Positions 1 through 64,000 of a stretch of DNA of 64,000 bases are shown here, piece by piece. Below the pieces are notes generated by a model that saw only the letters and a list, made by a program, of their open reading frames with translations, was not told the origin of the DNA and did not search any database. Origin of the DNA: a virus. Where the stretch lies: positions 1 through 64,000 of IMG/VR virus record IMGVR_UViG_3300030419_006925; one strand, written 5' to 3'. Every line of letters begins with the position of its first letter. Within the stretch, counting starts at the first letter, position 1. The position numbers and the translations under genes were made by a program.

Positions 1-419
1 GCATCTTCAACAATTGCACCATTTTGACTTAATACCTCTTTTCCATAGTCTACGTTTTTTCCAATCCCGTCTGAATCAGGGATGAGGACAACGTGATCCT
101 CTTCTACATTCTTTGGAATGTCTTTGCCTGTTGAATTAACAAGCAGTGTTTTATTAAAACCAAGCTCGATGAAAGCGTTGGCCATCTTGTTGCCTCCACC
201 GCCGACACCGACAAAACCCACATTAATAGACGAGGGGGCCGTATTCTCGGGGAGCAAGTCTTCATCGGAATACTCCATCTGTAACCCAAAATCCTCAACC
301 ATGCCGAAGTCTTCTGCATCCACTTCTTCGTGGTAACTGTCCTTCTCTTGATTAAAGGCCGGAGGTGGCTCTGCGGGAGGCAGAAAATCAAATTCGTTGT
401 TATCGTTTTCGTCTGACAT
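1..419 (-). CDS. Tubulin/FtsZ-like GTPase, N-terminal part only (runs off the window)
   Basis: An open frame starts at the ATG at 417-419 and runs without a stop past base 1, giving about 139 residues. An AAGGA ribosome binding site lies upstream, directly after the stop of the preceding gene. Residues 1-65 are acidic and low in complexity, with runs of Asp, Glu and Pro. The folded part then opens with GFVGVGGGGNKMANAF, a strand followed by a four-glycine loop, and continues with LLVNSTGKDI and a later DSDGIGKN. This order (glycine-rich loop, VNT-like strand, second glycine-bearing loop) is that of the nucleotide-binding half of FtsZ and tubulins, and resembles tubulin-like proteins of large phages. 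The GGGTGT/SG signature loop and the catalytic half lie outside the window, so GTPase activity is inferred. A different Rossmann-type nucleotide-binding protein is the main alternative. Confidence 0.6.
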   Translation of the reverse strand, partial: MSDENDNNEFDFLPPAEPPPAFNQEKDSYHEEVDAEDFGMVEDFGLQMEYSDEDLLPENTAPSSINVGFVGVGGGGNKMANAFIELGFNKTLLVNSTGKDIPKNVEEDHVVLIPDSDGIGKNVDYGKEVLSQNGAIVED

Positions 420-421
420 GT

Positions 422-955
422 TTACTTTCCTTGTAGTACTTTCGCGAGTTCTTCTTGGACGATCTTATTAAGTTCGTCTCTATCGATGGATTCAAATTTT
501 GCACCTCCAAAGGTGTCCATATTCATTCGACGACCGCCCCGGGGCGCGCCGCGACCAATCTTCTTTTTGAGTTCTTTATCTTTAAGTTCTCTCTCTTTTT
601 CCCGATCTCTGTCTGCTTTTGCAAGGCGACCTTTAGATGCGGCCCAAGCTTCTTCCTCGGCTTTATCTTTTCTGGCCTGTGTTCGGTCGCGGTCGCGCTG
701 TAATGCTGCTTCTTTGTCGTAATGCATAGAGCTAGGGTCATGTATCCTCGCATGCTCAGCGTCAGCTTCCATCTCTTTCGCGCGAGCTAGGCTGGCATCG
801 CGGCGCTGCTTTGCAAGTCTTTTTGACTTTTTAGACATCTTGGTGCCGGCCACCTTATCAACACTTCTCAAGGTATCATCCCACCAGCCTTCTTCAAGGC
901 TCTGTTCGATCTCCTCTTCAATCAGCTTTTTAAGCTCGCCTCTTGTAACCTTCAT
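422..955 (-). CDS. Highly charged protein with the shared helix motif at both ends
   Basis: 177 residues from the ATG at 955. This start has an AGGAG site about eight bases upstream; an upstream in-frame start at 1003 would overlap the Mre11-Rad50 gene and lacks a better site. The N-terminus, MKVTRGELKKLIEEEI, is the same amphipathic motif that begins the genes starting at 5258 and 5970. The C-terminus, DELNKIVQEELAKVLQGK, is a second copy of the same pattern. Between them is a very charged, Lys/Arg/Glu/Ala-rich, probably helical or coiled-coil stretch with a short Gly/Arg-rich piece (GRGAPRGGRR). I recognise no catalytic domain. The stop is two bases before the tubulin-like gene, so the two are probably co-translated. 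A structural, scaffold-like or head-packaged role is possible but not shown. Confidence 0.8.
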   Translation of the reverse strand: MKVTRGELKKLIEEEIEQSLEEGWWDDTLRSVDKVAGTKMSKKSKRLAKQRRDASLARAKEMEADAEHARIHDPSSMHYDKEAALQRDRDRTQARKDKAEEEAWAASKGRLAKADRDREKERELKDKELKKKIGRGAPRGGRRMNMDTFGGAKFESIDRDELNKIVQEELAKVLQGK

Positions 956-965
956 TGCGCATCTC

Positions 966-3900
966 CTATTGATTGACTCTTGCGTATCCTGATTTCTTTT
1001 CAATCACGATTTGCATGTCAACACAATCTTTGAGCGAATCAAGGTGAGAGATCAACAAAACATTCTTGAAATATACCTTAATTAGTTCCAAGATGCGGAT
1101 AAAACCCTCCATATTTTCTTCGTCTAGTGCTGTGCCGGGTTCATCGAGAATAAATAAATCGCTCTTAGGTAGTGACGAGACACTCAAAAGAGCCAAACGA
1201 ATTGCCATGGCGCACAAAGTTTTTTCAGCACCGGAGGCCATTTCAATGGGCCTTGGTTCGTGTTTTGGGTGTTTGATAAAGATATCAAATTTCTTTCCAG
1301 AATCCTCAAAAAAGATTTCGAAGTCCACAATGTTTGCTAAGACTTTCGCGATTTCTTGGTTGATAACTGGAAGTTTGCGCTTAATAATATCGTAAGCAAC
1401 CCCAGATGTATGCATGCAACGCATATAAAGATCATAGGCTGAATATTCCTCCTGTAGATTTAAATATTCTTGTTTTTGTTCTTTTATACTTTCTACTCTT
1501 TGTTCCCACGAGCCAACTTCCTTATAAAGAACCAAGGTTTGACCCTGACACTCTTCATGTTTGGTTGTGGCGCTATCTAATTTTGCCGTACACGATGCCA
1601 ACTCACTTGTGAACTCTTCGAAATTTTCGATGGCCTCTCTGTTCTCTTCATATTTTTGTCTTTTTTCTTCAAGATCTTTTAATTCATATCCCAATCGCTC
1701 AATCGATGTGTGATTTCTTTCGATGGACAAATTCAAATCAGCGATCTCATGAGTTGTTGAATTCTTTTTCTCAACAATCTTGTTGTATTTTTCTATTCGT
1801 TCTTCTACTAATTCAGGACGCAAGCTTCCTATCTTTAAATCCAGCGCCCTAAGTTTAATTCTTGAGTTCTTTTGATCGCCTTGAACATGCGCCAAATTAG
1901 CCACTGCAATATTTGCATCACGAATAAACTTGCATTGTGGATAATTCGTACCGCAAGGAATGCCATCTAAGAGTTTAGATTTTTTCTCGATATCTTCTAT
2001 TTGCTGCAACAATGAATCTTCAATGTTTGCTTGATTTTCTCTTTGTTCTCTCAGGCATGTGATTGTCTCCATCTGCTTTGATAAAATCTCTATGTTGATC
2101 TTTTGCAGATACTCTTCTATTTTGTGAACCACCTCTCTCTTGTCGGCCAAATCGGCTGTGTGTTGCTTATTCTCTTCTTCTATGGAAGAGACTTGAATTT
2201 GCTTCTTCTGAATGAGCCTCTTTGTATCTGCCACGTTGATTACTTCTTCTGGGATAGCTTCGATGCTCTGCCTCAGTTCGTCACAAGTTTGTGTGATTTG
2301 TTCTATTTCTGTTCTTAGTTGAACACACTTTTGTTCGTGGTTATTTAATTCTGCGCGTTTGTCCACCAAATGAAGATCGGCCTCTTCGATCTCTTCATCG
2401 TAGTTTCTCGCCTCAAGTCTCCGTAGGGCGCCCTTGAGGTCAGTGCTGTCTTCTTTCGCTATTTTAAATTTCTTCTCAAAAATTTCCAAATCAAGAAACT
2501 TGGCAATAATCTCCTTTCTTCGAGTGGAGCCTTCATCAATAAATGACAAGGCGCCGTGCTGAGATGCCATTGAGGAGATCAGAAAGTCTTCGCACTCTCC
2601 GAAGTGTTTTCTAATAATCGCATCTGTGTGTATTCGGCTCAAGCCATTTAGTGATATCGTGTCGCCCAAAACTTCATCATATACTTCAAAGTTGAGATCA
2701 GTTTTTGCTTCTAACGTCTCCTCTCCCTTTAGGCGTTTAATATATTTTTCAGCAGTCCTTTCGACTGTGTAGGTTTTGTGACCAACTACAATTGTTAACT
2801 TGCCTCGACAAAACTCCTTATTCTGGTTAATAACATTGAGATTCTTGCGCTCATTTTTCGAGGTTGTGTTAAAAAGAGTCCAAAGCACAGCATCAATAAT
2901 ACTGCTCTTCCCAGAATAGTTCTTCCCAAAGATCCCTGTAATGCCATTAAGTTCATCAAAGCTGACATTGTTGTTCTCCCCATAATTAAATAAGTTGTCA
3001 AATTCAAAATTAGTTAATTTCCAATTAACATTTCTGGATATATCATTTTCATCCTCGACCATCTTCTTATATTTTCGATTAAGTTCATAAATCTTTTCCA
3101 TCGTGGACGAATCTACCTGATATTCCTTTAGATATTCGCTCATCAACTCTTCCTGAATGTTGATGTCTCGTAGGTTTTCTGTCTTCAGGTTGTCAGTAAG
3201 CTCTGTTACGTCGCCGCGGGTTCCGGCGGCGCGATTAAGAAACGTCACCACTTCTGGCTTAAATCGATGTTTGGCAATATCCATCGCGCGCTTCATGGTA
3301 TTTAGCGGCAAATTATTGTTACTTACGATACGAAGCCTCGCACCCTCCGGAACATTCGCCCCCTTGGGCATGCGACCTTTCGGTGTGAGTTCCAATGTAA
3401 TGAACGGCTTCGGGTTCTTGAACACAACCGGCTCGATGTCCCAATTGTCCTTTGATTGAATATCCCAAATAAGAATACCCTTGTCGTTGGTTTCTCCGTG
3501 GTTCTGCTGTACGGTGCTCCCGGCGTACCAGATACGACCTGCTTCGTCAAGGAATTGGCGACGATGAATATCGCCAAGCATTGCAAAATCAAATCCATCA
3601 AAAATATTCATCGTATCTTCGCCATTTGACATAATCCATCCAACATCTGTCTTGCAGTTGCTGATCGATCCATGATAAAGAGCGATATTGATCCTGTCTG
3701 GATTGGTCGGTTTGATCCAGTTTTCGCGATCAAATACCGAAAGAACATTCAAACAAAACTTATCGTCAATGTTTGTTTCTCCAGAATCTTTCAACAAATG
3801 AAGATTCGGATGATTAAGCGCATTAAAAATTGGTGTCAAGGCGTCTTGACGGCTGCTATTCTTTAAGTTGCCATCATGATTACCTAAAATCGCATATGTG

Positions 3901-4115
3901 GGCGCAATGTTTGCCAAGCTCTCAAAGAACCGCGAACACATATCAACATATTCAGGAGAGATTTGCGTTTTGGTGTGCGCAACATCTCCGCAATGAATAA
4001 TATAATCGACCTTTTCTTCCCTCAGTTTTTCATACAACTGCTCGAAGATGATCCGATACTCATAATGATATTTTAAATTTTTAATGTGAGTATCGCTAAT
4101 ATGAGCAAACTTCAC
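966..4115 (-). CDS. Single-chain Mre11-Rad50 (SbcD-SbcC, gp47-gp46-like) recombination nuclease-ATPase
   Basis: 1049 residues from a GTG start (4113-4115) behind a GGAGG site. Residues 1 to about 340 are an Mre11/SbcD calcineurin-like phosphoesterase with its motifs in order: DTH, GDVAH, GNHD, HGS and GDIHRRQF. From about residue 370 a Rad50/SbcC ATPase begins. It has a Walker A GKNYSGKSS near 395, a long heptad-rich coiled coil to about 930, a signature-like MASGAEKT near 960 and a Walker B LFILDEPG near 990. In the coil apex, near residues 712-720, the zinc-hook position reads CGTNYPQC rather than CxxC. In T4 the two halves are separate genes (47 and 46) that process DNA ends for recombination-dependent replication; here they form one uninterrupted frame. 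The role in end resection follows from the family. The next upstream frame is a 39-residue ORF ending just before its ribosome binding site. Confidence 0.93.
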   Translation of the reverse strand: MKFAHISDTHIKNLKYHYEYRIIFEQLYEKLREEKVDYIIHCGDVAHTKTQISPEYVDMCSRFFESLANIAPTYAILGNHDGNLKNSSRQDALTPIFNALNHPNLHLLKDSGETNIDDKFCLNVLSVFDRENWIKPTNPDRINIALYHGSISNCKTDVGWIMSNGEDTMNIFDGFDFAMLGDIHRRQFLDEAGRIWYAGSTVQQNHGETNDKGILIWDIQSKDNWDIEPVVFKNPKPFITLELTPKGRMPKGANVPEGARLRIVSNNNLPLNTMKRAMDIAKHRFKPEVVTFLNRAAGTRGDVTELTDNLKTENLRDINIQEELMSEYLKEYQVDSSTMEKIYELNRKYKKMVEDENDISRNVNWKLTNFEFDNLFNYGENNNVSFDELNGITGIFGKNYSGKSSIIDAVLWTLFNTTSKNERKNLNVINQNKEFCRGKLTIVVGHKTYTVERTAEKYIKRLKGEETLEAKTDLNFEVYDEVLGDTISLNGLSRIHTDAIIRKHFGECEDFLISSMASQHGALSFIDEGSTRRKEIIAKFLDLEIFEKKFKIAKEDSTDLKGALRRLEARNYDEEIEEADLHLVDKRAELNNHEQKCVQLRTEIEQITQTCDELRQSIEAIPEEVINVADTKRLIQKKQIQVSSIEEENKQHTADLADKREVVHKIEEYLQKINIEILSKQMETITCLREQRENQANIEDSLLQQIEDIEKKSKLLDGIPCGTNYPQCKFIRDANIAVANLAHVQGDQKNSRIKLRALDLKIGSLRPELVEERIEKYNKIVEKKNSTTHEIADLNLSIERNHTSIERLGYELKDLEEKRQKYEENREAIENFEEFTSELASCTAKLDSATTKHEECQGQTLVLYKEVGSWEQRVESIKEQKQEYLNLQEEYSAYDLYMRCMHTSGVAYDIIKRKLPVINQEIAKVLANIVDFEIFFEDSGKKFDIFIKHPKHEPRPIEMASGAEKTLCAMAIRLALLSVSSLPKSDLFILDEPGTALDEENMEGFIRILELIKVYFKNVLLISHLDSLKDCVDMQIVIEKKSGYARVNQ

Positions 4116-4126
4116 ATATCCTCCAC

Positions 4127-4246
4127 TTAGTTAAGATAGGGCGTCCCAAAACAGGAATGTAGCATTATCGGCAACACAAACATGCCGAAATAATAACCAA
4201 TCTCAAAACACACAACTCTGATAAACGTGTCTACAATAAAGTACAT
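4127..4246 (-). CDS. Small predicted membrane peptide (39 residues)
   Basis: A short frame begins at the ATG at 4244-4246, preceded by GAGGG at a spacing of about five bases, and ends with TAA at 4127-4129. That stop lies immediately before the GGAGG that serves the Mre11-Rad50 gene, so translation of the two is probably linked. The product (MYFIVDTFIRVVC..., ending GTPYLN) is strongly hydrophobic through residues 2-32, with few charges, and could form one membrane helix. It contains two cysteines. No family is recognised. It fills what would otherwise be the only sizeable intergenic gap in the left part of the window. The support is the ribosome binding site, the stop placement and the hydrophobic character; a non-coding leader is the alternative. 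Confidence 0.5.
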   Translation of the reverse strand: MYFIVDTFIRVVCFEIGYYFGMFVLPIMLHSCFGTPYLN

Positions 4247-4262
4247 TTTGCCCTCATATGTT

Positions 4263-4291
4263 AATATACCACGTCTCTATTGACTATGCAA
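4263..4291 (-). promoter_or_regulatory. Possible sigma-70-type promoter before the 39-residue ORF and Mre11-Rad50 gene
   Basis: On the minus strand a TTGCAT box (4286-4291) and a TATATT box (4263-4268) are separated by 17 bases. The -10 box matches five of six consensus positions and the -35 box three of six. It overlaps the end of the upstream gene and sits about 17 bases before the start of the 39-residue ORF. Without transcript data this is only a candidate. Confidence 0.3.
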
Positions 4292-5258
4292 GTATTTTCT
4301 TTCGATTTCTATAATTTTTCCAAGTAATCTTGCTTTCTTTCATTCTTTGCTTTTGATGCTGCTGTGCTCTTTTGTTTGTTGCATCAATAAGTCCTTGATC
4401 TAATTTCTCATCATCATCGGGAGTTACGATCATTTCCTCATCAGGCAAATCTAATGCGGCTCTTTCACCAGAGCCCATGTACTCTCCATATTGATAATTG
4501 TAGTAATCTTCTGCTGTCATCCCCAGTTCCGGCAAGTAGTAGTCTCCGCTAATTTTATCTGGATCCAGCATAATTATCTGTTCTTCCATTCCGCTTCCCG
4601 GAACAATCTGTAGTTCATCATGGGACGCTACTACGTTCATTGCATCAACAAATTCGCCTTGATGGGCTTTAAAAAAACCATCGATGTTCTCTTCATAATC
4701 GCCTTGATATTCGCGATCATGATCAAGATCTAAATTCAAATCAACATTACCATATTGAAGGATCGGCTTAAGGCCTTGTTCCATTCTTTCGGCATTTTCC
4801 TTTTTGTCTTGCATAACCTTTACCATCACACTATAACTTGGTGGAAGCACAGTAACCTTGCCGTCTGAGCCGGGGGCGTGGACCACAGAATCGTTCCCTT
4901 TACCCCATCGAAATGCATATTGGTTATTTAGCTGGTCAACTAATTCTTCAAATTGAGCTTCATCGGTTTCTGCCGCGGCGATGTTTAGTTGTGTTTGTCT
5001 ATCAAAATCTGCGGCGCGGGTATCCGAATATTGATCGGTGGCCAACTTCAAGCCTCCAATGCCCACTCCAAGGCCCAAGGCGCCAAGTGCTGCATCGCGG
5101 GCCTTAGCTTTTCTCGCTTTCCATTTTGCAGCATCCCAGTCTGCTTTCTCGTTTTCAGAAATCAGCGCAGCAAACTCTTCATCAAGGTACTTGTCTAAAA
5201 GATATAACCGTACCTCTTCCAAAATAATCTGCCTAAGCCTATTCTCTGTGAGTTTCAT
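4284..5258 (-). CDS. Unknown protein with the shared N-terminal helix motif
   Basis: 324 residues from the ATG at 5258. An upstream in-frame GTG at 5285 would overlap the previous gene, while the ATG begins the motif shared with its neighbours, so 5258 is preferred. Its ribosome binding site is weak (AAGG), suggesting coupling to the gene ending at 5266. The N-terminus MKLTENRLRQIILEEV repeats the motif of the genes starting at 955 and 5970. A charged helical part follows, then a short Gly/Ala-rich hydrophobic segment near residues 59-75 (ALGALGLGVGIGGLKLA) that could be a membrane or hinge helix. After that come an acidic, Tyr-rich region and a basic C-terminus (YRNRKK). No known domain is recognised. 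The mixed build suggests a virion or head-internal protein, but that is inference. Confidence 0.8.
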   Translation of the reverse strand: MKLTENRLRQIILEEVRLYLLDKYLDEEFAALISENEKADWDAAKWKARKAKARDAALGALGLGVGIGGLKLATDQYSDTRAADFDRQTQLNIAAAETDEAQFEELVDQLNNQYAFRWGKGNDSVVHAPGSDGKVTVLPPSYSVMVKVMQDKKENAERMEQGLKPILQYGNVDLNLDLDHDREYQGDYEENIDGFFKAHQGEFVDAMNVVASHDELQIVPGSGMEEQIIMLDPDKISGDYYLPELGMTAEDYYNYQYGEYMGSGERAALDLPDEEMIVTPDDDEKLDQGLIDATNKRAQQHQKQRMKESKITWKNYRNRKKILA

Positions 5259-5265
5259 TGTTGCC

Positions 5266-5970
5266 TTACAGACCCCACATCCCACTTAAAAAACCAGAAC
5301 CAATTTCGTTGATCAGCTTGTCTCTCAGCGGTTCCGGTACCAGATTGTCTCGGACAACAACGTCGATAGCCTGATCGAAATATTGCGCGTGTCGTCGAAG
5401 GGTATCTCGCACCTCGTCGTAGTTGTTGGCGCCGTCTATATAAGCATCAACTGCCATGGCTTCGGATGGACCACCTCTTGTGCTAGTGTCTACCATTTCA
5501 GCCGGAAGCCCATTAATCTTACCAAGTATGTGCTCGATGCGTGAATGAAGCGCTTTTAAGTTTTCGGTGGCTTCGTTGTAGTTGCTGCCTTCGTTTACTG
5601 GTTCGATCTCTGTGTCTTTTACGTGCTTGGCGTATTCTCTAATAATGCCGGCCAATTCTTTGAGAAGGGGCTGATCTCTCGATCGCAATCCATAAGGGGT
5701 TGGGTAACCGTCACCGCTATCTGGTCTTGGAAACACTTGTGTTCCTTTTTGTTTTACCGCTGCGGTTATTTCAAACATTAGTTCTAATGCGCGTGCAATC
5801 TCATTCAAATCATCGCGGACGGCTCGATGGCGCTGCTTCTTGGTGTCTGCGGCGCCGCGTTTATCCATTGCAGTCATGCGGGCTTCAAGATCTTCCAACG
5901 AAGCTTCTGATAATTTTTTTGAGATCTCCTCTTGAATGATCTCTTTTAGTCTTGATGTAGTAATTTTCAT
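5266..5970 (-). CDS. Unknown helical protein with the shared N-terminal helix motif
   Basis: 234 residues from the ATG at 5970, preceded by GAGGG. An upstream GTG at 5982 would enter the primase gene and is less likely. The first residues, MKITTSRLKEIIQEEISKKL, are the clearest copy of the motif also found at the starts 955 and 5258. The rest looks mostly alpha-helical (for example ARALELMFEITAAV and LHSRIEHILGKI) with a Pro/Gly-rich linker near residues 80-95. There is no signal peptide, membrane segment or metal-binding motif. It lies between primase and the gene ending at 4284, with an eight-base gap to the latter's start, so it probably belongs to the same transcript. Function unknown. 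Confidence 0.82.
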   Translation of the reverse strand: MKITTSRLKEIIQEEISKKLSEASLEDLEARMTAMDKRGAADTKKQRHRAVRDDLNEIARALELMFEITAAVKQKGTQVFPRPDSGDGYPTPYGLRSRDQPLLKELAGIIREYAKHVKDTEIEPVNEGSNYNEATENLKALHSRIEHILGKINGLPAEMVDTSTRGGPSEAMAVDAYIDGANNYDEVRDTLRRHAQYFDQAIDVVVRDNLVPEPLRDKLINEIGSGFLSGMWGL

Positions 5971-5978
5971 GGGTACCC

Positions 5979-6917
5979 TCACACTGCCGATAGTAAATCC
6001 AACAATAAATAGTTGTCTCTATCGATAAAGAATGCGCTTTTCTTTCTTTCCTCAAACACTTCTTTTGGCATGGAGCCTACATCTTCGTAGCCGGATACAT
6101 CGATTTTATGAAGTTCGATATCGTATTCCAGCAACATCTTAATAATCCGGCGCTCTTTTTCTGCGGCATCTGGGTCGAGGGCAACGTAGACGGGCGTGTC
6201 GTTTCGTACAATCTTTCGTAATAGCTCTGACCCGGGCCTAAGTGTTGAACCCAATATAGGAACAGCATTTCCTGCGACCAATGCATCAAAAACTCCTTCT
6301 ACCAAAACAAGATCTGAATTCCAGTCAATAAATAGCTCATTAAACACTATATCCTTCGACGCTTTTGGGTTTTTATACTTATAGGAATCGCCCGTGTAAG
6401 ACCTCGCTATAAAATAGCTGCAATCGCCATCATCATTAAATGATGGAACAATAATCCTGTTGCGATATTGACCACTAAAACAAAAGCCAATTTTCCATTT
6501 AAGAATATCGGCCTTTGTGACGCCGCGTTTCTGCAGATAACTTAAAGCGTAGGCACCAGTTGCTGGAACGTTCTGTGTTGCAAGGCTTATGAATTCCTCT
6601 GGGAGTTCCACTTTTGCTTTGCTTTCTCTACTGACTCCTCCCATAAAGAGGTCAGCAAATCTTTCAATATCTGGCCTGTCTGATATTCTGTCCCATTTCT
6701 GTAGTTGCAGATACGAACCATAATATCTAACAAGACGCCTAATATTACGACCCCGATAATCACAAACCCAACACTTATAAGCATTTTTATCCAGATTAAC
6801 AGAGAACTTACGCTTGTGGTGATTGCATGACGGGCACGAGAAAAGTAACTCGCTGCCTTTGTTTGAGTGGTGCCCAAGAACTTCATTTAATATTTTTTTC
6901 GCTTCTTTTTTATTCAT
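5979..6917 (-). CDS. DNA primase: zinc-binding plus Toprim domains, no helicase
   Basis: 312 residues with a GAGGG site before the ATG. A zinc-binding domain is visible as CPSC (residues 28-31) and CWVC (49-52) in a small N-terminal fold typical of DnaG and T7-type primases. The Toprim catalytic core follows: LVLVEGVFDA near residues 202-211 supplies the acidic metal ligand, and YVALDPDAAEK near 240-250 supplies the DxD pair. The protein would make RNA primers for lagging-strand synthesis at the phage fork. It ends without a RecA-like helicase domain, so the replicative helicase must be encoded elsewhere. The length fits stand-alone phage primases. The next gene, with the shared N-terminal motif, begins only eight bases downstream. 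Confidence 0.9.
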   Translation of the reverse strand: MNKKEAKKILNEVLGHHSNKGSELLFSCPSCNHHKRKFSVNLDKNAYKCWVCDYRGRNIRRLVRYYGSYLQLQKWDRISDRPDIERFADLFMGGVSRESKAKVELPEEFISLATQNVPATGAYALSYLQKRGVTKADILKWKIGFCFSGQYRNRIIVPSFNDDGDCSYFIARSYTGDSYKYKNPKASKDIVFNELFIDWNSDLVLVEGVFDALVAGNAVPILGSTLRPGSELLRKIVRNDTPVYVALDPDAAEKERRIIKMLLEYDIELHKIDVSGYEDVGSMPKEVFEERKKSAFFIDRDNYLLLDLLSAV

Positions 6918-6945
6918 TGACCCTCAAATGAACAAACGATTGTTA

Positions 6946-7038
6946 TTACTTCTTCTTTCTAAGACGACGATTACGTCGACGTTTTGAACCTAGCTTGCGT
7001 CTACGGCGCGCCTTAGAATGTGGTGCTTTGCGACTCAT
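6946..7038 (-). CDS. Arginine/lysine-rich 30-residue peptide
   Basis: A short frame runs from the ATG at 7036-7038 to TAA at 6946-6948, followed by a second in-frame TAA. The product begins MSRKAPHSKARRRRKLG and ends RRLRKKK; more than half of its residues are Arg or Lys and none is acidic. The frame starts just after the FKBP gene ends and stops about 28 bases before the primase start, filling that gap neatly. The upstream ribosome binding site is poor, so translation may be coupled to the FKBP gene. Its composition recalls very small ribosomal proteins such as bTHX, and protamine-like DNA-condensing peptides, but I cannot assign a family. Nucleic-acid binding is the natural inference. Confidence 0.6.
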   Translation of the reverse strand: MSRKAPHSKARRRRKLGSKRRRNRRLRKKK

Positions 7039-7042
7039 GTTA

Positions 7043-7621
7043 TCACGCTGCAGATTCAAGTGCTGCGATAATCTGTGCCTTTGTTGTGCGCGTGTTCACT
7101 TTCAAGCCTTGTTGCTTTGCTACTTCAAGAAGCTCAGCCTTCTTCATGGAAGCACTCCAGTTTGCCATTTGGGGAGTCTCTGCGGTGTTGCCATTGTCGA
7201 CGATTGATACCAACTCGATCTCGAAGTTGATGTTCTTTCCGGCTAAGGGATGATTGAAGTCAAGGACAACCTCGTTCTCATGCAAGGCTTCTACCTTTGC
7301 AACAAAGGGGCCGCGAGGACCATTACCCTGAATCATTCGACCAACCTCAAATTCAAAGTCGGGCGCAAATGCCGTCTTGGGAATAGCTTGCACTGATGCC
7401 TCTCTTCGTGGGCCATAAGCCTCATCGGCAGACAGCGACACAGATTTCTGTTCGCCGGCAGTCATTCCGACAAGTGCGGAATCAAATCCCGGGATCATCT
7501 GCCCGGAACCTACTTGGAAATCTAGAGTGCGCCCACGCTCGCGCGAATTGTCAAACTCTGTTCCGTCTTCAAATGTGCCTCTATAGTGCACGTGGACAGT
7601 GTGTCCATTTTCTACTTTCAT
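7043..7621 (-). CDS. SlyD-type FKBP peptidyl-prolyl isomerase with C-terminal SAP/HeH-like segment
   Basis: 192 residues from the ATG at 7621, which has a strong AGGAG site; the longer frame from 7666 is not needed. Residues 1-145 follow the SlyD/FKBP pattern: VHYRGTFEDGTEFDNS, then GQMIPGFDSAL (the isomerase core). An inserted flap domain is followed by DFNHPLAGKNINFEIE, the typical end of the SlyD fold. Such enzymes speed proline isomerisation and act as folding chaperones. After a short linker, residues about 158-192 (KKAELLEVAKQQGLKV, then TKAQIIAALE) match the two-helix pattern of SAP/HeH/Rho-N segments, which often bind DNA or RNA. I do not see the metal-binding His-rich tail of bacterial SlyD. 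The gene has its own candidate promoter at 7657-7685. Confidence 0.9.
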   Translation of the reverse strand: MKVENGHTVHVHYRGTFEDGTEFDNSRERGRTLDFQVGSGQMIPGFDSALVGMTAGEQKSVSLSADEAYGPRREASVQAIPKTAFAPDFEFEVGRMIQGNGPRGPFVAKVEALHENEVVLDFNHPLAGKNINFEIELVSIVDNGNTAETPQMANWSASMKKAELLEVAKQQGLKVNTRTTKAQIIAALESAA

Positions 7622-7656
7622 TATTTCTCCTATTAGTGATGAAAACCATCTTGATA

Positions 7657-7685
7657 AAGATAACACATATATTAATTTATGTCAA
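7657..7685 (-). promoter_or_regulatory. Strong-looking sigma-70-type promoter with extended -10 before the FKBP gene
   Basis: On the minus strand TTGACA (7680-7685, perfect consensus) is followed after 17 bases by TATCTT (7657-7662), with TGT directly before the -10 box as in extended -10 promoters. The -35 box lies in the last codons of the small membrane protein gene and the -10 box in the 50-base gap before the FKBP start. ATGTGTTAT around the -10 also occurs in the 12126-12154 candidate. Confidence 0.55.
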
Positions 7686-7974
7686 CATCTTTTTGTGTAA
7701 TTTTTATCCAAAAGCCCCACATAAGCGGCACCATTAGCCAATGTAGGCACCCAATCCATGCAACTGGGATGAGCGTGTAAAAAGCAGGGTGTACAAATTT
7801 TCCAAGGCCGGCAAACAATAGCGGAAACAATACGTCCTCTATTATTTCCCATGCCACTATGATCACCACCAGCGCTAATCCGTGTTCTTTCAGGGTTTTC
7901 TTAAGAGAGCCTGAGCTTACATGATGTAGCTTGTGCCCTATTCTATGTTTAATCCAGTTCCACGCTTTTTTCAA
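7672..7974 (-). CDS. Small multi-pass membrane protein
   Basis: 100 residues from a TTG start (7972-7974) with an AGGAG site seven bases upstream; the frame overlaps the end of the RuvC-like gene by 26 bases. The N-terminus is basic (KKAWNWIKHRIGHKLHH). Three hydrophobic stretches follow, roughly residues 32-50 (LALVVIIVAWEIIEDVLFPLL), 52-70 and 72-92, the last rich in Trp and Met. The basic N-terminus would stay in the cytoplasm. No catalytic motif or named family is recognised. A role in lysis (holin-like) or in the host envelope is possible from size and topology alone; three helices and a basic end also occur in many unrelated small phage proteins. Confidence 0.72.
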   Translation of the reverse strand: MKKAWNWIKHRIGHKLHHVSSGSLKKTLKEHGLALVVIIVAWEIIEDVLFPLLFAGLGKFVHPAFYTLIPVAWIGCLHWLMVPLMWGFWIKITQKDVDIN

Positions 7975-8518
7975 TTAGATCTCCTGCTTTTGCTACTACT
8001 ATGGCATCCGCCCGATCATATGATTCTGGCTTCGGATTACCAAATTTTGTATACTCTACATGAAATGCGGGCTCTATTTCAAGAAGGTGTTTTAAAACCA
8101 CTTCTTTTGCCTTCTGGCCGCGTTTCACCTTAATACCACAATGCTTGCGCGCAGATGTAGCTGCGATGTATTGTGGCTCAATTTCGAACATTTCATAAAT
8201 AAGCCACGAAACAACACCATTGAAAGTCATAAGTGTAGAAAGGGTCTTGGCTGAGGATTTACCTCTCATGAACATGTGCAGTGGTTGTTCGATATATATG
8301 TGTTTGATTGGGAATTTTGATTCACCCCATCCTCCGGTATCTTCTTGGTCTAGTTGGTAATTTTCAAACAAGTCTTCAATATATTCTTTTAAGACGGTCG
8401 CTTTTTTAAAAATACCCTCATGTTTTCTCAAATCGATGGAGCTATAGTGCAACAATTGGCCTTCTGCTGCCACCGCAAACCCAGTAATACTTGTCGAAAT
8501 ATCGATACCTAAAACCAT
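7949..8518 (-). CDS. RuvC-like Holliday junction resolvase
   Basis: 189 residues from the ATG at 8518, overlapping the stop of the upstream gene by one base (TGATG). The N-terminus LGIDISTSITGFAVA carries the first catalytic Asp of the RuvC/RNase H-like fold. IYIEQPLHMF supplies the conserved Glu, and YDRADAIVVAKAG near the C-terminus supplies the last acidic residues. The protein would cut branched DNA left by recombination and replication before packaging, the task done in T4 by the unrelated gp49. It leads the replication and repair genes after the virion genes. Its length is close to that of bacterial RuvC. The downstream membrane protein overlaps its 3' end. Confidence 0.85.
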   Translation of the reverse strand: MVLGIDISTSITGFAVAAEGQLLHYSSIDLRKHEGIFKKATVLKEYIEDLFENYQLDQEDTGGWGESKFPIKHIYIEQPLHMFMRGKSSAKTLSTLMTFNGVVSWLIYEMFEIEPQYIAATSARKHCGIKVKRGQKAKEVVLKHLLEIEPAFHVEYTKFGNPKPESYDRADAIVVAKAGDLIEKSVELD

Positions 8519-9954
8519 CAAATATCCATTTTTAATTTAAATGTAAGATCTTGATCTTCTTTTTTCAAAACAGGATTGGCCAAAGTGGCAATCCCTATCA
8601 AGTTTTTGTTATCATCATACACCGCAATCTTTGAAATGTATACCTGTCTTTTAAAAGATGCGCTATGATCGCTATAACTGGAACTGACCGTGTTTTTGAT
8701 CATCCTTTTGCTGTTCTCTTCGTAAACATGGGAGGACGTGAACGCTAGTTGTTCTTGGTTGTAGGCTATGTACGTTGGATTGTTTGAATAATTAACCTTT
8801 CCTCTTGGTGCGTGTGCGTGCAGGGTCATAACTTGGGTTGTGGTTTCGCCCTCAAAAGATAATCCAAAGGAAGCCTTCTTGAAAATTGTGGGTCCGCCGG
8901 AACCAACATTATCTTCATTGACATCATCTCTAGCGCCGGCGCCCCAAAGTGTCCATTTTGGCTTTTGTGTGTCATTGGAGCTATTAGGTATCAGTGTTAC
9001 ACTCTTTGCTGAGTGCATTTCCCAAGAGCCAGTTAGAAGTATAAATCCCTCATTATATAGCACAACCCCCGCAACCGATCCGGATCCCAAACCAGATGGA
9101 GAGGATGGCGTAGCCTGTTGTTGTATCAGTTCCCCGTTTTTCTTGCTGTCCTTTAATTCAGCAATCAGTGAGCCAGTGTAGTACCACTGCAGGCTTACAG
9201 AGCCCGGGCGGATCCTTTTACCATAAAAAATTGAAGGAATGTGGATTAAGTTGAGTGTCTGTTGATCTTTATCCCAGCCATCTCCGTAACTTGAGGAAAC
9301 CAAATAGTGAGGGCTTATGCCCCCGTACAGATTGAGAATATTTCTCAATGACCAATAATTCATGTTGTGGCTGCAGCCGGCTGTGTCCTTGCATGCTGGG
9401 CCGGTCGCTCCTTCTGCATCGACATCAGATGACGCCGAAGGAGTTGTTATATATTCTCTTTTGATCGTCGCCCACTGCGGGTAGCTTCCAGTTAATATAT
9501 CCCCATATTGAAATTCATTATCATAAACTGTGCCGGAAATGGTAGAACCCATTTTCAAACTAATGCGCGAACTGTCCTTATGTACGTAAGGATAGATTGG
9601 CGGACGATTCGTGCCTCGGGCTGCGGCCTTGGCAGCGGTGGCCGCGGCGTCTGGCGAGGGTCGATTGGCAATATACATAGTTGAGGCCGCTCCGCCGCGG
9701 GTGCCGAGGTCGGCGCGATCTACTTTAGAATACGTAGGGACATCAATGTTATATTCATACAGGCTGATGAAACCAGATGATGCACTATAGCCAGCGTCTA
9801 GATCCCCCAAGACATTCTTGGCAAACGCGGCAGAACTGGACCCCGGCTGATTGTTATAATATATCTTACTATCATAAATGAAGAACTCACTCCGAGGGTA
9901 AGTCTTCATGGTGTTTATATTAACATCATTTTTGCCAAACTTGCGGTAAGGCAT
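8518..9954 (-). CDS. Virion protein of unknown function, paralogue of the next gene upstream
   Basis: 478 residues from the ATG at 9954. It is rich in Ser, Thr, Gly and Tyr, with short beta-prone stretches and no signal peptide or membrane helix, like many phage tail or fibre proteins. Its end (SNNPTYIAY, then ISKIAVYDDNKNLIGIATL and LANPVLKKE) aligns with the end of the protein encoded at 9957-11072 (SSNPTYLSG, VGLYNAQNELLAIAKL, LSEPLKKS). The mid-part (GVVLYNEGFILLTGSW against GVIFYQAGICVLSASA) also corresponds. The two are therefore paralogues, this one with extra sequence. I recognise no named family; a repeated tail or decoration subunit is the best guess from context. Confidence 0.75.
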   Translation of the reverse strand: MPYRKFGKNDVNINTMKTYPRSEFFIYDSKIYYNNQPGSSSAAFAKNVLGDLDAGYSASSGFISLYEYNIDVPTYSKVDRADLGTRGGAASTMYIANRPSPDAAATAAKAAARGTNRPPIYPYVHKDSSRISLKMGSTISGTVYDNEFQYGDILTGSYPQWATIKREYITTPSASSDVDAEGATGPACKDTAGCSHNMNYWSLRNILNLYGGISPHYLVSSSYGDGWDKDQQTLNLIHIPSIFYGKRIRPGSVSLQWYYTGSLIAELKDSKKNGELIQQQATPSSPSGLGSGSVAGVVLYNEGFILLTGSWEMHSAKSVTLIPNSSNDTQKPKWTLWGAGARDDVNEDNVGSGGPTIFKKASFGLSFEGETTTQVMTLHAHAPRGKVNYSNNPTYIAYNQEQLAFTSSHVYEENSKRMIKNTVSSSYSDHSASFKRQVYISKIAVYDDNKNLIGIATLANPVLKKEDQDLTFKLKMDI

Positions 9955-9956
9955 TT

Positions 9957-11072
9957 TTAATAATCCAATCGAACTCTAATCGCTAATTCGTTATCCACGC
10001 TCTTCTTGAGGGGTTCTGACAATTTAGCAATTGCCAACAATTCGTTCTGAGCATTATATAGTCCAACCGTTGTCACATACGATACGGGATTGTCCGAGGC
10101 TACATTCTTAACTCTGATCTTGGAGCCCGAAAGATATGTCGGGTTTGAACTATAGTTGAACGCGTTGTATCCAGCGCGACACGTAAACAAGGTTGAATTA
10201 ATTTGGGTTGTGTTGTTGAATGAGATGTTGTGAATTCTATGTCGCAAGGCGTCACAACTTCCGCTGATGGAGCCTGTGAACAACGCTTGATGAACATTGT
10301 ATGTGTTGCCGTCAATGCCGGGGCCCCAGAATGTCGAACAGGTGGTTGGCTGGTTGTTTGATGCGCCGGGTGCTCTGTCGCCCATTGGGAATACCGCAGA
10401 CGCGGAAAGCACACAAATTCCTGCTTGGTAGAAAATTACTCCATAGCCCGAACCGGTTGCTGACGTGTTGTCGTAGAGTACGCCGTAATCACCACCATTC
10501 GTAGTGTTGATCCCTGTACCATCGACACGGGCTGCGGAATCTTGCAGTGTCAAAGTGTTTCCGCCATGAACTGCTGTGTCCCATGAGCCGGAAGAGATGG
10601 TTATACTAAAGGTATTTTTCTTGATTTCGTCCTTGACGAGAAGTCTGGAGAAATCGATGAAAAAGCACTCCTTCATTGTTCCAACTTGATCTAAAACTAA
10701 GTCGTTCTCGAATGCTCTAAGGGTGGAAGTTGAACTGGTTGTGGAGCCAGTGAATCCTAAAAGAACCTGTGCATGCAAGTTGTACATGTTGATTTTCTTT
10801 GCATTTTGGGTGGCTGTCGATGAAGAAAGCGGAGAACCCGCGGAATACCCACAAGAAAGATCGAAAATATGGTTCGCGGACGAACTTAAAACAGGATAGT
10901 CATATACCGACTGGAACATCCCGTGTGTGTAATTTTTGATATTGTTTTCGTTTGGGAACGTTCCGTATGTTGCAGTTAAGATTGTTCCAGTGATTGGAAT
11001 AACCTCATGCAAAAAAGTTCTCGTTGTTGTTACATCTGATGCCGGGTTAATTGGCTGATAGCTACGTGGCAT
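9957..11072 (-). CDS. Virion protein of unknown function, paralogue of the next gene downstream
   Basis: 371 residues with a GGAG site before the ATG at 11072. It is rich in Ser, Thr, Asn and Gly and predicted to be mainly beta. It shares with the 478-residue neighbour a central GVIFYQAGICVLSASAVF segment, a DALRHRIHNISFNNTTQI region and a closing module with YSSNPTYLSG and LLAIAKLSEPLKKS. The shared order suggests tandem duplication followed by divergence. Its position after other presumed tail genes and before the DNA genes fits a tail, fibre or surface protein. No enzyme motif is visible. Confidence 0.75.
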   Translation of the reverse strand: MPRSYQPINPASDVTTTRTFLHEVIPITGTILTATYGTFPNENNIKNYTHGMFQSVYDYPVLSSSANHIFDLSCGYSAGSPLSSSTATQNAKKINMYNLHAQVLLGFTGSTTSSTSTLRAFENDLVLDQVGTMKECFFIDFSRLLVKDEIKKNTFSITISSGSWDTAVHGGNTLTLQDSAARVDGTGINTTNGGDYGVLYDNTSATGSGYGVIFYQAGICVLSASAVFPMGDRAPGASNNQPTTCSTFWGPGIDGNTYNVHQALFTGSISGSCDALRHRIHNISFNNTTQINSTLFTCRAGYNAFNYSSNPTYLSGSKIRVKNVASDNPVSYVTTVGLYNAQNELLAIAKLSEPLKKSVDNELAIRVRLDY

Positions 11073-11095
11073 ATATATTCTCCGTTAAATTTTTA

Positions 11096-12079
11096 TTATG
11101 CATTCTTCTTGAACACTCTTATTGGGATTTCCATTTGTACTCCGGTTTTTGTTCCGGTGATTTTCACCATTGTATCAATTGACTTACCTGCGACTCCGGA
11201 AATGGTTCTACTAGTGCCGTATCTACTGAATAAGTCGTCAGTTACTAAAGTCGTATCGAAATTCAAAGCGGTAACCGTTGCCCGGGGTCCAAGAATGTTT
11301 GATGTCGCAGTATCAAGTCGGGCATCCGTAAGTCTTCTGACTACTAGATTTGGAACTCCTCTGATTGCGCTCATTACGTGGTTTCGATAAGACTTGTCGG
11401 TGCCGCCGGGACCTACTCCCCTTAATTTCAGGGCGACGATAGCTTCACCATCACCACCGTTGTTGTTAAATACGGCGCCCGGAGCGGGTTCTAAGACTCT
11501 CGAAATAAATCTGTTGTCGTATGATACATGAAATGTCTTATCTCTCAATCCCTGAGCAACTATGTAATTGGCAACATTCGCGGCTGTTCCGGCGATTTCT
11601 TCGGTATGGAGACCTGTTTCCAAAATGATTTTTGTTCCATTTCTTTCGCCGGCCCTAAGAACCTGCAGATCTCCGCCGGAGGACATGCCTCCAAAGGCTG
11701 TCACTAGCGCATCGGCGGTTACCCCGTCATGAACAGCCAAAATAAATATCCCATCCCTTGGGCGTGCAGCTTGGGTAACCTGATCGTTTCTAACCATCAT
11801 CGGAAGATAAAGGACTCCCGGGTTTGGAAGAGTAAGAAGTCCATAATTAATATTAGCATTAAATCCAGTATGGGCTTCGAATACTGGGGTCTGCATAATT
11901 TCTAAATCGTAGTATGCACTACCAGAGGCGTGATTCTTGTCATATAGATTATAGTTAATCTCATCATCGCCAAAACTATATTTGACAATCTGAAATTGTC
12001 CGTTTGCCATTCTTTTGCGGCCTTGTTCGGTCAAGACTGCATCTAGAATTATGTCACCTGAGTTGTCTAAGAGTGCCAT
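11096..12079 (-). CDS. Phage structural-type protein of the LTEQGRKRM family
   Basis: 327 residues, ATG at 12079 behind GAGGAAA. The N-terminus contains IILDAVLTEQGRKRMANGQF followed by IVKYSFGDDEINY. The protein encoded at 12158-13261 repeats this closely (IVIDAALTEKGRKHM, FALGDDEIDY), and the 440-residue protein at 23003-24325 repeats it loosely. The C-terminal parts of the first two also match (ILGPRATVTALNF and IRGPRGSVGAFNI, then a final IPIR). This pattern is familiar from structural regions of large marine-type phages, but I know of no tested function. A candidate promoter lies just upstream at 12126-12154, so this gene and the ones after it may be transcribed separately. Confidence 0.78.
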   Translation of the reverse strand: MALLDNSGDIILDAVLTEQGRKRMANGQFQIVKYSFGDDEINYNLYDKNHASGSAYYDLEIMQTPVFEAHTGFNANINYGLLTLPNPGVLYLPMMVRNDQVTQAARPRDGIFILAVHDGVTADALVTAFGGMSSGGDLQVLRAGERNGTKIILETGLHTEEIAGTAANVANYIVAQGLRDKTFHVSYDNRFISRVLEPAPGAVFNNNGGDGEAIVALKLRGVGPGGTDKSYRNHVMSAIRGVPNLVVRRLTDARLDTATSNILGPRATVTALNFDTTLVTDDLFSRYGTSRTISGVAGKSIDTMVKITGTKTGVQMEIPIRVFKKNA

Positions 12080-12125
12080 TTATTTTCCTCACTTGTAAAA
12101 TAATTAGTATTTTTTAATTAAAAGT

Positions 12126-12154
12126 AGTATAACACATTAAATATTTACTTGAAA
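12126..12154 (-). promoter_or_regulatory. Possible promoter in the 78-base gap before the gene at 12079
   Basis: On the minus strand TTTCAA (12149-12154) and TATACT (12126-12131) are 17 bases apart, and the -10 box is preceded by TGT. The -10 region shares ATGTGTTAT with the better promoter at 7657-7685. The -35 box is weak. The gap is AT-rich and holds no gene. Confidence 0.35.
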
Positions 12155-12157
12155 GAT

Positions 12158-13261
12158 TTACGTGCCAGAATATCGAATTAATCTGATTGGAATCTGAATT
12201 TGTGAATTGGTGGTGGCGCCAACCACATATATAGCAGTATCTATATAATCAAATTTTGTTGAACCACCGAAAATTGTCTGATCAATATGACCAAATTCAG
12301 TGTACCTGAGATCTCTAGTGCCCGTTGAATTTATTTTTAGCTGGGGTGTCACTTTTATATTAAAGGCACCAACGGATCCTCGGGGTCCTCGGATATCCGA
12401 GAAAGCAACACTATGCTCGGAAGTTGCCGCGGTGAAGTCAGAAATCAGATTATCCGTAGTTTTAATTATAAATGTGGCGAAATCATCAAATTGATTCTCC
12501 AATGACACGGGAGGCATTTCCATCAAGCCATCAAGTTCTATTTGACTTTGGTTGCTCGGAAAATTCTGAAATTTAGCGTTCCTTGTTGACCCAAGAACCT
12601 TCGATACAAGCCGGTTGTCGGCATAAATAATAAAGTCCTGATCCAATAAAAATTTTTCTATTATATATCGACGTCGGTGGTCATAATTACCCGCCGGCGA
12701 GGAGAAGGTGACGCTGTCCGGTGGCACATCTATCCCGGTTTCGACTACAAATTTAATTTTTTCAGACTTATTTTCTTGTATAAATCTGAATCCTTTTGTA
12801 ATTCCTTCCTCGCTACTATCGCTGGCTAGTTGGTTTATTTTCTCGGTAGTTTCATCGTTTACTGAAACACAATAAACCGAACCAGTAAGAGACGGAGTCT
12901 GCTTGAGGCATTTATTTTGTTTCAGAATTGGCAGATAAGTCAAAAACGCATGTGGGTGTTCTGGGTTATAATCGGCGTGTTGCAGTTCTTCTCTTTTTAA
13001 ATATAAGATCCCTTTATCAAAAGAATTTAATCCATATTGTATATTCTTGTGTTCGTTTGTGCATGCTTCAAACATTTTAGAGTGTTTGAGGCCAGCGGTA
13101 TCACCTCTAGCAGAATCTGGGTCACAGAGAGTGTAGTCTATTTCGTCGTCGCCTAATGCAAACTTTGAAATTTTAAATGTTCCGCGGACCATATGCTTCC
13201 TTCCCTTTTCGGTCAAGGCTGCATCGATAACAATTGAGTCACTTGTGGTGATAAACGCCAT
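12158..13261 (-). CDS. Phage structural-type protein of the LTEQGRKRM family, second copy
   Basis: 367 residues, ATG at 13261 behind GAGGAG, directly after the stop of the upstream gene. It opens with SIVIDAALTEKGRKHMVRGT and FALGDDEIDYTL, the same module as the 327-residue protein downstream. It keeps the matching later elements: a long middle with a predicted nucleotide-free beta/alpha mix, YIIEKFLLDQDFIIYADNRL (compare the YDNRFISRVLEP stretch in the neighbour), IRGPRGSVGAFNI and a terminal IQIPIRLI. The tandem arrangement shows duplication. The role is probably structural, by position between large virion genes. No catalytic motif, membrane segment or signal peptide is visible. Confidence 0.78.
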   Translation of the reverse strand: MAFITTSDSIVIDAALTEKGRKHMVRGTFKISKFALGDDEIDYTLCDPDSARGDTAGLKHSKMFEACTNEHKNIQYGLNSFDKGILYLKREELQHADYNPEHPHAFLTYLPILKQNKCLKQTPSLTGSVYCVSVNDETTEKINQLASDSSEEGITKGFRFIQENKSEKIKFVVETGIDVPPDSVTFSSPAGNYDHRRRYIIEKFLLDQDFIIYADNRLVSKVLGSTRNAKFQNFPSNQSQIELDGLMEMPPVSLENQFDDFATFIIKTTDNLISDFTAATSEHSVAFSDIRGPRGSVGAFNIKVTPQLKINSTGTRDLRYTEFGHIDQTIFGGSTKFDYIDTAIYVVGATTNSQIQIPIRLIRYSGT

Positions 13262-16200
13262 TTATGTCTCCTCGGTCCACGTCTCTGTCGAAGTGTAGTT
13301 TTCTGTTCTTAGATTAAAATTCACATTAATATCTAGTTTTTTGCCGGTTTTTTTGGATGTTAATCTTATTTTGAATTTTTTATCAAACAGTGTGTCTTCG
13401 CCAGAGTCGCCAATTATTACTTTATGTGCCTGCGTGGCGGCCGGCTTGGAATAATCAACATCCGTATCATTAATTAATATTTGAGATATGTTCGGTTCGA
13501 GTTGCATAACCTTCTTGAATGACGTTGAAACTCTAGTTAACGTGTTGTCGACAAAATCAGATTCCTCTATAGCATTAAATATAGAATACAAGTATCCCCC
13601 ATCATCTATCAACTGGCATTCTAAAACTTTGGATAGTTCCCCGGGCACACCATTTTCCGTCACAAATCTGAATAAATAATAGTATTTTTTATTCGGCTGT
13701 ATTTCATCAGCTATCATGTGATCTGCGTAGGTCAGTGCACTATCTTTAATTTTTAAATCAATTCTGCTAATCAGGTGATTGTTAAAATCATCGTAAGATG
13801 ATGGCTTCGAAGTGATCCTATACATTTCAATATATCTTGCTGGAGATTCTGAGAAGATGTCAATCACTTCAGTTGCCAAAAGATCTTTGGAATTTAAGTA
13901 GTTGCTTCGCAGGGTCCTGTCTTCTTCGCTTATGGTTATTGGATACATCTTATTGGGCTGAAAATCATCATGCATTACGTTAAATCCGATCTTTTTTGAA
14001 TTATCAAGAAACTGGAACGGTATGCTTGTTATTGTGTTTCCGGGGCTATCGTATATTCCTAATTTTTTACTGTACATCGGTATTTTGAAGATCTTAATGC
14101 AGGGCTCAATGTCTAAGTAAAAATCGGCCAGATGTGGAGTGGTGCTCAAGTCTACATTTTTAGTAGCAAATTCGTTTCGTTGCGAGAGGGCTGTGTATCT
14201 CGGAGATTCTGAGAGGATTTCGCGAACATCTCCAATATTGCTGCCCACATAACTCACATTAGCTAAAGAGAATTCGGTAGCAAAAAGCTGATCTGCTGAT
14301 TCCATATTTCTTGGGTCGTAGAACTGCACGCAATAATACTCAGGCACTCCATCCAAATTTTCATCGATGGTTCCGATCATTTTTGTTAATCTAAACTCGC
14401 GATAACGATATTTGTGACCCGTTACTGCAACATAGGCATAACAATCATATGTGTATTCTTTTCCGTACTTTACTTGGGTATCTTTATATTCTATATAGGG
14501 AGCGGCCAAGGATGAATTAAAGAACCAAAAATTTTGTAAATTTAATAACTCCGAACTTCCCTCTTGTGTGTTGCCTTCAAATTTTTCTATCTTATATGCC
14601 AAGACTTCTGCTTTTTTGTTTGCAGGATTAAAAAGATATCTTAATATCTGTTCAGACTGTGTGGTATATTGGGACAGTTGTTCTTCAAAATCACTGCCTT
14701 CCTCCATATCTAATCCGTCATGTGCCTCCGTCATGTCCACTCCCAATTCCATGTAGTCTCTCAAATATTGTAATGTTCCTTCCATGGTTTGTAGAATCTT
14801 CACGCTGTCATTATATCTATCCAGCGAATTGTCATAATAAGTTGATCTAAACTCGTTCATGTGACTTCGGCGCTCCGCGGTTTTGTCATAGCTGAGTTTC
14901 CATGCCCGTTTGCGGACCTCATATCCCGGGTAAAAATAATTTTTATTCAGCGCGTCGTCAAAATGATTATAAAGGTAGCTAAGAAACTCAAGATAATCAA
15001 AAGATTTTAATTTTATGTTAGAGAATTCACTCTGCACGTCGGACGCGATGTCCGAAAGGACGTGTCTCGTCTGTTTTACAAACGACTTCTCTGAATATTG
15101 TAAACCGGCTAGCGCGCCGTCATCAATGTCTTTTAGCATCTCCATGAATTTAGAAGAAAGGCCGTGATCCTCTATGATATCTCTTAGCGGAAGACCATCA
15201 GTTAAATTTAACTCGTTAGCGTTCCAATATTTTGGCTCGTCGGGCCTTCCGGTGACGTCGGAGTGGGTATTTTCATATCTTGGAAATTTTAGATTGATCT
15301 CATAAGGGTGTTGGAGTATATGCTGCGACTTGTTATTTATACTCTCCAAGGACGACTCATATGTGTCCTCATCTCCGCCCGGCATATTGAGGGTGCTGTA
15401 GATTATATTTTTATACATCTTTTTTATCACATTTTCCGTTGATGATGAGTGTATGTGATAAGGGAAGGCTCCAACCCACTCATTGTAGACGTCAGTATAG
15501 CCGTTGGTAAAGGCTGAGGCTCCGGGGCTCATGTAATACATGACACGGTTGAAGTATATATCTAATAGTTCGCGGGACTGATCCTCCAGTGCGGCAATGT
15601 CCCAGCCTATTAAATCATCCGATTCGGGCGCAATTGGCGATGGATCCATTTTACCATAACTTACAACTTCCCAATAACTATAAATATTTGGTATAAGCAA
15701 TTCGCTTCTTTCGGAAGACCAATCTTGGTATCTTTGTACATCCTCATTATAGTTGAAATATTTTGCTTGTATTTTGTACACGGCGGAGGCATCTGCAGCC
15801 GATGAATATATCTTTGTCTGCATGTTAGAATATGGCATCGGTATACTAAAAACTTGATCGTAAAACACGCGGTCGATATTCATTAAATTGTCAAAATTGT
15901 TTTCGCCAAACTTGCCGCCGGAGAAAAGCTCTTTCCAAAATTTGTCCCCTTTGGTGTTTTCTTCGTTCGCATAAAGCCTAACTGGCATTCTATAATTGGG
16001 AACAAGCGTGCGATCATTTATCGCTTTTATGAACACCGGATTTACTTCTATTTTTGAAATATATTTAGACTTGGACTCCAGCTTGTACGTTGTTATGCCT
16101 CTTATCGATTCGTCTGGGCCCTCGACGAAGATTTGGGGTGGCGCTAGCGTATACGTTGACACATAGGCTTCTGTTTCTATTTCCTCCAGATCGGGCTCTT

Positions 16201-16351
16201 CGGCTTTCCAGATCTGCCCCAATTCTTTTCTTAAAAGATCCTCGGTGCCTTCCACCACATCCGGACACAAATAAATACTGATTGGGTTTGTCCAAATATC
16301 AGTGTAGCTCCATGGAACCATGTCTGTAAAATCGTGGCCACTCCAAACCAT
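13262..16351 (-). CDS. Large presumed virion protein, 1029 residues, family unknown
   Basis: ATG at 16351 with GGAGG about ten bases upstream; the stop abuts the next start. The protein is rich in Tyr, Asp, Asn and Ser with many aromatic-rich beta-type stretches. A central more helical part (about residues 420-560) includes DALNKNYFYPGYEVRKRAW. Toward the end, segments such as NKKYYYLFRFVTENGVPGEL look like fibronectin-III-type strands, and the final KIRLTSKKTGKKLDINVNF is compatible with a small beta domain. I recognise no named family. Its size and place in a run of large genes between the baseplate and DNA genes suggest a tail-tip, fibre or tail-associated protein. Confidence 0.7.
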   Translation of the reverse strand: MVWSGHDFTDMVPWSYTDIWTNPISIYLCPDVVEGTEDLLRKELGQIWKAEEPDLEEIETEAYVSTYTLAPPQIFVEGPDESIRGITTYKLESKSKYISKIEVNPVFIKAINDRTLVPNYRMPVRLYANEENTKGDKFWKELFSGGKFGENNFDNLMNIDRVFYDQVFSIPMPYSNMQTKIYSSAADASAVYKIQAKYFNYNEDVQRYQDWSSERSELLIPNIYSYWEVVSYGKMDPSPIAPESDDLIGWDIAALEDQSRELLDIYFNRVMYYMSPGASAFTNGYTDVYNEWVGAFPYHIHSSSTENVIKKMYKNIIYSTLNMPGGDEDTYESSLESINNKSQHILQHPYEINLKFPRYENTHSDVTGRPDEPKYWNANELNLTDGLPLRDIIEDHGLSSKFMEMLKDIDDGALAGLQYSEKSFVKQTRHVLSDIASDVQSEFSNIKLKSFDYLEFLSYLYNHFDDALNKNYFYPGYEVRKRAWKLSYDKTAERRSHMNEFRSTYYDNSLDRYNDSVKILQTMEGTLQYLRDYMELGVDMTEAHDGLDMEEGSDFEEQLSQYTTQSEQILRYLFNPANKKAEVLAYKIEKFEGNTQEGSSELLNLQNFWFFNSSLAAPYIEYKDTQVKYGKEYTYDCYAYVAVTGHKYRYREFRLTKMIGTIDENLDGVPEYYCVQFYDPRNMESADQLFATEFSLANVSYVGSNIGDVREILSESPRYTALSQRNEFATKNVDLSTTPHLADFYLDIEPCIKIFKIPMYSKKLGIYDSPGNTITSIPFQFLDNSKKIGFNVMHDDFQPNKMYPITISEEDRTLRSNYLNSKDLLATEVIDIFSESPARYIEMYRITSKPSSYDDFNNHLISRIDLKIKDSALTYADHMIADEIQPNKKYYYLFRFVTENGVPGELSKVLECQLIDDGGYLYSIFNAIEESDFVDNTLTRVSTSFKKVMQLEPNISQILINDTDVDYSKPAATQAHKVIIGDSGEDTLFDKKFKIRLTSKKTGKKLDINVNFNLRTENYTSTETWTEET

Positions 16352-16353
16352 TG

Positions 16354-18426
16354 TTAGTAATCCTCCACGGTGGGGGCGCCCGAATCGCCGAGGCCCTCTT
16401 CCTCAACCGCAGTTTCGGCCCCCAAGGTCGCCTCGTCGGCGGCGGCGCGCGCGCGGCGCTCAGCTTCCAGTGCCTCGCGAGCGGCTTTTTGAGACTCAGA
16501 AAGGGTTATAGAAGTGCCAGTATCATATTCATCTGCAATGCCTCTTTCGAACGACGATAAGTCAGCCATCCTAATTGGCTTGGATTTTTGCATTTTTGCC
16601 TTATGATCTCTTGGGTAAGGAAGAGTGGCGTCAACCAGTTCTTCAGCGGTGTGCATCAGCAAACTTACCCACATCCAGTGGCGGAAAGTTATCTCTCCGC
16701 CCGCCAGTGACTTGCGCGCGCTGTACAAATGGGCGGACTCCGTGGTTGTTGTAGCATCTTCAACCTCGGAAAGAGGCATTCGAAGGATATCCAACTCTTC
16801 CTTAAAAGGGGTCGCGCCCTCAGCGCTCCAGTCGAGCAGAGTGGCGCCTTCAGACTTCAGAAAGTCGTCCCAAAAGGTCCAGTCGGGGTTAGCCCATTTG
16901 AATCGAGTTGCTGTCTCTATATTAGCATTTCGGATGTGGGTTGGGAGCATCCCGCCGCCGCGGGCAGTGGCCATTAAGTAATCTGGCGAAGAATCTACCC
17001 AAGTTTCATACCAGCCCGAGGCGCCAAACATTGACCATATAGGGGTTCGGTTGGCCGCTACCATGAGGTCCGTTCCCACATATTTCGGAGTGTCACCGCC
17101 GTCAATGGGCGAACCATAAAAATCGTAATAGTTGTCAGGGTGCACATATCCAATTCGGAATTCTGTAATATGGTGAGGTTCTGAGCCATAGTGAACCGTC
17201 GATTCGCCGGTGTACTCCTGCACATCATCTGCTGTATCGGTGTACAGTCTTGGATAATCACCGTTCTTACCTCGATGATACGCCCACTTCCAAGCGCTAC
17301 CATCACCGAAGAACGGATATGGCCACGTTTCTCCGGAGTGGCCGATGTAGAAATTCGCATCTGTGGCGGCGTCGAACAACACGTTGTAAGTGTCATACCA
17401 GCTATCATCGGAATCCCGTATATAGTTCATATCGCCATACTCATCCATCATGAGCGTTTGGTAAACGTTGATCGGGGATAAATCCGATCCCCAATAAGCG
17501 GCCCGCATGTGGGTTGGGTGGAGCGAGAGGGATGCATCAACATATACCTGCTGGACTTTGCTATAATTGCGTACAGAAGAATTTATGTATCCGGGGGATA
17601 TGTGCGCATATCTGCTAAACCTGAAAGCGTTGTAATTCTCGGCAGATCTGAAGAAGTTAGACTTGATTTGCGCCGTACCTGCTTGGTCCGGAGTGTCCGT
17701 GCCGCCCGGGTGACATCGAGGAGTCGGAACGAAGGTGTAGGACGGCTCATCGCTCCCGGGGCGATCATCAAAGACTTCCCATTCATAACTATACCAGTGA
17801 CCAAAAGGGCATTCAGCGTCTAAAAATGGACCAGTGGCTGTGCAACGTGCAGCAGTGATCCCGGTATCCTCAATTAGATCTTGGGCATAGGCCCAAGAGT
17901 CGGGGTCTATGAACGTATTATATGGTAACTCTGCCAGAATAGTATAAAGATGGGTCATATAATACCCGTTACCCATAACCCGCTCGGAGGTTGTGGTGGG
18001 CCAGCCCAGGTTATTCATCCATTGGTACGCCCCTCTTTGCACATGAAACCATGGAGCATAACTTACATCTTCCCAATCGACCGGTTGAGGATCCAAGAGG
18101 GTAGAGTGAGCCGAGCCGGCGTAGCTCTTGTACACATTCCAGCCACCCGTGTCGTCTTCATAGAAGTGTTTACGCAAGGGTGCATCCGGGCCGTCATCAA
18201 CTAGATTTCCCTCATAATATCCCCACTGTCGAAGCCAAGAGGTGCCCAGTGAATGATTATCAGCGGCCCTTACTACTAGCGGCAGTGACCAGCCGAGAGC
18301 CATGGCTCCATCGGCCTCGATTGTAGTGAAGGTTGAACTAAAGATGTTATACTTTCCGGAAGAGCCGTGCCAACTTGGGGTAAAAGAGGCGCCCCACAAA
18401 GTGTCGTCGTCAGTATCGTCAGCCAT
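16354..18426 (-). CDS. Trp/Tyr-rich presumed virion protein with Ala/Glu-rich, GC-rich tail
   Basis: 690 residues from the ATG at 18426, which overlaps the preceding stop (TAATG) and has AAGGAG upstream; the frame could open at 18447 but that adds only seven residues. The body is unusually rich in Trp, Tyr, Asp and His (for example SWLRQWGYYEG and DSDDSWYDTY), as in large beta-structured surface proteins. The last 60 residues differ: an Ala/Glu/Arg helix (KAAREALEAERRARAAADEA) and an acidic Gly-rich end. The DNA there (about 16376-16470) is much more GC-rich than the rest. No known domain is recognised. It is probably a virion component, inferred from its neighbours. Confidence 0.7.
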   Translation of the reverse strand: MADDTDDDTLWGASFTPSWHGSSGKYNIFSSTFTTIEADGAMALGWSLPLVVRAADNHSLGTSWLRQWGYYEGNLVDDGPDAPLRKHFYEDDTGGWNVYKSYAGSAHSTLLDPQPVDWEDVSYAPWFHVQRGAYQWMNNLGWPTTTSERVMGNGYYMTHLYTILAELPYNTFIDPDSWAYAQDLIEDTGITAARCTATGPFLDAECPFGHWYSYEWEVFDDRPGSDEPSYTFVPTPRCHPGGTDTPDQAGTAQIKSNFFRSAENYNAFRFSRYAHISPGYINSSVRNYSKVQQVYVDASLSLHPTHMRAAYWGSDLSPINVYQTLMMDEYGDMNYIRDSDDSWYDTYNVLFDAATDANFYIGHSGETWPYPFFGDGSAWKWAYHRGKNGDYPRLYTDTADDVQEYTGESTVHYGSEPHHITEFRIGYVHPDNYYDFYGSPIDGGDTPKYVGTDLMVAANRTPIWSMFGASGWYETWVDSSPDYLMATARGGGMLPTHIRNANIETATRFKWANPDWTFWDDFLKSEGATLLDWSAEGATPFKEELDILRMPLSEVEDATTTTESAHLYSARKSLAGGEITFRHWMWVSLLMHTAEELVDATLPYPRDHKAKMQKSKPIRMADLSSFERGIADEYDTGTSITLSESQKAAREALEAERRARAAADEATLGAETAVEEEGLGDSGAPTVEDY

Positions 18427-19169
18427 TAAATAAGCTCCTTGCTCCAAACTGGTTTTGTTCTATGGTTTAAATATTTTGAATGTTTATTTCTCTCATGAAA
18501 GACACATATTCCGGATGCTATCTGTATCATATCCGGCATGTTATATTGCTTTTCAAACGTGGACATTTGCTGCTGCATGCGCGGGCGAGCATCGTCCAAT
18601 TGATAAAACGGATCTGTCTGATCCGTGAAGCCCTTTGGTGTAATCAATTGTGGGGTTTTTGAATAGGTATCTTCAGTGATAAGTTGGGTGTTTCTAAATC
18701 TTATTTCTGCTGTTTGTGTACTGATTAGTGAAAAATCTTTGGTATAGTTCCTTTCTGCGTAGTCAAAATCGTTCAGTTGCGTACGCATAGACTTAACAGC
18801 AGTGAGGCCAAAACCATGCAAAGCATCATGCGCCAAAATATTTGTTCTTTTTTGTATAGGACCAATAGAATAGCCCAATGATTTCAATGCTTCTAGGCCG
18901 TTTGTTATTTTATGTCGATGAGGAGTAAGAAAAGGGCTGGCATGCGGCCTTGTTGAAGAAAATAACTGATTATATTGATTTTTTCTGCGGATCTGCATTA
19001 ACCTTCTTCTGTTTGTCGCGTGGTCTACGATGGGTGGAACCCAGTCCGTTCCTTTTGTTTTTTTCCTTTTGCCGCTATATCTTTCATGTGCGGTCTGCCT
19101 TTTGCTTTTTGTGCGATGGTCGTCTAATAGTTCTTGATTTTTTGGTATTTGATCTTTTGTGGGTGCCAT
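18426..19169 (-). CDS. Basic protein of unknown function between virion genes
   Basis: 247 residues from the ATG at 19169, with GGAG upstream; an in-frame TTG at 19184 would include that site, so the ATG is preferred. The first 90 residues are strongly basic and low in hydrophobics (RTKSKRQTAHERYSGKRKKTK), consistent with a disordered or nucleic-acid-facing segment. The C-terminal half is mixed, with Gln-rich pieces (RPRMQQQMSTFEKQY). A Cys and several His residues near the end (GICVFHERNKH) do not form a clear metal site. No family is recognised. Its stop overlaps the next start by one base, so it is co-translated with the 690-residue protein. Confidence 0.65.
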   Translation of the reverse strand: MAPTKDQIPKNQELLDDHRTKSKRQTAHERYSGKRKKTKGTDWVPPIVDHATNRRRLMQIRRKNQYNQLFSSTRPHASPFLTPHRHKITNGLEALKSLGYSIGPIQKRTNILAHDALHGFGLTAVKSMRTQLNDFDYAERNYTKDFSLISTQTAEIRFRNTQLITEDTYSKTPQLITPKGFTDQTDPFYQLDDARPRMQQQMSTFEKQYNMPDMIQIASGICVFHERNKHSKYLNHRTKPVWSKELI

Positions 19170-19208
19170 TTTTTTATTCTCCAAAAATAAATAGATGATT
19201 TATGTTTT

Positions 19209-22200
19209 TTAATTAAGTTTTCCGCCGCCGCCCTTAGTGAAACCACCGCCATCGCCCATGCCCTTTTCACCGCCTAGGTCGGGGCCCATCTTTCTGGTGG
19301 CCGCTTTTCGGGATTCCGTCGCTGCGAGTTCTTTCTCCAAGGCATCAGTGCCATGGCGGCCCGGGAGCGTGAACCCAACACGACCGCCGCTGCGGCCGCG
19401 GCGTGAGAAATGTATGTCATCGTTATTATCATCGCCGCCGGTGGAGCCGCGTTCTCCCTCGAAGTCGAGGTGTTCAAACTCCTTCAGTTCGGGCTGGAAT
19501 GGAGGCGGGTAATCGGGCACATCTATGGCGACTTCCGGGCCGGCTTCGTCATCCACCGTCTCATCATTATCATAATCATCATCGACGAGATCGTCAAAGC
19601 CGGTATCGGCGGACATGTCATCGCCCGGGACGGCGGGTTGCTCTGGGGCAGTGAAGAGAACGTCGCCTTGAATATGGCCACCGGAGTAGACACTATATCT
19701 TGCATTTCCTGCAATTGGCTCAGTAATTGGTATCGTGTTGTAAAACTTTATCGATCTAATCTCGTCAGCGCCGAAGTCTTCAAAATCTATAGTGCCGCCC
19801 GTAGAGGTGCCACCAAAAGAGTCCCAAACGTCGGACTCATCGAGCCCCATTAACTGTAGTGCACGGCTGAAAACAGGGTGATACGTGTATCCATATTCGC
19901 TTCGAAGCTGAGTCATAGGACTTACGACATTGATTAATTTTTCGAACATGTGCACGAAGCCGTCTACACCGCCCATGGTACCATTTGGGGGGAAAACTTC
20001 ATTTAAAATCCATTGTGTATTATTGGTCATGTTAACCCACATTTCATGATCTTCGGTTGTGTCCGCCGAAAACGAATGAAACAGCAACTCTCTCCACAGG
20101 TTATAATACACGACCGCCTTTATTGCCGATTGTTTATCTAAACTGCCGGCTTCTTCCATTAGGGCTTCGGCAAAAAATTCATTAAAATATTCTCCAAGGT
20201 TGTTGTAGCTACAGTATTCTTTTGCTTTGTTGTAATAATTGTCCATAAAATCATTATATACGTCGATTAAGTTTGCAACCATAAAATTGTAGAAAAAGTC
20301 AATTGTTGTATCTTCAACTTCAAACATAATAATATATTCTGTGGCTGGCACTCCTGTTACCGACAAGTATTCCAAGTGTTCTGAGCGACCAGATCGTTCG
20401 CCGCCGGTGAAGAATTTCTCGGCGCCACCAGTATTATAGAAAGCAACATCGTCGTCCATATAGTCAGCATATTCAAAGCACATTAAACGATAGCCATCTT
20501 TAACTTTTAATCCAGAATTATGCGAACTTTCGTAGGTATTATAATTCCAAAGCGTCTGCCCCCAAGATCTATCAAAGGCGGCCTCGTGAGGGTCGATGTC
20601 ACCGGATGTACCTTCGCCCGAGGTTGCATGTGATGAAGCGGCGAGGATATTCATCTCGCCCGGAGCGTACATCTGGATGAATCCATTTCCTATCACATCG
20701 AAATCGACAAATTTTAAATACGAATATTGTCTTTTTCCGTAGTCGTGGATTGCATGCTTCGAGAAGTTGCCGGCAAACGCTGGGCTACCGGCGACATCTG
20801 AATAGTTGTATATATATGGATAGCCTTGCTCTGGTCGGGAGGGATCAGATTTATAGCGAAATGTATGATTAGCGGGATAAGGCTTCTGATCATCCATGTC
20901 CAATTCTAGAACTATTACGCTCGTATTCACCGTGTAGGATTCCGGATCATCTGGTGTGTCGTACCAATCGCTGCCCGGGCTGGTCATTGTCGGCCAATCG
21001 CCCATCACCAACTCTCTTCTTATCATTTTTGCCTGCTTAACTCTAAAGTAATGATAGGGAATTGTGATACGAAATAGTCTTTGTAGTCTCGATAAGGAGA
21101 TCATATATCCCAAATTTGATTGCGTGTGAAGGGCCTTCTCCCAATCAAAAAATACAATGCCACTGTTTTTAGTTGCAAAATTTGCATATAAATCGTCGCC
21201 GGCTGCTGTCCAATGTGTTTCGTCCGGGATCGGATCCTGATCAGAGCCTATTGCGCCACCAAGATACATTTCATAAAGTGCATCTCTTGCGGCTTCAACA
21301 TCTTTATCCTCAATCCAGCCTTCGCTCGAACCTAGCCCAAGTTTTTCGTCACTGGCGATGTGGGCCCATCCTTCTTCTTCTAAAAATTCATCAAAGTCGC
21401 CGGGGGTTCCTCCTGCAATGGGCATTGTCATGATATTTTGTCGCGTCATCTGAGACCATTTAATCGGTATATATTCATTTCCTTGGTACCAATTCGGTGT
21501 CGGAGTATATGGCCGGCCAGAACCAGCGGGATCTCCTGTCTGCAGGGAACCCACCACCGAGACAGTCCGAGTGTCAACGGTAGATTGAGCCACGGTGGCG
21601 CCGCGGGCTATAGTCGTATCTCTGGTTGCTGTTTCGGAAACGCCATCCTCGTCCCACCCATGCTCATAAAAGCTAGCATTATCTATGGAATATGGTGGGT
21701 TCGGATTTTTTCCCCAATAAGACATAGCTACCGCCAAACGACGCAAATCAAAAATCTTTCCATTATAAATTAATTTCTTTACAAGCCTTCGTTGTAATCC
21801 AACTCTTCCGTTTATCACATTTAATAATGGAGAAAATCTATTGTAAAATTCCCCGGATTTGGTGGCGGTTGATTTTCCACTGTATGTTCTGCGGAACAAT
21901 TGTAGCTTGGGAATCATGGCGTAAGAATCTTTTTCCGTTTCTAGGATATACTGCAAATTCACTATATTTTCTTTCAAGCGGTTGGATGAGGCAATATGGT
22001 CCGCGAATGATGATATTAAATTTTCTAACGTATCAATAATTCCCTGATGATCAACATATCCGGATAAATCCGTTGCATGATACTTTCCATCAAACGTCTG
22101 TAGCGCGAGGCCCATATAAAGTGCACCGTTGTCTGCTTCTACGAAGATTTCCTCAATTGCGCTTGGGACATGATTTTTATCAAGTATGTGCTCATATGTT

Positions 22201-23003
22201 ATATCTCCAAAATTGTTATTGAAAAAAGATCCGCCGCTGATAAAAGCCGGCTGAATGACTGGCGAGGGGCCTTTATATGTGCCTTTACCGGGTCCATGCA
22301 CGTAGATGCGTCCCTCATCGGTGTCATCGAACACATCTTTATCGAACAGGCCGGCATTTTCATCGCCGTCGGCAATATCATCATAATGCAGACCACAAGC
22401 AAAGAATACAAAAACTTTTTCAATGGGTGTGCCGTCGGTCATTGCTGCTTCCAAGCTGTTCTGCTCATCGCCCTCAATGTTAACCTCAAGTGAGACTTTT
22501 ATATTTTGAATTTGAATAATTTCGTCTCCCTTGTCGTCATATGCACCGGTTTCAATAACATACGAGCCAAAGCCAGATCTAGAGTCGGCGGTACCCATAA
22601 AACTACTAAGAGGATCCATCCTCATACGCATTGGAGATGCGCGGATGGCGCCCGGATTGTCGAGGCCCTCGGCAGTGTCGTCACCAAGCATGTGCGCATA
22701 GAGAACATCTCGAATATTCAACCTTGATTCCAGCAACTCTTCATTGCGAGCCTCGTCTGCAGAAATCCAACTATACAAATATACATCTCGCAAGTGCTCG
22801 CTAATAAACTCATTAGGGTGAGCCTCGTGATCGCTTTTTGTTAAGCTTATCGTCAAGTAACAGCTAATGTGGAAGTTCCCATCCACCATTTGAATACCCG
22901 ACTCATTTCTTTCTCTTTCTATAAAAACCTTGTTAACAAACACATTTGGCAAATATCTTCCAAAAAGATTCTTAGATCTGGTTTCTAAAACAATTTTTCC
23001 CAT
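19209..23003 (-). CDS. Very large presumed virion protein, 1264 residues, with acidic and Gly-rich tail
   Basis: ATG at 23003 overlapping the previous stop (TAATG). The N-terminal 330 residues (from KIVLETRSKNLFGRYLPNVF) look like a beta-rich assembly domain with EVNIEGDEQNSLEAAM and similar segments. A long middle follows with many aromatic and acidic residues and a helical part near 960-1050 (NFMVANLIDVYNDFMDNYY). The last 170 residues are disordered in character: an Asp/Glu-rich run (DDLVDDDYDNDETVDDEAG), a proline stretch and then a Gly/Arg/Lys-rich end (FTKGGGGKLN). No named family is recognised. It sits between two other unknown virion-type genes and is translationally coupled upstream, so a tail or fibre role is likely but not shown. 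Confidence 0.7.
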   Translation of the reverse strand: MGKIVLETRSKNLFGRYLPNVFVNKVFIERERNESGIQMVDGNFHISCYLTISLTKSDHEAHPNEFISEHLRDVYLYSWISADEARNEELLESRLNIRDVLYAHMLGDDTAEGLDNPGAIRASPMRMRMDPLSSFMGTADSRSGFGSYVIETGAYDDKGDEIIQIQNIKVSLEVNIEGDEQNSLEAAMTDGTPIEKVFVFFACGLHYDDIADGDENAGLFDKDVFDDTDEGRIYVHGPGKGTYKGPSPVIQPAFISGGSFFNNNFGDITYEHILDKNHVPSAIEEIFVEADNGALYMGLALQTFDGKYHATDLSGYVDHQGIIDTLENLISSFADHIASSNRLKENIVNLQYILETEKDSYAMIPKLQLFRRTYSGKSTATKSGEFYNRFSPLLNVINGRVGLQRRLVKKLIYNGKIFDLRRLAVAMSYWGKNPNPPYSIDNASFYEHGWDEDGVSETATRDTTIARGATVAQSTVDTRTVSVVGSLQTGDPAGSGRPYTPTPNWYQGNEYIPIKWSQMTRQNIMTMPIAGGTPGDFDEFLEEEGWAHIASDEKLGLGSSEGWIEDKDVEAARDALYEMYLGGAIGSDQDPIPDETHWTAAGDDLYANFATKNSGIVFFDWEKALHTQSNLGYMISLSRLQRLFRITIPYHYFRVKQAKMIRRELVMGDWPTMTSPGSDWYDTPDDPESYTVNTSVIVLELDMDDQKPYPANHTFRYKSDPSRPEQGYPYIYNYSDVAGSPAFAGNFSKHAIHDYGKRQYSYLKFVDFDVIGNGFIQMYAPGEMNILAASSHATSGEGTSGDIDPHEAAFDRSWGQTLWNYNTYESSHNSGLKVKDGYRLMCFEYADYMDDDVAFYNTGGAEKFFTGGERSGRSEHLEYLSVTGVPATEYIIMFEVEDTTIDFFYNFMVANLIDVYNDFMDNYYNKAKEYCSYNNLGEYFNEFFAEALMEEAGSLDKQSAIKAVVYYNLWRELLFHSFSADTTEDHEMWVNMTNNTQWILNEVFPPNGTMGGVDGFVHMFEKLINVVSPMTQLRSEYGYTYHPVFSRALQLMGLDESDVWDSFGGTSTGGTIDFEDFGADEIRSIKFYNTIPITEPIAGNARYSVYSGGHIQGDVLFTAPEQPAVPGDDMSADTGFDDLVDDDYDNDETVDDEAGPEVAIDVPDYPPPFQPELKEFEHLDFEGERGSTGGDDNNDDIHFSRRGRSGGRVGFTLPGRHGTDALEKELAATESRKAATRKMGPDLGGEKGMGDGGGFTKGGGGKLN

Positions 23004-24325
23004 TATTCATCCTCACAGGGTTCCGGATCAGTAGGCGATCCCGACGGAGCGAAGCCTTCATTTGGTACTGCACATATTTCAGGTACCGTCACCGATCCAT
23101 AAATATCATAATACAACGCGGGGGCCGCCTCCGGACAATCAAAATCCATATCAATATAGTATGTTTCTTTATTAAACGTTTCCTGACACTTACATGCTAT
23201 TATTGAATCAACATGATGATCAGTTAAAACATCAAAATAATATTCTACACCATCTTTGGTTAGTGCTGTAGTATTTTCTGTCATTTCGCGCTGCGGTCTA
23301 GGGCGGATCATGTGACCATCAACAACTTGAGGATCCTCTCTTTGGTAGTATTTTCTTTCTAGAATCGTTGATGTGCTATCGGATCCGAATTCGTCAGGAT
23401 CTTCATCTTTCATTTCAAATACTTCAACATCAAAATTATCAGTCAACAAGAGCGTGTTCATCTCCTCTGCATATACCACTAAATCATCTTTTATAAGTTC
23501 GACCACATTGCCGTCGGAAAAAGGCCTTGTAGATCTAATAGTGTTAGCAATGCTGGAATCTGCGAAAGTTTGACTTGGGGGGCCGATCCTTTTTTTGTAA
23601 AATAAATTTACATTAAGTTGCGGTATTTTATATTCAATATCCGTGTTTCCATCTGGGCCATTATCCGGGTAATAGGTCGTGTCGTCCATGGTCGAACAAT
23701 CCTTGATGGTACCTTGGCAGGCAACAATCTTCCATGCCGGGGCAGCCTGTTGGTCTTCACCGTCAAAATATGCATCACCAATTTCAGATTGGAAGGATAA
23801 TTTGTCAACAGAAACTTCTGGACTGATCGCCGTGAACGCATGAGTAAAGGCGGCGGGCGAAACACCTCCGACAATCAATGCTAGGATCCAATATGGTGTT
23901 TCGGAGCCAAAATACTCTCTTGCAGCGCTGTAATCCGTCGCTTCGAAGCCAGCGCCACCCGGAGAGTACGATTCTACGAATTCCTCAAATATTTCCACGG
24001 TAGGAAAGATTGAACCCATGGCATCCACGATTCCGTCGTGCGTTCGATCGGACCAACCCAAGAGGTAATCCGAATATGGAACAGTGTTTTCTATTCCTTG
24101 AAAAGACAATATCCCTTCTAAATATTGAGTATTTTTTTTGATTCTTTCGTGAATTTCATTTTGTTTTTCTTCTCTTAGGGAAGCATATTCTCCATCATAA
24201 ATTATGCCCTCATCATAAAATGAATAATATGTTGGCTTAAGATTTCCAATGGCCAATTTACGCTTACCATAGGGGGTAAATTGAAAATCAATAACCTGTT
24301 CTTTTTTATTTAAAAATTTTGCCAT
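23003..24325 (-). CDS. Presumed virion protein, distant relative of the LTEQGRKRM family
   Basis: 440 residues, ATG at 24325. The start (KKEQVIDFQFTPYGKRKLAI, then LKPTYYSFYDEGIIYDGEY) follows the same plan as the genes at 11096 and 12158: a T-x2-GRK-type turn, a short linker, and an aromatic strand ending in an acidic-Tyr motif. The similarity is weaker and confined to about 60 residues. The rest is acidic with scattered Cys (CQGTIKDCSTMDD, CDFDCPEAAP-like pieces) and no recognised domain. The end is acidic (PEPCEDE). It lies directly after the giant LamG protein gene and is coupled to the 1264-residue gene. Structural role inferred. Confidence 0.7.
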   Translation of the reverse strand: MAKFLNKKEQVIDFQFTPYGKRKLAIGNLKPTYYSFYDEGIIYDGEYASLREEKQNEIHERIKKNTQYLEGILSFQGIENTVPYSDYLLGWSDRTHDGIVDAMGSIFPTVEIFEEFVESYSPGGAGFEATDYSAAREYFGSETPYWILALIVGGVSPAAFTHAFTAISPEVSVDKLSFQSEIGDAYFDGEDQQAAPAWKIVACQGTIKDCSTMDDTTYYPDNGPDGNTDIEYKIPQLNVNLFYKKRIGPPSQTFADSSIANTIRSTRPFSDGNVVELIKDDLVVYAEEMNTLLLTDNFDVEVFEMKDEDPDEFGSDSTSTILERKYYQREDPQVVDGHMIRPRPQREMTENTTALTKDGVEYYFDVLTDHHVDSIIACKCQETFNKETYYIDMDFDCPEAAPALYYDIYGSVTVPEICAVPNEGFAPSGSPTDPEPCEDE

Positions 24326-24343
24326 TCTATTTAATTTCCGCCA

Positions 24344-27300
24344 TTATTTTAGCAACACATCAACATCAATTCTAACTAGCTCTACAATGGATAAATAATC
24401 ATACGGCCAATTATAGCTAATCTCGAAACCATCTTTTGTTACCACATTATCAAATATCTGTGAAGTTGTTCCATCAATCTGGTCTGCCACCATATCATAA
24501 TAATCGTGCATACCACGCTGCTTCACCTTAAACACCATCCATCGAAGGTGGTCGTTCTTTAAAATTTCTTTGTTGATCATTTCGTTATCAGACAAATTGT
24601 GAGCAACTGAGTGTTTTTGTATCGAGGCTTTTTTATAATTTCTTGGCGCTAAGTTCTGCCACATATAGTTCAGGTCGTCTTTGTCGAATTCATATTTGAA
24701 TTCAAAAACATACATAGCAATAGCATCAATATCTTCATTTCTAACAAAATCAAATTGTGGCGGGAATACATACTTTTCTCTAACCAATCTTTCTAGATTT
24801 CTAATCGACTGGCCAGCGACCGTTGTGGAATCTCCCGCCGTGGTGCCGGGGTATCCCTCAAGGGCGGCACGAACTCGCGATGGGGGAATTTGAATAAATT
24901 TCTTCCTATATTTTCTATCTATCGAAGCCTCTTTGTTAATTCTTTCCAACTCAACCTGCTCGACCTCATCAATAACGTATGGTATCGCAACAACGGCTTC
25001 CCAAACTGTTTGTTTCTTTTTCAATACTCCAAGCTTTCTTGTACTGTTCTCGCGATCAAAGCCCAACAAGTTAGATAAGGATTTAACACGTTTGTAGAGT
25101 GAAGAATTTTTTGCGAGATCGGAGATATCATAATCATTGTAAATGCTAGCCGATAACGTCATTTCATAATGAAATTTCAACCAACTTTCTGGAATGTCTG
25201 TTATTCCAAACTTAATGCCTTTGCTTGGATCATCGATGACCTTTCCAAACTGATGCCACATACCAACAGGAGTTGAAGTGGCACCATAGGTTGGCTGTGT
25301 CGGGGACGCGTCTGTGAAGTCGGCCATGGGGGTTTCCCATTTTGGCTGGATAACCCATCTTTTGCCAACAGCTTTGTTGGTTGTATTCCTTGGGTTACCA
25401 AACTGATCTCTCTCTGCTTCAAGCACTCTCTCCACACCAAACAGATTAAAGGCAGAACTTAGTTGCATAGAATTAACATCAATTCTATATCCATCATAAA
25501 TTGATGGAATAGTTTTATCTCCGCTAGGCTGAATTGGGCCATATGAGGCGCTGCGAGAAGACTCTACTGGCAACAATACCGGCTGATGGGGGTCGCCGGC
25601 TGCGGATGCAGTCAATTTGAGACGGTATCCTGAATCAAATCTGCGGTATGAAACTTTCGTTTCAGCCAATATTCTTTCCAGTGAATATGCATCCGAAACT
25701 GCTTTTCCATCATCCACATGTGGGCGGAAAACCAAATCGACGCGTGCCATTCCATCAAAGTAAGGAGGAGTAAATGCTCCGTTATATCCACTAAAACTGT
25801 CTCTAGCGGATCTTAAGAATGGCGATAGCAGGGCGCCGGATCCAGTTGGGCGGCCGGCGCAGTCTGGACCGAAAGCCGACACTCGATTATACATCGTGTA
25901 TGTCTGCTTAAATCCATTTGAGCCTGTGAATCTTGAAGGAAACTGTTCTGGGCGCCACGTGCCGCGGCCGGTGTTACCATTCGAGGCGCAAACTTTTACG
26001 CCGCGGCGGCCATAATATCCATTCTGTTCGTCGTTGTGATCGTATTCCTGATGGTAATATAACTTACCATTGTGGGAAGGCTCAATCCAAATTCGTCCCA
26101 TATATACCGAACCGCTGGGAAATCTAAGATCGTCTGGTACTACTTTGGACCTTAGCGATGTTAAGCCCCCATCTTCCAAGAAAAAGTTTGGAACAGCGCC
26201 GAAGAAGTTTCTTGCTTTTAATTCATATAATTTCTCACTACCTCCCATGGTCATCGAAGCAGTGATCACGTGTCGCGCGCTGCCATTTTGCGGGTTCGTA
26301 ACTGCCTGTACATCAGCGCCAGTCACCGCAAAACTCATTGACGGATGTGATTCCATTTCCACTATTCCCAATTCTGCCATATGTTGTTGTGGGTTAATGA
26401 TGGTCTCAAACGGAAGTCGCTTGTCCCAATACATGCCACCATTATATCCCTCCGGCGTAGCAGATGCAACACAGCCAGTGATCGACAAGGCCCAGTTATT
26501 ATCAGCACTAGCGGAGCCGTACCACTCTCTTTGTACTTTATCGTTGTCGGTGATTATTGGATAATCGACTGCAATTCCCGATTTAATTGAATTGTAAAGA
26601 ATGCCCGGAGAAAACAGGGGGTCTATTATTGGCTTGAGCCAGCCCGGGTAATAACGGAACGCATCGCGTCCGGACAATGTAAAGTCGTCTCCGCCATATG
26701 CTGGGCGGGATGAAACTTGCAACTGATCCGCAAAAGATCTAGAGAATGCTGAGACTAAATCAATTGTTGCGTCGGCCGGGTAGAAGCCCCTATATGGGTT
26801 ATATTTGATGGCAGCCTCGCAAGTCATTTTAATTTCTTCTGCTTGCAAGACTGTGTCTCTTGTTGTTCCGAGCAGTGTCCAGAAATCAGTGTTGGAATAG
26901 TCAATATAAAAATCCGATCCACTGCTGGCGATTGGTCTAATATATCTACGCGGGTTGTCACCTTTATCGCGTTGGAAGGAGCTTGTTCCGGCAGGGTTTG
27001 TGCCGGGAATTTCAAAAACATCGAACTTGTGGTAAGGGTTTATTCCATATTTTAAATACGACTCTACGTGCTCGCTAATTCTATATTCAGGTACAATGTT
27101 GAAACCTCTTGCTATTAGCTTTAAATCTGCACGGAAATCATCATAATTGTCATACCACGGAGCAGATGCCGAAACAACAAACGAGCCCGTACTTTCAAAT
27201 ATTCCAGATTGATCGGGAGCATCCCACGCAGCCTCGCCGGCGTAAGGTTGAATTTTATTGGCGGTAGCAAATATATCTTGTGTCTTGGCCGCATGGCCGA

Positions 27301-30300
27301 CTGCAGATAATGCTGATGGCTGGGGGGCATACGAGGGCGCTACCGACGTCGGGGTACCAAGCACATGCTTTCTGGCATACAGTGCACTGGGAGCCATCCA
27401 CTCATGGGGAGCAGGTACTCCATTTGAGGCGCTTGGGGTGATTGTCTTATAGCCCCACCATGTATTTTGTAATTCTCCCGATTTGGTTCGTCTATTAATG
27501 TTGCCAGAATGGGTTGTGCCAGTTAGTATTGTTGTTCTTGTCAAAAAGTCCTCTGGCGGATCTAGCGGCCATAGGCTCTGCGATACAAGGGACTGCCAGC
27601 CAGTCATGTCGCGGGATATACCAAATGAATTCAAGGGCCATTCGATGCCCGGCGCATATGTGGGGAGGCGATCGGTGGCGCTGTCGCGCCAAAATTCATT
27701 GAGGTATCCAACGCGCGTTGCGGATCTCGAAAGAAATTCATTTCTCATTGATGGAAAAACATTCTGTGAGTATAATATCCAATTCAATTTGTATCCGGGG
27801 GTCTTGGTGATTGCAATCACATCTTTTAGGGGAGTCTGTATCCCGTGTGGATTAACATTTGCGAACTCGTTCATCGCCGTTTCGTTAAAGAAGTTTGTTT
27901 CATTTGTGTGAATGGCTTTTAATGTTATGTTGTTTTCTTCGCCAACTTTACTAGCCATGCTAGCCGGCGCATCGAAATTAATATAACTGGGCCGGCCCTT
28001 TAGGGAAAGCGGCGGCATTCTAAATTCACGAAGTTTAAGTGAGGAGCCGGTGACACATCTCAGTACATTCAATTTCTTTTCGTGTCTTAATATGGGATGT
28101 TCTTGTTGTCTAAATTTTTTCCACGTCCAGCCGTATTGATATCCTCTTCTTGTCAACAAGAGGTTCAAGTATGAAGTGTTTGCTTGGTGAACGTTGCCAC
28201 TAGCAGAGTGAACCAAATACTGACTTGAATAAAGCGACTCATCTGGCGCCTTAGTATCTATAATAACGTTTGGAAGCTTGGGGGCGCCTAGGCGCGCTGG
28301 GTATTGAGAAAGGGTGTTATTCGCTATGTTCGCTTCGGTGAAAATGTGACCAAGTGTATTGTAAATTGTGCCGTCAGATACTGACTTGCCGAAATCGTCA
28401 CGGCGGCCGGAGCGGCCGTGTACGGGATCCAGCGTCAACAAATTAAGAACGTTACACGATTGAAATTTTGATGTCGTTCGATCTCCGCGCGTGGGAGATC
28501 CTGTAATATCTGATTGTGTTACAAAGTTATAATATGACTCAAATCCGGTGGAGGCGCTGAAAAATGGCATTCTTTCGGGATCCCAAGTGTTTTGGCGGCC
28601 GGCATATCTGAGATTGTCCGGATCTGACAGGGACTGGGTAATCCAGCGATACTGTTTGTCGGTTCGGGGAATTACATGCTGGATGTTATAATTGTCATAT
28701 ATTGATTCACAAGTATTAAACGTATATGAAGAACTATAGTGATCGAGCGTAGGTGTGCAGCCGGCTGGCACCCCACCAGTGCCATATTTCAAGCCTGTAT
28801 CATTTGAAGAATGAGAATACACAATCGCCATGGCATGATTATCGTCTTCGACTTGATTCTTGATAGAGTAAGTAAACATATCGTTATTTCCGATAGTTTC
28901 AGAATCATTGGTTCCATCTCCCATACGATACCACCCGACAATGGATGCTGATGCGTATGTGCTAGCCGTTAAATCACAGGGAACTCCGGAATTATATATG
29001 CTGGTAACTTCCGATGCCTGCAGTGCCCCACTGAAGAATGAAACATCAGTCATGGCGCCCGTGAATTCATATGAGCCGGGCGTGGGGTGAGTACCAATAA
29101 GAACCGTACCTTCAACATCCAAGGGAGCGTAGTTTCTAAAGTTGTTCTGTGTGGCGTCCATTTCTCCGATTCGAGCATAGGCATCTCCGGAGGCTGACAC
29201 AACCTGACTAACGCCGTTGACGTAAATCGACGGCTTTGTAATAGTGTCGTCCGTCCAGCCCGGGGTCGAGCCAGATGATAGCGCATTGTATGCAGATGCA
29301 GAAAAGACGACAACAATGTGATTCCAAGATTCGGTCACAACGGACGCGCTAAGCTGTTGGAATTGCACTGTTCTATTGTTGTTGTTCCCGTCGGTAGTTC
29401 GCAAGTCCATTCTGACATACGTGGTTCCGGGTACGCCGGGGGCGCTCTGATCTGCAAGAGCTTGTTGTCCCAGATATATATGAATACCCGGATTTGAAGC
29501 GTAATAGCCAATACTGAGCAAGGTGTTTGAGATGTTGGGCCTGCTCACCGGCGTGCCAGTACGCATATACGTAGGCCAGACCCACATGGCAACTGACCAT
29601 TGGGCCGGTCCATTTTGCCCATCATACAAGAATTTGCTCTTATATGTGCTTCCCGTAATTAAGAAGCCGGATCCCTTGGGCGTTGTATCTGTATATGGCC
29701 ATTCGACTGCAGAAGTGTTCGTCAAGTGTGAGCCAGAGTAAACTGGCGTAATTGTTTCAGTTCTGGTTACTATTCTTTTGTTGTTCCTGTGTATTTTGTG
29801 GAATCCCGGCAACTCTTCGTAGGTTGCCCCGGGGGTAGAAACATGTAACGAATCGCGTCCGAATCTTGCTGTGTGTCTAGCGAGATGAGAATATAGGCCA
29901 TAATCTTTATCATGAATATCTCGAACGCGAGATAGGGACGGCGTTCCGCCGGCAGGTTCGGATTCAGATCCGGAGGGCCCTTGTGATGGTTTTTTAACTG
30001 ATAAGTTTCGATACGAAATGCAGTTGTAGGGAGAGTATTCTCCTCCCTTGAAGTCTTGGTAGCCGCGTGATTGCACCTCGATTCCACCGGGAGCGCTGAA
30101 TCTGTTAACAATTACGCTCTTATTAACCGTTCCCGTTAAATATCCTGTATCATAATCATCAACAAACTTAAAGTGTCCTTCCTGTTCGCGATGTACATCT
30201 AATATGGTTCGCACATTTGTGGTGCTGTTAACATTACTGAGTTGATCTGGCAAGGTTGGCTGGTTTTCCACAAATTGCCGGGGATTATTATACCGACCAC

Positions 30301-33300
30301 CAATGCTTACGATCTCATGTACTTCTCTATAATTTCCAATTGGACCATAATGCATTTGAGAAGGATAGCTTGTGGACGCGTCCATGGAACTAGTCACCAT
30401 GCGAATATTTTTGATATTTACCGGCCTCTTGGCTATTGCATCTCGATATAAATAAGCCTTTGGAAATGGTGCATGTGGATAAGGCTCAGAATGATCGGAG
30501 ACTCTCAAATCCGGAGGAGGATAATCTGGACCGACCATACCAATCGCACCACTGACATTCAGGTCTCGGGAGCCATGGAGGCCACTGCTTCCGGGTCGGG
30601 TACCGAGTAGAATTTTCCACGCTTCGGGGCGGGACGTCGTACTATCTGAGCCCTCATTCAGAGGGATGTGTCTCGATTGATGGCCGCCAACATATCTTTC
30701 AGTAAAGGGCCCTTGCATTGGCTTTTCTAACTGGGGCCCGTAGACATCGTTGTGAAGATTGGTGATCTCAATGCTTCCTGATACTAAGTGAACTACCTCT
30801 TTATTAAATCCGGATTCAACCGAGGAACTCATTATATTAAAAGGAAAAGCAATTGAGGACTTGACATTCTTGTAGCCTATTCCGCTTTCCCAATCGCGGC
30901 CATGTTGTACTTTGAAGACTCTTTTAAATTTTCTTATTTTATTTTTAGGTAAAGTTTCATCATTAAATTCTCTTGGAGATACCCGATCTCTAGTCAGTGC
31001 AAGAAGAACATTTGTGGGTACATAAATATTATTGTTCGTGCTCACGGGTCCGCCGGGCTTTAGGGCGGTAAACGTATAATCAAGACTCTTTTGTGGTTCA
31101 AAATTTACACCGCCTTTGATTGTTTGCGTTGTTCCCCTAGAGGACGGACTCTCTGTTGTTCGATTCGCATACGGATTCTCTATCGTAAAACTCACAGGGC
31201 CGCCAAGGGCTCGGCGCTTAAAGAGATCTTTTGTGTATTTTGTTCCGTCGGCCAACGATGTGACCAGCGCGCTGGAGGACAATCGCGGCGATGAATATAT
31301 TACGTCTCTGTAAATATCTCTATGAGAGTCGATGATTATATCACCGCTTGTTATTTCTTCTGCGCTGGCGCTGGCCCGGGCTCTCCAAAATTCTGGTCGT
31401 ACTGTTGCATCCCGAGGCGAGGAGGGTACCGGAGAAGAGCCGCGGAGCCAATTGTAGCTCTGTTCTATAATTCCGCCCATTGATGCATCAACTTCGGCGT
31501 CATGACTGTCGATCATCGGTAAACGAGATTGGTATTTGTTTCTTTCTAACACATGGCTTTCAATAACGTTTTTAACTTCTGGTATGAAGTCGGAAGATGC
31601 CGGCACCATTTGTTCTATTATCTCGGTTATCGAATCATCAAACCATTTGTAATATTCTATATATTTTTCAACTTCGGCGACGTCAGACACCCTTCTAAAG
31701 AACATCTGTCTCAGTTTTTCAAGATCTTTATATCGATCACGATATCTGTTAACCGGCGCGCCAATAAGATTATGGAAGTCGGTTACGCCAGCAAAAAAAG
31801 ACAACATTTCTTCAGAAATTGACGCGTACAAGCTTTTTTCGATTGAGTAGATAAAATTAGGAATAATCTCCTCACGCTTCAAGTTCTGGAACATCACGTC
31901 TTCGTCGGAAAAGATTTGCACCATATCCGAAGCAACAGCTTGTTCTGGATCAATAAACTTATATGTATTAATGGCTCTCTTGTCAACTACATCGCTGGAA
32001 GATGTTGAAAAATCGTATCCCAAGCCATCGTATTGGTAGCCAGAAATCATACCCAATTCGCCAAAATTATCTCGTGTCTCTTGGGAGCCTGAACTAAAAT
32101 CTTGTACAATAAACTGTCCTATATTGTCTGAAGAGGTTACATTTAGGAAGTTCCAATTCAAAGCCAAAGTGTCTCTATTTCTAGGCGTGTAACCCCAACC
32201 GGCCTGATCGTCTCCGTCACCAGCACTTCCAGAATACAATGCTGTAATGTGCTGGTAGGAGCCCGAAATTCCGATGTTTTCGGGATCCAGTGCGTGTTGC
32301 AACAGCGAATTGTTGTCGATATATTTGGCCCAATACTTCGTGGAAGATATCAAAACATCCGACGGATGAACCACTGCTCCCGTTAAATCATTACGATGTG
32401 CACCAACGAACAGTCGCTTAGCTGCTCTGACAAAGTTTTGTCCTAAAGTTGAATCTATTGAAGCGCTAACTGTAAATGATCTATGGAGGTCCGCATTTCG
32501 CGGGTTGTATCCAGTAAACACAACATAATAGCCCTGCTCGCCGGGAGTGGACCAGCCGGCTGGTGTTGTTTCGGCGATGTATATTCGATCACCTTTCTTC
32601 GGCTTAATTCTAAATGACAAGTTCCAAAGCTCATTGTTGTATACATCAGAATAGGTGCTGCTTGTTAAAGCGAAACCGTTTCCGTTATTGGCGCCATCAG
32701 GCAGCGATGCGGTTAATTTAAAATATACATCATTCGAACCTTTTACATCTCTAACGGCATAAACATTAAAATTACAATGATTGTCTTGCTGTGGCACAAA
32801 AATGGTGCTGGTGCCGTCCTTGTTGGCGGTGGAGCCTGTGTCAACAGTCGTCATGCCGAATAAGGACGAGGTGTTGAATGATTCGATCTTTCTGTCTAAT
32901 TTTCTATTATGTTTCGAATAGAAGGGGAATATTATATTTGTCTCAACCGTAAATCCGAGCGCATCCTCAATTGGGTTGCGACCATCAGAAGCGGTGCCCA
33001 AGCCGCCAAGGATATATCCAGCCGACTCTGCATTTGTTGAAGATTTTTTCTGGTATATGACCGACCCAGTGTGTTGGCCGTGATTTAGATTTAGACAGTT
33101 ATCTCTCAGTAAGCGTTGCTGCAGATTGTTTCTGAGGATGTATTCATTATTGTTGGATCGTACATTTAATCTCAGCAATTTATCATCAATATTGAAACAC
33201 CTTAAGACATTCCTAATTGATTTTTCGGTACCTTTGGATTTGTACATGCTAGATAAATTGTTGTACAGATTTGTGTAAATTAGGTTTTTTGTTTCAGTGA

Positions 33301-35068
33301 GGTCGTTTTCAAATATTGTGTCCTCGTTTCTGTTTGCAAATTTTTCCAAGACAGTAGAGTCAACAAAAATTTCCGGAGTTAGCAAGCCTAAAGATTGGGG
33401 CAAATGCTCTGCAAATGCGATTGGCTTGTGTGACGCACTTGGATAAGATAGATGCCTTAATTTTGGTACTTCCGAAATTTGTAAATACAGTTTATCAAAA
33501 TATGTTCCAACTATATGAGACATATACTTAAGATCGGAATTCTCCTCTTCTGAATCTTCATCCAAGATCCAACCCGGCATTAAGCCAAGAAACGATGAGT
33601 TGTTGTTATAATCGTGAGTTGTTCCGGTTATCTCCAGCACTTCCGATAAGTTTTTTACATCTGGATGATTTTCGTAAATAATTGGATCGTGGTATTCTTT
33701 CGACGCTGCACTGGCGGAAACAATCGCCGAACCTGTGTTTCTGGAATTTGTTCCATAGCCAGTCCAAATGCCATTTGTAACTCGGCCGGCATAGTCCAGA
33801 ACCACACTATCGACACTAGACGTGCCCGTGATTCCTTCGTTGAATTTATAGTACACTCCAAGAGTTGTGTTGGCAATATCAGTGTTGACGCCGCCGCGGA
33901 TCTGTTGTCGCCAATTACGACCAATCTCTTGGTGGCTTCTCTTTACCTTCCAGTATCTAAATTCATCCATTGACCCACTAAGTCGGCCGGCACCAGCGAC
34001 GGTTGATGAGCCCGAGGGTGAGGTGATCAGGGCTCCTATTCGGGCCCTTGCGTTTTTTGATTTAAGTTCGCCAATATTAAATGTGGCTATATTTTCATCA
34101 TTTAGGTTTCCGTTAACATAAAGTTTAATACAAAAATCACTACCAGAGTTGAACATCGATACTGCATAATGGTTCCAATCTCCAAAGCTAGTTTGTAGAC
34201 TGGAGCTACCTACTTGGGCAGTGACGTGTTTTGTGTTCGGCTGGGCAGCGCCTGATTGGACAGTTACAAGGAACGGCTGTATTCCCTCGATTTCCTCTTC
34301 CGCATCAGTCTCTGGGGCTAAGTTTCCGGTCAACTCGATCGTAATTCGCCCATAATCAGTGCTAGAAGTGTCCTCGTTGTTCCACATATCAAAAACAACT
34401 TGTTTTTTGGTTATTCCATCGCCAATGGAGCCAGTCTTAAGCCAGAATTCCACCGTAACGCCATCATCAAAATTTGCTCTAAGGTTTGATGTTCTCGTAC
34501 CTTTACCATAATCAGATGGAAGACCTTCCGTTTGATATATGTCATCGTCATAAATGTTTGAATTTTGGAACTTGCTGTTATATTCGCTGGGTGTGAGGTG
34601 TTTTATCTGTCCGTCGTTTGTTGAACCTGTGCCCGGGCCACCCTTAAGTTCAATATACTCATTGGTCGTAGGGACGCCATATCCATCTGATGTGACTGAC
34701 GAGACCGCATATCCATCACGAGCAAAAGTGATATATCCGGTTGTTCGGGGGTAGCGATGTTTAAGTATGTATCTTTCAATATCCAAGCATTGATTATAAA
34801 ATTCGTTAATTTCTGCATCAGAGCCATCGTATGGATAGTAGTCTAGGATCCTGTTCATTGCGGATTTATAGTAAAGGCGCGCAGATCCAAATCTAGCAAA
34901 GTTTTCGGGCTTTGAATAATCTATCTGTGGAACGTATCGATCTTGATCAATTTTTACTTGTTCTACATTTCTAGATGATTCAACAGAATCAAACACATCT
35001 TTCTGGTTTGTGTTGCTTAGGTAATTTTTAGATGTGTCAGTTTTTCCGAATAACTTTTTAATACTCAT
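24344..35068 (-). CDS. Giant virion protein (3574 residues) with two LamG-like regions
   Basis: One uninterrupted frame of 10.7 kb, ATG at 35068, overlapping the end of the upstream gene by 11 bases. Residues about 195-395 form a concanavalin/LamG-like fold (VTVEFWLKTGSIGDG, ... CIKLYVNGNL, ... GSMDEFRYWKVKRS). A second lies at about 1815-2030 (QWSVAMWVWPTYMR, SWNHIVVVFSAS, PSIYVNGVSQVV, FTGAMTDVSFFSGAL). Such folds bind glycans or other surface ligands in many proteins. A third weaker beta region follows residue 690. Helical stretches near 560-660 and 1075-1180 may be assembly parts. The C-terminal 400 residues are more helical and charged. The protein follows the baseplate genes and is a good candidate for a huge receptor-binding or tail-fibre protein; adhesion is inferred from the LamG-like folds. 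Confidence 0.8.
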   Translation of the reverse strand: MSIKKLFGKTDTSKNYLSNTNQKDVFDSVESSRNVEQVKIDQDRYVPQIDYSKPENFARFGSARLYYKSAMNRILDYYPYDGSDAEINEFYNQCLDIERYILKHRYPRTTGYITFARDGYAVSSVTSDGYGVPTTNEYIELKGGPGTGSTNDGQIKHLTPSEYNSKFQNSNIYDDDIYQTEGLPSDYGKGTRTSNLRANFDDGVTVEFWLKTGSIGDGITKKQVVFDMWNNEDTSSTDYGRITIELTGNLAPETDAEEEIEGIQPFLVTVQSGAAQPNTKHVTAQVGSSSLQTSFGDWNHYAVSMFNSGSDFCIKLYVNGNLNDENIATFNIGELKSKNARARIGALITSPSGSSTVAGAGRLSGSMDEFRYWKVKRSHQEIGRNWRQQIRGGVNTDIANTTLGVYYKFNEGITGTSSVDSVVLDYAGRVTNGIWTGYGTNSRNTGSAIVSASAASKEYHDPIIYENHPDVKNLSEVLEITGTTHDYNNNSSFLGLMPGWILDEDSEEENSDLKYMSHIVGTYFDKLYLQISEVPKLRHLSYPSASHKPIAFAEHLPQSLGLLTPEIFVDSTVLEKFANRNEDTIFENDLTETKNLIYTNLYNNLSSMYKSKGTEKSIRNVLRCFNIDDKLLRLNVRSNNNEYILRNNLQQRLLRDNCLNLNHGQHTGSVIYQKKSSTNAESAGYILGGLGTASDGRNPIEDALGFTVETNIIFPFYSKHNRKLDRKIESFNTSSLFGMTTVDTGSTANKDGTSTIFVPQQDNHCNFNVYAVRDVKGSNDVYFKLTASLPDGANNGNGFALTSSTYSDVYNNELWNLSFRIKPKKGDRIYIAETTPAGWSTPGEQGYYVVFTGYNPRNADLHRSFTVSASIDSTLGQNFVRAAKRLFVGAHRNDLTGAVVHPSDVLISSTKYWAKYIDNNSLLQHALDPENIGISGSYQHITALYSGSAGDGDDQAGWGYTPRNRDTLALNWNFLNVTSSDNIGQFIVQDFSSGSQETRDNFGELGMISGYQYDGLGYDFSTSSSDVVDKRAINTYKFIDPEQAVASDMVQIFSDEDVMFQNLKREEIIPNFIYSIEKSLYASISEEMLSFFAGVTDFHNLIGAPVNRYRDRYKDLEKLRQMFFRRVSDVAEVEKYIEYYKWFDDSITEIIEQMVPASSDFIPEVKNVIESHVLERNKYQSRLPMIDSHDAEVDASMGGIIEQSYNWLRGSSPVPSSPRDATVRPEFWRARASASAEEITSGDIIIDSHRDIYRDVIYSSPRLSSSALVTSLADGTKYTKDLFKRRALGGPVSFTIENPYANRTTESPSSRGTTQTIKGGVNFEPQKSLDYTFTALKPGGPVSTNNNIYVPTNVLLALTRDRVSPREFNDETLPKNKIRKFKRVFKVQHGRDWESGIGYKNVKSSIAFPFNIMSSSVESGFNKEVVHLVSGSIEITNLHNDVYGPQLEKPMQGPFTERYVGGHQSRHIPLNEGSDSTTSRPEAWKILLGTRPGSSGLHGSRDLNVSGAIGMVGPDYPPPDLRVSDHSEPYPHAPFPKAYLYRDAIAKRPVNIKNIRMVTSSMDASTSYPSQMHYGPIGNYREVHEIVSIGGRYNNPRQFVENQPTLPDQLSNVNSTTNVRTILDVHREQEGHFKFVDDYDTGYLTGTVNKSVIVNRFSAPGGIEVQSRGYQDFKGGEYSPYNCISYRNLSVKKPSQGPSGSESEPAGGTPSLSRVRDIHDKDYGLYSHLARHTARFGRDSLHVSTPGATYEELPGFHKIHRNNKRIVTRTETITPVYSGSHLTNTSAVEWPYTDTTPKGSGFLITGSTYKSKFLYDGQNGPAQWSVAMWVWPTYMRTGTPVSRPNISNTLLSIGYYASNPGIHIYLGQQALADQSAPGVPGTTYVRMDLRTTDGNNNNRTVQFQQLSASVVTESWNHIVVVFSASAYNALSSGSTPGWTDDTITKPSIYVNGVSQVVSASGDAYARIGEMDATQNNFRNYAPLDVEGTVLIGTHPTPGSYEFTGAMTDVSFFSGALQASEVTSIYNSGVPCDLTASTYASASIVGWYRMGDGTNDSETIGNNDMFTYSIKNQVEDDNHAMAIVYSHSSNDTGLKYGTGGVPAGCTPTLDHYSSSYTFNTCESIYDNYNIQHVIPRTDKQYRWITQSLSDPDNLRYAGRQNTWDPERMPFFSASTGFESYYNFVTQSDITGSPTRGDRTTSKFQSCNVLNLLTLDPVHGRSGRRDDFGKSVSDGTIYNTLGHIFTEANIANNTLSQYPARLGAPKLPNVIIDTKAPDESLYSSQYLVHSASGNVHQANTSYLNLLLTRRGYQYGWTWKKFRQQEHPILRHEKKLNVLRCVTGSSLKLREFRMPPLSLKGRPSYINFDAPASMASKVGEENNITLKAIHTNETNFFNETAMNEFANVNPHGIQTPLKDVIAITKTPGYKLNWILYSQNVFPSMRNEFLSRSATRVGYLNEFWRDSATDRLPTYAPGIEWPLNSFGISRDMTGWQSLVSQSLWPLDPPEDFLTRTTILTGTTHSGNINRRTKSGELQNTWWGYKTITPSASNGVPAPHEWMAPSALYARKHVLGTPTSVAPSYAPQPSALSAVGHAAKTQDIFATANKIQPYAGEAAWDAPDQSGIFESTGSFVVSASAPWYDNYDDFRADLKLIARGFNIVPEYRISEHVESYLKYGINPYHKFDVFEIPGTNPAGTSSFQRDKGDNPRRYIRPIASSGSDFYIDYSNTDFWTLLGTTRDTVLQAEEIKMTCEAAIKYNPYRGFYPADATIDLVSAFSRSFADQLQVSSRPAYGGDDFTLSGRDAFRYYPGWLKPIIDPLFSPGILYNSIKSGIAVDYPIITDNDKVQREWYGSASADNNWALSITGCVASATPEGYNGGMYWDKRLPFETIINPQQHMAELGIVEMESHPSMSFAVTGADVQAVTNPQNGSARHVITASMTMGGSEKLYELKARNFFGAVPNFFLEDGGLTSLRSKVVPDDLRFPSGSVYMGRIWIEPSHNGKLYYHQEYDHNDEQNGYYGRRGVKVCASNGNTGRGTWRPEQFPSRFTGSNGFKQTYTMYNRVSAFGPDCAGRPTGSGALLSPFLRSARDSFSGYNGAFTPPYFDGMARVDLVFRPHVDDGKAVSDAYSLERILAETKVSYRRFDSGYRLKLTASAAGDPHQPVLLPVESSRSASYGPIQPSGDKTIPSIYDGYRIDVNSMQLSSAFNLFGVERVLEAERDQFGNPRNTTNKAVGKRWVIQPKWETPMADFTDASPTQPTYGATSTPVGMWHQFGKVIDDPSKGIKFGITDIPESWLKFHYEMTLSASIYNDYDISDLAKNSSLYKRVKSLSNLLGFDRENSTRKLGVLKKKQTVWEAVVAIPYVIDEVEQVELERINKEASIDRKYRKKFIQIPPSRVRAALEGYPGTTAGDSTTVAGQSIRNLERLVREKYVFPPQFDFVRNEDIDAIAMYVFEFKYEFDKDDLNYMWQNLAPRNYKKASIQKHSVAHNLSDNEMINKEILKNDHLRWMVFKVKQRGMHDYYDMVADQIDGTTSQIFDNVVTKDGFEISYNWPYDYLSIVELVRIDVDVLLK

Positions 35069-37016
35069 AGTCTTCTACTCTAAATTTGAATATTTCGTTT
35101 TGTTCTTGCCAAGATGACAATCCTGAGTCATAGAAAGATAGCTTAAGTCCATATTCGTATCCCGGCTCTAATAAGCTCATATCCAAATCAAAATAATTCC
35201 CAGACACATCATAAGACAATATAGTATTAAGGTCTGAGCCTGTGCCGTGAGAAAGGGCCTCGTAGCCGTCAAGAGTCCTAAAGACCCTGTAAGATGCACT
35301 CTGAATTGCTACAATCTGTGGGGTTGCGGTTGCCTTGCTGTAAATCGATGGGTTCCAATTCTTTTCTCTAATGTAGACATTAAATCTCGCTATCTGATCT
35401 CGCATATAGCTGTTTTGTAAATTGGTAACGTTGATATAATAGGTCGGCTCTCTCCGGTTGTCTCCCGCGGACATAACTATCGGCTTAACCGAGCCCGTAA
35501 AATACTGTGTAACGGAGCCTGAGCCTCTTGCGGTGCCATCATCATGCCAAACATCATAAACAGTATCTAACGTGACTGTGGCTGATTTAGTGAGCGCCAC
35601 TGAGCAGGTATAGATGCCCGTGGAGATCCATCCGCCGGTCATGACAGTATCATTGTTGTACATCACAAGCCTATCTCCGTCTGGAGCCGTGTCGTTGCTT
35701 GAGCCAGAATATAGACTAACAAAGATGTACTCTTTGCCAATGTTCGGTATATCTCTTAGACTACCTCTAACATAGTTGTAAAGATACAGCGTATTTAGAT
35801 TGTCATCTGGGCCGGCCAAAGAGCTACTAAAATAGAAATTACCTCTATCATCTCTTTTTACATCCGTGTTCCAGCGGGCCTCAAGACACGGGCGTTTGAA
35901 AAAATATTGACTTCCTCGACCGAAGAAGCGCTTGGTATAATATGATTTTTTAGATCCGCTTGGGTTATGAATCACACTACCAGAGTTCTTGCCAGTAGAA
36001 TGAGAAAAGTAGGCCTCATAACTAGCGGAAAGCCTAACACCGACACCATAGTTTGTTACTGTGCCAGCGATCCAATCTTCGACCAAGGAGGTGATATCTA
36101 CCTCTACATCTTCCAATCCTGTAGAGAATGACTGAACGTAAGACGGCGAATCGGCATAGTCACCACCAACATTTTTCCAAGGTCCATCGCCCCCCGAGTA
36201 GTGATAGCCGCCAGAGCTTGCCATGGTTACGACACTGTCGTCAATGCCAGTCCCGGTCACGTTAAGTGAACTGTTCTTGTTGCCCCCTAATCCGGCGGCG
36301 GTCTGAGTCAACGTAACAGTTGCACTAGATGCAGAGGCTGATACATTTAAAGAACCGGCATCGTTTGCTGCATTGACTGCCGCGGCTATATTTGTGGCAA
36401 ATTGGGAGGCGTTACTGTTGGCATTTCCAAAGGCTATTTTTGTAGCCGTGGATGTAGAGAGAGAGTTATCAATAGTAAACGTTACAGAGTTGCCTGCGAC
36501 GTCAGTAATAACCAAAGTTCTGGTGTTTGCTTGGCCTGCGGTTTTGCTTAGGGCGGTCAACGTTGCGGTAGCATTCTGGCTATTTCCATTTGCATTTATC
36601 CAGTTTGAGCCAGTACCATTGTTTGTTTTGTCTCTATAGTTTTCTAAATCAAGACCGTCTCCCTCTTCCCATTGATTAGTTACAGGCTGTACAAACAATT
36701 TATAATCTTTGGGAACAGTTTTTGTAGTTCCAGCCGAATACATTCTCAAATACCAACTAACGCTTCCACTTGCTGGTATTTTTCCCGCTGTGCGATCTGA
36801 TGACATTGTGCTTGTTGGGAATTTTATCAAAATTCTTGATAATTCTTGGGAACCGGTGGAAGTGGAGGCGCTTATTTCTTGGCGGGCCCAGATTGAATAA
36901 ACTTCCAAAATATCTGCCTCACCCGCATTTGAACCAGTTGCTCTCTTTGTTAAATTTGAATAATAAGTGTTGACTATTGTATTATCTGCATCAGCAACGT
37001 ATCGTTTTGTGCCCAT
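35058..37016 (-). CDS. Tail-type protein with DNRLRE-like fold split by an inserted beta domain
   Basis: 652 residues, ATG at 37016 overlapping the previous stop (TAATG). The N-terminal part (RYVADADNTIVNTYYSNLTK, then SRILIKFPTS) and residues about 280-370 (VDITSLVEDWIAGTVTNYGV, then GVRLSASYEA) are the two halves of a DNRLRE-like beta-sandwich as found in adhesins and phage tails. Between them, residues about 148-270 form a Thr/Ala/Ser-rich repeat-like domain (ATLTALSKTAG, TIDNSLSTSTATKIAF, ATNIAAAVNAAND) resembling phage tail beta repeats. The C-terminal third has further beta segments. Its position right after the gp6-like baseplate gene and before the LamG giant suggests a linker or fibre-attachment protein. 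Confidence 0.72.
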   Translation of the reverse strand: MGTKRYVADADNTIVNTYYSNLTKRATGSNAGEADILEVYSIWARQEISASTSTGSQELSRILIKFPTSTMSSDRTAGKIPASGSVSWYLRMYSAGTTKTVPKDYKLFVQPVTNQWEEGDGLDLENYRDKTNNGTGSNWINANGNSQNATATLTALSKTAGQANTRTLVITDVAGNSVTFTIDNSLSTSTATKIAFGNANSNASQFATNIAAAVNAANDAGSLNVSASASSATVTLTQTAAGLGGNKNSSLNVTGTGIDDSVVTMASSGGYHYSGGDGPWKNVGGDYADSPSYVQSFSTGLEDVEVDITSLVEDWIAGTVTNYGVGVRLSASYEAYFSHSTGKNSGSVIHNPSGSKKSYYTKRFFGRGSQYFFKRPCLEARWNTDVKRDDRGNFYFSSSLAGPDDNLNTLYLYNYVRGSLRDIPNIGKEYIFVSLYSGSSNDTAPDGDRLVMYNNDTVMTGGWISTGIYTCSVALTKSATVTLDTVYDVWHDDGTARGSGSVTQYFTGSVKPIVMSAGDNRREPTYYINVTNLQNSYMRDQIARFNVYIREKNWNPSIYSKATATPQIVAIQSASYRVFRTLDGYEALSHGTGSDLNTILSYDVSGNYFDLDMSLLEPGYEYGLKLSFYDSGLSSWQEQNEIFKFRVEDYEY

Positions 37017-38812
37017 TATCTAACCGTTCCTTTAATATCCGTTTCAGGAAATTTAATTTCTGCGATTGCATTTTGAGGAATTATGAGATAATCTCCTTCT
37101 GGTGATAAATTTTTATTTATGTCGATTGTTGCACTTGAGTAATTCGTCCCTGTTTTGCTAACAAATTTTGCCTTGATCACATCCAACACACCATCAACTT
37201 CTTTTAAGATCGAGTAGATATCGCTTATGTATAGTGGCTCTCCAATAAAAAGCTTAGTATCAAAATGTTCTCGCAACGACTCAACACACTTGTCGAGTGT
37301 GGTGTATTTATCGCTGCCCGGAAGGGCTTTTATCATAAACTGTATTCCCAAATTAACAATAAACGGATCTATTATATCAATAGTGTCATTCAACATTCTA
37401 TATTGATTTAACCAGACTTTTAAATTCTTCTTAATTGTAGAATTTGTTTTGGTCAAGTTTCCAAATGAATCTTCTGACACAACATACATATTTAAATTTC
37501 TTTTTTGGGAATCAGCATCTTTTTGTACAGAAACTCTCTTAATTGAACCAAATTTAGCTGGCATTCTATATGCCAAATTTTCATAATCTGCTTGTGTTAC
37601 TGCTCTGTTTTGAGTTGGGAAGGTGTCGAAAATTCTTTGCTTAATTTCTTCTGAATTGGGATTGGTCACGTCGCCAACTATGGGAGTTTCATTGTATACC
37701 TCAACCGTGCTTGTAATTGTATCAATTATCTCCTCCGACAGTCTAGAGCGTTCTTCGAATTCAAGCTCGACACTATTGACGGTCGTTATCTGGCCGGATG
37801 CGGCGTTTGAATTTCTCGGATTTGAAGTGCGAAGATTTATGGTTAAGGTGGTATCTTGTGGTACTATTCCAAAACTTTCATTTTTTGATAATTTTGTGGG
37901 ATCAAAAGTTGTGTCTGTGACATAGGTTTTTCCGAATATATCCATGGAGACGTTTTGCGGATCGGAAACTACATTTGATTCTCCTGATTTGCCGCTTCCA
38001 AATTGCAAAAATGTACTTAAAGTGTCTCTCTCAACGGTAAATTTTCTTGAAACCAAAAATGGCTTTAATATGGATGGAACATAATCATTCCTATGATTAT
38101 CGTTTCTAAATTCTTTAAATACCATATCTTGTGCTAAGTAATCTACTTCAAAATACTCATTTCCTTCGGAATCGTACACTGAGATGATCTCTGACACGTT
38201 TGCAGTGTTAAGTTTAACTTTTTTGAACCTCTCGTAAGCGCCCACCTTAAGTTGCTCGGTCTTAAATATTCCAGAAACAACTGGGCCATACGCTTTTATT
38301 GCATAATAAGTTGGAGAGCCGGTATTAGAATCGGTTCTAGCCACTACAACTGGATATTTTGGATCTGCAAAATCGATGTTTTCCGTTAGCACAAAGTTTA
38401 GGCCCGCTTCGCTAGAGAAGGAGGCGCCGCGTTTTAAAATGGGGAGATATTTTCCATCTGGACCAAGAGATGTTTGAGATGCTGGTACAATTATATAAAT
38501 CGCAACGGTACCGTAGGTCGAGGGCCGGCCAGTATATTTATAACCTAGAGCGCGGCCATGGCGGAGCACATTATTAAATTGATACGCTGTGTCTAGGAAC
38601 GACTCATTCACATTGTAATCTAAATAGAACGACAACTGATCCCCTACGTAAGAAACTGCGTCGATCATGAGGGAACCAAACGAAGCTTCGCTAAAATCTT
38701 GGAAAGAGTCGGGATATAACCTTTCTGCTATCTGTAGTAGATCTCTTCTGATAGAAGAATATTCCCTACTAGTATAATTGATTGGCATTATTTTCTTTTG
38801 ATTTTTTGGCAT
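37016..38812 (-). CDS. Baseplate wedge protein, gp6 / baseplate J-like
   Basis: 598 residues with GGGAG upstream of the ATG. The N-terminus (INYTSREYSSIRRDLLQIAE, then FGSLMIDAVSYVGDQLSFYL and DYNVNESFLDTA) is the typical opening of T4 gp6-like and J-like baseplate wedge proteins. The middle AVTQADYENLAYRMPAKFGS and the closing region (SDIYSILKEVDGVLDVIKAK) are also typical. In contractile phages this protein forms the ring of the baseplate that triggers sheath contraction. Gene order gp25-like then gp6-like matches other myoviruses. The length is close to T4 gp6. It is coupled to the downstream DNRLRE-like gene. Confidence 0.9.
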   Translation of the reverse strand: MPKNQKKIMPINYTSREYSSIRRDLLQIAERLYPDSFQDFSEASFGSLMIDAVSYVGDQLSFYLDYNVNESFLDTAYQFNNVLRHGRALGYKYTGRPSTYGTVAIYIIVPASQTSLGPDGKYLPILKRGASFSSEAGLNFVLTENIDFADPKYPVVVARTDSNTGSPTYYAIKAYGPVVSGIFKTEQLKVGAYERFKKVKLNTANVSEIISVYDSEGNEYFEVDYLAQDMVFKEFRNDNHRNDYVPSILKPFLVSRKFTVERDTLSTFLQFGSGKSGESNVVSDPQNVSMDIFGKTYVTDTTFDPTKLSKNESFGIVPQDTTLTINLRTSNPRNSNAASGQITTVNSVELEFEERSRLSEEIIDTITSTVEVYNETPIVGDVTNPNSEEIKQRIFDTFPTQNRAVTQADYENLAYRMPAKFGSIKRVSVQKDADSQKRNLNMYVVSEDSFGNLTKTNSTIKKNLKVWLNQYRMLNDTIDIIDPFIVNLGIQFMIKALPGSDKYTTLDKCVESLREHFDTKLFIGEPLYISDIYSILKEVDGVLDVIKAKFVSKTGTNYSSATIDINKNLSPEGDYLIIPQNAIAEIKFPETDIKGTVR

Positions 38813-38826
38813 TTAAAGTTCTCTCC

Positions 38827-39195
38827 CTAAATAGTAAATTCCAGCATTTCAGTTATACCGATATCTGGTATACCATAAGTTAGTGCGATGCCCAAGGTGT
38901 TGCTGTCTGCTCCAGCGGCACTAAACTGTATGTTGATCACTGAAACTACAGGCATAAATTTATTTATTTGCTCTCTTATTCTTGTCTCTATCATTACATA
39001 TGTTTGAGAGCCAAAATTTTGAAACAGAAAATTTCTTAAACCAACACCAAACTCCGGCTCCATGACTCTTTCGCCGGGGGCTGTTAAAATCAACATCTTA
39101 AGATTCTGCCTGACGAGTGCTCTAAAATTTTTTATCATAGTAAAGCCGTCGATCGAATTTTTAGTAATCGGTAGTGCTACTCCAAATGAAGACAT
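38827..39195 (-). CDS. Baseplate wedge protein, GPW/gp25 family
   Basis: 122 residues with a strong AGGAGG site before the ATG. MIKNFRALVRQNLKMLILTA, PGERVMEPEFGVGLRNFLFQ and IREQINKFMPVVSVINIQF are the conserved elements of the GPW/gp25 family: an N-terminal helix, the E-P-E-F-G-x-G-L core and the closing strand. gp25 sits in the inner baseplate and starts sheath polymerisation in contractile tails. Its presence is the clearest single sign that this is a contractile-tailed phage. The length is normal. It directly precedes the gp6-like gene in transcription order. Confidence 0.95.
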   Translation of the reverse strand: MSSFGVALPITKNSIDGFTMIKNFRALVRQNLKMLILTAPGERVMEPEFGVGLRNFLFQNFGSQTYVMIETRIREQINKFMPVVSVINIQFSAAGADSNTLGIALTYGIPDIGITEMLEFTI

Positions 39196-39244
39196 TTTTT
39201 AGAACCTCCTAATAAATAGCTGCTTTAATTATTTGTGCACCGAA

Positions 39245-42200
39245 CTATCCCGGGCCATCACACATATTGCCTTTGGCGTCGTAAGGAGTGGAGCGCAACT
39301 TCCGGCGTTGCCACCAAGAAAGCAGGCCGGCGCCGGGAGACGGCATTATTCTTGCTCTCATATTTCTTAAGAAGATCTTTGCTGCTCCTTCGCTATAATT
39401 ATCGCCCGGCTTCCAACTGCGGGAGTTGTAATATGCTCGGAACATTTTCTTAATTCTTGCTTTTGAATTCCTCAAAAGCAGGCGATCCCAGTTGTCCCAC
39501 TCTTTAACAAATAGGCCACCGAAAAAGCCGGGTTGGCGATTGTAGTACTCTTGCCACCCTTCTGCACCATATGTGCCACTCTTTTTCATGTCATAGGTAA
39601 TGGTATCGAGCGTATATGTTTCTCCAAAAATTGGCCACCAGAACGGAGATCTTCCCGTGATCTCTCCCTCGACTTCGTGCAAGTACGCTATCATTCCCGG
39701 CTTAGCTCTAATTCCATAGTGCTTCGGTGAGTCGCTCACATCAATCCAATCTTCGATATTACTACTATCAACAAAAATCTCATCAAGCAGTGGCACGCTT
39801 GTGGTTGGAACCCATCTGGTTGCGTCTCCGGGGCCCACTGTTACCTCGCCGATTGATGACAAGAATCCCATATCGTTATACAGTGCCAAAATTGCTGTTA
39901 CCTTTTTCATCGAGAAAATATAGCTTGTCATTACCTTATACTTTGCATCATTTTTGAGCATATTGAGCAAACAGAACAATAACTTGCTGTTACCCGTAAA
40001 TGACTGAGTTTCACCGATTAATAAGTCCAGTGCATCTACCGAAACCGTTGTTACTAGAACCTTGGATGTTCCATAGTAAAAGTTGATACCATATTGAACT
40101 CCCATCTTGCCTTCAATGCCGACAACCTCATTATCTTTGTTGGTAACGGTCTTCATTGTTCCGGGATATACATCAGAAATTCTCAAATCGTGGTCATTTG
40201 ACATAATTATGCTTAGGGCGTCACCAACTTTGTGTTGTTCCCCGTTGATACTTATAAACTTTTCTATTGCGAAGAAATTGGTTGTTGTTGGGGTTGCTTC
40301 GCTCAGATCTGGGATGTCTCCTATTGGCATAAATTCTTCGGCCACACCGGTGGGGGATTGAGGACCGGTTCGTTCTCTACCGGGTACATTTTTATTGCTA
40401 CCCTCTGTTCCTGCATCTTTAATTGCCTTCGCGTCGGTGCGCTGTACAGTTCTTTTTATCGTTCCAACATCAACTGATTTGGCGACCGGTCGCAACAAGT
40501 CTACGTTCAAGTCATTTGGGTTGTGTAATTCTTCGCCAGTATAAAACATCTTGTCGCCGGCCTCATCAACTTGAGAATGGAAATACCCAACGTAATCATC
40601 GCCAAAGTCAAATCCATTATTCGGATCGTTGTCTTGTGCTATTCTCCATTCGCCGCCAGAGGTATAAAAAACGTCGGGCTTATCGGGGTCCACGGGTGCA
40701 GGATCGTAGAGTTCCCTAAATTGCTCAACAAGTTTGTAATCAAATATCTGCAACGGATCACCTGCAGTGGGGCAGAGGTTCATGAACAACCAATAATCCA
40801 AATCAAAGATGTCTGGTACGAATCCGTTGGCAGCCATATTGTCAACTAGTTTTTCGCCCATAACATTCAATTGTATTTTGACCAGTTCTGTCAATATCAG
40901 CTTTGCTTCTTCTTCCAGCATCTGCACTGCTTCAAAATTCTCATCTCGACGATAACCTTGAAGAGTCTGGAAAAAACCAGCATCACCAGCTAATTTTGCA
41001 TCCCAAAGACTTTGAACATATTTAGACTTTTTCTTGCCGGTTTCCACATCTTTATAGCGCATATTGTATGCTTCTCTAAAAGGGTAGCCGTATTCTTGTT
41101 GAAAATCATTAATAATATCCATAGCTTCTTGAATTGGCGGCGTGGGCACAACTGTCTGTTCCTCATCGACCAAAAATTTATAATACTGAACCGATTGCTC
41201 AAGGAATCCATACCAGAACATATCATCCTTAAAGGGATTAAACGATTCCCAAAATGCAGATTGCACATCTTTGAATCCTTCCTCCATATGTTCTACTATG
41301 TAGGCAGCAAAAATGTTGCTAAAGTTGTCTGGAAATTTTGGCATAATCTTGGAGAAGACTCCGATCGCCTTGAAAATATGAGTACTGGCATAGATTCTAA
41401 TCGCAGCATCTATAAGGCCCATCATTCCGGCCTTAGCTGGTCGATTCATAATTCGGTTAAACGGAACTTCTACTGCACAGTCAGGATTATTCTTTAATCT
41501 TGGATCTTCTTGCAGCAATGGGTATCTCTGATCGATCTTTCCTTTGATTTCCTCAAAATCGATCAGGTTTTGATTTCTCGGCTTACAAGGAGAGTATTCA
41601 GGGAAAAGCACCTGAGTAAATCCCATCCAGCCATCATATTTAAGTGGCTTAACATACAGAGGGGGGTTGGTGTAAGAACCTCCAAATTTTGATGGATCCA
41701 AATAAATGGCGCGCGCATTCTCAGCACCTCTCAGGTATTGATCATAGCTAATCCCAAGGATCATGTCATCATTGCTTGGGCCGCGGGTATATTCATTGCC
41801 AAACAAATCCACATCAGTAACACTAATTGAATCATAAGGATTTCCAGTTTCAGGATCGACATAATATAGATCCGACTTGGTCAGATAATCGTAATCCATT
41901 CCGTATTTCCATCCGGTCTCGTTTTCTCCAATTTCTTTGCAAAATCTCTTGAAAAGCTTCGTCATATAATCGTTGTAGTTATCGTACTCGGTCGCTATCG
42001 TCTGACCTGAAATATCTGCCAAGAGAGCTACTTGTGGTGGATATTGTTGATTTAAGACAGTCATAGCGCGAGCAAACTGTGGATAATCTGCCAAGGACAG
42101 ATCGGGCTCCACCGGCAAGTCTAATTTCTTAACCGGCTGGGCGTGGAACCCATTCAAACCCTCATCCACGGCTAAAAATTCAAACTCTCTTGCTCTTAAG

Positions 42201-45200
42201 ATCTCATCATCTAACTCCATGCCGCCGCCCGGCACAGAAGAAGGTTTCACAATCATAGAGAAAGGATACATAATGAGGTTAATAAGTGATTGAAGAGCCC
42301 AGCCAACAATAGGGACGTTTTCTATCCAATCCGGCAAGTCAAATGCATCATCTTTTTCATATTCAGAGCCAATATTTCCGCATAAAGGGTTTTCTATTTC
42401 AGCGCCAAAATTCATCTTCTCTTCAATCTTTACTCGAAGATTGTCATCAAATCTGTTTACATACTTTCCTTCCTCTTCAATTATATCTGAGAAGTAACAC
42501 TGAAGATCAAACCCCCAACTCCACGTGGATTCGCCACCTTCGTTACTGCCGCGGCCACAACCTTTTCGAAGACCAGCAGCATTATCTTTGAAGTTTAAAG
42601 AAATATCGGCACCATCAAGTTGCCAATGGGCGCCGGTTTCGCGGGAAGTGGGGCCCTTGCGGGCTCTTCGCGTTACAACTATCTTTTCGGCTGACATGTC
42701 CGCGCGAAGAGGGGTGTTATAGCCCATATCTGGAACTCTCAACAAATCGACGCCGGTGCCCATTACTGGATTAAAATCAAATTCGTCGAAATCGATCCTA
42801 AATCTTTTTTCGGGCATTACGCCATTCGTGGCCCTGAAATTTAATTTATCTTTCAGATCTTTTCCGCCTTTGCTGGTTTTGCCATAATGAGGGTTTTTTG
42901 TGCTCTCTCCCGCATTCAAAAACTGCCTCATCATCCACTCTCCCACATAATAAGGAAATTGTCCATGTTGGGAAGAAAAGCCTGCTCCGGGCTGGAGGAA
43001 CGAAAAGAATCCTGTGGCTGGCTCACCACCATTTGGCTGATTGGAGGCAAAGTTAACGTACGACTTATTATTCCATGCCTTTCTATGGTGTGCAGTCAAC
43101 GGATTTCCTTGTGTATCTGACATGACCATGTTGATAAATCCCCATCCGTCGTCGCCAACAAACAATCCGCCATTTCCAAGCATATCTTTTATGTAATCAA
43201 TCTCTAGCTGTTCAAAATCATTGCCCAAGGCAGCAGAGGTGACTGCTATTTGCTGCTCTGATTCGTATGGAACAAGGCCGTCATCACAACCGGGCGTAGA
43301 GACAAGAGGTGGCATATTATCTTCGATGTATTGTGGGATACCTTTTTGCATAATTGCACCCAAATCATCCAAATCATGAAGAAAACCCTCTCTCAAATTA
43401 CAATACATCTCCTGACATTGCTCTGGTGATGCTCGTCCTTCGAGCATTTCACATCTCAATTTTCTAAAATTCTCAAGCTCTTCCGTGTTTGCGCAAATTG
43501 ACGGATTAGCCGGCAGCGTTCTTGGATCTTCTCCTCCGGTTTGCTCCAGTTCTTCGGGAGTTGGTTCGCCGCGAGCAATGTCTCTCAACTGATCTCTGTA
43601 ATCTAGCGGGAATAAGTTACCAATATTTCCAAAGAGCGTTCCAAGAGAATTTTTATTTGGAAGTGCTTCTCTGAATTCGGGATATTCATATTCAATTAGC
43701 TGATCCGCTATTTCAAGCATTGCTGCGCTTGGATTTCCTAAAAAGGCATCTGAGATTTCTTGCCTAGTAACCGAGTTCGCAATATCTTCTGCAAATTGAA
43801 TAGTTCTAGATCTGTTGGCAAAGGCAGCACCGCCGGCACCAAGCTGGGCTACAATATCTACAATTGTATCTTCGACTTTCTTGTCATCAGCGTCTGGTCC
43901 ACAAATCGCTTCTTTGATTACCTCTGCGAACGTTGTCTTGCCTGACAGTACCGACGGTATTGCCATGGCCATCGCTCCCATGGTCTCAATTGCTTTACAT
44001 ATTGCATCACCAATCAATTCACAGATTTTAATAAACAGAAGCATCAGAATCTTCAATACCAATAGTTTAACGGCATATTTAATCGCTTCCCATAATAGTC
44101 GAGTAAGATCTTTTAGTTTCGGGATCCACCCAGCATAGTTTTCCATTCGGGGAAGGCGAATGTCGCTGATATCTCCACAGAAAATGTTGCCCAAACTCTT
44201 GATGAAGTCCCAGAAACTTGGATTAAACAATGGGGCCACTGGGCAATCCAACATTCCAATAAGAGATGCTATGATCTGGGCTCCGGGGAATTTGTTTAAC
44301 TCATCCAGCAGTGCAACAAGATTTTCTGAATAGTATTCCATGAGCGCTGCAATATAGGCTTGCATTAGTGCGTCAGTGTTCAATTCTTTATTGGCTTGAC
44401 CAGCAACATCAAATTGCTCGCCAATAGTTCTTCTAGTTTTTCCAGAGGGCGCGCCAGTGGGAGCACCCGGAACACCATAAAACTGGCCTTCCTTAGTTCT
44501 TCTTCTTTCGTCGTCAATAATCGCTTGATTTTCCCATGGCTTTGAGATACCTTGACCAGCAATTAAATTGGACACCTCTTGTGGAGTGCTCCCTGCAACA
44601 AAAATATCGCCGCTTTCCAATTTCTTAGCCGCCATTTCTCCCAATTCTGCTTGCGCTTCAGGGGGCAATCCAATAAATAAGTCTCCAAAATTTTCAATCG
44701 ACATGGCGTTTAGCGCGCTTTTGATCAAACTAGCCATGGCCTCCTCTAAAGTTAGGCCGGCCATCAAACATCTAATCGCATCCATCAACAAGTCGAAAAG
44801 ACCACATTTTTTAAGAGGCTCAAAACCATGGCGCCACAATTTATCTAACTGGCTCGCTGCTGGGCCAAATTTAGTTGTAGATGCCAAGACTATGGCGCAT
44901 ATCATCGTAAATGTGTTATCTGACTTTTCAAGTTCCTTGAAAGCTTGCATCTGGGCCATACCGTAAATGTTGGCTTTGTTTACGTCCTCTCCGTCGATTT
45001 GCAATCCCATATCGATTTCATCTGCTCTGATGCCATCAAATCCGACTTTACAGACATTCTTGTTAAATTTGTGAGCAATGACATCCGACAAGCTTAGTAT
45101 TTCATCAAGAATATCTTGACCGAGTTGTTTTCCTTCATTCGCTAGAGCATCGGCAATACAGCTTGCAACGGTCTTAGATTCGTCGTCAGCCTCTTCGTCA

Positions 45201-46282
45201 ATTGTGGAATATATCTTGGGATAAGTGTATTGTGTTACAAATTCAACCCAAGGAATTTGAACACGAGCAGAGAGGCCCGCTTCCATTTTAAAAAGCTGGG
45301 CGAGATAGGCGTTAGCTGTTACATCTTTCCAAGCATCTAGTTTGGTCAATGGTCGAAGTTTTTTTCTGCCGAAGTGGTATGGTTTTTCTGCACATTCCTC
45401 TGTATAGACAAGCATCTTCTTAAGTTTATAGTTGTTCCACCTAAAGGTGATCATTGTAACTGTTTCTTGACCAAAGCCGGCAAAAAGACCAGAGAATCCG
45501 GGACCAGCGACACCGGGAATTTGAAAGCCTTTTTGGTTCAAGAATGCTTCTAGTCCTGTCATCATCTCCGACAATATTGAACTTGAAAATAGGGCCACGT
45601 CTCCGTATTGCTCCAAGTTAAACAATCGATTGTCTTCCCAGAAAAGCAAATTTCCACCATTAATTGCACGGTATACTTTCAAATATCTACCATAAAGGTC
45701 AAGACCCTTGCGAACTCTAATCATTTTCGTTATCATTTGAGAAGCATTGTACGTAACTTCAACCTCTCCGGGCTCGTCCGGTTCTGGCTCTTCTTCCTTC
45801 GTGGCCGCCGGAATTTCATACATGACATCGAACGGTACCGAATATAGAAGCTTAAGTCTCGAATTGGGGCGCGGATCTAAATCATATTTATCATAAACTA
45901 TATATTCACGAACGAATTGTCTAGTTTCAGCAGAATCGTGTTTTTCATAAAATGTAAACAACGAGTCTATGACATCATCAACATTTTCTTCGTATTTAGA
46001 TTGTAATTCTTTCTTTATTTCATCTTCATCGCCAGAACTTAAAGTGGTTGAACTAGCGGTTGACTTGTGGGGAGTAACCACTGTTACTTGATATAGACAG
46101 AATTTTTCATTTAGTGTTGGCGAATCGATAGTTCTTTTTCTCCAGTCGGATATTATCGCCAGAGGGTTTGGGGTACACGGACCTTTACACGGCGACGGTC
46201 TTTCAAATATCTCATCATCACAAATATCGATTAAGCCGTCGTTATCAATATCTTGCCATTTTAAAAATTTAGATTCAGCCAT
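39245..46282 (-). CDS. Very large tail/baseplate-region protein, 2345 residues
   Basis: ATG at 46282 with AGGAG upstream. Residues 9-20 read QDIDNDGLIDICD, the D-x-D-x-D-G-x-x-D pattern of EF-hand, dockerin or thrombospondin-3 calcium loops, followed by several cysteines. A strongly hydrophobic helical stretch lies near residues 724-780 (YAVKLLVLKILMLLFIKICE, then AMAMAIPSVLSG). Much of the N-terminal half is helical, while the C-terminal part is more mixed. Length, position just before gp25 and the hydrophobic helices would suit a tape-measure or central baseplate protein, but the long regular helix of a typical tape measure is not obvious. I cannot assign a family. No internal stop interrupts the 7-kb frame. 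Confidence 0.7.
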   Translation of the reverse strand: MAESKFLKWQDIDNDGLIDICDDEIFERPSPCKGPCTPNPLAIISDWRKRTIDSPTLNEKFCLYQVTVVTPHKSTASSTTLSSGDEDEIKKELQSKYEENVDDVIDSLFTFYEKHDSAETRQFVREYIVYDKYDLDPRPNSRLKLLYSVPFDVMYEIPAATKEEEPEPDEPGEVEVTYNASQMITKMIRVRKGLDLYGRYLKVYRAINGGNLLFWEDNRLFNLEQYGDVALFSSSILSEMMTGLEAFLNQKGFQIPGVAGPGFSGLFAGFGQETVTMITFRWNNYKLKKMLVYTEECAEKPYHFGRKKLRPLTKLDAWKDVTANAYLAQLFKMEAGLSARVQIPWVEFVTQYTYPKIYSTIDEEADDESKTVASCIADALANEGKQLGQDILDEILSLSDVIAHKFNKNVCKVGFDGIRADEIDMGLQIDGEDVNKANIYGMAQMQAFKELEKSDNTFTMICAIVLASTTKFGPAASQLDKLWRHGFEPLKKCGLFDLLMDAIRCLMAGLTLEEAMASLIKSALNAMSIENFGDLFIGLPPEAQAELGEMAAKKLESGDIFVAGSTPQEVSNLIAGQGISKPWENQAIIDDERRRTKEGQFYGVPGAPTGAPSGKTRRTIGEQFDVAGQANKELNTDALMQAYIAALMEYYSENLVALLDELNKFPGAQIIASLIGMLDCPVAPLFNPSFWDFIKSLGNIFCGDISDIRLPRMENYAGWIPKLKDLTRLLWEAIKYAVKLLVLKILMLLFIKICELIGDAICKAIETMGAMAMAIPSVLSGKTTFAEVIKEAICGPDADDKKVEDTIVDIVAQLGAGGAAFANRSRTIQFAEDIANSVTRQEISDAFLGNPSAAMLEIADQLIEYEYPEFREALPNKNSLGTLFGNIGNLFPLDYRDQLRDIARGEPTPEELEQTGGEDPRTLPANPSICANTEELENFRKLRCEMLEGRASPEQCQEMYCNLREGFLHDLDDLGAIMQKGIPQYIEDNMPPLVSTPGCDDGLVPYESEQQIAVTSAALGNDFEQLEIDYIKDMLGNGGLFVGDDGWGFINMVMSDTQGNPLTAHHRKAWNNKSYVNFASNQPNGGEPATGFFSFLQPGAGFSSQHGQFPYYVGEWMMRQFLNAGESTKNPHYGKTSKGGKDLKDKLNFRATNGVMPEKRFRIDFDEFDFNPVMGTGVDLLRVPDMGYNTPLRADMSAEKIVVTRRARKGPTSRETGAHWQLDGADISLNFKDNAAGLRKGCGRGSNEGGESTWSWGFDLQCYFSDIIEEEGKYVNRFDDNLRVKIEEKMNFGAEIENPLCGNIGSEYEKDDAFDLPDWIENVPIVGWALQSLINLIMYPFSMIVKPSSVPGGGMELDDEILRAREFEFLAVDEGLNGFHAQPVKKLDLPVEPDLSLADYPQFARAMTVLNQQYPPQVALLADISGQTIATEYDNYNDYMTKLFKRFCKEIGENETGWKYGMDYDYLTKSDLYYVDPETGNPYDSISVTDVDLFGNEYTRGPSNDDMILGISYDQYLRGAENARAIYLDPSKFGGSYTNPPLYVKPLKYDGWMGFTQVLFPEYSPCKPRNQNLIDFEEIKGKIDQRYPLLQEDPRLKNNPDCAVEVPFNRIMNRPAKAGMMGLIDAAIRIYASTHIFKAIGVFSKIMPKFPDNFSNIFAAYIVEHMEEGFKDVQSAFWESFNPFKDDMFWYGFLEQSVQYYKFLVDEEQTVVPTPPIQEAMDIINDFQQEYGYPFREAYNMRYKDVETGKKKSKYVQSLWDAKLAGDAGFFQTLQGYRRDENFEAVQMLEEEAKLILTELVKIQLNVMGEKLVDNMAANGFVPDIFDLDYWLFMNLCPTAGDPLQIFDYKLVEQFRELYDPAPVDPDKPDVFYTSGGEWRIAQDNDPNNGFDFGDDYVGYFHSQVDEAGDKMFYTGEELHNPNDLNVDLLRPVAKSVDVGTIKRTVQRTDAKAIKDAGTEGSNKNVPGRERTGPQSPTGVAEEFMPIGDIPDLSEATPTTTNFFAIEKFISINGEQHKVGDALSIIMSNDHDLRISDVYPGTMKTVTNKDNEVVGIEGKMGVQYGINFYYGTSKVLVTTVSVDALDLLIGETQSFTGNSKLLFCLLNMLKNDAKYKVMTSYIFSMKKVTAILALYNDMGFLSSIGEVTVGPGDATRWVPTTSVPLLDEIFVDSSNIEDWIDVSDSPKHYGIRAKPGMIAYLHEVEGEITGRSPFWWPIFGETYTLDTITYDMKKSGTYGAEGWQEYYNRQPGFFGGLFVKEWDNWDRLLLRNSKARIKKMFRAYYNSRSWKPGDNYSEGAAKIFLRNMRARIMPSPGAGLLSWWQRRKLRSTPYDAKGNMCDGPG

Positions 46283-46300
46283 TTTTAATTCTCCTACTTC

Positions 46301-47302
46301 TTAACTCAACGTAACGTTTGAACTGTTAATGTAAAGATACCCAAAGGGCTCTAAGTGATTCAGTTCCCAAAAAAGCATATTGGCTCTCGTATGCCACAAA
46401 CTATTCAATACGAAATCAAGCACGGTTACCGTGGTTGGCGGGCCGGCTGCGGCGATCCACGGGCGCCATTGATCAACTGAATTGAGTGCATTGTAGCCGG
46501 CTTGAATCAGTGTTAAATTATATAGCGCACTCCAAATTTCACCAACTGCATCGTGTAGTTCCTTAAGCGCGTCAACTAGGTTATCTCCAAGAACAGCGCG
46601 CTGAAGTGTGTTGACTTCTTTGAATAAGTTTGCGATACCGCCATACACAATCCGAGGCTCAGTGTGGTCACCTGCTATTAATTCAATTGCTGGGGCTGGC
46701 AATTGTTTTCCGCCGAGGGAGTTTGGTTCGCCATCGGCGCCAATGCCAGTAAATCCACTAGAGCGGCCGGTAACAATTTTAATACTCGTCCTACCTATGA
46801 TTCTAACATCATCGGCCTTGATTCCAATACCGGATCTCTTTTTTGAATATCCATATTTTCCGCCGGCGAGACCAAAGTTCTTATCGATATCGGTCAATTG
46901 ACTTATATAGACTCTTGCAGCATCTGCGGACATCATTGGGTCCAACTGTGCACCTTCCTGTGGGCCGGCGCCTTTTGAGGCTCCCGCGCCGCGGCCAACA
47001 ACTAGATCGATCGTACTTGTGCCCTGAAAGCCCTCTGCACCAGCGCCAGAGGCCTTACTAGCTGGACGATCTGTTCCTAAAACTATATAAGAGCCGCCGT
47101 GTTGAATTACTGATTCGTCATTCGCCATCTTGAAACTAAGATTCTTCATCGGAACGACTGTGTGGAACAAGCCACTATTTGTCGGAACCATCTTTACGGG
47201 CTGTTTGCCCTTCATTTTTTGATATACGGTATCTTGGTCTCTTTGATTTTTTGGCAGTCTTTTTTTGCTATAGCCTTTCTTCTTATCTGTTCCGATTCCC
47301 AT
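46301..47302 (-). CDS. Baseplate/spike-region protein of unknown family
   Basis: 333 residues, ATG at 47302, between the VanY-like peptidase gene and the 2345-residue gene. The N-terminal 30 residues are basic and probably disordered (KKKGYSKKRLPKNQRDQD). The middle is Gly/Ala/Ser-rich with short regular strands (DDVRIIGRTSIKIVTGRSSG and AIELIAGD), reminiscent of beta-helical spike parts or of the strands flanking baseplate OB domains. The C-terminal 110 residues are helical (NLFKEVNTLQRAVLGDNLVD). No enzymatic motif is visible. A structural role at the baseplate hub or spike is inferred from the neighbours and the strand pattern; nothing here is diagnostic. Confidence 0.6.
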   Translation of the reverse strand: MGIGTDKKKGYSKKRLPKNQRDQDTVYQKMKGKQPVKMVPTNSGLFHTVVPMKNLSFKMANDESVIQHGGSYIVLGTDRPASKASGAGAEGFQGTSTIDLVVGRGAGASKGAGPQEGAQLDPMMSADAARVYISQLTDIDKNFGLAGGKYGYSKKRSGIGIKADDVRIIGRTSIKIVTGRSSGFTGIGADGEPNSLGGKQLPAPAIELIAGDHTEPRIVYGGIANLFKEVNTLQRAVLGDNLVDALKELHDAVGEIWSALYNLTLIQAGYNALNSVDQWRPWIAAAGPPTTVTVLDFVLNSLWHTRANMLFWELNHLEPFGYLYINSSNVTLS

Positions 47303-47323
47303 TATTCTCTCATTGTTAAAGTT

Positions 47324-48406
47324 TTATTTTCCATCAGAAGCTTTTGATCTTCTTATGTTTTGAATTATGTTTCCTTTTTTTATATATTCAAAATGCCATG
47401 GCTCAGGTAAGCTTCCGCCTTGGCGGGCCCACGCTGGGTTTGTAAACCCAAATCTCGGCGCATTCGCCAACATCCATTTGTATCTGGTTGTTCCATATCC
47501 GCCGGAGTTCCAGTCAAATGCCACTCCCCAACCGTGTGGTGATGTGCCGGGTGTGGCCGCGAATCTGCCGCGACCTTTTGCTGTAAATTCTTGTTTAATT
47601 CTAAGCTGCGTCTCAAATGGTCTATATCCAGAATTCACAACTAGCTTTTTCTTAAATCTTTGATAATATGCAGCCGCTAAATTATTAAAATCCTCAACCA
47701 CGTCTGCACACAGTTTTTCTTGCCTATTTTTGCCTATCACATATGTCGTATCAACATAGACCTGTAGAGCTTCTGGGAATTGTCCATTTGTGACAGTTTG
47801 GTGTTCGCCAAATTTTCCTGTGTATTCTGCTATCTTGGGTCGGCCAAAACTACCGCCGGAATATGTGTGGGTCTGGGCGCTTGGAAACGCATCCACTAGT
47901 GATTGACACTGGCTCTTGGCTAAGGGGTTTGTCGGCGAATTTGCTCTACTGATTATTTTTACAAACTCGGCTACCTGTAAATCATCGCTTTCGCCATCAG
48001 CCGATCTTTTTAATTTTATTTGCACCATATCGCCTACATTAACTGAGGCTACCTGACCTGAATTTGGTTCATCAAATATAAGAACCTCCGTAAACAGAGT
48101 TATCAGCGAGGCGGCGTCTGCGGGGCTTTTTGCTGTGGCCAATTCACACGGATCGGGTAAAATTATGTGTTGACTATTTTCATCTATTATCTGTGCTCTG
48201 AATTTATACTTTGCGATTCTAGCTCCGCTAACACTAAAAGGATCTCCACCGGATGCGTTTGCTTCATTGCCAGCAATTCCATACATAGGCGACAACACGA
48301 ATGCTAGTGGTGTATCGGGAGAAGATTTTGTCTTGAAGGAACGCCGAATTGACTCTTTTACTAAGTCGGCCGGGTTATCAAGTATGTCGGCGTATGAAAT
48401 GCTCAT
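47324..48406 (-). CDS. Tail-associated peptidoglycan DD-peptidase (VanY-like) with N-terminal baseplate domain
   Basis: 360 residues, ATG at 48406 immediately after the preceding stop, with no separate ribosome binding site. The C-terminal domain (about residues 225-345) is a D-Ala-D-Ala carboxypeptidase/endolysin-type zinc peptidase. SGYRPFETQ lies near 257, SPHGWGVAFDW near 287-297 (His and Asp zinc ligands) and EPWHFEY near 334-340 (catalytic Glu region and third ligand His). The N-terminal 200 residues (NVGDMVQIKLKRSADGES, then DLQVAEFVKII) look like an OB-type domain as in T4 gp5-like hub proteins. It would cut peptide cross-links while the tail tube crosses the cell wall. No signal peptide is present, which fits a virion enzyme. 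It could instead serve as a lysis endolysin, but the neighbours argue for the tail. Confidence 0.87.
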   Translation of the reverse strand: MSISYADILDNPADLVKESIRRSFKTKSSPDTPLAFVLSPMYGIAGNEANASGGDPFSVSGARIAKYKFRAQIIDENSQHIILPDPCELATAKSPADAASLITLFTEVLIFDEPNSGQVASVNVGDMVQIKLKRSADGESDDLQVAEFVKIISRANSPTNPLAKSQCQSLVDAFPSAQTHTYSGGSFGRPKIAEYTGKFGEHQTVTNGQFPEALQVYVDTTYVIGKNRQEKLCADVVEDFNNLAAAYYQRFKKKLVVNSGYRPFETQLRIKQEFTAKGRGRFAATPGTSPHGWGVAFDWNSGGYGTTRYKWMLANAPRFGFTNPAWARQGGSLPEPWHFEYIKKGNIIQNIRRSKASDGK

Positions 48407-48700
48407 TTAGGAAGTGCTCGCGTCTTGTATTAAATCTAACAGATTATCCTTATCTTTTTCAGAAAATTCGTATGAAGAGTCAACATTTTTTTGTCTCAGA
48501 GAAATAAGCTTTACAAGCTGTTCGTTTGAGCGCTGCATTGTTTCGATATGTTTTGCGGCGACTGGGCTAAGATATTTATTCTGATCAGTATCACCGGCGA
48601 TTTGATTGGCAATCTCATTAAGAAACTCACGCGCAACTTTGCGATCGTTTCTGATGTTGTCCAATGCTTCGGCTATTAATGACTCTAGGTTGTTGCTCAC
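48407..48700 (-). CDS. Small helical protein translationally coupled to the sigma factor gene
   Basis: 97 residues from a GTG start at 48700. It overlaps the sigma gene's stop as GTGA and has GGAG just upstream; a TTG at 48718 has no good site and is less likely. The sequence (NNLESLIAEALDNIRNDRKV, AAKHIETMQRSNEQLVKLIS and SEKDKDNLLDLIQDA) is almost fully helical and charged. I recognise no named family. Because it is coupled to the gp55-like gene, a partner in late transcription (as gp33 is for T4 gp55) is a reasonable but untested idea. A packaging or assembly role is the alternative, since the VanY-like virion gene follows directly. Confidence 0.7.
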   Translation of the reverse strand: MSNNLESLIAEALDNIRNDRKVAREFLNEIANQIAGDTDQNKYLSPVAAKHIETMQRSNEQLVKLISLRQKNVDSSYEFSEKDKDNLLDLIQDASTS

Positions 48701-49413
48701 AATTCTCCATTCTCCCAACTAGCTTTAAATGTTGAATATCTTTTACGAAATTTCTTAAGAGAATTTACTATCTGCTTGGTATTCAAGCCAGTAATCTCAC
48801 GAAGATATAAATAAATAGCTTTCTTGTTAAAAATTTCAATATCTTCTTTTGACTCAAAAAGGATATTAATTGCTTTATACACCTTTAAATCATTTTCTTT
48901 CATTTGGGTGGTATCCCACGATTGCAATTCTTTGTGAAACGATATCCAAAATTCAGCGCCTTCGCGTTCAGTAATATACGATTCATCAGTTGAGAGATAC
49001 TCTTCTTCATATTTTTTCGCTATATTATCATAATCAACTTCGCGCGCAGAGCGCTTTTGTTGTTTCTTTACTTTGTGAATAAACCAGTTTTTTGTAATAA
49101 CTGAAAAATATGAAAAGGCCTTGGAGCCCTTTGCTGGATCAAATTTATCTAGGATGGTCATTAGCCATACTTTACATTCATCTCTTAAATAATCACAATT
49201 TGGTAAATTAGTAAACTTGTATGTATAGACTATTTTATCGACCATCTCATTAAATGCTGGCTCAATATAATTCACGTACAATTCTGTTCTTTCTTTTACG
49301 CAGCTTGTTTTTGCGTATTGTATGATTGCGTCTTCGTGAACTTGTGTAAAATAATGATTCTTACGTTTCTTCGATCTCTTCCTGCGCTTCGGCTTCGGGT
49401 TTGGTGCTGTCAT
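48697..49413 (-). CDS. T4 gp55-like sigma factor for late transcription
   Basis: 238 residues, ATG at 49413. The start is basic (KPKRRKRSKKRKNHYFTQVH). Near residues 88-108 stands FDPAKGSKAFSYFSVITKNW, the conserved region-2 core of sigma-70-type factors, which binds the polymerase clamp and the -10 element; FIHKVKKQQKRSAREV follows. A clear region 4 for a -35 element is not seen, as in T4 gp55, which relies on a short -10 sequence and coactivators. The C-terminal part (KKAIYLYLREITGLNTKQIV) has a helix-turn-helix-like look. It would direct host RNA polymerase to late genes. The gene overlaps the previous membrane-protein frame by 53 bases. Confidence 0.85.
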   Translation of the reverse strand: MTAPNPKPKRRKRSKKRKNHYFTQVHEDAIIQYAKTSCVKERTELYVNYIEPAFNEMVDKIVYTYKFTNLPNCDYLRDECKVWLMTILDKFDPAKGSKAFSYFSVITKNWFIHKVKKQQKRSAREVDYDNIAKKYEEEYLSTDESYITEREGAEFWISFHKELQSWDTTQMKENDLKVYKAINILFESKEDIEIFNKKAIYLYLREITGLNTKQIVNSLKKFRKRYSTFKASWENGEL

Positions 49414-49705
49414 AAAATTCTTCTTCTGTTAGCGTATAAATGAACTCAAATGTATCCATCTGTTCATTAAACGAGCGAGCATGCTCCATTAAGCCTTGTA
49501 ATGTCTGATCTCCGTAAAACATCTCCATTTCGTATACTTTTTCTGTATGTTCCGAAAAGGAGCTTATCATCTGCTGTAAGTCTCCCAATTCTTCCGACAC
49601 CATCAGAAGACGCGCAATTGCTGAGCGCGCATATATGAATATTCCAATGTTCAACGCGAAAGATATAAAAAGACAGAAAGACAGTATTGTTTCAAGTTGG
49701 CTCAT
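49361..49705 (-). CDS. Small protein with one N-terminal membrane helix
   Basis: 114 residues, ATG at 49705. Residues about 5-28 (ETILSFCLFISFALNIGIFI) form one hydrophobic helix, followed by YARSAIARLLMVSEELGDLQ and further charged helical sequence with a Glu-rich end. The topology predicts a single-pass membrane protein with a cytoplasmic or periplasmic coiled tail. The order zinc-ribbon protein, this protein, gp55-like sigma resembles what I recall from T4-like phages of marine bacteria, but I know of no assigned function. Its 3' end overlaps the sigma gene by 53 bases in another frame, and its 5' end overlaps the zinc-ribbon gene by 14 bases. Confidence 0.78.
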   Translation of the reverse strand: MSQLETILSFCLFISFALNIGIFIYARSAIARLLMVSEELGDLQQMISSFSEHTEKVYEMEMFYGDQTLQGLMEHARSFNEQMDTFEFIYTLTEEEFYDSTKPEAEAQEEIEET

Positions 49706-49955
49706 AGGTTTCGCTTTTGGCTTCCTTTTTTTGTTGTTTTAAAATTTTTTTGTTCTCTTCAATGTATTCTTTGGTGATTTCTCCAACTTCCGCAGTTGAT
49801 TTTTCCTTTTCAGAATTAACAGTAAACGAAGCTGAATAATCTTTTATCATAGTAGATTTGTTACAGTTTTCACAAATCTCAATGGACTCATTTATACCAT
49901 GAAAAAACACTTTTGTAAAATCACAGTCCGAACACACATACCTGTATCTCGGCAT
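49692..49955 (-). CDS. Small zinc-ribbon protein (FmdB-like)
   Basis: 87 residues from the ATG at 49955, which overlaps the preceding stop (TAATG). The N-terminus MPRYRYVCSDC starts like FmdB-type regulatory zinc ribbons, with CxxC at residues 8-11 and a second CxxC at 28-31 (CENC). The two pairs would bind one zinc ion. The rest is a charged helix with many Lys and Glu residues (EENKKILKQQKKEAK). Zinc ribbons of this type often contact nucleic acid or transcription factors; the neighbouring sigma factor makes a transcription-related role plausible but unproven. Confidence 0.8.
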   Translation of the reverse strand: MPRYRYVCSDCDFTKVFFHGINESIEICENCNKSTMIKDYSASFTVNSEKEKSTAEVGEITKEYIEENKKILKQQKKEAKSETYEPT

Positions 49956-50158
49956 TATTTGACCATTTTTTCTAACTGATCTGGTGTCACTTCACTATTG
50001 TCAGAAAACCTAACCGTAGGTGGGTTTTTGACAACTAGGCCTTCACCGGACTCTTCAAGTTCAAATCCTTGCAGAATTGGAACTATATCCAACTCATTTA
50101 AAAGTGATTCTTGAAGGGCCATCATGATGGCTCCGAGTGCTTGGTTTGATAAATGCAT
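49955..50158 (-). CDS. Small conserved-type phage protein of unknown function
   Basis: 67 residues with a strong AAGGAG site before the ATG. The first 25 residues (HLSNQALGAIMMALQESLLN) form an amphipathic helix. The C-terminal part (GEGLVVKNPPTVRFSDNSEV) looks like a small beta hairpin with a short helix. It is the first gene of the compact transcription block and is coupled to the zinc-ribbon gene. There is no membrane segment, metal motif or enzyme motif. I have the impression of similar small proteins near gp55 genes in other phages, but cannot verify this here. Confidence 0.75.
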   Translation of the reverse strand: MHLSNQALGAIMMALQESLLNELDIVPILQGFELEESGEGLVVKNPPTVRFSDNSEVTPDQLEKMVK

Positions 50159-50161
50159 TTT

Positions 50162-50923
50162 CTACTCCTTATTGTTTAAATGATTTTTGCAAATAATAAT
50201 TTTGCAATTTGGGTAAACTGAGACTGAGACTCCGGGTCGGAATGGGCGAGTTTCTCGCTCGGGAATCACGAACTCATCGAATCTCTTTTCCAGTTCTTCT
50301 TGTATTTTTTGCCATTCTGGCTGACTAGTGCCATGAAACTCTAATGCAAAGTTTAAGATCTTTTTATCTATATCATGCTTAAAAATATGCGGCAACAGTT
50401 CGTGTTCTCCGCCTTCACAATCCATCTTTAGGAAATCAATGAAATCAATATTATTTTGCTCAATAATCTCCTTAACAGATATTTGTTCTGGCAGATCTCT
50501 TATTTGTTCGGTATCTGCGTCTGCGGAAAATCTTTTTTCGGAAACATATGAATCATTGTTCTCGAAAAGGGCCTTGTGGCCACCAATCGATGTCGTAGAC
50601 TTCGCGAGACTGGCGGCTCTGTTCTCGCCTATGACTGCCATGTGATGTACTTGAATGTTTTCGTGTCCTTTCAATCTTTCTCGGGCGCGGAGATAATTTG
50701 ACTCTTCTATCTCGTATGCTAGAACTATTGATTCGGGATATCCATCACTAGCTAATTTTGCAAACCAGCCGGTGTTGCACCCTATGTCTACAATGAACTT
50801 AGGCTCTCTCTCAAAGTTGCATTTTTTAAAGCGATAATTATCATCCCTATAAGCTTCGCTTGCCATTCCTCGCTCGTCGCTTCTTATGCTTTGATCATTG
50901 TTGTCCCACTCTTGATATCCCAT
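50162..50923 (-). CDS. FkbM-family SAM-dependent methyltransferase
   Basis: 253 residues with a strong AAGGAG site. Residues about 42-60 (FIVDIGCNTGWFAKLASDGY) hold the SAM-binding glycine motif, followed by VLAYEIEESNYLRARERL. FIDFLKMDCEGGEHELLPHI near residues 155-175 is the hallmark of the FkbM family, whose members often O-methylate sugars or polyketides. The last gene of the glycan island in transcription order, it probably methylates the sugar product, although methylation of another target cannot be excluded. A ribosome binding site of its own suggests independent translation. Confidence 0.88.
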   Translation of the reverse strand: MGYQEWDNNDQSIRSDERGMASEAYRDDNYRFKKCNFEREPKFIVDIGCNTGWFAKLASDGYPESIVLAYEIEESNYLRARERLKGHENIQVHHMAVIGENRAASLAKSTTSIGGHKALFENNDSYVSEKRFSADADTEQIRDLPEQISVKEIIEQNNIDFIDFLKMDCEGGEHELLPHIFKHDIDKKILNFALEFHGTSQPEWQKIQEELEKRFDEFVIPERETRPFRPGVSVSVYPNCKIIICKNHLNNKE

Positions 50924-50932
50924 TTGTACTCC

Positions 50933-51184
50933 TTAATTTATATCTGTTTTGACCCATATTCCGGGGAGAGAATCTGCTAGTCTTTTTCCCCAGCCGGGGT
51001 TCGAAGGGTCGGCGGCGTTTCTAATCTGTTTCTCAATTAGAGGCTTGCGATCGACAAAACACCATTTCATCTCTACAATAAGCTCTTTACCATCTTCTGA
51101 GTAATATGCTCTTTGTTCGTCGTGGGGCGCGACATCTGGATTGCCGGCTAAAACATCATCTACCAAGTCTTTAAAATCTGTCAC
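50933..51184 (-). CDS. Small protein of unknown function in the glycan island
   Basis: 83 residues from a GTG start (51184) that overlaps the HAD gene's stop as GTGA, with GGGAG seven bases upstream. The sequence is mixed: an acidic start (FKDLVDDVLAGNPDVAPHDE), a strand pair (ELIVEMKWCFVDRKPLIEKQ) and a Gly/Pro-rich end (PSNPGWGKRLADSLPGIW). One cysteine only, no metal motif, no membrane segment. I do not recognise a family. Coupling to the HAD hydrolase gene suggests they are made together. Confidence 0.6.
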   Translation of the reverse strand: MTDFKDLVDDVLAGNPDVAPHDEQRAYYSEDGKELIVEMKWCFVDRKPLIEKQIRNAADPSNPGWGKRLADSLPGIWVKTDIN

Positions 51185-51486
51185 TCGTTGCTCCCAAAAA
51201 AGTTTTCTGAGTTTATGTTTTTATCGTCTATGAACAAGTCATAAATAGGCTTGCCAAATCTTAATTCATGATATTTTACTCCCCATTGGGCGAACTGCTT
51301 CTCTGTTGTATCTCTCCAGTCGATGCCCGTGCCCGTGCCGCGAGCAGTCCAATATACAATTACATTGCCCTCTTCGAAGAGACTATTAATTTTATCTATG
51401 TTCTTCTTAATTGGTCTTGCATCGGTATAGTCCCTATTCTCTGGTGAATCGCAAATTGTCTCGTCTATATCAACGAAGATGATCAT
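51181..51486 (-). CDS. HAD-type phosphatase, first of two related copies
   Basis: 101 residues, ATG at 51486 overlapping the previous stop as ATGA. FVDIDETICD is HAD motif I with the two catalytic aspartates. VIVYWTARGTG is the motif II strand and Thr, and YDLFIDDKNIN carries the motif III/IV acidic pair. The lysine and the short cap fit small C0-type HADs found in surface-polysaccharide gene clusters. It is clearly related to the protein encoded at 58106-58477 (both have TARG, FxQxxxWGVK, YDLxIDDK and NSEN). It probably removes phosphate from a sugar phosphate made in this island. Confidence 0.82.
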   Translation of the reverse strand: MIIFVDIDETICDSPENRDYTDARPIKKNIDKINSLFEEGNVIVYWTARGTGTGIDWRDTTEKQFAQWGVKYHELRFGKPIYDLFIDDKNINSENFFGSNE

Positions 51487-51848
51487 TTATATACCTCTTC
51501 CTTATCGTAAAAATAGTCTTCCTTGTCGAATGCTGTGGAACACAAAACCAACAAAATATCATTTCCAGTTAGATATTCTTGTTGAGCCCAGACCATCCTA
51601 TCGAGAAAGACTACTTTACCCGGCGTTAAAAATACGGTCTCAATGCCATCTCTGGAATGTAGCTCAACCTTGACTTTCCCCTGAACACAGAAGATGTATT
51701 GTTGATCTTCGTAGTGCCCGTGCTTTCCACGAACTTCGCCCTTGGGTGTGTCAGTAATATAATACATTCTTCTTGGAATAAACTTTAAATCAGTCAATTC
51801 CATATATCTTAAAATTCCAGTTTCTTCGGTTCCATTTTTGGATAACAT
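51483..51848 (-). CDS. FdtA/WxcM-like sugar ketoisomerase (cupin)
   Basis: 121 residues, ATG at 51848. The fold is a single cupin: RGKHGHYEDQQYIFCVQGKV contains the conserved His pair region and the strand that follows, and DGIETVFLTPGKVVFLDRMV is the second cupin half. The end DILLVLCSTAFDKEDYFYDK matches the closing signature of FdtA/QdtA/WxcM-like proteins (LVLAS-x2-YDExDYIRDY). These convert a dTDP-4-keto-6-deoxyhexose to its 3-keto isomer, the step before transamination. The DegT-type aminotransferase two genes upstream would supply the next step. Substrate identity is inferred; no dTDP-glucose synthesis genes are visible here. Confidence 0.82.
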   Translation of the reverse strand: MLSKNGTEETGILRYMELTDLKFIPRRMYYITDTPKGEVRGKHGHYEDQQYIFCVQGKVKVELHSRDGIETVFLTPGKVVFLDRMVWAQQEYLTGNDILLVLCSTAFDKEDYFYDKEEVYK

Positions 51849-51849
51849 A

Positions 51850-52785
51850 CTATTTTTTTCTCCTTAATAAAATTAAATTTGATTTAGGTAGCTGACCTAT
51901 CGGGTACCGCCAGAGATCGTCGAGCCACGGTTTTCTATCTAATACTTCAAATTTCTCTCGCATTTTTACAAAATCATTATAAATTTCTGGTCGCAGTTGC
52001 TTGAATCGTTCGTTAGCCGATGTTGAATTCGGAACGAGTGGGCGACCTTCTCCGGCTCTGTTCTCACCACCATTGTCAAACAAGGTGGTTGTGTCAACGG
52101 TCTCCGGCAACAAGCGAAAATCGAAGACTGCTCGGCCTTGGCCGGGTTTCGTTTTATCCTCATTGGGTTGCCAATGGGTATCCTCAATAATATAAAAGCC
52201 TCCAATTTTTACCAAACTGGCCAAATTAATAAAACTCAACTGTTGGTGGTAAAAAGCATGCGATGCATCATCTATTATGATTTCAAATATCTCTGATGTC
52301 TTATTATACACTTGTTTTAACACTTTCTTAAAGTCTTTATAGCTATCTAAGCTTCCCTGATCTCCTTGAAAGAATCTAAATCTTTCTAAATCAGTATCTG
52401 AGGTTTTTAGCGCATTTATATCGAACCCCCAAATGTCAGCCTTGTGATAGTATTCGTGCCACATTCTTATGGAAGGAAAGTCTTCTATTTTCCTATTCAT
52501 GTTATTCTCGCCATGCTCAGGTCCGCCATTGTTTAGACCAATTTCCAAAATATTAATCTTATCGTGTCGAGAGTATTCAAAATAATGTTCATACAAAAGT
52601 GTAAAGCCGGAACAACATCCGGTTGTGGTGCCCTTGTCGGTTCCAAACTTGTTGGCTAGTTTCGTTAAGGTTAACTTTTGGAAGAAGCTGTTAGTGGGAG
52701 GCATGCCCCACGGGTCGTCATAAGATTCATAAGTTCTGATCGCGGATCCTTCCGAATCATATTCAGTAATCACTTTCTTTCCCAC
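51850..52785 (-). CDS. SAM-dependent O-methyltransferase, macrocin/cephalosporin-hydroxylase type
   Basis: 311 residues from a GTG start overlapping the aminotransferase gene by 16 bases, with AGAGG upstream. LTKLANKFGTDKGTT opens the fold and INILEIGLNNGG is the SAM-binding motif. FEIIIDDASHAFYHQQLSFI and GGFYIIEDTHW are the paired IDDxSH and IEDxH signatures of the metal-dependent MycE/macrocin O-methyltransferase group. Those enzymes methylate hydroxyls on deoxysugars. A stretch of extra residues (GPEHGENNMNRKIEDFPSI) lies between the SAM loop and the next strand. It most likely methylates a sugar of the island; the exact position cannot be read. Confidence 0.85.
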   Translation of the reverse strand: MGKKVITEYDSEGSAIRTYESYDDPWGMPPTNSFFQKLTLTKLANKFGTDKGTTTGCCSGFTLLYEHYFEYSRHDKINILEIGLNNGGPEHGENNMNRKIEDFPSIRMWHEYYHKADIWGFDINALKTSDTDLERFRFFQGDQGSLDSYKDFKKVLKQVYNKTSEIFEIIIDDASHAFYHQQLSFINLASLVKIGGFYIIEDTHWQPNEDKTKPGQGRAVFDFRLLPETVDTTTLFDNGGENRAGEGRPLVPNSTSANERFKQLRPEIYNDFVKMREKFEVLDRKPWLDDLWRYPIGQLPKSNLILLRRKK

Positions 52786-53696
52786 AATACCTCTTTGATT
52801 ACTGTTTCCACCTCTTCATCCGTCATCATTTCGTGATATGGAATGCTAACAGTAGAGTTTGATTCAATGATAGATAGCGGGAGTGGGGTCTCTGTAGTTG
52901 ATTTGTAGCACTCCACGTCGTGAACCGTCCTGTAATGAATACCACATTGAATCCCCCTTTGCTTCATGTTTTCTATAAAATCATCCCTATCGTCAACTCT
53001 CAATCTGTACAGGTGTCGACTTGTGTTGCTTAACCCAAGCGCACTATTGTAGGCCTCTCGAACTTCATCAAAGCGCTTAGCCTTGGCTTCAAGCTTTTCA
53101 AGATTTTTCAAAGCCACATAAGCCTGTATGGAATTCATATACATTTTCCAGCCGGGAAGAACGAACTTTCTCTCCCAACTGTTATCTTCGAAGTTTGTTC
53201 CATATCTTGAGAGTATTTTTAATCTTCTAATCTTCTCTTCGTCATTTGAGACTATCATCCCCCCGTCAATGCTGCCAACAGGCTTGGTTGGATAAAAACT
53301 AAAAATCATCAGGTCTTCATCGTTTGCTTGTTCGGCAAACTGATTTTTATCTAGCTGTTGTGCCGAATCTATGATCTTATAATCCTCAAATTGGTGAAGA
53401 GTGTATGAGTGCCCTACCCAGTTCACATCATCTCTGTATCTTACGTTGTGTCCTGCTGTTAAAATAGCGTTCGGCACTACGGGCGGAATGATCGAAGGGA
53501 TCTCAATTGTTGTTTTTTCTTGTTCTAATAACGTCATGAAAATAGCCATCGTTGCGCTGTGAATCGAACACGCATATTTGGCTCCAACATAAGAAGCTAT
53601 TTCATTTTCCAATTCTTCCACTATTTTATCATTTAATAGAGGACGAAATTGAGATGTGTCAATCACATAATCGTTGACATGCATTAATTTAATCAT
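52770..53696 (-). CDS. DegT/DnrJ/EryC1-type sugar aminotransferase, short form
   Basis: 308 residues, ATG at 53696 overlapping the previous stop as ATGA. VGAKYACSIHSATMAIFMTL is the PLP-domain opening with its Ser/His turn. YKIIDSAQQLDK holds the Asp that pairs with the pyridine ring, and FSFYPTKPVGSIDGGMIV supplies the PLP lysine. The C-terminal domain (GIHYRTVHDVECYK and VSIPYHEMMTDEEVETVI) is also recognisable. The protein is shorter than the usual 370-400 residues, with trimmed loops, but keeps the key residues. It would add an amino group to a keto sugar nucleotide, probably the product of the FdtA-like isomerase. Confidence 0.87.
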   Translation of the reverse strand: MIKLMHVNDYVIDTSQFRPLLNDKIVEELENEIASYVGAKYACSIHSATMAIFMTLLEQEKTTIEIPSIIPPVVPNAILTAGHNVRYRDDVNWVGHSYTLHQFEDYKIIDSAQQLDKNQFAEQANDEDLMIFSFYPTKPVGSIDGGMIVSNDEEKIRRLKILSRYGTNFEDNSWERKFVLPGWKMYMNSIQAYVALKNLEKLEAKAKRFDEVREAYNSALGLSNTSRHLYRLRVDDRDDFIENMKQRGIQCGIHYRTVHDVECYKSTTETPLPLSIIESNSTVSIPYHEMMTDEEVETVIKEVLWERK

Positions 53697-54397
53697 TTTA
53701 TCTCCAAAGGGGGGCTAAATTTTTTTGAGGTGCTGACAGTCCTAGAATACCCAATACTATCTCCTTTACCCCATTTAAAATTATCAGAAGCGATTTCTAT
53801 TTGTTGAATATCAGACATGTAACTACTAATCTGTTTTCTCCACCAAGGAAATTTTTTAACTGTTAGTCTTGCTGGCTCCCCGTGTTTATTGTGTGACTGC
53901 ATATGGTGTATTGCCAAAATCCATCCTTCTTTGGAGACTCTGTTCATTTCTGATAGTACGCGTAATAAATCTTCTTCCGGAATATGCTCTAAGACTAAAA
54001 AAGAGGTTACTATATCAACGGTATTGTCACCTAGTGGTATCTCTGTTGAATCTCCTTCAAAAAAAGTAATCACATCACTGGCGTATGAATCTGTTATTCC
54101 TAGACCTACACTGGCTATATCAATGCCATAGGCTTTTTTTGCACTAAACGAATTGACTGCATCGTAACAAAATTTTCCAGACCCGCACCCAATATCTAAA
54201 ATAACCTTATCCTTAAGATTAAGTCTTTGATTAATTTTTTTATCATTCACAGAATTTGTAAATAAATCATAAAAAGCACTACCATAGTTTCTTACTAATC
54301 CTTTTGGAGCTTTAGTGCCATTTGGCATTACTGTCCAATCGCATCCTTCAGAGTGTAAGTAGCCATCCACAAAACTAGTTTTTAGTTTTTCATTCAT
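53693..54397 (-). CDS. Class I SAM-dependent methyltransferase (UbiE/Methyltransf_11 type)
   Basis: 234 residues, ATG at 54397 in an ATGA overlap with the DUF962-like gene. VILDIGCGSGKFCYDAVNSF is the SAM loop, KKAYGIDIA the acidic ribose-binding strand, and TVDIVTSFLVLEHIPEEDLL the post-II motif typical of UbiE-like enzymes. The C-terminus contains a basic, Trp-bearing stretch (KKFPWWRKQISSY). The target is not evident; a sugar or lipid intermediate in the island is the likely substrate. It is one of three methyltransferases of different families within 4.3 kb. Confidence 0.87.
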   Translation of the reverse strand: MNEKLKTSFVDGYLHSEGCDWTVMPNGTKAPKGLVRNYGSAFYDLFTNSVNDKKINQRLNLKDKVILDIGCGSGKFCYDAVNSFSAKKAYGIDIASVGLGITDSYASDVITFFEGDSTEIPLGDNTVDIVTSFLVLEHIPEEDLLRVLSEMNRVSKEGWILAIHHMQSHNKHGEPARLTVKKFPWWRKQISSYMSDIQQIEIASDNFKWGKGDSIGYSRTVSTSKKFSPPLEIK

Positions 54398-54687
54398 AGC
54401 TTAATTCTTCCCGTTAACATATCCTTAAACATAATCCAGTCACTAATCTTCGCCTTTACGGGATCACTAAATGCTGCTGGTTTATTTTTTTCAAAAAGAA
54501 AGTGGCCAGACCAAGCAAACGGATAGATCACGAATGGTGCCAGCAATAGCGACCACAATTTCATATTGAGTCCCACAATTAAGCACACATAGGATATTGT
54601 AGCCAATTGACCTACGAAATGAAGCCTACGACACCACTTATTTTGATGTAACGTTAAGTAGTGTTTATAGTATTCATCCATTTCCAT
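54394..54687 (-). CDS. Small DUF962/Mpo1-like membrane protein
   Basis: 97 residues from the ATG at 54687, which has GGAG seven bases upstream; a longer frame to 54732 lies inside the epimerase gene and is not preferred. DEYYKHYLTLHQNKWCRRLH and FVGQLATISYVCLIVGLNMK form the first part: a conserved N-terminal helix with a His, then a membrane helix. A second hydrophobic segment follows (LLLAPFVIYPFAWSGHFLFE), with an FEKNKPAAF motif as in DUF962/Mpo1-like proteins. Mpo1 in yeast is a dioxygenase of fatty-acid alpha-oxidation. Whether the phage protein has this activity is unknown; a lipid-linked role in the envelope is a guess. Confidence 0.8.
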   Translation of the reverse strand: MEMDEYYKHYLTLHQNKWCRRLHFVGQLATISYVCLIVGLNMKLWSLLLAPFVIYPFAWSGHFLFEKNKPAAFSDPVKAKISDWIMFKDMLTGRIKL

Positions 54688-55639
54688 CTTCAAGCTCCAT
54701 AAATGTCTGTATGTTATAAAACCTTTTGTCATTTAAGTCTATGTTTCTTTTTTTAACTTCTCGCAATATTTCTCGAATTGATTCTCTCGGGTTGTATCGG
54801 GGTTGAAAATTTAACAACTCCTTAGCTTTCTCGTTTGAAGCCAAATAGTTTCGAACATCTGGCCTGTTCTGTATTTCTACTTCGATGTTTATACCGTTTT
54901 CTGAGAGTTCTTTTTCAACGTCTTCTGCTAGTTTTCCGATGGTGTAGTTTTCTCCGCAAATATTGAACACGCCGGCGATACCATGATCACAAGTAATTGC
55001 CTTCTTGTATGCTTCAGTTACATCTCGAATATCGATTAAGGGGCGCCACAAATTAGGATTATGAACAACTATTTTACCTTGCGTTAGAGCAAACTTGGTC
55101 ATTGTGTTGACCACTAAATCAAATCTCATCCTAGGAGACCAACCGCCCACTGTGCCCTTTCTCATCGAAATGGGTCTGAAGGATTCATCCTGCAGGTTCA
55201 TCAGTGAGTACTCTGCTTGTAGTTTGGAAATACCATATGGATATTGTGGATTGACCGGGCTGTCTTCAGACATAATCTTGTTATCTGTAAATCCATATAC
55301 ACTACACGAACTAGCATACACATAGCGCGGAACTCCAACTTCTTTGCTTATGAAGGCCAAAAATGACGGGGCTGCGGCGTTCTCTATAAAGTTTCTTTTT
55401 GGGCTAAAGTTGGCCATTGGGTCATTGGACAGGCCAGCGAGAAAAACTACTGCGTCGTGTCCTGCGATCTCTTCTCTGGTAAGATCCATTAGGTCTTTGT
55501 GAATCATTCTTACATTTGAATTTAGGTAGTTTCCGAACCAAAACAAATCGACTGCAGTTACTTGATGGCCCTCAGTTGCCATCTCGTTGCACAACCTAGT
55601 TCCCACATAACCTCCACCACCAGCAATTAACACCTTCAT
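54674..55639 (-). CDS. NAD-dependent sugar epimerase/dehydratase (extended SDR)
   Basis: 321 residues, ATG at 55639 directly after the preceding stop. The NAD loop is GGGGYVGTRL at residues 7-16. The catalytic Ser region is YASSCSVYG near 108-116, and YPYGISKLQAEY near 132 supplies Tyr and Lys of the YxxxK motif. The C-terminal half (WRPLIDIRDVTEAYKKAI and GVFNICGENYTIGKLAEDVE) is typical of nucleotide-sugar epimerases and dehydratases. It would epimerise or reduce a sugar nucleotide. Its exact product cannot be told from sequence alone. Its 3' end overlaps the start of the DUF962-like gene by 14 bases. Confidence 0.9.
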   Translation of the reverse strand: MKVLIAGGGGYVGTRLCNEMATEGHQVTAVDLFWFGNYLNSNVRMIHKDLMDLTREEIAGHDAVVFLAGLSNDPMANFSPKRNFIENAAAPSFLAFISKEVGVPRYVYASSCSVYGFTDNKIMSEDSPVNPQYPYGISKLQAEYSLMNLQDESFRPISMRKGTVGGWSPRMRFDLVVNTMTKFALTQGKIVVHNPNLWRPLIDIRDVTEAYKKAITCDHGIAGVFNICGENYTIGKLAEDVEKELSENGINIEVEIQNRPDVRNYLASNEKAKELLNFQPRYNPRESIREILREVKKRNIDLNDKRFYNIQTFMELEDGNG

Positions 55640-56428
55640 CTACAGACACTCTTCCCTAAATTGATCATAATATTTGTACCAAATTTTAATTGCAGCATTC
55701 TCATTCATAAGAGTAGCAAACCTGATGCAGTTTTTGTTGTTATCATCTCCGTCCCATATCGGACCCCATGGTTTGCGGCGGCCGCTGTAGTGAATTATCT
55801 TTATTAGTTCTTTGTTGTTTTCATAATCTTTTGGATCGCCCTTGCCGCCGGCGCCAAAATTTTGAAAATTATAGGCTTCAGACACGGTGCCCACATCCGG
55901 ATTATTCGGACTGAACATATGCTGACAGGTGACCTGATCTCCATCGGGCCTGTGTTTTATCCCTGTGCTTACAACCAATTCCACCATCTTGTCATAGCAT
56001 TCGCCGGTTAGGTATTTCTCTCCTGCAATCAGCAATCCAAGATTGGGATATTTCCAAATAATCTCAGTCTCATCTTCTATAAGATTAGAAAAGTCTCCGG
56101 TGCACAACATGTCGGCATCTAAATAGACGCTCCTTTTGTATCCAATTTGAGCAAAAGTCTCAAACGAAAGATAAACATCATAATTTCCAACACCATAAAT
56201 TGTTCGTGGAATATGCTCATAAAAACTAGAATCTCTCGGAGGATCAAAAATCGTATCCTTGTGTGCCTTGCGAATGAGATTCATGCTCTTTTCATTCAAA
56301 TTATTATAGGGCACCTTTATATCACATTCATCAAAAACTCTCAAATTCTTTTTTAATGAGTGAATCAGTACCGCGGCCGCTAAAGCAAAATCATCAGAAG
56401 CGGGTATGCAAATAGCATATTTTTTCAT
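55640..56428 (-). CDS. Glycosyltransferase, GT8-like
   Basis: 262 residues, ATG at 56428. The start KKYAICIPASDDFALAAAVL is the nucleotide-sugar-binding strand and loop. KRSVYLDADMLCTGDFSNLI near residue 100 contains the DxD metal-binding motif (YLDADM) of GT8-type enzymes such as glycogenin and LOS galactosyltransferases. IKIIHYSGRRKPWGPIW near residue 220 corresponds to the conserved C-terminal HxxGxxKPW motif (here HYSGRRKPW). The enzyme would transfer a sugar to the glycan under assembly. Donor and acceptor are unknown. A stop-start junction joins it to the epimerase gene downstream. Confidence 0.85.
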   Translation of the reverse strand: MKKYAICIPASDDFALAAAVLIHSLKKNLRVFDECDIKVPYNNLNEKSMNLIRKAHKDTIFDPPRDSSFYEHIPRTIYGVGNYDVYLSFETFAQIGYKRSVYLDADMLCTGDFSNLIEDETEIIWKYPNLGLLIAGEKYLTGECYDKMVELVVSTGIKHRPDGDQVTCQHMFSPNNPDVGTVSEAYNFQNFGAGGKGDPKDYENNKELIKIIHYSGRRKPWGPIWDGDDNNKNCIRFATLMNENAAIKIWYKYYDQFREECL

Positions 56429-56431
56429 ATC

Positions 56432-57283
56432 TTATACCTTATTTAAATAATCGGCCAAAGGCCTTTTGTGTTCCGGGAGGCTCTCGAAATCCGATAACTT
56501 CATACGTCCTCCAAATGTCTCTCTCCATTCTGTGGGATGTATCCCATAGTATACCGTTAGTATTGTGCGCTCGCCTTGTTCAACCTTTGTTCCCTTGTGG
56601 AACCCGTTCGTATTACCCAGTATAACATCTCCGACGTCACCTTTGCATCTAATAATCCTATCTTTTCCATAAATCGATTCGATATCATTGTGTGTCCAGC
56701 GATATTTTGAGTTCCAACCATTAAATTTTTGTAGATGACTTCCGTGGACATAAGTAAAGGGACCGTTGGCGTCTGTTACATCATTGAGATAAAAGAAAAA
56801 TTTTAAAAGTCTTGGGCTATCTTTGTCGCAATGAAACAAGGTTGTTTGACCATTGCCCGGAATATTTGATTCACTTATCGTAGTAGCCTTGCTTTTTCTT
56901 AGCTGGACATTATTGATTGCGGGGAGGCAATTAAAATAGCTCTTTGCTATTTCTACAACCTCATCATCAAACGCAACATTAAAGACCGAATCACACGTTA
57001 AAAGAGGGTGTGCAACCTGTTCTGTGTAGAAATCATTGTACTGTAATTCTCCCCGAGACTTAATTAGCTCAAACTCTTCCTTAACTGCGGCTAATCTTAT
57101 AGGATCTATAAACCCTTTTATACTCGAATACCCATTTAAATTTACCTCTTCCGCCGCGTGCTTGTACGTATCGCCAATATCAACCGGGTATTTCTCCCTA
57201 CGCTCCTGAATGCATGCGGCGTATCTTTCCACTTCAGATTGACCTCCCCATGCGCATGTCGGATTTATCTTAATTTGTATCAC
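56432..57283 (-). CDS. PhyH-family Fe(II)/2-oxoglutarate dioxygenase
   Basis: 283 residues from a GTG start overlapping the previous stop as GTGA. LFHCDKDSPRLLKFFFYLND near residue 150 holds the HxD iron-binding pair, and DVILGNTNGFHKGTKVEQG near 228 holds the distal His. ERTILTVYYGIHP supplies the Arg that binds 2-oxoglutarate. The overall pattern is that of phytanoyl-CoA dioxygenase-like proteins, which hydroxylate small molecules and sugars. Placed among sugar genes, it may hydroxylate or oxidise a sugar or lipid part. A second oxygenase of the same superfamily lies at 63036-63851. Confidence 0.85.
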   Translation of the reverse strand: MIQIKINPTCAWGGQSEVERYAACIQERREKYPVDIGDTYKHAAEEVNLNGYSSIKGFIDPIRLAAVKEEFELIKSRGELQYNDFYTEQVAHPLLTCDSVFNVAFDDEVVEIAKSYFNCLPAINNVQLRKSKATTISESNIPGNGQTTLFHCDKDSPRLLKFFFYLNDVTDANGPFTYVHGSHLQKFNGWNSKYRWTHNDIESIYGKDRIIRCKGDVGDVILGNTNGFHKGTKVEQGERTILTVYYGIHPTEWRETFGGRMKLSDFESLPEHKRPLADYLNKV

Positions 57284-58113
57284 TTTCTACATCCAAAGTA
57301 TTTTCTTCTAACTTCTGGAAAATCATCAAACATGTGAAATTCAAACTTAAGTTTTTCCAAAAGGTCCAATTGTTGTAGATGATATTTCACTAATTGATGA
57401 TTTGAAATACGGCCGCTGGCGTCAGTTCTGCAATTTTCTGGCTTATTGTATTCGTCTAAATGATCATACAGCGAGAAGAAGTCTGATGAATTCTTAGAAT
57501 TCGCAAAAAACCAGAGGTCTAAAAACCCCTCATCATTGATTGGATAACCCTTGGTGGTTCTCTTAAGCTCTTTGAGCATTGGATGCCGGGCCTGTATTAA
57601 ATCATATAATGGGCCCCGACCTCCTTTGAATAAATCGGTTCCATTTCGATCAACAACCGCAGACCACTTGCCGGCATAAAAATATTCATTATCAAAATTG
57701 TCAAAAATCACATCAGTCTCAAATGCCAAATCAAATCGAGTTGTCATAACGTAGTCATATTTAAAATCATTTTCTTGTTCATGTTTTTGTCTAAGCTCGT
57801 TGACTATTTTGTTAGAATACCACCTACTATAGTGGTTATTTTTGCGTGTATCCTCCCCCTTTACATAATCTGGTATATCGAAGTATATCTGTTCTTCGAA
57901 AAGGCTCTTGGTGGGATTATAAAGCTCCAAAGTCTTATCTTCCAATTCTTTGTCCCAGCAATGCACAAAAACATCAACATCATTTTTGTCAAGTATGTGT
58001 CTTTGGTAGTGTTCGTGCCCTTTTATGAGTACTCTAGGATCTGATTCGAAGAAACCTGATTTTCCTTGTATATTGCCTATTTTTCCACTAAGACATAGTG
58101 CTACTTTACTCAC
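57280..58113 (-). CDS. Glycosyltransferase-like protein of uncertain family
   Basis: 277 residues from a GTG start, overlapping the end of the HAD gene by eight bases. The start SKVALCLSGKIGNIQG resembles the opening strand and loop of several surface-glycan glycosyltransferases. VDVFVHCWDKEL and YDYVMTTRFDLAFETDVIFD (with its RFDL acidic motif) match a pattern seen in capsule and LPS cluster proteins of unknown donor type. The C-terminal half has no recognisable motif. A transferase role is inferred from these motifs and the setting, not from a defined family. It overlaps the PhyH gene downstream as GTGA. Confidence 0.68.
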   Translation of the reverse strand: MSKVALCLSGKIGNIQGKSGFFESDPRVLIKGHEHYQRHILDKNDVDVFVHCWDKELEDKTLELYNPTKSLFEEQIYFDIPDYVKGEDTRKNNHYSRWYSNKIVNELRQKHEQENDFKYDYVMTTRFDLAFETDVIFDNFDNEYFYAGKWSAVVDRNGTDLFKGGRGPLYDLIQARHPMLKELKRTTKGYPINDEGFLDLWFFANSKNSSDFFSLYDHLDEYNKPENCRTDASGRISNHQLVKYHLQQLDLLEKLKFEFHMFDDFPEVRRKYFGCRK

Positions 58114-58477
58114 TTAAAAACTCCTTGATATCTGATAATTTGTTTACGTTTTCGGAATTTAGCGCCTTGTCATCAATCAACAGATCATAATGAATCTTGC
58201 CCATGACCAATTGATCAAACTTGACTCCCCAGTTTTTTAACTGCTCAAAGGTTATATCATATAAATTTGAATATATATCATTTACATTACCAGCGAAACT
58301 GGTCATGCCGCGGGCTGTGTACACTATAATTTTATTGCCCTTTGCGTGACATTCGTTCACTATATCAATCATATCCTTGTTTGGTTCGCATGTGTGATAT
58401 TTTTTAATTTTTCCTTTTTCAGATGTCCTGTAACACAAGACATCATCCAAATCAAATGCAATCACCTTATTGTGCAT
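58106..58477 (-). CDS. HAD-type phosphatase, second of two related copies
   Basis: 123 residues, ATG at 58477, overlapping the GatZ-like gene by 16 bases. AFDLDDVLCY is motif I, IIVYTARGMTS motif II, and YDLLIDDKALN motif III/IV. It aligns with the 101-residue HAD at 51181-51486 along almost its full length, including FEQLKNWGVK against FAQWGVK, but has a longer insertion between motif I and II. Such small HADs accompany nucleotidyltransferases in capsule clusters. The neighbouring kinase/nucleotidyltransferase suggests a sugar-phosphate substrate. Confidence 0.83.
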   Translation of the reverse strand: MHNKVIAFDLDDVLCYRTSEKGKIKKYHTCEPNKDMIDIVNECHAKGNKIIVYTARGMTSFAGNVNDIYSNLYDITFEQLKNWGVKFDQLVMGKIHYDLLIDDKALNSENVNKLSDIKEFLSE

Positions 58478-59457
58478 AAAATTTCCTCTATTCTTTGATT
58501 GATTTTTCTTTTAATCTTTGAGTCTATGTTTGGGTATTTCCCTTTTATCTCTTGAAACTCGGGGTTTGCAAAAACATAATGGCCCGATGTCCTTATTATA
58601 GCATACTTTCTTATTTCGTTTACGCTAAAGAGCGCTTTTGCAGGAAGCCATTTTTTCCACTTGTCTGATTCATAACAAAGAGAATACAGTTTTTGGAACG
58701 ATTTTTCATCAAAATGATTTAAAATCTCTTCAATCACACACTGTGTTTCTATTGCTCCAAATTCGGGAGCAATATTTATAGCGTCTAATCCCAAATCAAA
58801 TCTGTTTTTAATCTCCTCTGGGGATAGATAATCTCCATTGTGTTCTTTCGACAAGACACCAAAGTTTTTACAGGTCTCAATCATTTTTGAACAACGCTCT
58901 TCGTCGTATTCGCCTATATTTCGATTTCCCTCAATTCTGGTGCCACCTTGTATAACCGCATATTTAATCTGCGCAAAGGCGGGGCCTAGTATTTTTTTCA
59001 AATCAAATAAGATCTTTTCAAATTCTCTGTGTGAGTATTTTCGAATTGCCTGTTCTGTGCCAATTTCATATAGGCAATTCGAATTTACGCGGTTGCAGGC
59101 TTTGATTAATTCGGCGGTTGCGTTAATTCCGTCTTCTATATTAGTATATTCCTTCCAAGGATCAATATGTATCAGATCAAAACAGGCTTTTGCATCAGCA
59201 ATTAGTGATTGTTTTCCATCATCCATAGTCTTTCCTTGGGCTGGGCCGGCGTGATCTCTTTCTATAATCACCTTGTCTGTTCTATTTCTAACATAATCAA
59301 CAAATTCGGCTGTGGTCCAATTGTTTACGTAGCCGCCGTCATGTTCTATTTGGCGGCGAGATGGGATTAGTCCGATTATATCATCAGAATTGTTGCATTT
59401 TTCAATGACCACATCTACTATATTCTTGCTCATTGGTCCAATAAAAAGTTTAGCCAC
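58462..59457 (-). CDS. GatZ/KbaZ-like protein (tagatose-bisphosphate aldolase family)
   Basis: 331 residues from a GTG start, overlapping the nucleotidyltransferase gene by eight bases. IGLIPSRRQIEHDGGYVNNW and VIIERDHAGPAQGK near residues 60-75 match the GatZ/KbaZ pattern (NQxGGYTGxTP, then GGDHLGPNPW). FDLIHIDPWKE corresponds to the IHLDASM strand. A short C-terminal helical part ends the protein, which is shorter than the 420-residue bacterial GatZ. Bacterial GatZ/KbaZ are non-catalytic partners of class II aldolases. Related genes occur beside HAD phosphatases and sugar nucleotidyltransferases in surface-sugar clusters, as here. The reaction it supports is not known. Confidence 0.72.
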   Translation of the reverse strand: MAKLFIGPMSKNIVDVVIEKCNNSDDIIGLIPSRRQIEHDGGYVNNWTTAEFVDYVRNRTDKVIIERDHAGPAQGKTMDDGKQSLIADAKACFDLIHIDPWKEYTNIEDGINATAELIKACNRVNSNCLYEIGTEQAIRKYSHREFEKILFDLKKILGPAFAQIKYAVIQGGTRIEGNRNIGEYDEERCSKMIETCKNFGVLSKEHNGDYLSPEEIKNRFDLGLDAINIAPEFGAIETQCVIEEILNHFDEKSFQKLYSLCYESDKWKKWLPAKALFSVNEIRKYAIIRTSGHYVFANPEFQEIKGKYPNIDSKIKRKINQRIEEILCTIR

Positions 59458-61036
59458 GATTAGCCTCCAATAAATTATATAAACTTTGCTTGCCTAAGTA
59501 AAACAACATCTTGGAATAAGGATAATGATGCAGTGGTGCAATATTTAAAAAGATGAGCGATGTCAATAATTTAACTTTGTAGATATCTAGTTCATTATCA
59601 TGTAAAAATTTTATAAAATCGGCTTCATTCTCAACAAGAGAGTGTTTTCTATAAAAATCATATCCTATCACGTTGTCCGTCTGCTTAACATTATAACACT
59701 CTTTGTTAATAAGTTCATGTGAAACAATCAATCCGTGCAACAATTTTGCCAAATCATAATAAAGATCGCCATATGCTTTGATTCCTGCGAAATTTTGGCG
59801 CCAATCTAAAAGACAGAATTCTCCAGTTTCAGCAACCAAGATATTTTCAAAATGCAAATCCCCATGCATTCTCACTGGTGTTCCCATGGAGAGGTTTTCC
59901 CAATCTACTTTGCTAAGTAAGGCTTTAACGGGAGGGATCTTTTGTCCATTGATTGTTTCAACAAGATCCTGCTCCGAAAAACGATTAAAATAAAGTTCCA
60001 CCCTTTTTTCCGTCTTATCTTTATAAAATTTATTACAAGCACTCTTGAATTTTTTTTGTTCCTGCTCGTCTAATGCTTGTTCAGTCCAGAAATCTTCCAA
60101 AAACGATAACAGTCTTTTGAACGTATTTTTATTTGTAACCTTTGATAGTGTTTGACCTGTTATCATCCTATATGAATACATGTTCTTTCGGAAGTCTAAG
60201 ATTTCCGGCACATATCCCTCAAGGCGCTTGGCTCGGTCGATGCGATCTAGGATAAAGTCTGGATCACTATTGTATTTAATGGCGCGGCCGTTAACAAACC
60301 ATATGGCTTCATTTGGCTTTTCCAGAATCTCCGGCGCATTTTTAGATTTTACGATTTCTCTGGCCGCCTTTAAGCTTTCTAAATTGCCTGTGTCGTACCA
60401 AGTAAACTTCTTAGCCTCTATCAGAGAGTTTCGTTTTACCATTTCTCGGAGGGCGTACGATTCACCGATACGAATTGAACCGTACTTCTTACCAGATTCC
60501 ATCGAGTTCCAAAATTCTTTATAATCCTTGATCCCGGCCAAGCCAATATAGGGCTTTGTGTCGTATGATAAGATTTCATCCTTCTCACATATCCTTTCAA
60601 CACAGCTTGACTTTGATACCTTAAAGGAGCGATAGTTCTGATTGTTTTCGACTTCAGCATATCCAACCCAATTTGTTGTTGGTTCGGGTACTTCCTCTAA
60701 AATCACTGTATCATTGGGGCAAAAAATGAACGGGCACTGTAGGTGCTCTTTGCATTCCAGTATCGTTAGACCAAGACCGGAGCCACTACCGCAATAGTTC
60801 TTTATTTTGACGCATGTAATTTTTCTGTCTGGGTGGGCCATCTCAAGATAATCGCGCAGCAAGTCACCTTTGTGCCCTAGGGCTATAACTATTTCTATCT
60901 CTTTTGGAAACTTCTCAATAACATGAGAGATAACCGGCTTATTGTCGAGAGATACGAGGGCTTTGTTGAGATTCTTGCTAAAATCTCCCAGTCGTGTGCC
61001 CAAGCCGGCTGATGGTATTAGCACTTTATAATTCAT
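59450..61036 (-). CDS. Fused sugar-phosphate nucleotidyltransferase and APH-type kinase
   Basis: 528 residues, ATG at 61036 in an ATGA overlap with the sulfotransferase gene. Residues 1-235 are a nucleotidyltransferase: LIPSAGLGTRLGDFSKNLNK with the GxGxRL-x-K loop, then IFCPNDTVIL. Residues about 250-520 are an aminoglycoside-phosphotransferase/choline-kinase-like domain: MHGDLHFENILV near 389 (catalytic Asp in HGDLH) and CLLDWRQNFAG near 409 (metal-binding Asp). The combined protein can both phosphorylate a sugar (or amino alcohol) and activate the product as a nucleotide. Such fusions are known from bacterial capsule clusters. It is followed by GatZ-like and HAD genes, so the three probably form one sub-pathway. 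Confidence 0.85.
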   Translation of the reverse strand: MNYKVLIPSAGLGTRLGDFSKNLNKALVSLDNKPVISHVIEKFPKEIEIVIALGHKGDLLRDYLEMAHPDRKITCVKIKNYCGSGSGLGLTILECKEHLQCPFIFCPNDTVILEEVPEPTTNWVGYAEVENNQNYRSFKVSKSSCVERICEKDEILSYDTKPYIGLAGIKDYKEFWNSMESGKKYGSIRIGESYALREMVKRNSLIEAKKFTWYDTGNLESLKAAREIVKSKNAPEILEKPNEAIWFVNGRAIKYNSDPDFILDRIDRAKRLEGYVPEILDFRKNMYSYRMITGQTLSKVTNKNTFKRLLSFLEDFWTEQALDEQEQKKFKSACNKFYKDKTEKRVELYFNRFSEQDLVETINGQKIPPVKALLSKVDWENLSMGTPVRMHGDLHFENILVAETGEFCLLDWRQNFAGIKAYGDLYYDLAKLLHGLIVSHELINKECYNVKQTDNVIGYDFYRKHSLVENEADFIKFLHDNELDIYKVKLLTSLIFLNIAPLHHYPYSKMLFYLGKQSLYNLLEANRG

Positions 61037-61920
61037 ACTATTGTGATCCCTGCATAATCATCTTTATCATATCCGAAGTTGTCAAAATCTTCTTTATAAA
61101 ATTCATAAATCTTATTTGCTGTTTCTTGGGTCATTGCTCTTGACAGTTTTTGGCTCTCCTTGAAAGATGCATTATTTCTACCGAGAGATAACGGCTGCCG
61201 GTTGATTACCTCTTCCACAAAACATATTCCTATTTCGTTTTCTAATCTCTTCCAATCGTTTTCAAAATTTTCAAATCTACCAACAAAATCAACATTATGA
61301 TGCTTGGGAAGAAAGAAAGACTGATTTTTAATGTGGTTATCTTTAAACGTGTTCGTGTATACTTGTTCTACAAATGAATCAAAAACTAAAGCACCCTTTG
61401 ATGCTGTCTCCATGGGATCAGAATCAAAAGCACGAAACATCTTATAAGCAGAAAATAGCCTGTCATAAGGATTTCTCACAAAACCAAATTTGAAGTAATT
61501 TCGAAAAGATCTCTCGCCGGTTATCGGCGGGGCATCCGACGCGCGGGTGCCAGATGGCTTCAATTGAAGGCTCGGGGCGCGCTCTGCATTCATGCGAGCC
61601 TCTTGGCTTTTCCAATATTCCCACTTAAGAGTTGTCAAATATTTTAAATTCTTGACGGCGTCTTGTGGGTTTTTTTCAAGCCACGACATTAAGCTTGGAA
61701 TTTTCAACATTTCCTTTATAGATGAAGAAGCTGACTTCGGATTCAAATAACATGCTATCTTGTTCTCGTGATTAAGAAATAAGGTTTCCCACGGGCCGAG
61801 AGCGGGATGTTTCAATACTTCTCTTTGGAGGATCCTACCCCATGGCGAATATTGAGTACGCTCTTCTATAATAAAAGTGTAGTCTTCTGAATATCTCTTT
61901 TCTGTTTTCCACTCTGGCAT
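61033..61920 (-). CDS. Sulfotransferase, first of two paralogues
   Basis: 295 residues, ATG at 61920 overlapping the previous stop as TAATG. CYLNPKSASSSIKEMLKI near residues 55-72 is the 5'-phosphosulfate-binding loop (PKxAxxS). FKFGFVRNPYDRLFSAYKMF near 143-160 is the 3'-phosphate-binding motif (RNPxxRxxSxY), as in eukaryotic-type carbohydrate sulfotransferases. The enzyme would move sulfate from PAPS to a sugar hydroxyl. It has a longer N-terminal and a longer middle region than its neighbour at 61920-62681. The two share a nearly identical 3' end (see the repeat at 61071-61134). PAPS synthesis genes are not visible in the window, so the donor must come from the host or elsewhere. Confidence 0.88.
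   Translation of the reverse strand: MPEWKTEKRYSEDYTFIIEERTQYSPWGRILQREVLKHPALGPWETLFLNHENKIACYLNPKSASSSIKEMLKIPSLMSWLEKNPQDAVKNLKYLTTLKWEYWKSQEARMNAERAPSLQLKPSGTRASDAPPITGERSFRNYFKFGFVRNPYDRLFSAYKMFRAFDSDPMETASKGALVFDSFVEQVYTNTFKDNHIKNQSFFLPKHHNVDFVGRFENFENDWKRLENEIGICFVEEVINRQPLSLGRNNASFKESQKLSRAMTQETANKIYEFYKEDFDNFGYDKDDYAGITIV
61071..61134 (-). repeat. Copy A of a 64-base direct repeat at the ends of the two sulfotransferase genes
   Basis: This segment matches 61955-62018 at 60 of 64 positions without gaps. It encodes the stretch from MTQETANKIYE to FDNFGY in the first sulfotransferase. The rest of the two genes is far more diverged, so this end was duplicated or converted recently, or is kept by selection. 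Confidence 0.9.
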
Positions 61921-62681
61921 TATACTACAAACCCTCCGTAATCGGCCCTATTGTATCCGAAGTTGTCAAAATCTTCTCTATAGATTTCATAAATCTTGTT
62001 TGCTGTTTCTTGGGTCATCACTTTTTGTGGTATTTGTTCTTTTTTCAACTTTGCGATCGCCGAACCATAGGGTTCTGGTTGTTTTTTGGTTGCTTCTTTC
62101 ATAAAGCGTATTCCTATGATTTTCTGCAATTTATGCCAATCGTCTGAGAATCTTTCAAGCTTTCCGATAAAGTCGATAGATTTTGGAATATGCCTACTTT
62201 GTCGATTAATGTGAGAATCAAGTTCGACTATTGGGCGCGTTGTGCGCCAGCCAGACCACTCTTGAGCAGAGAGTTCGATGCCCGGTGAAAGGTTAACATG
62301 ACCATTGGGGGGACCCTCAAGGAAGGGTCTGAACGATGTCTGGCCACAATACAGGCTGTTTATAAAATTATCAAAATTGGTTTTGCTAATTTCATTCCAT
62401 GGAAATCTATTCTTCCATGAAGGGCAAAACTTAAACATCTTATATGCTGAAAATATCCTCTCATATGGATTTCTTACAAATCCGAATCTAAACGGTCTAA
62501 AATGTTTTAAATTTTCTGCGATCGCTGATCGATCTATTGCTATAAAATATTCGTTGTCGGTGCGCCACTGCCAGTGTGTGTCCGTCTCCAACACCTCCCT
62601 CATTGATGTAGAAGCCACTTTAGGATTCAGGTAGACATACAAGGCATATTTATATTCTCTGTGGGTTATCTCGAAATCCAT
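61920..62681 (-). CDS. Sulfotransferase, second of two paralogues
   Basis: 253 residues from the ATG at 62681, with AAGGTGA upstream; a start at 62702 lies inside the cupin gene and has a site that is too close. YVYLNPKVASTSMREVLE near residues 14-31 is the phosphosulfate loop and FRFGFVRNPYERIFSAYKMF near 62-82 the 3'-phosphate motif. IDFIGKLERFSDDWHKLQKI matches the VDFVGRFENFENDWKRLENE segment in the other copy. The enzyme would sulfate a sugar; two copies suggest two positions or two acceptors. It ends with the same MTQETANKIYE...DFDNFGY element as its partner. Confidence 0.88.
   Translation of the reverse strand: MDFEITHREYKYALYVYLNPKVASTSMREVLETDTHWQWRTDNEYFIAIDRSAIAENLKHFRPFRFGFVRNPYERIFSAYKMFKFCPSWKNRFPWNEISKTNFDNFINSLYCGQTSFRPFLEGPPNGHVNLSPGIELSAQEWSGWRTTRPIVELDSHINRQSRHIPKSIDFIGKLERFSDDWHKLQKIIGIRFMKEATKKQPEPYGSAIAKLKKEQIPQKVMTQETANKIYEIYREDFDNFGYNRADYGGFVV
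61955..62018 (-). repeat. Copy B of the 64-base direct repeat
   Basis: Matches 61071-61134 at 60 of 64 positions, 884 bases away in the same orientation. It lies in the same reading frame at the end of the second sulfotransferase gene. Confidence 0.9.
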
Positions 62682-62685
62682 GCGC

Positions 62686-63027
62686 TCACCTTCGATAATC
62701 ATCCTCTAATCTGACGATATCATCTTCTCCAAAATAGGTTCCACATTGAACCTCAATAAACACCAAATCATCATCACCGGTGTTCTTAATTCTGTGGCTG
62801 GCTCCGATTGGGATGTGTACGTGCTCGCCTACTGAAAGTTCTAGGTCCTCCCCGTTGAGGGTGACTGTTGCGTTGCCCTGCACGATAACCCAATGTTCGC
62901 TACGTTTATGGTGGTATTGGTAACTTGGACGGTGGCCGGGCTTGATAATCAACCTCTTTACTTTGCAATATTCCTCGTCTAGTAGGTTTTCAAATGTGCC
63001 CCATGGGCGCTCTTCAGTATAATTCAT
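62686..63027 (-). CDS. Cupin related to the isomerase domain of mannose-6-phosphate isomerase type II
   Basis: 113 residues from the ATG at 63027, with AAGGA six bases upstream; a longer frame to 63054 overlaps the oxygenase gene. ERPWGTFENLLDEEYCKVKR, IIKPGHRPSYQYHHKRSEHW and LSVGEHVHIPIGASHRIKNT follow the PWG...H-x-H-R-x-E-H-W and H-x-I-P-x-G-x-x-H pattern of the C-terminal domain of ManC/AlgA-type enzymes. The stand-alone form would isomerise mannose 6-phosphate and fructose 6-phosphate, giving a precursor for GDP-mannose or derived sugars. No GDP-mannose pyrophosphorylase domain is fused here. Its start follows the oxygenase stop by eight bases. Confidence 0.83.
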   Translation of the reverse strand: MNYTEERPWGTFENLLDEEYCKVKRLIIKPGHRPSYQYHHKRSEHWVIVQGNATVTLNGEDLELSVGEHVHIPIGASHRIKNTGDDDLVFIEVQCGTYFGEDDIVRLEDDYRR

Positions 63028-63035
63028 TGTAGTCC

Positions 63036-63851
63036 TTAGTGTCTTGCGCTCCAAGCCAACGTTGGATCCGGATTTACATACCCGGGTACCTCATAACTCG
63101 TTGTCCACTCGGGGCTAATGTATCGTGGTGGTTTTTCTATTGTTGGTTTAACGCGTATGTTAACAACATCTCTATATCCCTCTATAATGGGATTAACCCT
63201 GTGAACTGCATTATTGATAAATGATATAGCCGTTCCCTTAGAACCTATGACCTTGTTTGCGTTAAATCCCTCTTTCAGTAATTTTTCTACTTGTGGACCA
63301 ACTCTGGAATTGTTGGGCGCCGGGTACCAATGAGACGGGCCGAGGCGGGTACATTGACCCAAGATTCCTTTATCATTTGGTGCCATCAAATATTCGAATG
63401 GAGAGTTGTCCAAAGTAACGTCATTTAAATAAATCAATGTTTTGATAACTTCATTTGGATTATTATCATAATGCCACTCATATGATGATACCCTCTTATC
63501 TAAAGGTAGAGTCCTGTATATGTAAACCTTGTCAACATATAGATTACAGTAATACTTTGTCTTTTCTAGATAAGGTATTATAATATTTGATAATTTCGTT
63601 AATTCTTCAGTAAATTTCCATATGTTAGTGTGCTTTATTAGCACTCCATCGTCATTCGAGTCTGTCATTGAATCAAAATCTCTTTTTGTTTTTTGAGACA
63701 GTGCTTCAACCATGTCGCGATATTCCGAAGTAAATTTATCTATCGGAAGCATAATCACAGGATTGCCATAAAATCTTTCGTGCTCAAATTTACTTTGATT
63801 TGTTAAAGCATAATTTTCACGACAAAGCTTATAGTATTCATCATAATTCAT
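63036..63851 (-). CDS. Fe(II)/2-oxoglutarate oxygenase-like protein
   Basis: 271 residues with an AGAGGAA site before the ATG at 63851. SSYEWHYDNNPNEVIKTLIY near residues 122-141 carries the HxD iron ligands, with LNDVTLDNSPFEYL as the following strands. GTAISFINNAVHRVNPIIEG near 205-222 carries the distal His, and YRDVVNIRVKP holds the Arg that would bind 2-oxoglutarate. The fold class is the PhyH/2OG-Fe(II) oxygenase superfamily. The substrate is unknown; its place at the head of the glycan genes suggests a sugar or lipid. It differs clearly from the PhyH protein at 56432-57283 but uses the same chemistry. Confidence 0.78.
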   Translation of the reverse strand: MNYDEYYKLCRENYALTNQSKFEHERFYGNPVIMLPIDKFTSEYRDMVEALSQKTKRDFDSMTDSNDDGVLIKHTNIWKFTEELTKLSNIIIPYLEKTKYYCNLYVDKVYIYRTLPLDKRVSSYEWHYDNNPNEVIKTLIYLNDVTLDNSPFEYLMAPNDKGILGQCTRLGPSHWYPAPNNSRVGPQVEKLLKEGFNANKVIGSKGTAISFINNAVHRVNPIIEGYRDVVNIRVKPTIEKPPRYISPEWTTSYEVPGYVNPDPTLAWSARH

Positions 63852-63863
63852 CTATTCCTCTCG

Positions 63864-64000
63864 TCATGAATAACAAACGTAATTTGCTCTATATCCAGTT
63901 GAATATGCATCATACACATATAAAAGTCGCACTATCTTAAAGTATTTTTGCAATTCATTTTGAACAACCATTGGATCTAGATTCATTGTTGAATGATTCA
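63864..64000 (-). CDS. C-terminal end of a gene entering from the right edge
   Basis: An open frame comes in from base 64000 and ends with TGA at 63864-63866. The visible part, about 45 residues, includes MNLDPMVVQNELQKYFKIVR and ends YRANYVCYS. The internal ATG at 63984-63986 has no ribosome binding site, so the gene most likely starts beyond the window. Nothing identifies a family. It stops 12 bases before the start of the oxygenase gene, consistent with the packed gene order. Confidence 0.55.
   Translation of the reverse strand, partial: NHSTMNLDPMVVQNELQKYFKIVRLLYVYDAYSTGYRANYVCYS

Follow-up and report, generated by a model that had tools for sequence, protein, structure and literature searches.

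The passages of PMC9026906 on bacteriophage T4 describe the closest system: its internal proteins carry N-terminal targeting propeptides of 10–19 residues, its prohead protease gp21 cleaves after L/I-x-E, and Alt, a packaged ADP-ribosyltransferase, is cut by gp21 at both ends. In the T4 record the triplet can be read at E10 of ipIII and at E19 of ipI. The giant phages phiKZ and SPN3US have ejection proteins and a gp21-like protease, with cuts after glutamate, as described in passages of PMC9026906 and the abstracts of PMC5694885 and PMC7411985.

The two tags described here (tag 1 and tag 2) resemble the T4 CTS (IPI, IPII, IPIII) as short, putative N-terminal propeptides that start with MK, stand before unrelated bodies, and end in [L/I]xE, and many tagged contigs encode a protease of the gp21 family (S77) and a gp23-family capsid protein, the former being common in large random contigs too. 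They differ in comprising two codes rather than one (a longer helix of 22 residues and a 14-mer with a W), in that enzymes are found among the putative cargo, and in that tags may also be internal or C-terminal. Since neither tag is similar to the T4 CTS by profile (ipIII −38/−30 bits, ipI −44/−32 bits), we consider them a functional analogue and not a member by descent. The proteins with tag copies at both ends (P1 of this phage and those of the related loci L120, L035, L182, and L220) recall Alt by their layout. The ejection proteins of phiKZ and SPN3US can be likened, by description, to a system with many packaged proteins and gp21-type processing, although no short common tag is described for them in the passages of PMC9026906. 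A literature search of openly licensed PMC papers found no published report of such tags.

Tagged genes of the window

The window, i.e., the whole stretch analyzed, comprises bases 1–64,000 of a 104,181-base record from an uncultured virus (IMG/VR) which, judged by the T4-type baseplate proteins present in this record, is an uncultured T4-type phage. The N-terminal form of tag 1 (MK(I/L)T..xL(K/R)xII.EE(h), opening the proteins P1, P2, and P3) was found in a six-frame regex scan at exactly three places of the window, the minus-strand ATGs 955, 5258, and 5970, and its core motif at four sites, the same three ATGs and a C-terminal copy at 472 (Table 1). The first-pass annotation had described a common helix motif at the N-termini of these three proteins, a second copy at the C-terminus of the first one, and bodies that share nothing obvious, all of which is borne out, with profile scores of 28, 32, and 41 bits for the N-terminal copies, a weaker C-terminal copy (13 bits), and no relationship between the bodies once the first 22 residues are removed (best cross-match E = 1.3). 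Shuffling the 21 long ORFs of the window (300 shuffles) gave no N-anchored match and 0.19 core matches per shuffle. The motif search at protein ends that had been proposed for the whole genome was run on the full record, and beyond the window the core pattern and the profile scan agree on one further N-terminal tag 1, at the ATG 102017 of a short protein; one weak core match lies at 79281, away from any protein start.

Table 1. Tagged proteins, their tags, and neighboring genes in the window; a slash follows the glutamate of a closing triplet.
Feature	Coordinates	Strand	Remarks
P1	422..955	−	177 aa, tagged N- and C-terminally; L120 has a conserved copy of the body
Tag 1 of P1	890..955	−	22 codons; closes L20-E21-E22/G23, the predicted prohead-protease cut
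C-terminal helix copy of P1	425..490	−	weak, 13 bits; kept in the homologue of L120
P2	4284..5258	−	324 aa, tagged; no known relative of the body
Tag 1 of P2	5193..5258	−	LxE absent at 22; nearest candidates L25-D26-E27/E28 and I-S-E35/N
P3	5266..5970	−	234 aa, tagged; homologue L093:1882-2793 (52%), equivalent position beside primase
Tag 1 of P3	5905..5970	−	closes L20-S21-E22/A23
SbcC-like gene	966..4115	−	syntenic landmark between P2 and P1
DNA primase	5979..6917	−	syntenic landmark before P3
Tubulin-like gene start	3..419	−	homologue in L120 belongs to the tubulin/FtsZ family

The cut of P1 after E22 is predicted from the position profile of LxE. In the structure models (mean pLDDT 52 for P3 and 41 for P2) the tag of P3 appears, at low confidence, as a helix over residues 5–22 with a break after it.

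The genes of the window follow the order primase, P3, P2, SbcC, P1, tubulin-like gene, and contig end. A comparable arrangement is seen in L093, where primase is followed by a 170-aa protein, a homologue of P3, a different tagged protein, and SbcC, and in L120, where SbcC is followed by a homologue of P1, a protein of the tubulin family, two tagged proteins, and then the large terminase, about 3.4 kb past the tubulin gene. This order in L120 suggests that the missing head genes of our phage probably lie directly past the left end of the window. We did not find gp23 in the 104,181-base record itself, which we attribute to truncation of the contig.

Two tags in uncultured phages

A degenerate DNA pattern recovered tag 1 (consensus MKITKxQLKQIIKEEL) from at least 120 IMG/VR stretches, many of them bearing two to five copies. 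Among the matches listed, 246 tagged ORFs were picked out in these stretches with a looser motif, and 226 tag-1 ORFs of at least 60 aa, from 111 loci, fell into 186 body clusters. In bacterial and archaeal genomes (257 Gb) the same DNA pattern matched only three times, two of these matches being on contigs with tag arrays that are viral in appearance. A relaxed tag-1 pattern was present in each of the 31 tagged contigs, our own record among them, at 1–13 copies, and in none of 10 random contigs, nor in T4, nor, read backwards, in any of 42 whole records; as the tagged contigs were picked for having the tag, only these zeros and the copy numbers are informative.

Other proteins of the same phage open with a second tag, MKLLLENWRKYLNE, unrelated to tag 1, which takes the forms MKLLLENWRKHLNE, MKLLLENWRQYLLE, MKLILENWRLFAE, and MEPIFENWRKFVT, and a looser version of it opens a NUDIX protein. 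Tag 2 was found in at least 119 IMG/VR stretches, and 221 tag-2 ORFs among the matches listed correspond to 95 body clusters. Ten of the 31 tag-1 contigs, own record included, also have tag 2, and both tags stand together in 47 of 219 tagged loci. This second family, the [L/I]xE end, and the abundance in uncultured phages had not been part of the first-pass annotation. The idea that tag 2 is a copy of the gp21 or capsid propeptide is not supported, tag 2 having no significant likeness to either.

The position of the tags within proteins was determined by running the profile of each tag on the loci fetched with the other one, in order to avoid circularity, with duplicates kept. Tag 1 was N-terminal in 71 cases, C-terminal in 2, and internal in 4 (1,611 ORFs), so the motif is not equally frequent at random helix positions, the outcome that would have spoken against the first-pass reading. 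Tag 2 was N-terminal in 37 cases, never C-terminal, and internal once (1,465 ORFs), and random loci (819 ORFs, all frames) had one weak match to tag 1 and none to tag 2.

The two tags are also exchanged on related bodies. L094 and L184 encode homologous AAA_33 bodies of the P-loop kinase type (62% over 209 aa), the former with tag 1 and the latter with tag 2, and swapped tags were seen in three further pairs of homologous bodies, L030/L173, L119/L226, and L092/L206.

Relatives outside this set were scarce. A tblastn search of the phage collection returned no match to P2 or to the tag consensus, with a low-complexity filter that may hide the tag, and blastn with a capsid-gene locus returned none either; no relative of the kinase body turned up among phages, and the related-loci search gave L120 alone for P1 and no relative of P3. 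The nearest named capsid proteins are those of Microcystis phage Mel-JY01, Flavobacterium immuto phages, and Rhodothermus RM378. The relaxed tag-1 pattern was absent from the three whole records of these phages, and the tag profile from the first 50 kb of each. To judge from MAG contig titles, the uncultured phages that bear the tags are probably marine.

The closing triplet and the head genes

Tagged proteins were selected on residues 1–16 (tag 1) or 1–10 (tag 2), one protein per body cluster, and the [L/I]xE triplet forms part of neither search pattern. Tag 2 closes with it in 93 of 117 non-redundant bodies (local shuffles: mean 11.8, maximum 24) and tag 1 in 109 of 230 (mean 29.4, maximum 43), which leaves 121 tag-1 proteins, over half, without [L/I]xE at 19–25. 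The glutamate is coupled to the leucine two residues before it, E22 to L20 with an odds ratio of 15.6, E21 to L19 with 5.3, and E19 to L17 with 30, where the p-values are too small because related tags share ancestry, while the direction holds. Such coupling at 19, 21, and 22 indicates that the triplet slides as a unit, which is more than an unvarying helical pattern would account for. Directly after it, sequence conservation drops to background in both tags, and A, G, or S follows the glutamate in 42% of tag-1 proteins (background 23%) but in only 30% of those with tag 2. Six of the nine tagged proteins of this phage have the triplet and three lack it; it ends at 22 in P1 (LEE/G) and P3 (LSE/A), at 27 in P2, and at 13–14 in three tag-2-type proteins.

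The protease gp21 (PF03420) was present in 21 of the 30 tagged contigs tested, out of 31 longer than 60 kb (that of L100 was left out), and gp23 accompanied it in 20 of these 21. LxE is kept at the propeptide end of all 21 capsid proteins examined, and the gp21 proteins have L[T/S]E near the N-terminus, at 22–25, in 14 of 14 examined, these coming from 17 head clusters of which three without gp21 by motif were dropped. The nine gp21-less contigs also lack gp23 (0/9) and an HK97-type protease (0/9), which fits truncation, although two of them exceed 120 kb. However, gp21 was also detected in 4 of 21 random IMG/VR contigs (34 contigs, 13 short ones below about 10 kb being left out), and these were four of the five longer than 60 kb. 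Presence alone is thus weak evidence and no enrichment; it fits a link with the tags but does not prove one. Among the 17 head clusters read, seven have tagged genes among the head genes, two of them (L325 and L328) including the tagged gene that fetched the contig.

Possible function of the tags and their cargo

The first-pass annotation had suggested that the tag is portable and, in parallel with T4, may load proteins into the head. This suggestion gains support from direct observations, namely the tag with its N-terminal bias, the unrelated bodies, the [L/I]xE end, the tagged genes in or beside head clusters, and the exchange of tags, and the co-occurrence of gp21 and gp23 genes fits it. 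We consider it likely that the common helix serves as a propeptide for capsid targeting that is later cleaved off, one of two exchangeable, unrelated tags, packaging and cleavage being deduced from sequence. We infer core binding, cleavage, packaging, and ejection as follows: the amphipathic N-terminal helix (approximately residues 1–16) would bind the internal core of a T4-type prohead (scaffold, protease, and core proteins), so that any tag-bearing protein would be built into the prohead during assembly; a gp21-type protease would cut behind the closing [L/I]-x-E, at residue 22 for tag 1 and 14 for tag 2; and the cut would free the cargo inside the head, from which it would enter the next cell by ejection along with the DNA.

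It seems unlikely that the tags mark instead parts of the prohead core or scaffold, which would enter the head, be cut, and then leave it as assembly factors and not as delivered cargo. Such a role would suit protein X, of about 140 aa and encoded after gp21 in 10 of the 14 gp21-bearing head clusters, which opens with a tag-1-like but longer helix closing at LxE and ranks against the tag-1 profile in the top 1.5–4.3% of 2,462 N-termini, and it would suit the tag-1 bodies, most of which are short and without family match. However, the cargo of tag 2 includes enzymes without a scaffold role (of NUDIX, AAA_33/polynucleotide-kinase, protein kinase, and other types), and the bodies vary between phages, also at the same primase-SbcC position. 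Even less probable, in our opinion, is that the tag stays in place as a docking helix for some partner outside the head (such as the replisome, RNA polymerase, or phage tubulin), with LxE reflecting amphipathic-helix periodicity plus a cap. The tags of the window do lie amid primase, SbcC, and tubulin-like genes, and the majority of tag-1 proteins with no LxE at 19–25 would agree with it, but a docking helix does not account for leucine and glutamate moving jointly, for two unrelated helices of different lengths with an identical closing triplet, or for tags that are swapped on homologous bodies and found in head clusters.

At the DNA level the two tags behave differently, which bears on a selfish or recombination element, i.e., a tag spreading as DNA with the common peptide as a by-product. 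Tag 2 is partly common as DNA, the 24-mer ATGAAACTCCTACTTGAAAATTGG being present in 20 of 38 non-redundant bodies with identical peptide, where codon use predicts 0.03, and its extension by two bases (26-mer) in at least 119 IMG/VR stretches; moreover, the genome of this phage has an orphan tag minigene at 91078 (MKLLLENWRGM*), with the stop directly after the tag. Tag 1, in contrast, is kept as a peptide, 12 bodies with the same 16 residues having 11 different DNAs, and upstream of the tagged ATGs there is little conservation beyond a weak ribosome-site signal. We regard this explanation as highly improbable.

Returning to the cleavable propeptide as the preferred reading, its fullest form, for which the chances appear roughly even, would be a two-code, interchangeable head-loading system of uncultured, probably marine T4-type phages, with possibly a dozen or more copies per genome, delivering several types of enzyme and hundreds of proteins that are for the most part unknown, some as cargo polyproteins with internal cut sites, and with tag 2 spreading as a short DNA cassette that aids the recruitment of cargo. 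If this is true, many different proteins could travel with a phage to the next cell, and the first 22 residues of a protein (or 14) would predict that it is virion-borne and acts first in the next host. Hundreds of unannotated proteins would then become testable candidates for ejected early effectors, and the tags would represent portable address labels that remove themselves and could be used to load phage heads with proteins.

Regarding the putative cargo, a Pfam scan of 102 proteins (94 tag-2 bodies and eight proteins from this phage, three of them with tag 1) matched 35 families, including NUDIX (three proteins), AAA_33 of the polynucleotide-kinase type (two), and protein kinase (two), with single matches to HAD, GNAT, RNase T, and zeta-toxin-like families. 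The 119 tag-1 proteins of at least 100 aa (one per cluster) had few matches, to 19 families and mostly weak. PHROGs names included nudix hydrolases, polynucleotide kinases, and 5'-3' deoxyribonucleotidase. In some ORFs, internal tags separate parts that are encoded as single genes elsewhere, e.g., L082 compared with L010.

Tag copies in unusual places

The orphan minigene is a tag without cargo, of the tag-2 type, and another ORF directly follows it. Tag copies are also found internally, separating domains, in the IMG/VR loci L082, L010, L093, L112, L151, and L197, an arrangement that would resemble polyproteins made of fused cargo genes. A protein with the metalloprotease-like motif SHELVHH ends at its C-terminus in a tag-like helix (DEDKLKEAILSVLKKHF).

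Features discussed, with coordinates (L003, whole-record coordinates; other L numbers, IMG/VR loci)
Feature	Position	Strand
SHELVHH protein	L003, genome 85241-86095	-
Orphan tag-2 minigene, MKLLLENWRGM*	L003, genome 91043-91078	-
Phage tubulin/FtsZ-family protein adjoining tagged genes (basis: L120 homologue)	window 3-419; L120:1489-2628	
Very large ORFs (3574 and 2345 aa)	window 24344-35068 and 39245-46282	-
207-aa protein	window 7043-7666	-
Tag-2 cargo with YHGTS, YHGSS or FHYS	L206:4509-4871, L236:4259-4651, L222:5554-6003	
Protein X	L314:11549-11968, L316:3211-3612, L321:9494-9904, L322:3592-4020	

Protein X and tag-2 cargo

Protein X, conserved and about 140 aa long, is encoded after gp21 (the prohead protease) within the head cluster; its N-terminal helix is tag-1-like but longer, with LxE at its end, and it is possibly a core protein. 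The listed tag-2 cargo bodies open with YHGTS, YHGSS or FHYS, stretches reminiscent of ADP-ribosyltransferases.

Other ORFs of the window

The tubulin/FtsZ assignment comes from the homologue in L120, for which the match to PF00091 has an E-value of 1.4e-8; the piece of the gene present in the window gave no hits. The 207-aa protein resembles an FKBP-type isomerase; a C-terminal stretch of it is common to several PHROGs, one annotated as endonuclease VII. Both very large ORFs lie within the tail and structural region.

Follow-up and report, generated by a model that had tools for sequence, protein, structure and literature searches.

A polymorphic sugar-gene island at a fixed site in tailed-phage contigs, with a GatZ-like aldolase and a nucleotidyltransferase-kinase fusion at its core

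The stretch of DNA analysed here (the window, 64 kb) belongs to a viral contig of 104 kb (G000), from a tailed phage in environmental DNA. All 19 open reading frames at 50162-63851 were found to be real in an ORF check; they lie on the minus strand, the gaps between them are at most 12 bp, and most of them overlap. Families were assigned by Pfam, NCBIfam and PHROG scans, and the features of this part are as follows.

48697..49413, minus strand: gp55-like late sigma factor (phrog_234, 1e-5), right-hand landmark of the island site
49361..50158, minus strand: three small phage genes (49361, 49692, 49955), marking the right edge of the site
50162..50923, minus strand: FkbM-family methyltransferase (TIGR01444, 3.5e-16; PF05050), last gene of the island
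50933..51184, minus strand: 83-aa protein without a match in the family scans
51181..51486, minus strand: HAD2, small HAD phosphatase, EcbF/BcbF-like (TIGR01689, 3.7e-6; phrog_1238, 6e-27)
51483..51848, minus strand: FdtA-type cupin, sugar 3,4-ketoisomerase family (PF05523, 1e-23)
51850..52785, minus strand: probable methyltransferase, 311 aa (phrog_21658, 2e-17; by PHROG only, no Pfam match)
52770..53696, minus strand: DegT/PseC-like sugar aminotransferase (PF01041, 2e-34; PseC model 4e-29, below its cut-off)
53693..54397, minus strand: class I SAM methyltransferase (PF13649/PF08241)
54394..54732, minus strand: Mpo1-like small membrane protein, 2-hydroxy-fatty-acid dioxygenase family (PF06127, 7e-29)
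54674..55639, minus strand: NAD-dependent sugar epimerase/dehydratase (PF01370, 3e-27; GalE-/LegB-like, below cut-offs)
55640..56428, minus strand: GT8 glycosyltransferase (PF01501, 9e-12)
56432..57283, minus strand: PhyH-type 2OG oxygenase (PF05721, 5e-9)
57280..58113, minus strand: conserved protein adjoining the core pair (phrog_13607)
58106..58477, minus strand: HAD1, EcbF/BcbF-like phosphatase (TIGR01689, 5e-10)
58462..59457, minus strand: core, GatZ-like protein with class II aldolase fold (AlphaFold, Foldseek, profile, alignment)
59450..61036, minus strand: core, sugar-phosphate nucleotidyltransferase fused to an APH-type kinase (PF00483/PF01636)
61033..61920, minus strand: sulfotransferase 2 (Sulfotransfer_2, PF03567, 9e-21)
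61920..62702, minus strand: sulfotransferase 1 (Sulfotransfer_2, PF03567, 5e-16; phrog_3347)
62686..63054, minus strand: core, mannose-6-phosphate-isomerase-type cupin (PF01050, 4e-34; C-terminal part of GMP_PMI)
63036..63851, minus strand: putative 2OG-Fe(II) oxygenase, 271 aa (motif only; no significant match in family scans)
63864..64000, minus strand: 3' part of a methyltransferase gene (full gene at 63864-65132 of the contig)

The sequence-only reading had described about 20 tightly coupled sugar genes ending at 63851. The tight coupling and the families are borne out by the 19 genes, but the island does not end there: it continues beyond the window to about 73.3 kb of the contig (position 73343) and comprises about 27 genes with a maximal internal gap of 12 bp. 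The enzyme list of that reading stands for the two sulfotransferases, the NTP_transferase-APH fusion, DegT, FdtA and PhyH, whereas the second 2OG oxygenase is recognised by motif only; homologues of this putative oxygenase are present in the related islands G001, G002 and G005. FdtA and DegT, which had been called a pair, are both real genes but are separated by one methyltransferase gene, and a product that includes an amino sugar is plausible from these two families. The product of 57280-58113, which has 29 distinct viral homologues among the fetched loci and no relatives in the PDB, is probably a glycosyltransferase. The FkbM-family gene is missing from G001 and G002, and the Mpo1-like gene is retained in L009, L010 and L039. 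A tblastn search of isolate phages with sulfotransferase 2 gave no match, nor was near-identical DNA found in isolate phages.

The part of the island outside the window, and thus out of view of the first reading, holds a nonulosonic-acid branch (contig coordinates).

65136-66599: NeuB-cupin fusion (NeuB1)
66599-67309: CMP-NulO synthetase
67275-68000: GT42 (sialyltransferase)-like enzyme
68001-68834: NeuB
68831-73343: three GT4 glycosyltransferases

The two NeuB-type synthases match NeuB with 9e-82 and 3.5e-47, and the CMP-sugar synthetase matches CTP_transf_3 with 1e-11 and a PseF-like model with 4e-7, which is below the cut-off. Synthase and CMP-sugar synthetase together represent the pathway to a nonulosonic (sialic-acid-like) acid. 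The precursor genes NeuC, LegG and PseG were not recognised among the island genes; instead, NeuB1 is fused to a cupin of the lyxose/mannose-isomerase type. A profile built from eight phage GT42-like proteins matched CstII with 9e-8, including its N-terminal GxGPS motif. Pfam CST-I was matched by three of the eight (best 6e-7), and the G000 protein alone gave no match. Similarity to CstI/CstII and the nucleotide-binding N-terminal motif place these proteins in GT42; judged by its position next to NeuA and NeuB, the enzyme is a putative transferase for the CMP-activated nonulosonic acid. A search of a limited paper collection for a phage NeuB/GT42 pathway found nothing relevant, PMC6292376 being a false lead.

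The 27-gene island lies between phage genes, with a PD-(D/E)XK nuclease and PhoH on one side and gp55 and baseplate genes on the other. Its position by gp55 and the baseplate genes had been noted before, and both gp55 (phrog_234) and a gp6-type baseplate wedge protein were confirmed. Between the baseplate gene and 75.1 kb, a stretch that includes gp55 and the island, all intergenic gaps are at most 40 bp, which allows coexpression of the island with structural genes. All genes of the neighbourhood share the minus strand, and the one-strandedness of the island is therefore nothing special. The late-promoter motif TATAAATA occurs in 13 copies on both strands, nearly all of them intragenic and none just upstream of the island, and this placement makes it uninformative as an island promoter; a sigma-70 promoter scan gave little above chance level. 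PADLOC, run on ten proteins, gave a weak Cas4-like nuclease match to the PD-(D/E)XK gene of the flank and nothing else, and an anti-phage defence system was rejected.

Islands at the same site, from the PD-(D/E)XK nuclease to gp55, are present in related contigs of other metagenomes. Complete islands with the same site and order were found in four further contigs (G001, G002, G003 and G007), in which the gp55-like gene is syntenic and the order of the three small genes is identical; G017 and G005 share site and order in part, and each contig comes from a different metagenome. Island genes recurred in related contigs at 22/27, 21/27, 8/27 and 8/27. Two GT4 enzymes, the cupin, the nucleotidyltransferase-kinase and the GatZ-like aldolase form the constant set, and the other content is exchanged. 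The homologous genes are thus found together in other phages, and the locus is, as the first reading had it, a coherent, phage-borne one for building and decorating sugars. The marine virus AG-345-E15, derived from single-cell amplification (MH319741), has an adjacent GT57-HAD-cupin-kinase/nucleotidyltransferase-GatZ module with 25-62% identity within a glycan island of its own, but a ribonucleotide reductase-like gene lies in its flanks and its cargo is otherwise different. The module is unannotated in that record.

The core pair was analysed by structure and alignment. The GatZ-like protein of the window has no Pfam or NCBIfam match above cut-off and so does not pass the curated GatZ/KbaZ model (TIGR02810); even its Geobacter relative scores only 1.7e-7 (30.5 bits) against this model, the cut-off being 568.8. 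The assignment as GatZ-like nevertheless proved sound: a profile matched 2fiq with 3e-7, and the AlphaFold model (pLDDT 95) had 3txv (1.9e-16), 2fiq and then class II aldolases as best Foldseek matches. Homologues were not found by scanning with the single protein but required a two-sequence alignment as the query. In the alignment of 54 sequences, 34 columns are invariant, among them D68-H69 and H206, which align to 2fiq; metal and acid residues are kept. The TIM-barrel fold and the retained DH and HxxD motifs place the protein in the GatZ branch of the class II aldolase superfamily, and in the G007 relative one segment passes PF01116. Since G000 contains no GatY-type partner gene, the protein would act as a stand-alone aldolase. 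In the nucleotidyltransferase-kinase (pLDDT 93; N-terminal domain closest to LicC) both active sites are conserved, with G11xG13xR15, K25, D109, H391-G-D393, N398 and D411 invariant in 50 sequences. Among well-flanked viral loci, GatZ was accompanied by the nucleotidyltransferase-kinase in 53 of 53 cases, encoded on the same strand and no more than 4.5 kb away; conversely, 15 of 16 nucleotidyltransferase-kinase loci have GatZ. The two are a strict, obligate pair in viral loci. The pair was found in well over 100 viral contigs, plus many bacteria and archaea; the GatZ group of the window comprises 32 viral and 11 cellular entries. Matches to 'Listeria phage LM' are unverified metagenome-like clones and were not counted as phage evidence.

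The likeness to a bacterial capsule cluster, proposed earlier, holds for the sugar enzymes but not for the defining export parts. Families PF01943, PF04932, PF01061, PF02397 and PF00953 had no match in 11 records, although positive controls were detected, so that neither a Wzx flippase, a Wzy polymerase, an initiating or WecA-type transferase nor an ABC-2 exporter was found there by family search. A hydropathy scan of the complete islands revealed no multi-spanning membrane protein except the small Mpo1-like one. The contigs are fragments, and export genes could sit elsewhere.

Since flippase, polymerase, lipid-carrier transferase and ABC exporter are lacking from the records searched, we consider a polymorphic locus for glycan assembly, fixed in its genomic position and serving cytoplasmic glycosylation of virion proteins, the best explanation, with a probability of about 0.5. 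The conserved module of GatZ-like aldolase, HAD phosphatase, isomerase-type cupin and kinase-nucleotidyltransferase would make a sugar phosphate by aldol addition, remove the phosphate and put it back on, and activate the product to an NDP-sugar. A second branch of NeuB, the NeuB-isomerase fusion and the CMP-sugar synthetase would yield a CMP-nonulosonic acid. Soluble glycosyltransferases (three GT4, GT8 and the GT42-like enzyme) would then assemble the glycan in the cytoplasm, and methyltransferases, the aminotransferase, oxygenases and sulfotransferases would decorate it. The likeliest acceptor would be a virion protein encoded in the same gene block, so that the particles would carry a swappable sugar coat. 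The scores of DegT, SDR and NeuB are below equivalog cut-offs, and therefore the families do not fix the exact sugars. More tentatively, the locus may be serotype-like, with whole cytoplasmic pathways swapped around an invariant core, a phage-made sulfated or methylated glycan containing nonulosonic acid on the phage's own virion proteins, and the core pair as a new, largely viral nucleotide-sugar route.

The main rival to virion glycosylation is host-surface remodelling, in which sugar precursors are fed or diverted into host lipopolysaccharide or capsule and the altered surface of the infected cell excludes phages or grazers. We regard it as possible, but doubtful. A change of the host surface is favoured for the genes of P-SSM2, S-SSM7 and S-SCSM1 (PMC9602691), known Campylobacter GT42 members act on lipooligosaccharide and the GT42-like search matches include a lipooligosaccharide sialyltransferase; exporters of the host could be used, and marine bacteria also have the core operon, in one Prochlorococcus locus close to an exporter-like gene. 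Against this, a phage-encoded lipid-carrier or membrane step is absent from all complete islands, and the backbone looks lytic and myovirus-like, which would leave little time for surface exclusion to pay. A phage supplying the exporters of its host would likewise be expected to lack export genes, and lipids are equally conceivable substrates of the sulfotransferases and the Mpo1-like protein.

It is improbable that the glycosyltransferases modify phage DNA to give glucosylated or otherwise hypermodified bases. No role in DNA modification is known for genes of sulfation, NeuB or CMP-sugar synthesis, and a gene of the thymidylate synthase/dCMP hydroxymethylase family was found neither in G000 nor in the four related complete-island records, although the control was detected. 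That virus glycosyltransferases can hypermodify DNA is known from work cited in PMC12619734. Just as improbable is metabolic reprogramming by auxiliary carbon-metabolism genes, for example, a mannose-6-phosphate isomerase feeding glycolysis. The S-SCSM1 gene was read in this way (PMC9602691), but the cupin is grouped with nucleotidyltransferase-kinase, aldolase and glycosyltransferases in dozens of loci. A chimaeric assembly joining phage and bacterial sequence, for which the likeness to bacterial polysaccharide loci could speak, has a negligible probability: the first reading had named misassembly as a point to check, and recurrence of flanks, site and order in independent contigs, together with a core common to a single-cell-derived virus, excludes it.

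Virion glycosylation by such loci, if true, would explain the purpose of large sugar-gene blocks in lytic phages, and a swappable phage-made glycan would be relevant to recognition by phage receptors, grazers and antibodies. The grouping of the cupin also cautions against reading viral mannose-6-phosphate isomerase genes as carbon metabolism only.

Glycosylating mycobacteriophages encode a few glycosyltransferases, but we know of no sugar-synthesis, nonulosonic acid or sulfation genes in them. They are a precedent for virion glycosylation in phages: their capsid and tail tube subunits carry glycans (Freeman 2023, as cited in PMC12619734). Bacterial capsule and O-antigen loci (Wzx/Wzy or ABC) resemble the island in their conserved flanks and swapped centre and in combining NDP-sugar synthesis, glycosyltransferases and decorating enzymes, but differ in that no export or polymerisation genes were detected in the phage island. 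The bacterial operon KdsC/GatZ/glycosyltransferase-like/cupin/kinase-nucleotidyltransferase of Geobacter, Prochlorococcus and Pelagibacter shares three core enzymes and the tight order; its GatZ proteins, however, form a group separate from that of the window, and its phosphatase is of the KdsC type rather than the EcbF/BcbF type of the phage island. The closest kind is the phage glycan island, in which genes for sugar nucleotides, glycosyltransferases and decoration form one uninterrupted block of a phage genome, as found here. Large islands or lipopolysaccharide genes of this kind are published for S-SCSM1, P-SSM2 and S-SSM7 (PMC9602691), and the earlier claim of an undescribed system does not hold. 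The S-SCSM1 island (ORF113-135, MK867354) likewise runs without interruption on one strand, and its roughly 20 genes include glycosyltransferases, 2OG oxygenases, methyltransferases and a type II mannose-6-phosphate-isomerase cupin. However, GDP-fucose-type sugars are made there, BLAST matches are limited to the cupin (37%) and one methyltransferase (27%), and no homologues of the nucleotidyltransferase-kinase/GatZ pair, NeuB, GT42 or the sulfotransferase were found in that region. Phage glycan islands as a kind are thus already known; what is undescribed here is the core enzyme pair, a concrete candidate with a product testable in vitro.

The IMG/VR virus record behind the window (G000) comprises 104,181 bases. 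The sequence-only reading had placed a glycan gene block at 50162-63851; open frames and family scans indeed bore out the existence and the families of 19 minus-strand genes in this stretch, but the end at 63851 did not stand: on the contig, the island extends to 73343 and comprises 27 genes with internal gaps of ≤12 bp throughout. The part beyond the window encodes a methyltransferase, a NeuB-cupin fusion, a CMP-sugar synthetase, a GT42-like protein, a second NeuB and three GT4 glycosyltransferases. Genes considered below are:

58462-59457, minus strand, GatZ-like protein
59450-61036, minus strand, kinase-nucleotidyltransferase fusion
62686-63054, minus strand, mannose-6-phosphate-isomerase-type cupin
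65136-66599 of G000 (3136-4599 of its locus L002), minus strand, outside the window, NeuB synthase fused to a cupin resembling D-lyxose/D-mannose isomerases

The NeuB-cupin fusion is kept in the loci L010, L013, L017 and L039, and it suggests a one-protein route from a ketose to a nonulosonate. The GT42-like protein was identified as such because a profile of 8 phage homologues matched Campylobacter-type sialyltransferases at 9e-8. The island also carries a gene for an Mpo1-like 2-hydroxy-fatty-acid dioxygenase (window 54394-54732; kept in L009, L010 and L039).

Phage genes flank the island on both sides (SbcC-type nuclease, primase, gp6-type baseplate wedge, gp55 late sigma factor, PD-(D/E)XK nuclease and, recognised by eye from the sequence, a PhoH-like protein), and a bacterial flank indicative of misassembly was absent. 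The record has a short stretch of undetermined bases in the PhoH-like gene (75171-76460). A frame of PD-(D/E)XK nuclease, island, three small genes, gp55 and baseplate genes was complete in five contigs, G000, G001 (L010), G002 (L039), G003 (L011) and G007 (L096); the proposed phage origin was thus upheld by homologous genes grouped in four further contigs. The number of the 27 island genes with a homologue was 22 in G001, 21 in G002 and 8 each in G003 and G007. All five islands share GT4c and GT4b (both GT4 glycosyltransferases), the cupin, the nucleotidyltransferase-kinase and the GatZ-like gene; homologues of the two sulfotransferases, the methyltransferase at 51850, FkbM and an 83-aa gene were absent from the other four. 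Replacement cargo included a PfkB kinase, a class II aldolase/adducin protein, a transaldolase and a GT-D enzyme in L096 and GT2, GT4 and methyltransferases in L011, and a B12/radical-SAM enzyme was added in L039; therefore, the replacement genes examined are mostly sugar genes again. At this site, the first three of the L096 genes (3107-5627) apparently encode a different pathway for building a sugar. Judged by their baseplate and gp55 proteins, Microcystis phage Mel-JY01 and Flavobacterium phage immuto are the closest isolates (~30% identity), and no glycan island is annotated in the stretches inspected upstream of their gp55. In a 484-kb uncultured huge phage (LR756508, L209), homologues of PD-(D/E)XK, GT4c, NeuB and the small phosphatase HAD2 lie in one stretch on one strand (3691-27193), apparently a further glycan island.

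The GatZ-like protein was found on 141 IMG/VR contigs, 80 of which were kept, and the kinase-nucleotidyltransferase on 25. Of the GatZ loci, 53 were flanked by ≥3.5 kb on each side, and in all of these the kinase-nucleotidyltransferase lay within 4.5 kb on the same strand; searching the other way round, 15 of 16 loci had a GatZ-like partner. The pair forms an operon with the cupin and a KdsC-type phosphatase in Geobacter, Prochlorococcus and Pelagibacter. In a GatZ tree made by a quick method without bootstrap, the window's group (support 100) comprised 32 rows from viruses and 11 from cells, and rows of viral and of cellular origin clustered far above chance (7 changes versus 45 in shuffles). 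The GatZ-like gene would be a long-standing resident of viruses rather than a recent acquisition. Marine Bacteroidetes genes (L113, L115, L116, L119, L120, L122-L125) fall inside the viral clade; in most of these loci no kinase-nucleotidyltransferase homologue was found near the GatZ-like gene (L119 has one), and virus-to-cell transfer or mis-binned viral DNA is possible. Enterococcus phages such as 9183 (L006, 5657-7632) encode a HAD protein and, after it, a nucleotidyltransferase-kinase fusion; no GatZ-like gene was recognised there, and the neighbours are nucleotide-metabolism genes.

The GatZ-like model (pLDDT 95) matched GatZ-type proteins first and class II aldolases next, and Asp68-His69 and His206, invariant in 54 sequences, aligned with the same motifs of the GatZ-type entry 2fiq. 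Since a separate class II aldolase was not found in the G000 contig, the GatZ-like protein probably acts alone; the bacterial protein of that name carries the label non-catalytic. In the fusion, the catalytic residues of both domains are retained. The closest structure to the nucleotidyltransferase half is LicC, and CTP is therefore a possible substrate. By analogy with NDP-heptose synthesis, aldol addition would be followed by isomerisation, dephosphorylation, anomeric phosphorylation and, last, nucleotidyl transfer. At a guess, NeuB and the isomerase-type cupin might turn a ketose into a Kdn-like acid.

Where would the sugar go? Lipid-carrier transferase, flippase, polymerase and ABC-2 exporter families were not found in G000 and 10 related records, where positive controls gave hits, and a crude hydropathy scan of the complete islands revealed no multi-spanning protein apart from the small Mpo1-like membrane protein. 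Between the baseplate region (44 kb) and 75.1 kb, all intergenic gaps are ≤40 bp. This spacing and the missing families, among them thymidylate synthase, led us to favour the reading that virion proteins are glycosylated in the cytoplasm, at a probability of 0.5. Remodelling of the host surface by the island enzymes is the main rival and the less likely reading; absent genes are weaker evidence than present ones, since the contigs are fragments. DNA hypermodification is disfavoured, as a search for thymidylate-synthase-family genes gave nothing in G000 or the four related complete-island records. Near the baseplate genes, a 3574-aa protein (window 24344-35068) has a ConA-like lectin (Laminin_G_3) domain; it may be an adhesin and also a glycan acceptor.

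The system had been put forward as a candidate for an undescribed one, which proved too broad: glycan islands of phages are already in the literature. S-SCSM1 carries 13 genes for the cell wall (PMC9602691), and in its record the cell-wall/glycan genes form a contiguous block, ORF113-135. P-SSM2 and S-SSM7 are also cited for phage glycan genes, and mannose-6-phosphate isomerase genes occur in viral metagenomes at psbA-like frequency (PMC9602691). In the literature searched, three features appear to be without a description: the strict pairing of the aldolase with the kinase-nucleotidyltransferase, the occurrence in a tailed phage of a nonulosonic-acid branch that has a GT42-like enzyme, and the swapping of cargo at a fixed site. 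In that the genes swapped in are mostly sugar genes, the phage islands examined resemble bacterial serotype loci.

Follow-up and report, generated by a model that had tools for sequence, protein, structure and literature searches.

Two adjacent sulfotransferase genes of a phage, here called A and B, are nearly identical over 64 bases close to their 3' ends, while the rest of the two genes has diverged strongly. They lie in a 64,000-base stretch of DNA (the window), which comprises positions 1 to 64,000 of the 104,181-base virus record IMGVR_UViG_3300030419_006925. The origin of the pair by tandem duplication is well supported. The shared tract is best explained by a later exchange between the two genes near their 3' ends, which is probable, not proven.

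The gene pair

Genes A (61033..61920, 295 amino acids) and B (61920..62702, 260 amino acids) are arranged head to tail on the minus strand. The ATG of A overlaps the stop codon of B by 1 nt, and the stop of A overlaps the ATG of the next gene by 4 nt. Both open reading frames encode proteins of the Sulfotransfer_2 family (PF03567), with profile scores of 75.5 bits (E 9.2e-21) for A and 60.1 bits (E 4.8e-16) for B against a curated cut-off of 22, and the domain is nearly wholly covered in both. Both also match PHROG 3347 (E 1.2e-15 and 2.8e-11, respectively) over part of its profile; this family is annotated as galactose-3-O-sulfotransferase, which is no evidence of the acceptor. According to the profile search, the record has no PF03567 genes besides A and B, and Sulfotransfer_3 has no match anywhere in it.

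The preliminary description of this DNA had credited both genes with two PAPS-binding motifs, and these are seen in both sequences. Each protein has a PKxAxxS-type loop with its lysine and an RNPxxRxxS-type motif: NPKSASSS and RNPYDRLFS in A, NPKVASTS and RNPYERIFS in B. The loop of A, LNPKSASSS (residues 59-67; 61720..61746, minus strand), and its second motif, VRNPYDRLFS (residues 148-157; 61450..61479, minus strand), are the 5'-PSB-like and 3'-PB-like elements, respectively. In 44 aligned rows, K62 is conserved in at least 90%, and R149, P151 and S157 are invariant. The alignment of A with B has gaps at two GC-rich segments, each of which is mostly missing from the other gene. The segment of A (61513..61612, minus strand) and that of B (62233..62332, minus strand) are in different places, and each occurs once in the record. 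A palindrome from the segment in A has no exact match in viral_contigs.

A structure model of A, built with the 44 rows, has a mean pLDDT of 69.6. Among solved structures it is most similar to the heparan sulfate 6-O-sulfotransferase HS6ST (5t03_B; Z 8.9, 148 aligned residues, rmsd 3.4), a score near the level that the aligner calls middling. SULT1C3, 3-O-sulfotransferase 5 and the heparan sulfate 2-O-sulfotransferase HS2ST are found at Z 8.0-8.1 (for HS2ST, 4ndz_C, Z 8.0 with 149 aligned residues and rmsd 3.5). The 50 rows listed in the structural alignment are all sulfotransferases, although Foldseek alone gave weak matches (best E 0.013). The differences in Z are small, and carbohydrate and cytosolic sulfotransferases are not firmly separable on this model. 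A sequence profile search matches a mouse sulfotransferase (5x2b) as well as HS6ST chains. A and B share the Pfam domain and the PAPS motifs with the heparan sulfate 2-O-, 6-O- and other carbohydrate sulfotransferases of PF03567, and the predicted fold of A, tentative as it is, fits HS6ST best. They differ from these enzymes in that A is only 14-22% identical to the solved structures and in that A and B each have a GC-rich insertion of their own.

The glycan-synthesis island

The pair is situated in a glycan-synthesis island, whose part within the window (50162..63851, minus strand) encodes FkbM and other methyltransferases, a DegT aminotransferase, an epimerase, GT8, PhyH and a cupin besides the sulfotransferases. 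The cupin (62686..63054, minus strand; PF01050, E 3.7e-34) is of the mannose-6-phosphate isomerase C-terminal type. The neighbor downstream of A (59450..61036, minus strand) combines a nucleotidyltransferase-like and an APH-like kinase domain, as found by domain search. The island runs past the window, where two NeuB proteins, CTP_transf_3 and three group-1 glycosyltransferases are encoded. Baseplate wedge, endolysin-like, primase, RuvC-like and SbcC-like proteins identify the record as that of a phage. It contains no member of the APS kinase or PAPS reductase families, so PAPS would come from the host. Judging by the gene content, A and B probably sulfate a surface glycan made by the neighboring genes, with host PAPS as the donor. 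Each enzyme would move sulfate from PAPS to a sugar hydroxyl of this glycan, and because their middles differ, the two would use different acceptor positions.

Close relatives of A or B were not found in viral_contigs or genome_contigs. In the phages database, B has no match at E 1e-5, and A has four weak matches at E up to 1. Among the best 15 of 20 plasmid records, the best match of A by E-value is to a glycan cluster on a Gloeothece plasmid (29.6%); B has three weak plasmid matches, in Sinorhizobium. A recent foreign origin of the pair is given no support by composition, since the GC and GC3 of both genes resemble those of their neighbors. Both occurrences of GCGATCGC, the cyanobacterial HIP1 site, in the window fall within B, against 0.6 expected; this is a lead only.

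The shared tract

The copy of the tract in A (MTQETANKIYEFYKEDFDNFGY; 61071..61134, minus strand) comprises codons 263-284 and that in B (MTQETANKIYEIYREDFDNFGY; 61955..62018, minus strand) codons 229-250. The reported near-identity was reproduced, at 60 of 64 bases. The tract is embedded in a wider repeat of 105 nt that is 81% identical (61048-61152 and 61932-62036). Its 20-base core, allowing up to three mismatches, occurs exactly twice in the window (0 of 100 shuffles), and the whole record has no third copy of the tract. The preliminary description had spoken of a shared end; more exactly, the tract is the penultimate segment of both genes.

The remainder of the genes has diverged as strongly as had been described. 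The proteins are 46% identical over the aligned residues. Outside the tract, dN is 0.69, dS is saturated at 2.23, and every block of 25 codons has a synonymous difference of at least 0.53. Inside the tract, dN is 0.04 and dS is 0.37 (3.0 differences over 10.3 synonymous sites), although the significance of this lowered dS depends on the null chosen. These estimates do not show the uniform synonymous divergence that, according to the preliminary description, would have refuted its reading. The region of the RNPY motif also repeats at the DNA level (60 nt, 83%), but there the same codon is used at 9 of 16 positions, which is the ordinary rate.

Structure prediction, which had been suggested for the shared C-terminus, shows the tract in the model of A as two helices, at residues 265-274 and 276-282, in a region (261-290) where the pLDDT is 92-97. 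The motif Y..DF..FGY, located here, is conserved throughout the family: among 66 distinct phage rows, D is found in 94%, F in 92% and Y in 89%. The exact string EDFDNFGY is present in four proteins, of which the other three are 28-46% identical to B; this count is biased, as two of the four were found with patterns that include the motif. High protein identity is thus to be expected in this place, and protein constraint on Y..DF..FGY accounts for part of the tract match.

Codon usage in the tract

Where the two proteins have the same residue, Met and Trp aside, the genes use the same codon at 17 of 19 positions in the tract and at 39 of 76 elsewhere (Fisher P 0.0018). The codon tests used two alignments, with 95 and 83 such sites, which is why the count outside the tract is 39 of 76 in one and 34 of 64 in the other. 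With amino-acid-specific expectations taken from 53 phage sulfotransferase genes, 10.4 identical codons would be expected in the tract in place of 17 (P 0.001), and among 200,000 simulations of codon usage, 52 reached the base identity seen in the tract. A plain scan along the genes gave a P of 0.03. When the scan was limited to synonymous sites with amino-acid-specific expectations, the tract was again the best segment, but with about 10 synonymous sites P was 0.125. The scan is the fairer test, because the tract was chosen for its likeness.

The similarity extends to columns that vary within the family. In these columns the residues are identical at 14 of 16 positions in the tract against 34 of 141 outside it (P ~1e-6), and the codons at 13 of 16 against 17 of 141 (P ~1e-8; 0 of 5,000 permutations). 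Family-wide constraint is thereby excluded as the whole cause, but a constraint private to the A-B pair would fit these counts as well.

Comparison with other phage sulfotransferases

Out of 50 loci, ten multi-copy records were selected, each of which was searched whole; with A and B, these provided the 53 genes. In a tree of the 53 proteins, A and B are sisters with a support of 100/99. They remain sisters when the tail is removed (SH-aLRT 96), supporting the tandem duplication that had been proposed from the sequence. Among 150 within-genome paralog pairs of less than 50% identity (152 pairs in total), the best 64-nt window has 60 identical bases in A-B and 52 in the next pair. The only pair with a higher score consists of two 73%-identical genes in a four-gene array, discussed below.

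For the counts of codons, pairs with fewer than 80 aligned codons or more than 60% identity were left out, and the clustering test also left out pairs with fewer than 60 variable columns or fewer than five identical codons. In 42 other pairs with at least 15 identical tail residues, the share of same codons has a median of 0.53 and a maximum of 0.87, compared with 0.89 in A-B. When pairs with short tails are included, 5 of 522 reach at least 0.89 (a rounded cut), namely A-B and four pairs with 8-10 sites. Significant clustering of identical codons is more frequent within phages (26 of 139 pairs) than between them (119 of 1000), a modest excess (Fisher P 0.03). The clusters are at the 3' end in 17 of the 26 within-phage pairs and likewise in 82 of the 119 between-phage pairs, so that C-terminal protein conservation alone yields part of such a pattern. 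For this reason, the idea that the 3' end is a general hotspot of conversion in phage sulfotransferases was rejected.

The preliminary description regarded these enzymes as uncommon in phages, a view that the searches do not support: one contig of 105,904 bases (~106 kb) has 11 PF03567 matches, 10 of them above the curated cut-off, and another of ~110 kb has 10 profile matches. Four arrays in IMG/VR (L045/G001, L039/G002, L061/G003 and L014/G004) resemble A/B in consisting of neighboring PF03567 paralogs, four in a row in one case. Their sequences are not closely related to A and B, and the L045 genes share both ends, whereas A and B share the 3' end only.

Recombination within the L045/G001 array

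Genes g1 and g4 of the L045/G001 array differ from each other at 0 of 87 bases in the first 29 codons, at 136 of 429 in the middle and at 1 of 111 in the last 37 codons. For the same three segments, the differences between g4 and its ortholog from a second phage are 10 of 87, 50 of 429 and 11 of 111 bases. At both ends the two paralogs are thus closer to each other than the orthologs are, whereas in the middle they are further apart. This pattern means that recombination has occurred since the two phages separated, either converting the ends or replacing the middle. Assembly error aside, this is a clear case of recombination between paralogs in such arrays.

Origin of the shared tract

In the proposed history, two PAPS-dependent carbohydrate sulfotransferases of the glycan-synthesis island go back to an old tandem duplication. 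After the two had split, homologous recombination over a short tract, by gene conversion or an equivalent crossover, would have copied about 64 nt from one gene into the other, with few changes since then (5 of 66 bases in the codons). Constraint on the two-helix C-terminal element would keep A and B alike, offer a starting point for recombination and hide part of its trace. The RuvC-like resolvase and the SbcC-like protein encoded in the record count in favor of recombination. Searches of viral_contigs, phages and genome_contigs revealed no close relative of either gene by which the exchange could be dated or polarized. Gene conversion between tandem duplicates is a general process. As is typical of it, synonymous divergence between A and B is lowered patchwise, but their tract is very short by comparison and the corrected statistical support is modest. 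No report of gene conversion in phage sulfotransferases was found in the titles and abstract openings of the literature searched.

The principal alternative is that the two C-terminal helices are under purifying selection, which kept the proteins alike, the codons agreeing by chance and codon bias without any recombination after the duplication. This is a possibility to be taken seriously, although doubtful as the full account. The family-wide conservation of the motif, the corrected scan and the 3' clustering between different phages all agree with it, as does the fact that codons for E, K, F, Y and D coincide by chance at a rate of 0.56-0.71 in these phages. It is harder to reconcile with the excess of same codons in the tract, with the extension of identity into family-variable columns, and with the other pairs having equally conserved tails, which mostly use the same codon at about half of the positions. 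The preliminary description had offered duplication with gene conversion, or else tight selection on the C-terminus. Both appear to contribute: the duplication stands, protein-level selection is present, and conversion is probable without being proven.

Selection might instead act on the nucleotides, for example if the tract formed an RNA structure or coupled translation to the gene that follows. The distance from the downstream end of each copy to the next start codon is indeed exactly 35 nt; this equal spacing follows from the tails being nearly equal in length. Neither copy folds better than its shuffles (z +0.67 and +0.95), the window has no Rfam match, and with a copy number of two the tract precedes no other gene of the record. 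An RNA element is accordingly very improbable and was rejected. Nor is there much chance that the likeness is an artifact of assembly, in which two related sequences were joined into a chimera. The sequence is an IMG/VR-type virus record and not that of an isolate, and identical tracts are a known assembly trap, but this concerns above all the perfect tracts of L045. Against an artifact in A and B stand the four mismatches among the 64 bases of their copies, the open reading frames of both genes and the intact overlaps between genes.

Biological significance

With exchange between A and B as the favored reading, there is one likely example (A/B) and one clear example (L045/G001) of sulfotransferase paralogs that have recombined inside a phage genome. 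The family is an ordinary, known one that proves to be common in phages of this kind, and its members are multi-copy in some uncultured phages. Tandem arrays of these genes could conceivably be a diversification device, in which conserved ends serve as recombination handles while the middles that determine acceptor specificity are exchanged or homogenized; this is an unlikely, speculative extension. If it were true, the sulfation pattern of a phage-encoded glycan would change, and A/B and the g1-g4 pair of L045/G001 would be two snapshots of the process. Sulfated, possibly nonulosonate-bearing glycans made by phages would bear on the dressing of the virion or on the remodeling of the host surface.

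Each of the adjacent sulfotransferase paralogs, genes A and B, has its own GC-rich segment, located at a different position within the gene. The segment of A (61513-61612) reaches a GC content of 0.65 in 60-base windows and that of B (62233-62332) reaches 0.63. Both are single copy in the record and have the potential to form hairpins, and the segment of A contains a perfect palindrome with a GCCTTCAATTGAAGGC-type arm pair. The sequence GCGATCGC occurs twice in the 64 kb window, against 0.6 occurrences expected, and both sites (62053-62060 and 62518-62525) are situated inside gene B.

Two other phage contigs, G001 (L045, L069-L074) and G002 (L039, L075-L080), have 11 and 10 PF03567 matches, respectively, and one of the two carries four consecutive sulfotransferase genes. 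The present window also has a single ORF of 3,574 amino acids at 24344-35068.

A large glycan-synthesis island occupies 50162-63851 of the window and 63864-73343 of the record (L064:1864-11343, extending past the window end). A gene similar to Mpo1, of the 2-hydroxy fatty acid dioxygenase family, lies within it (54394-54732, E = 7.1e-29). The island encodes two NeuB-type synthases, a CTP transferase, three group-1 glycosyltransferases, an aminotransferase, an epimerase and sulfotransferases; its product is probably a phage-encoded sulfated glycan containing a nonulosonate.
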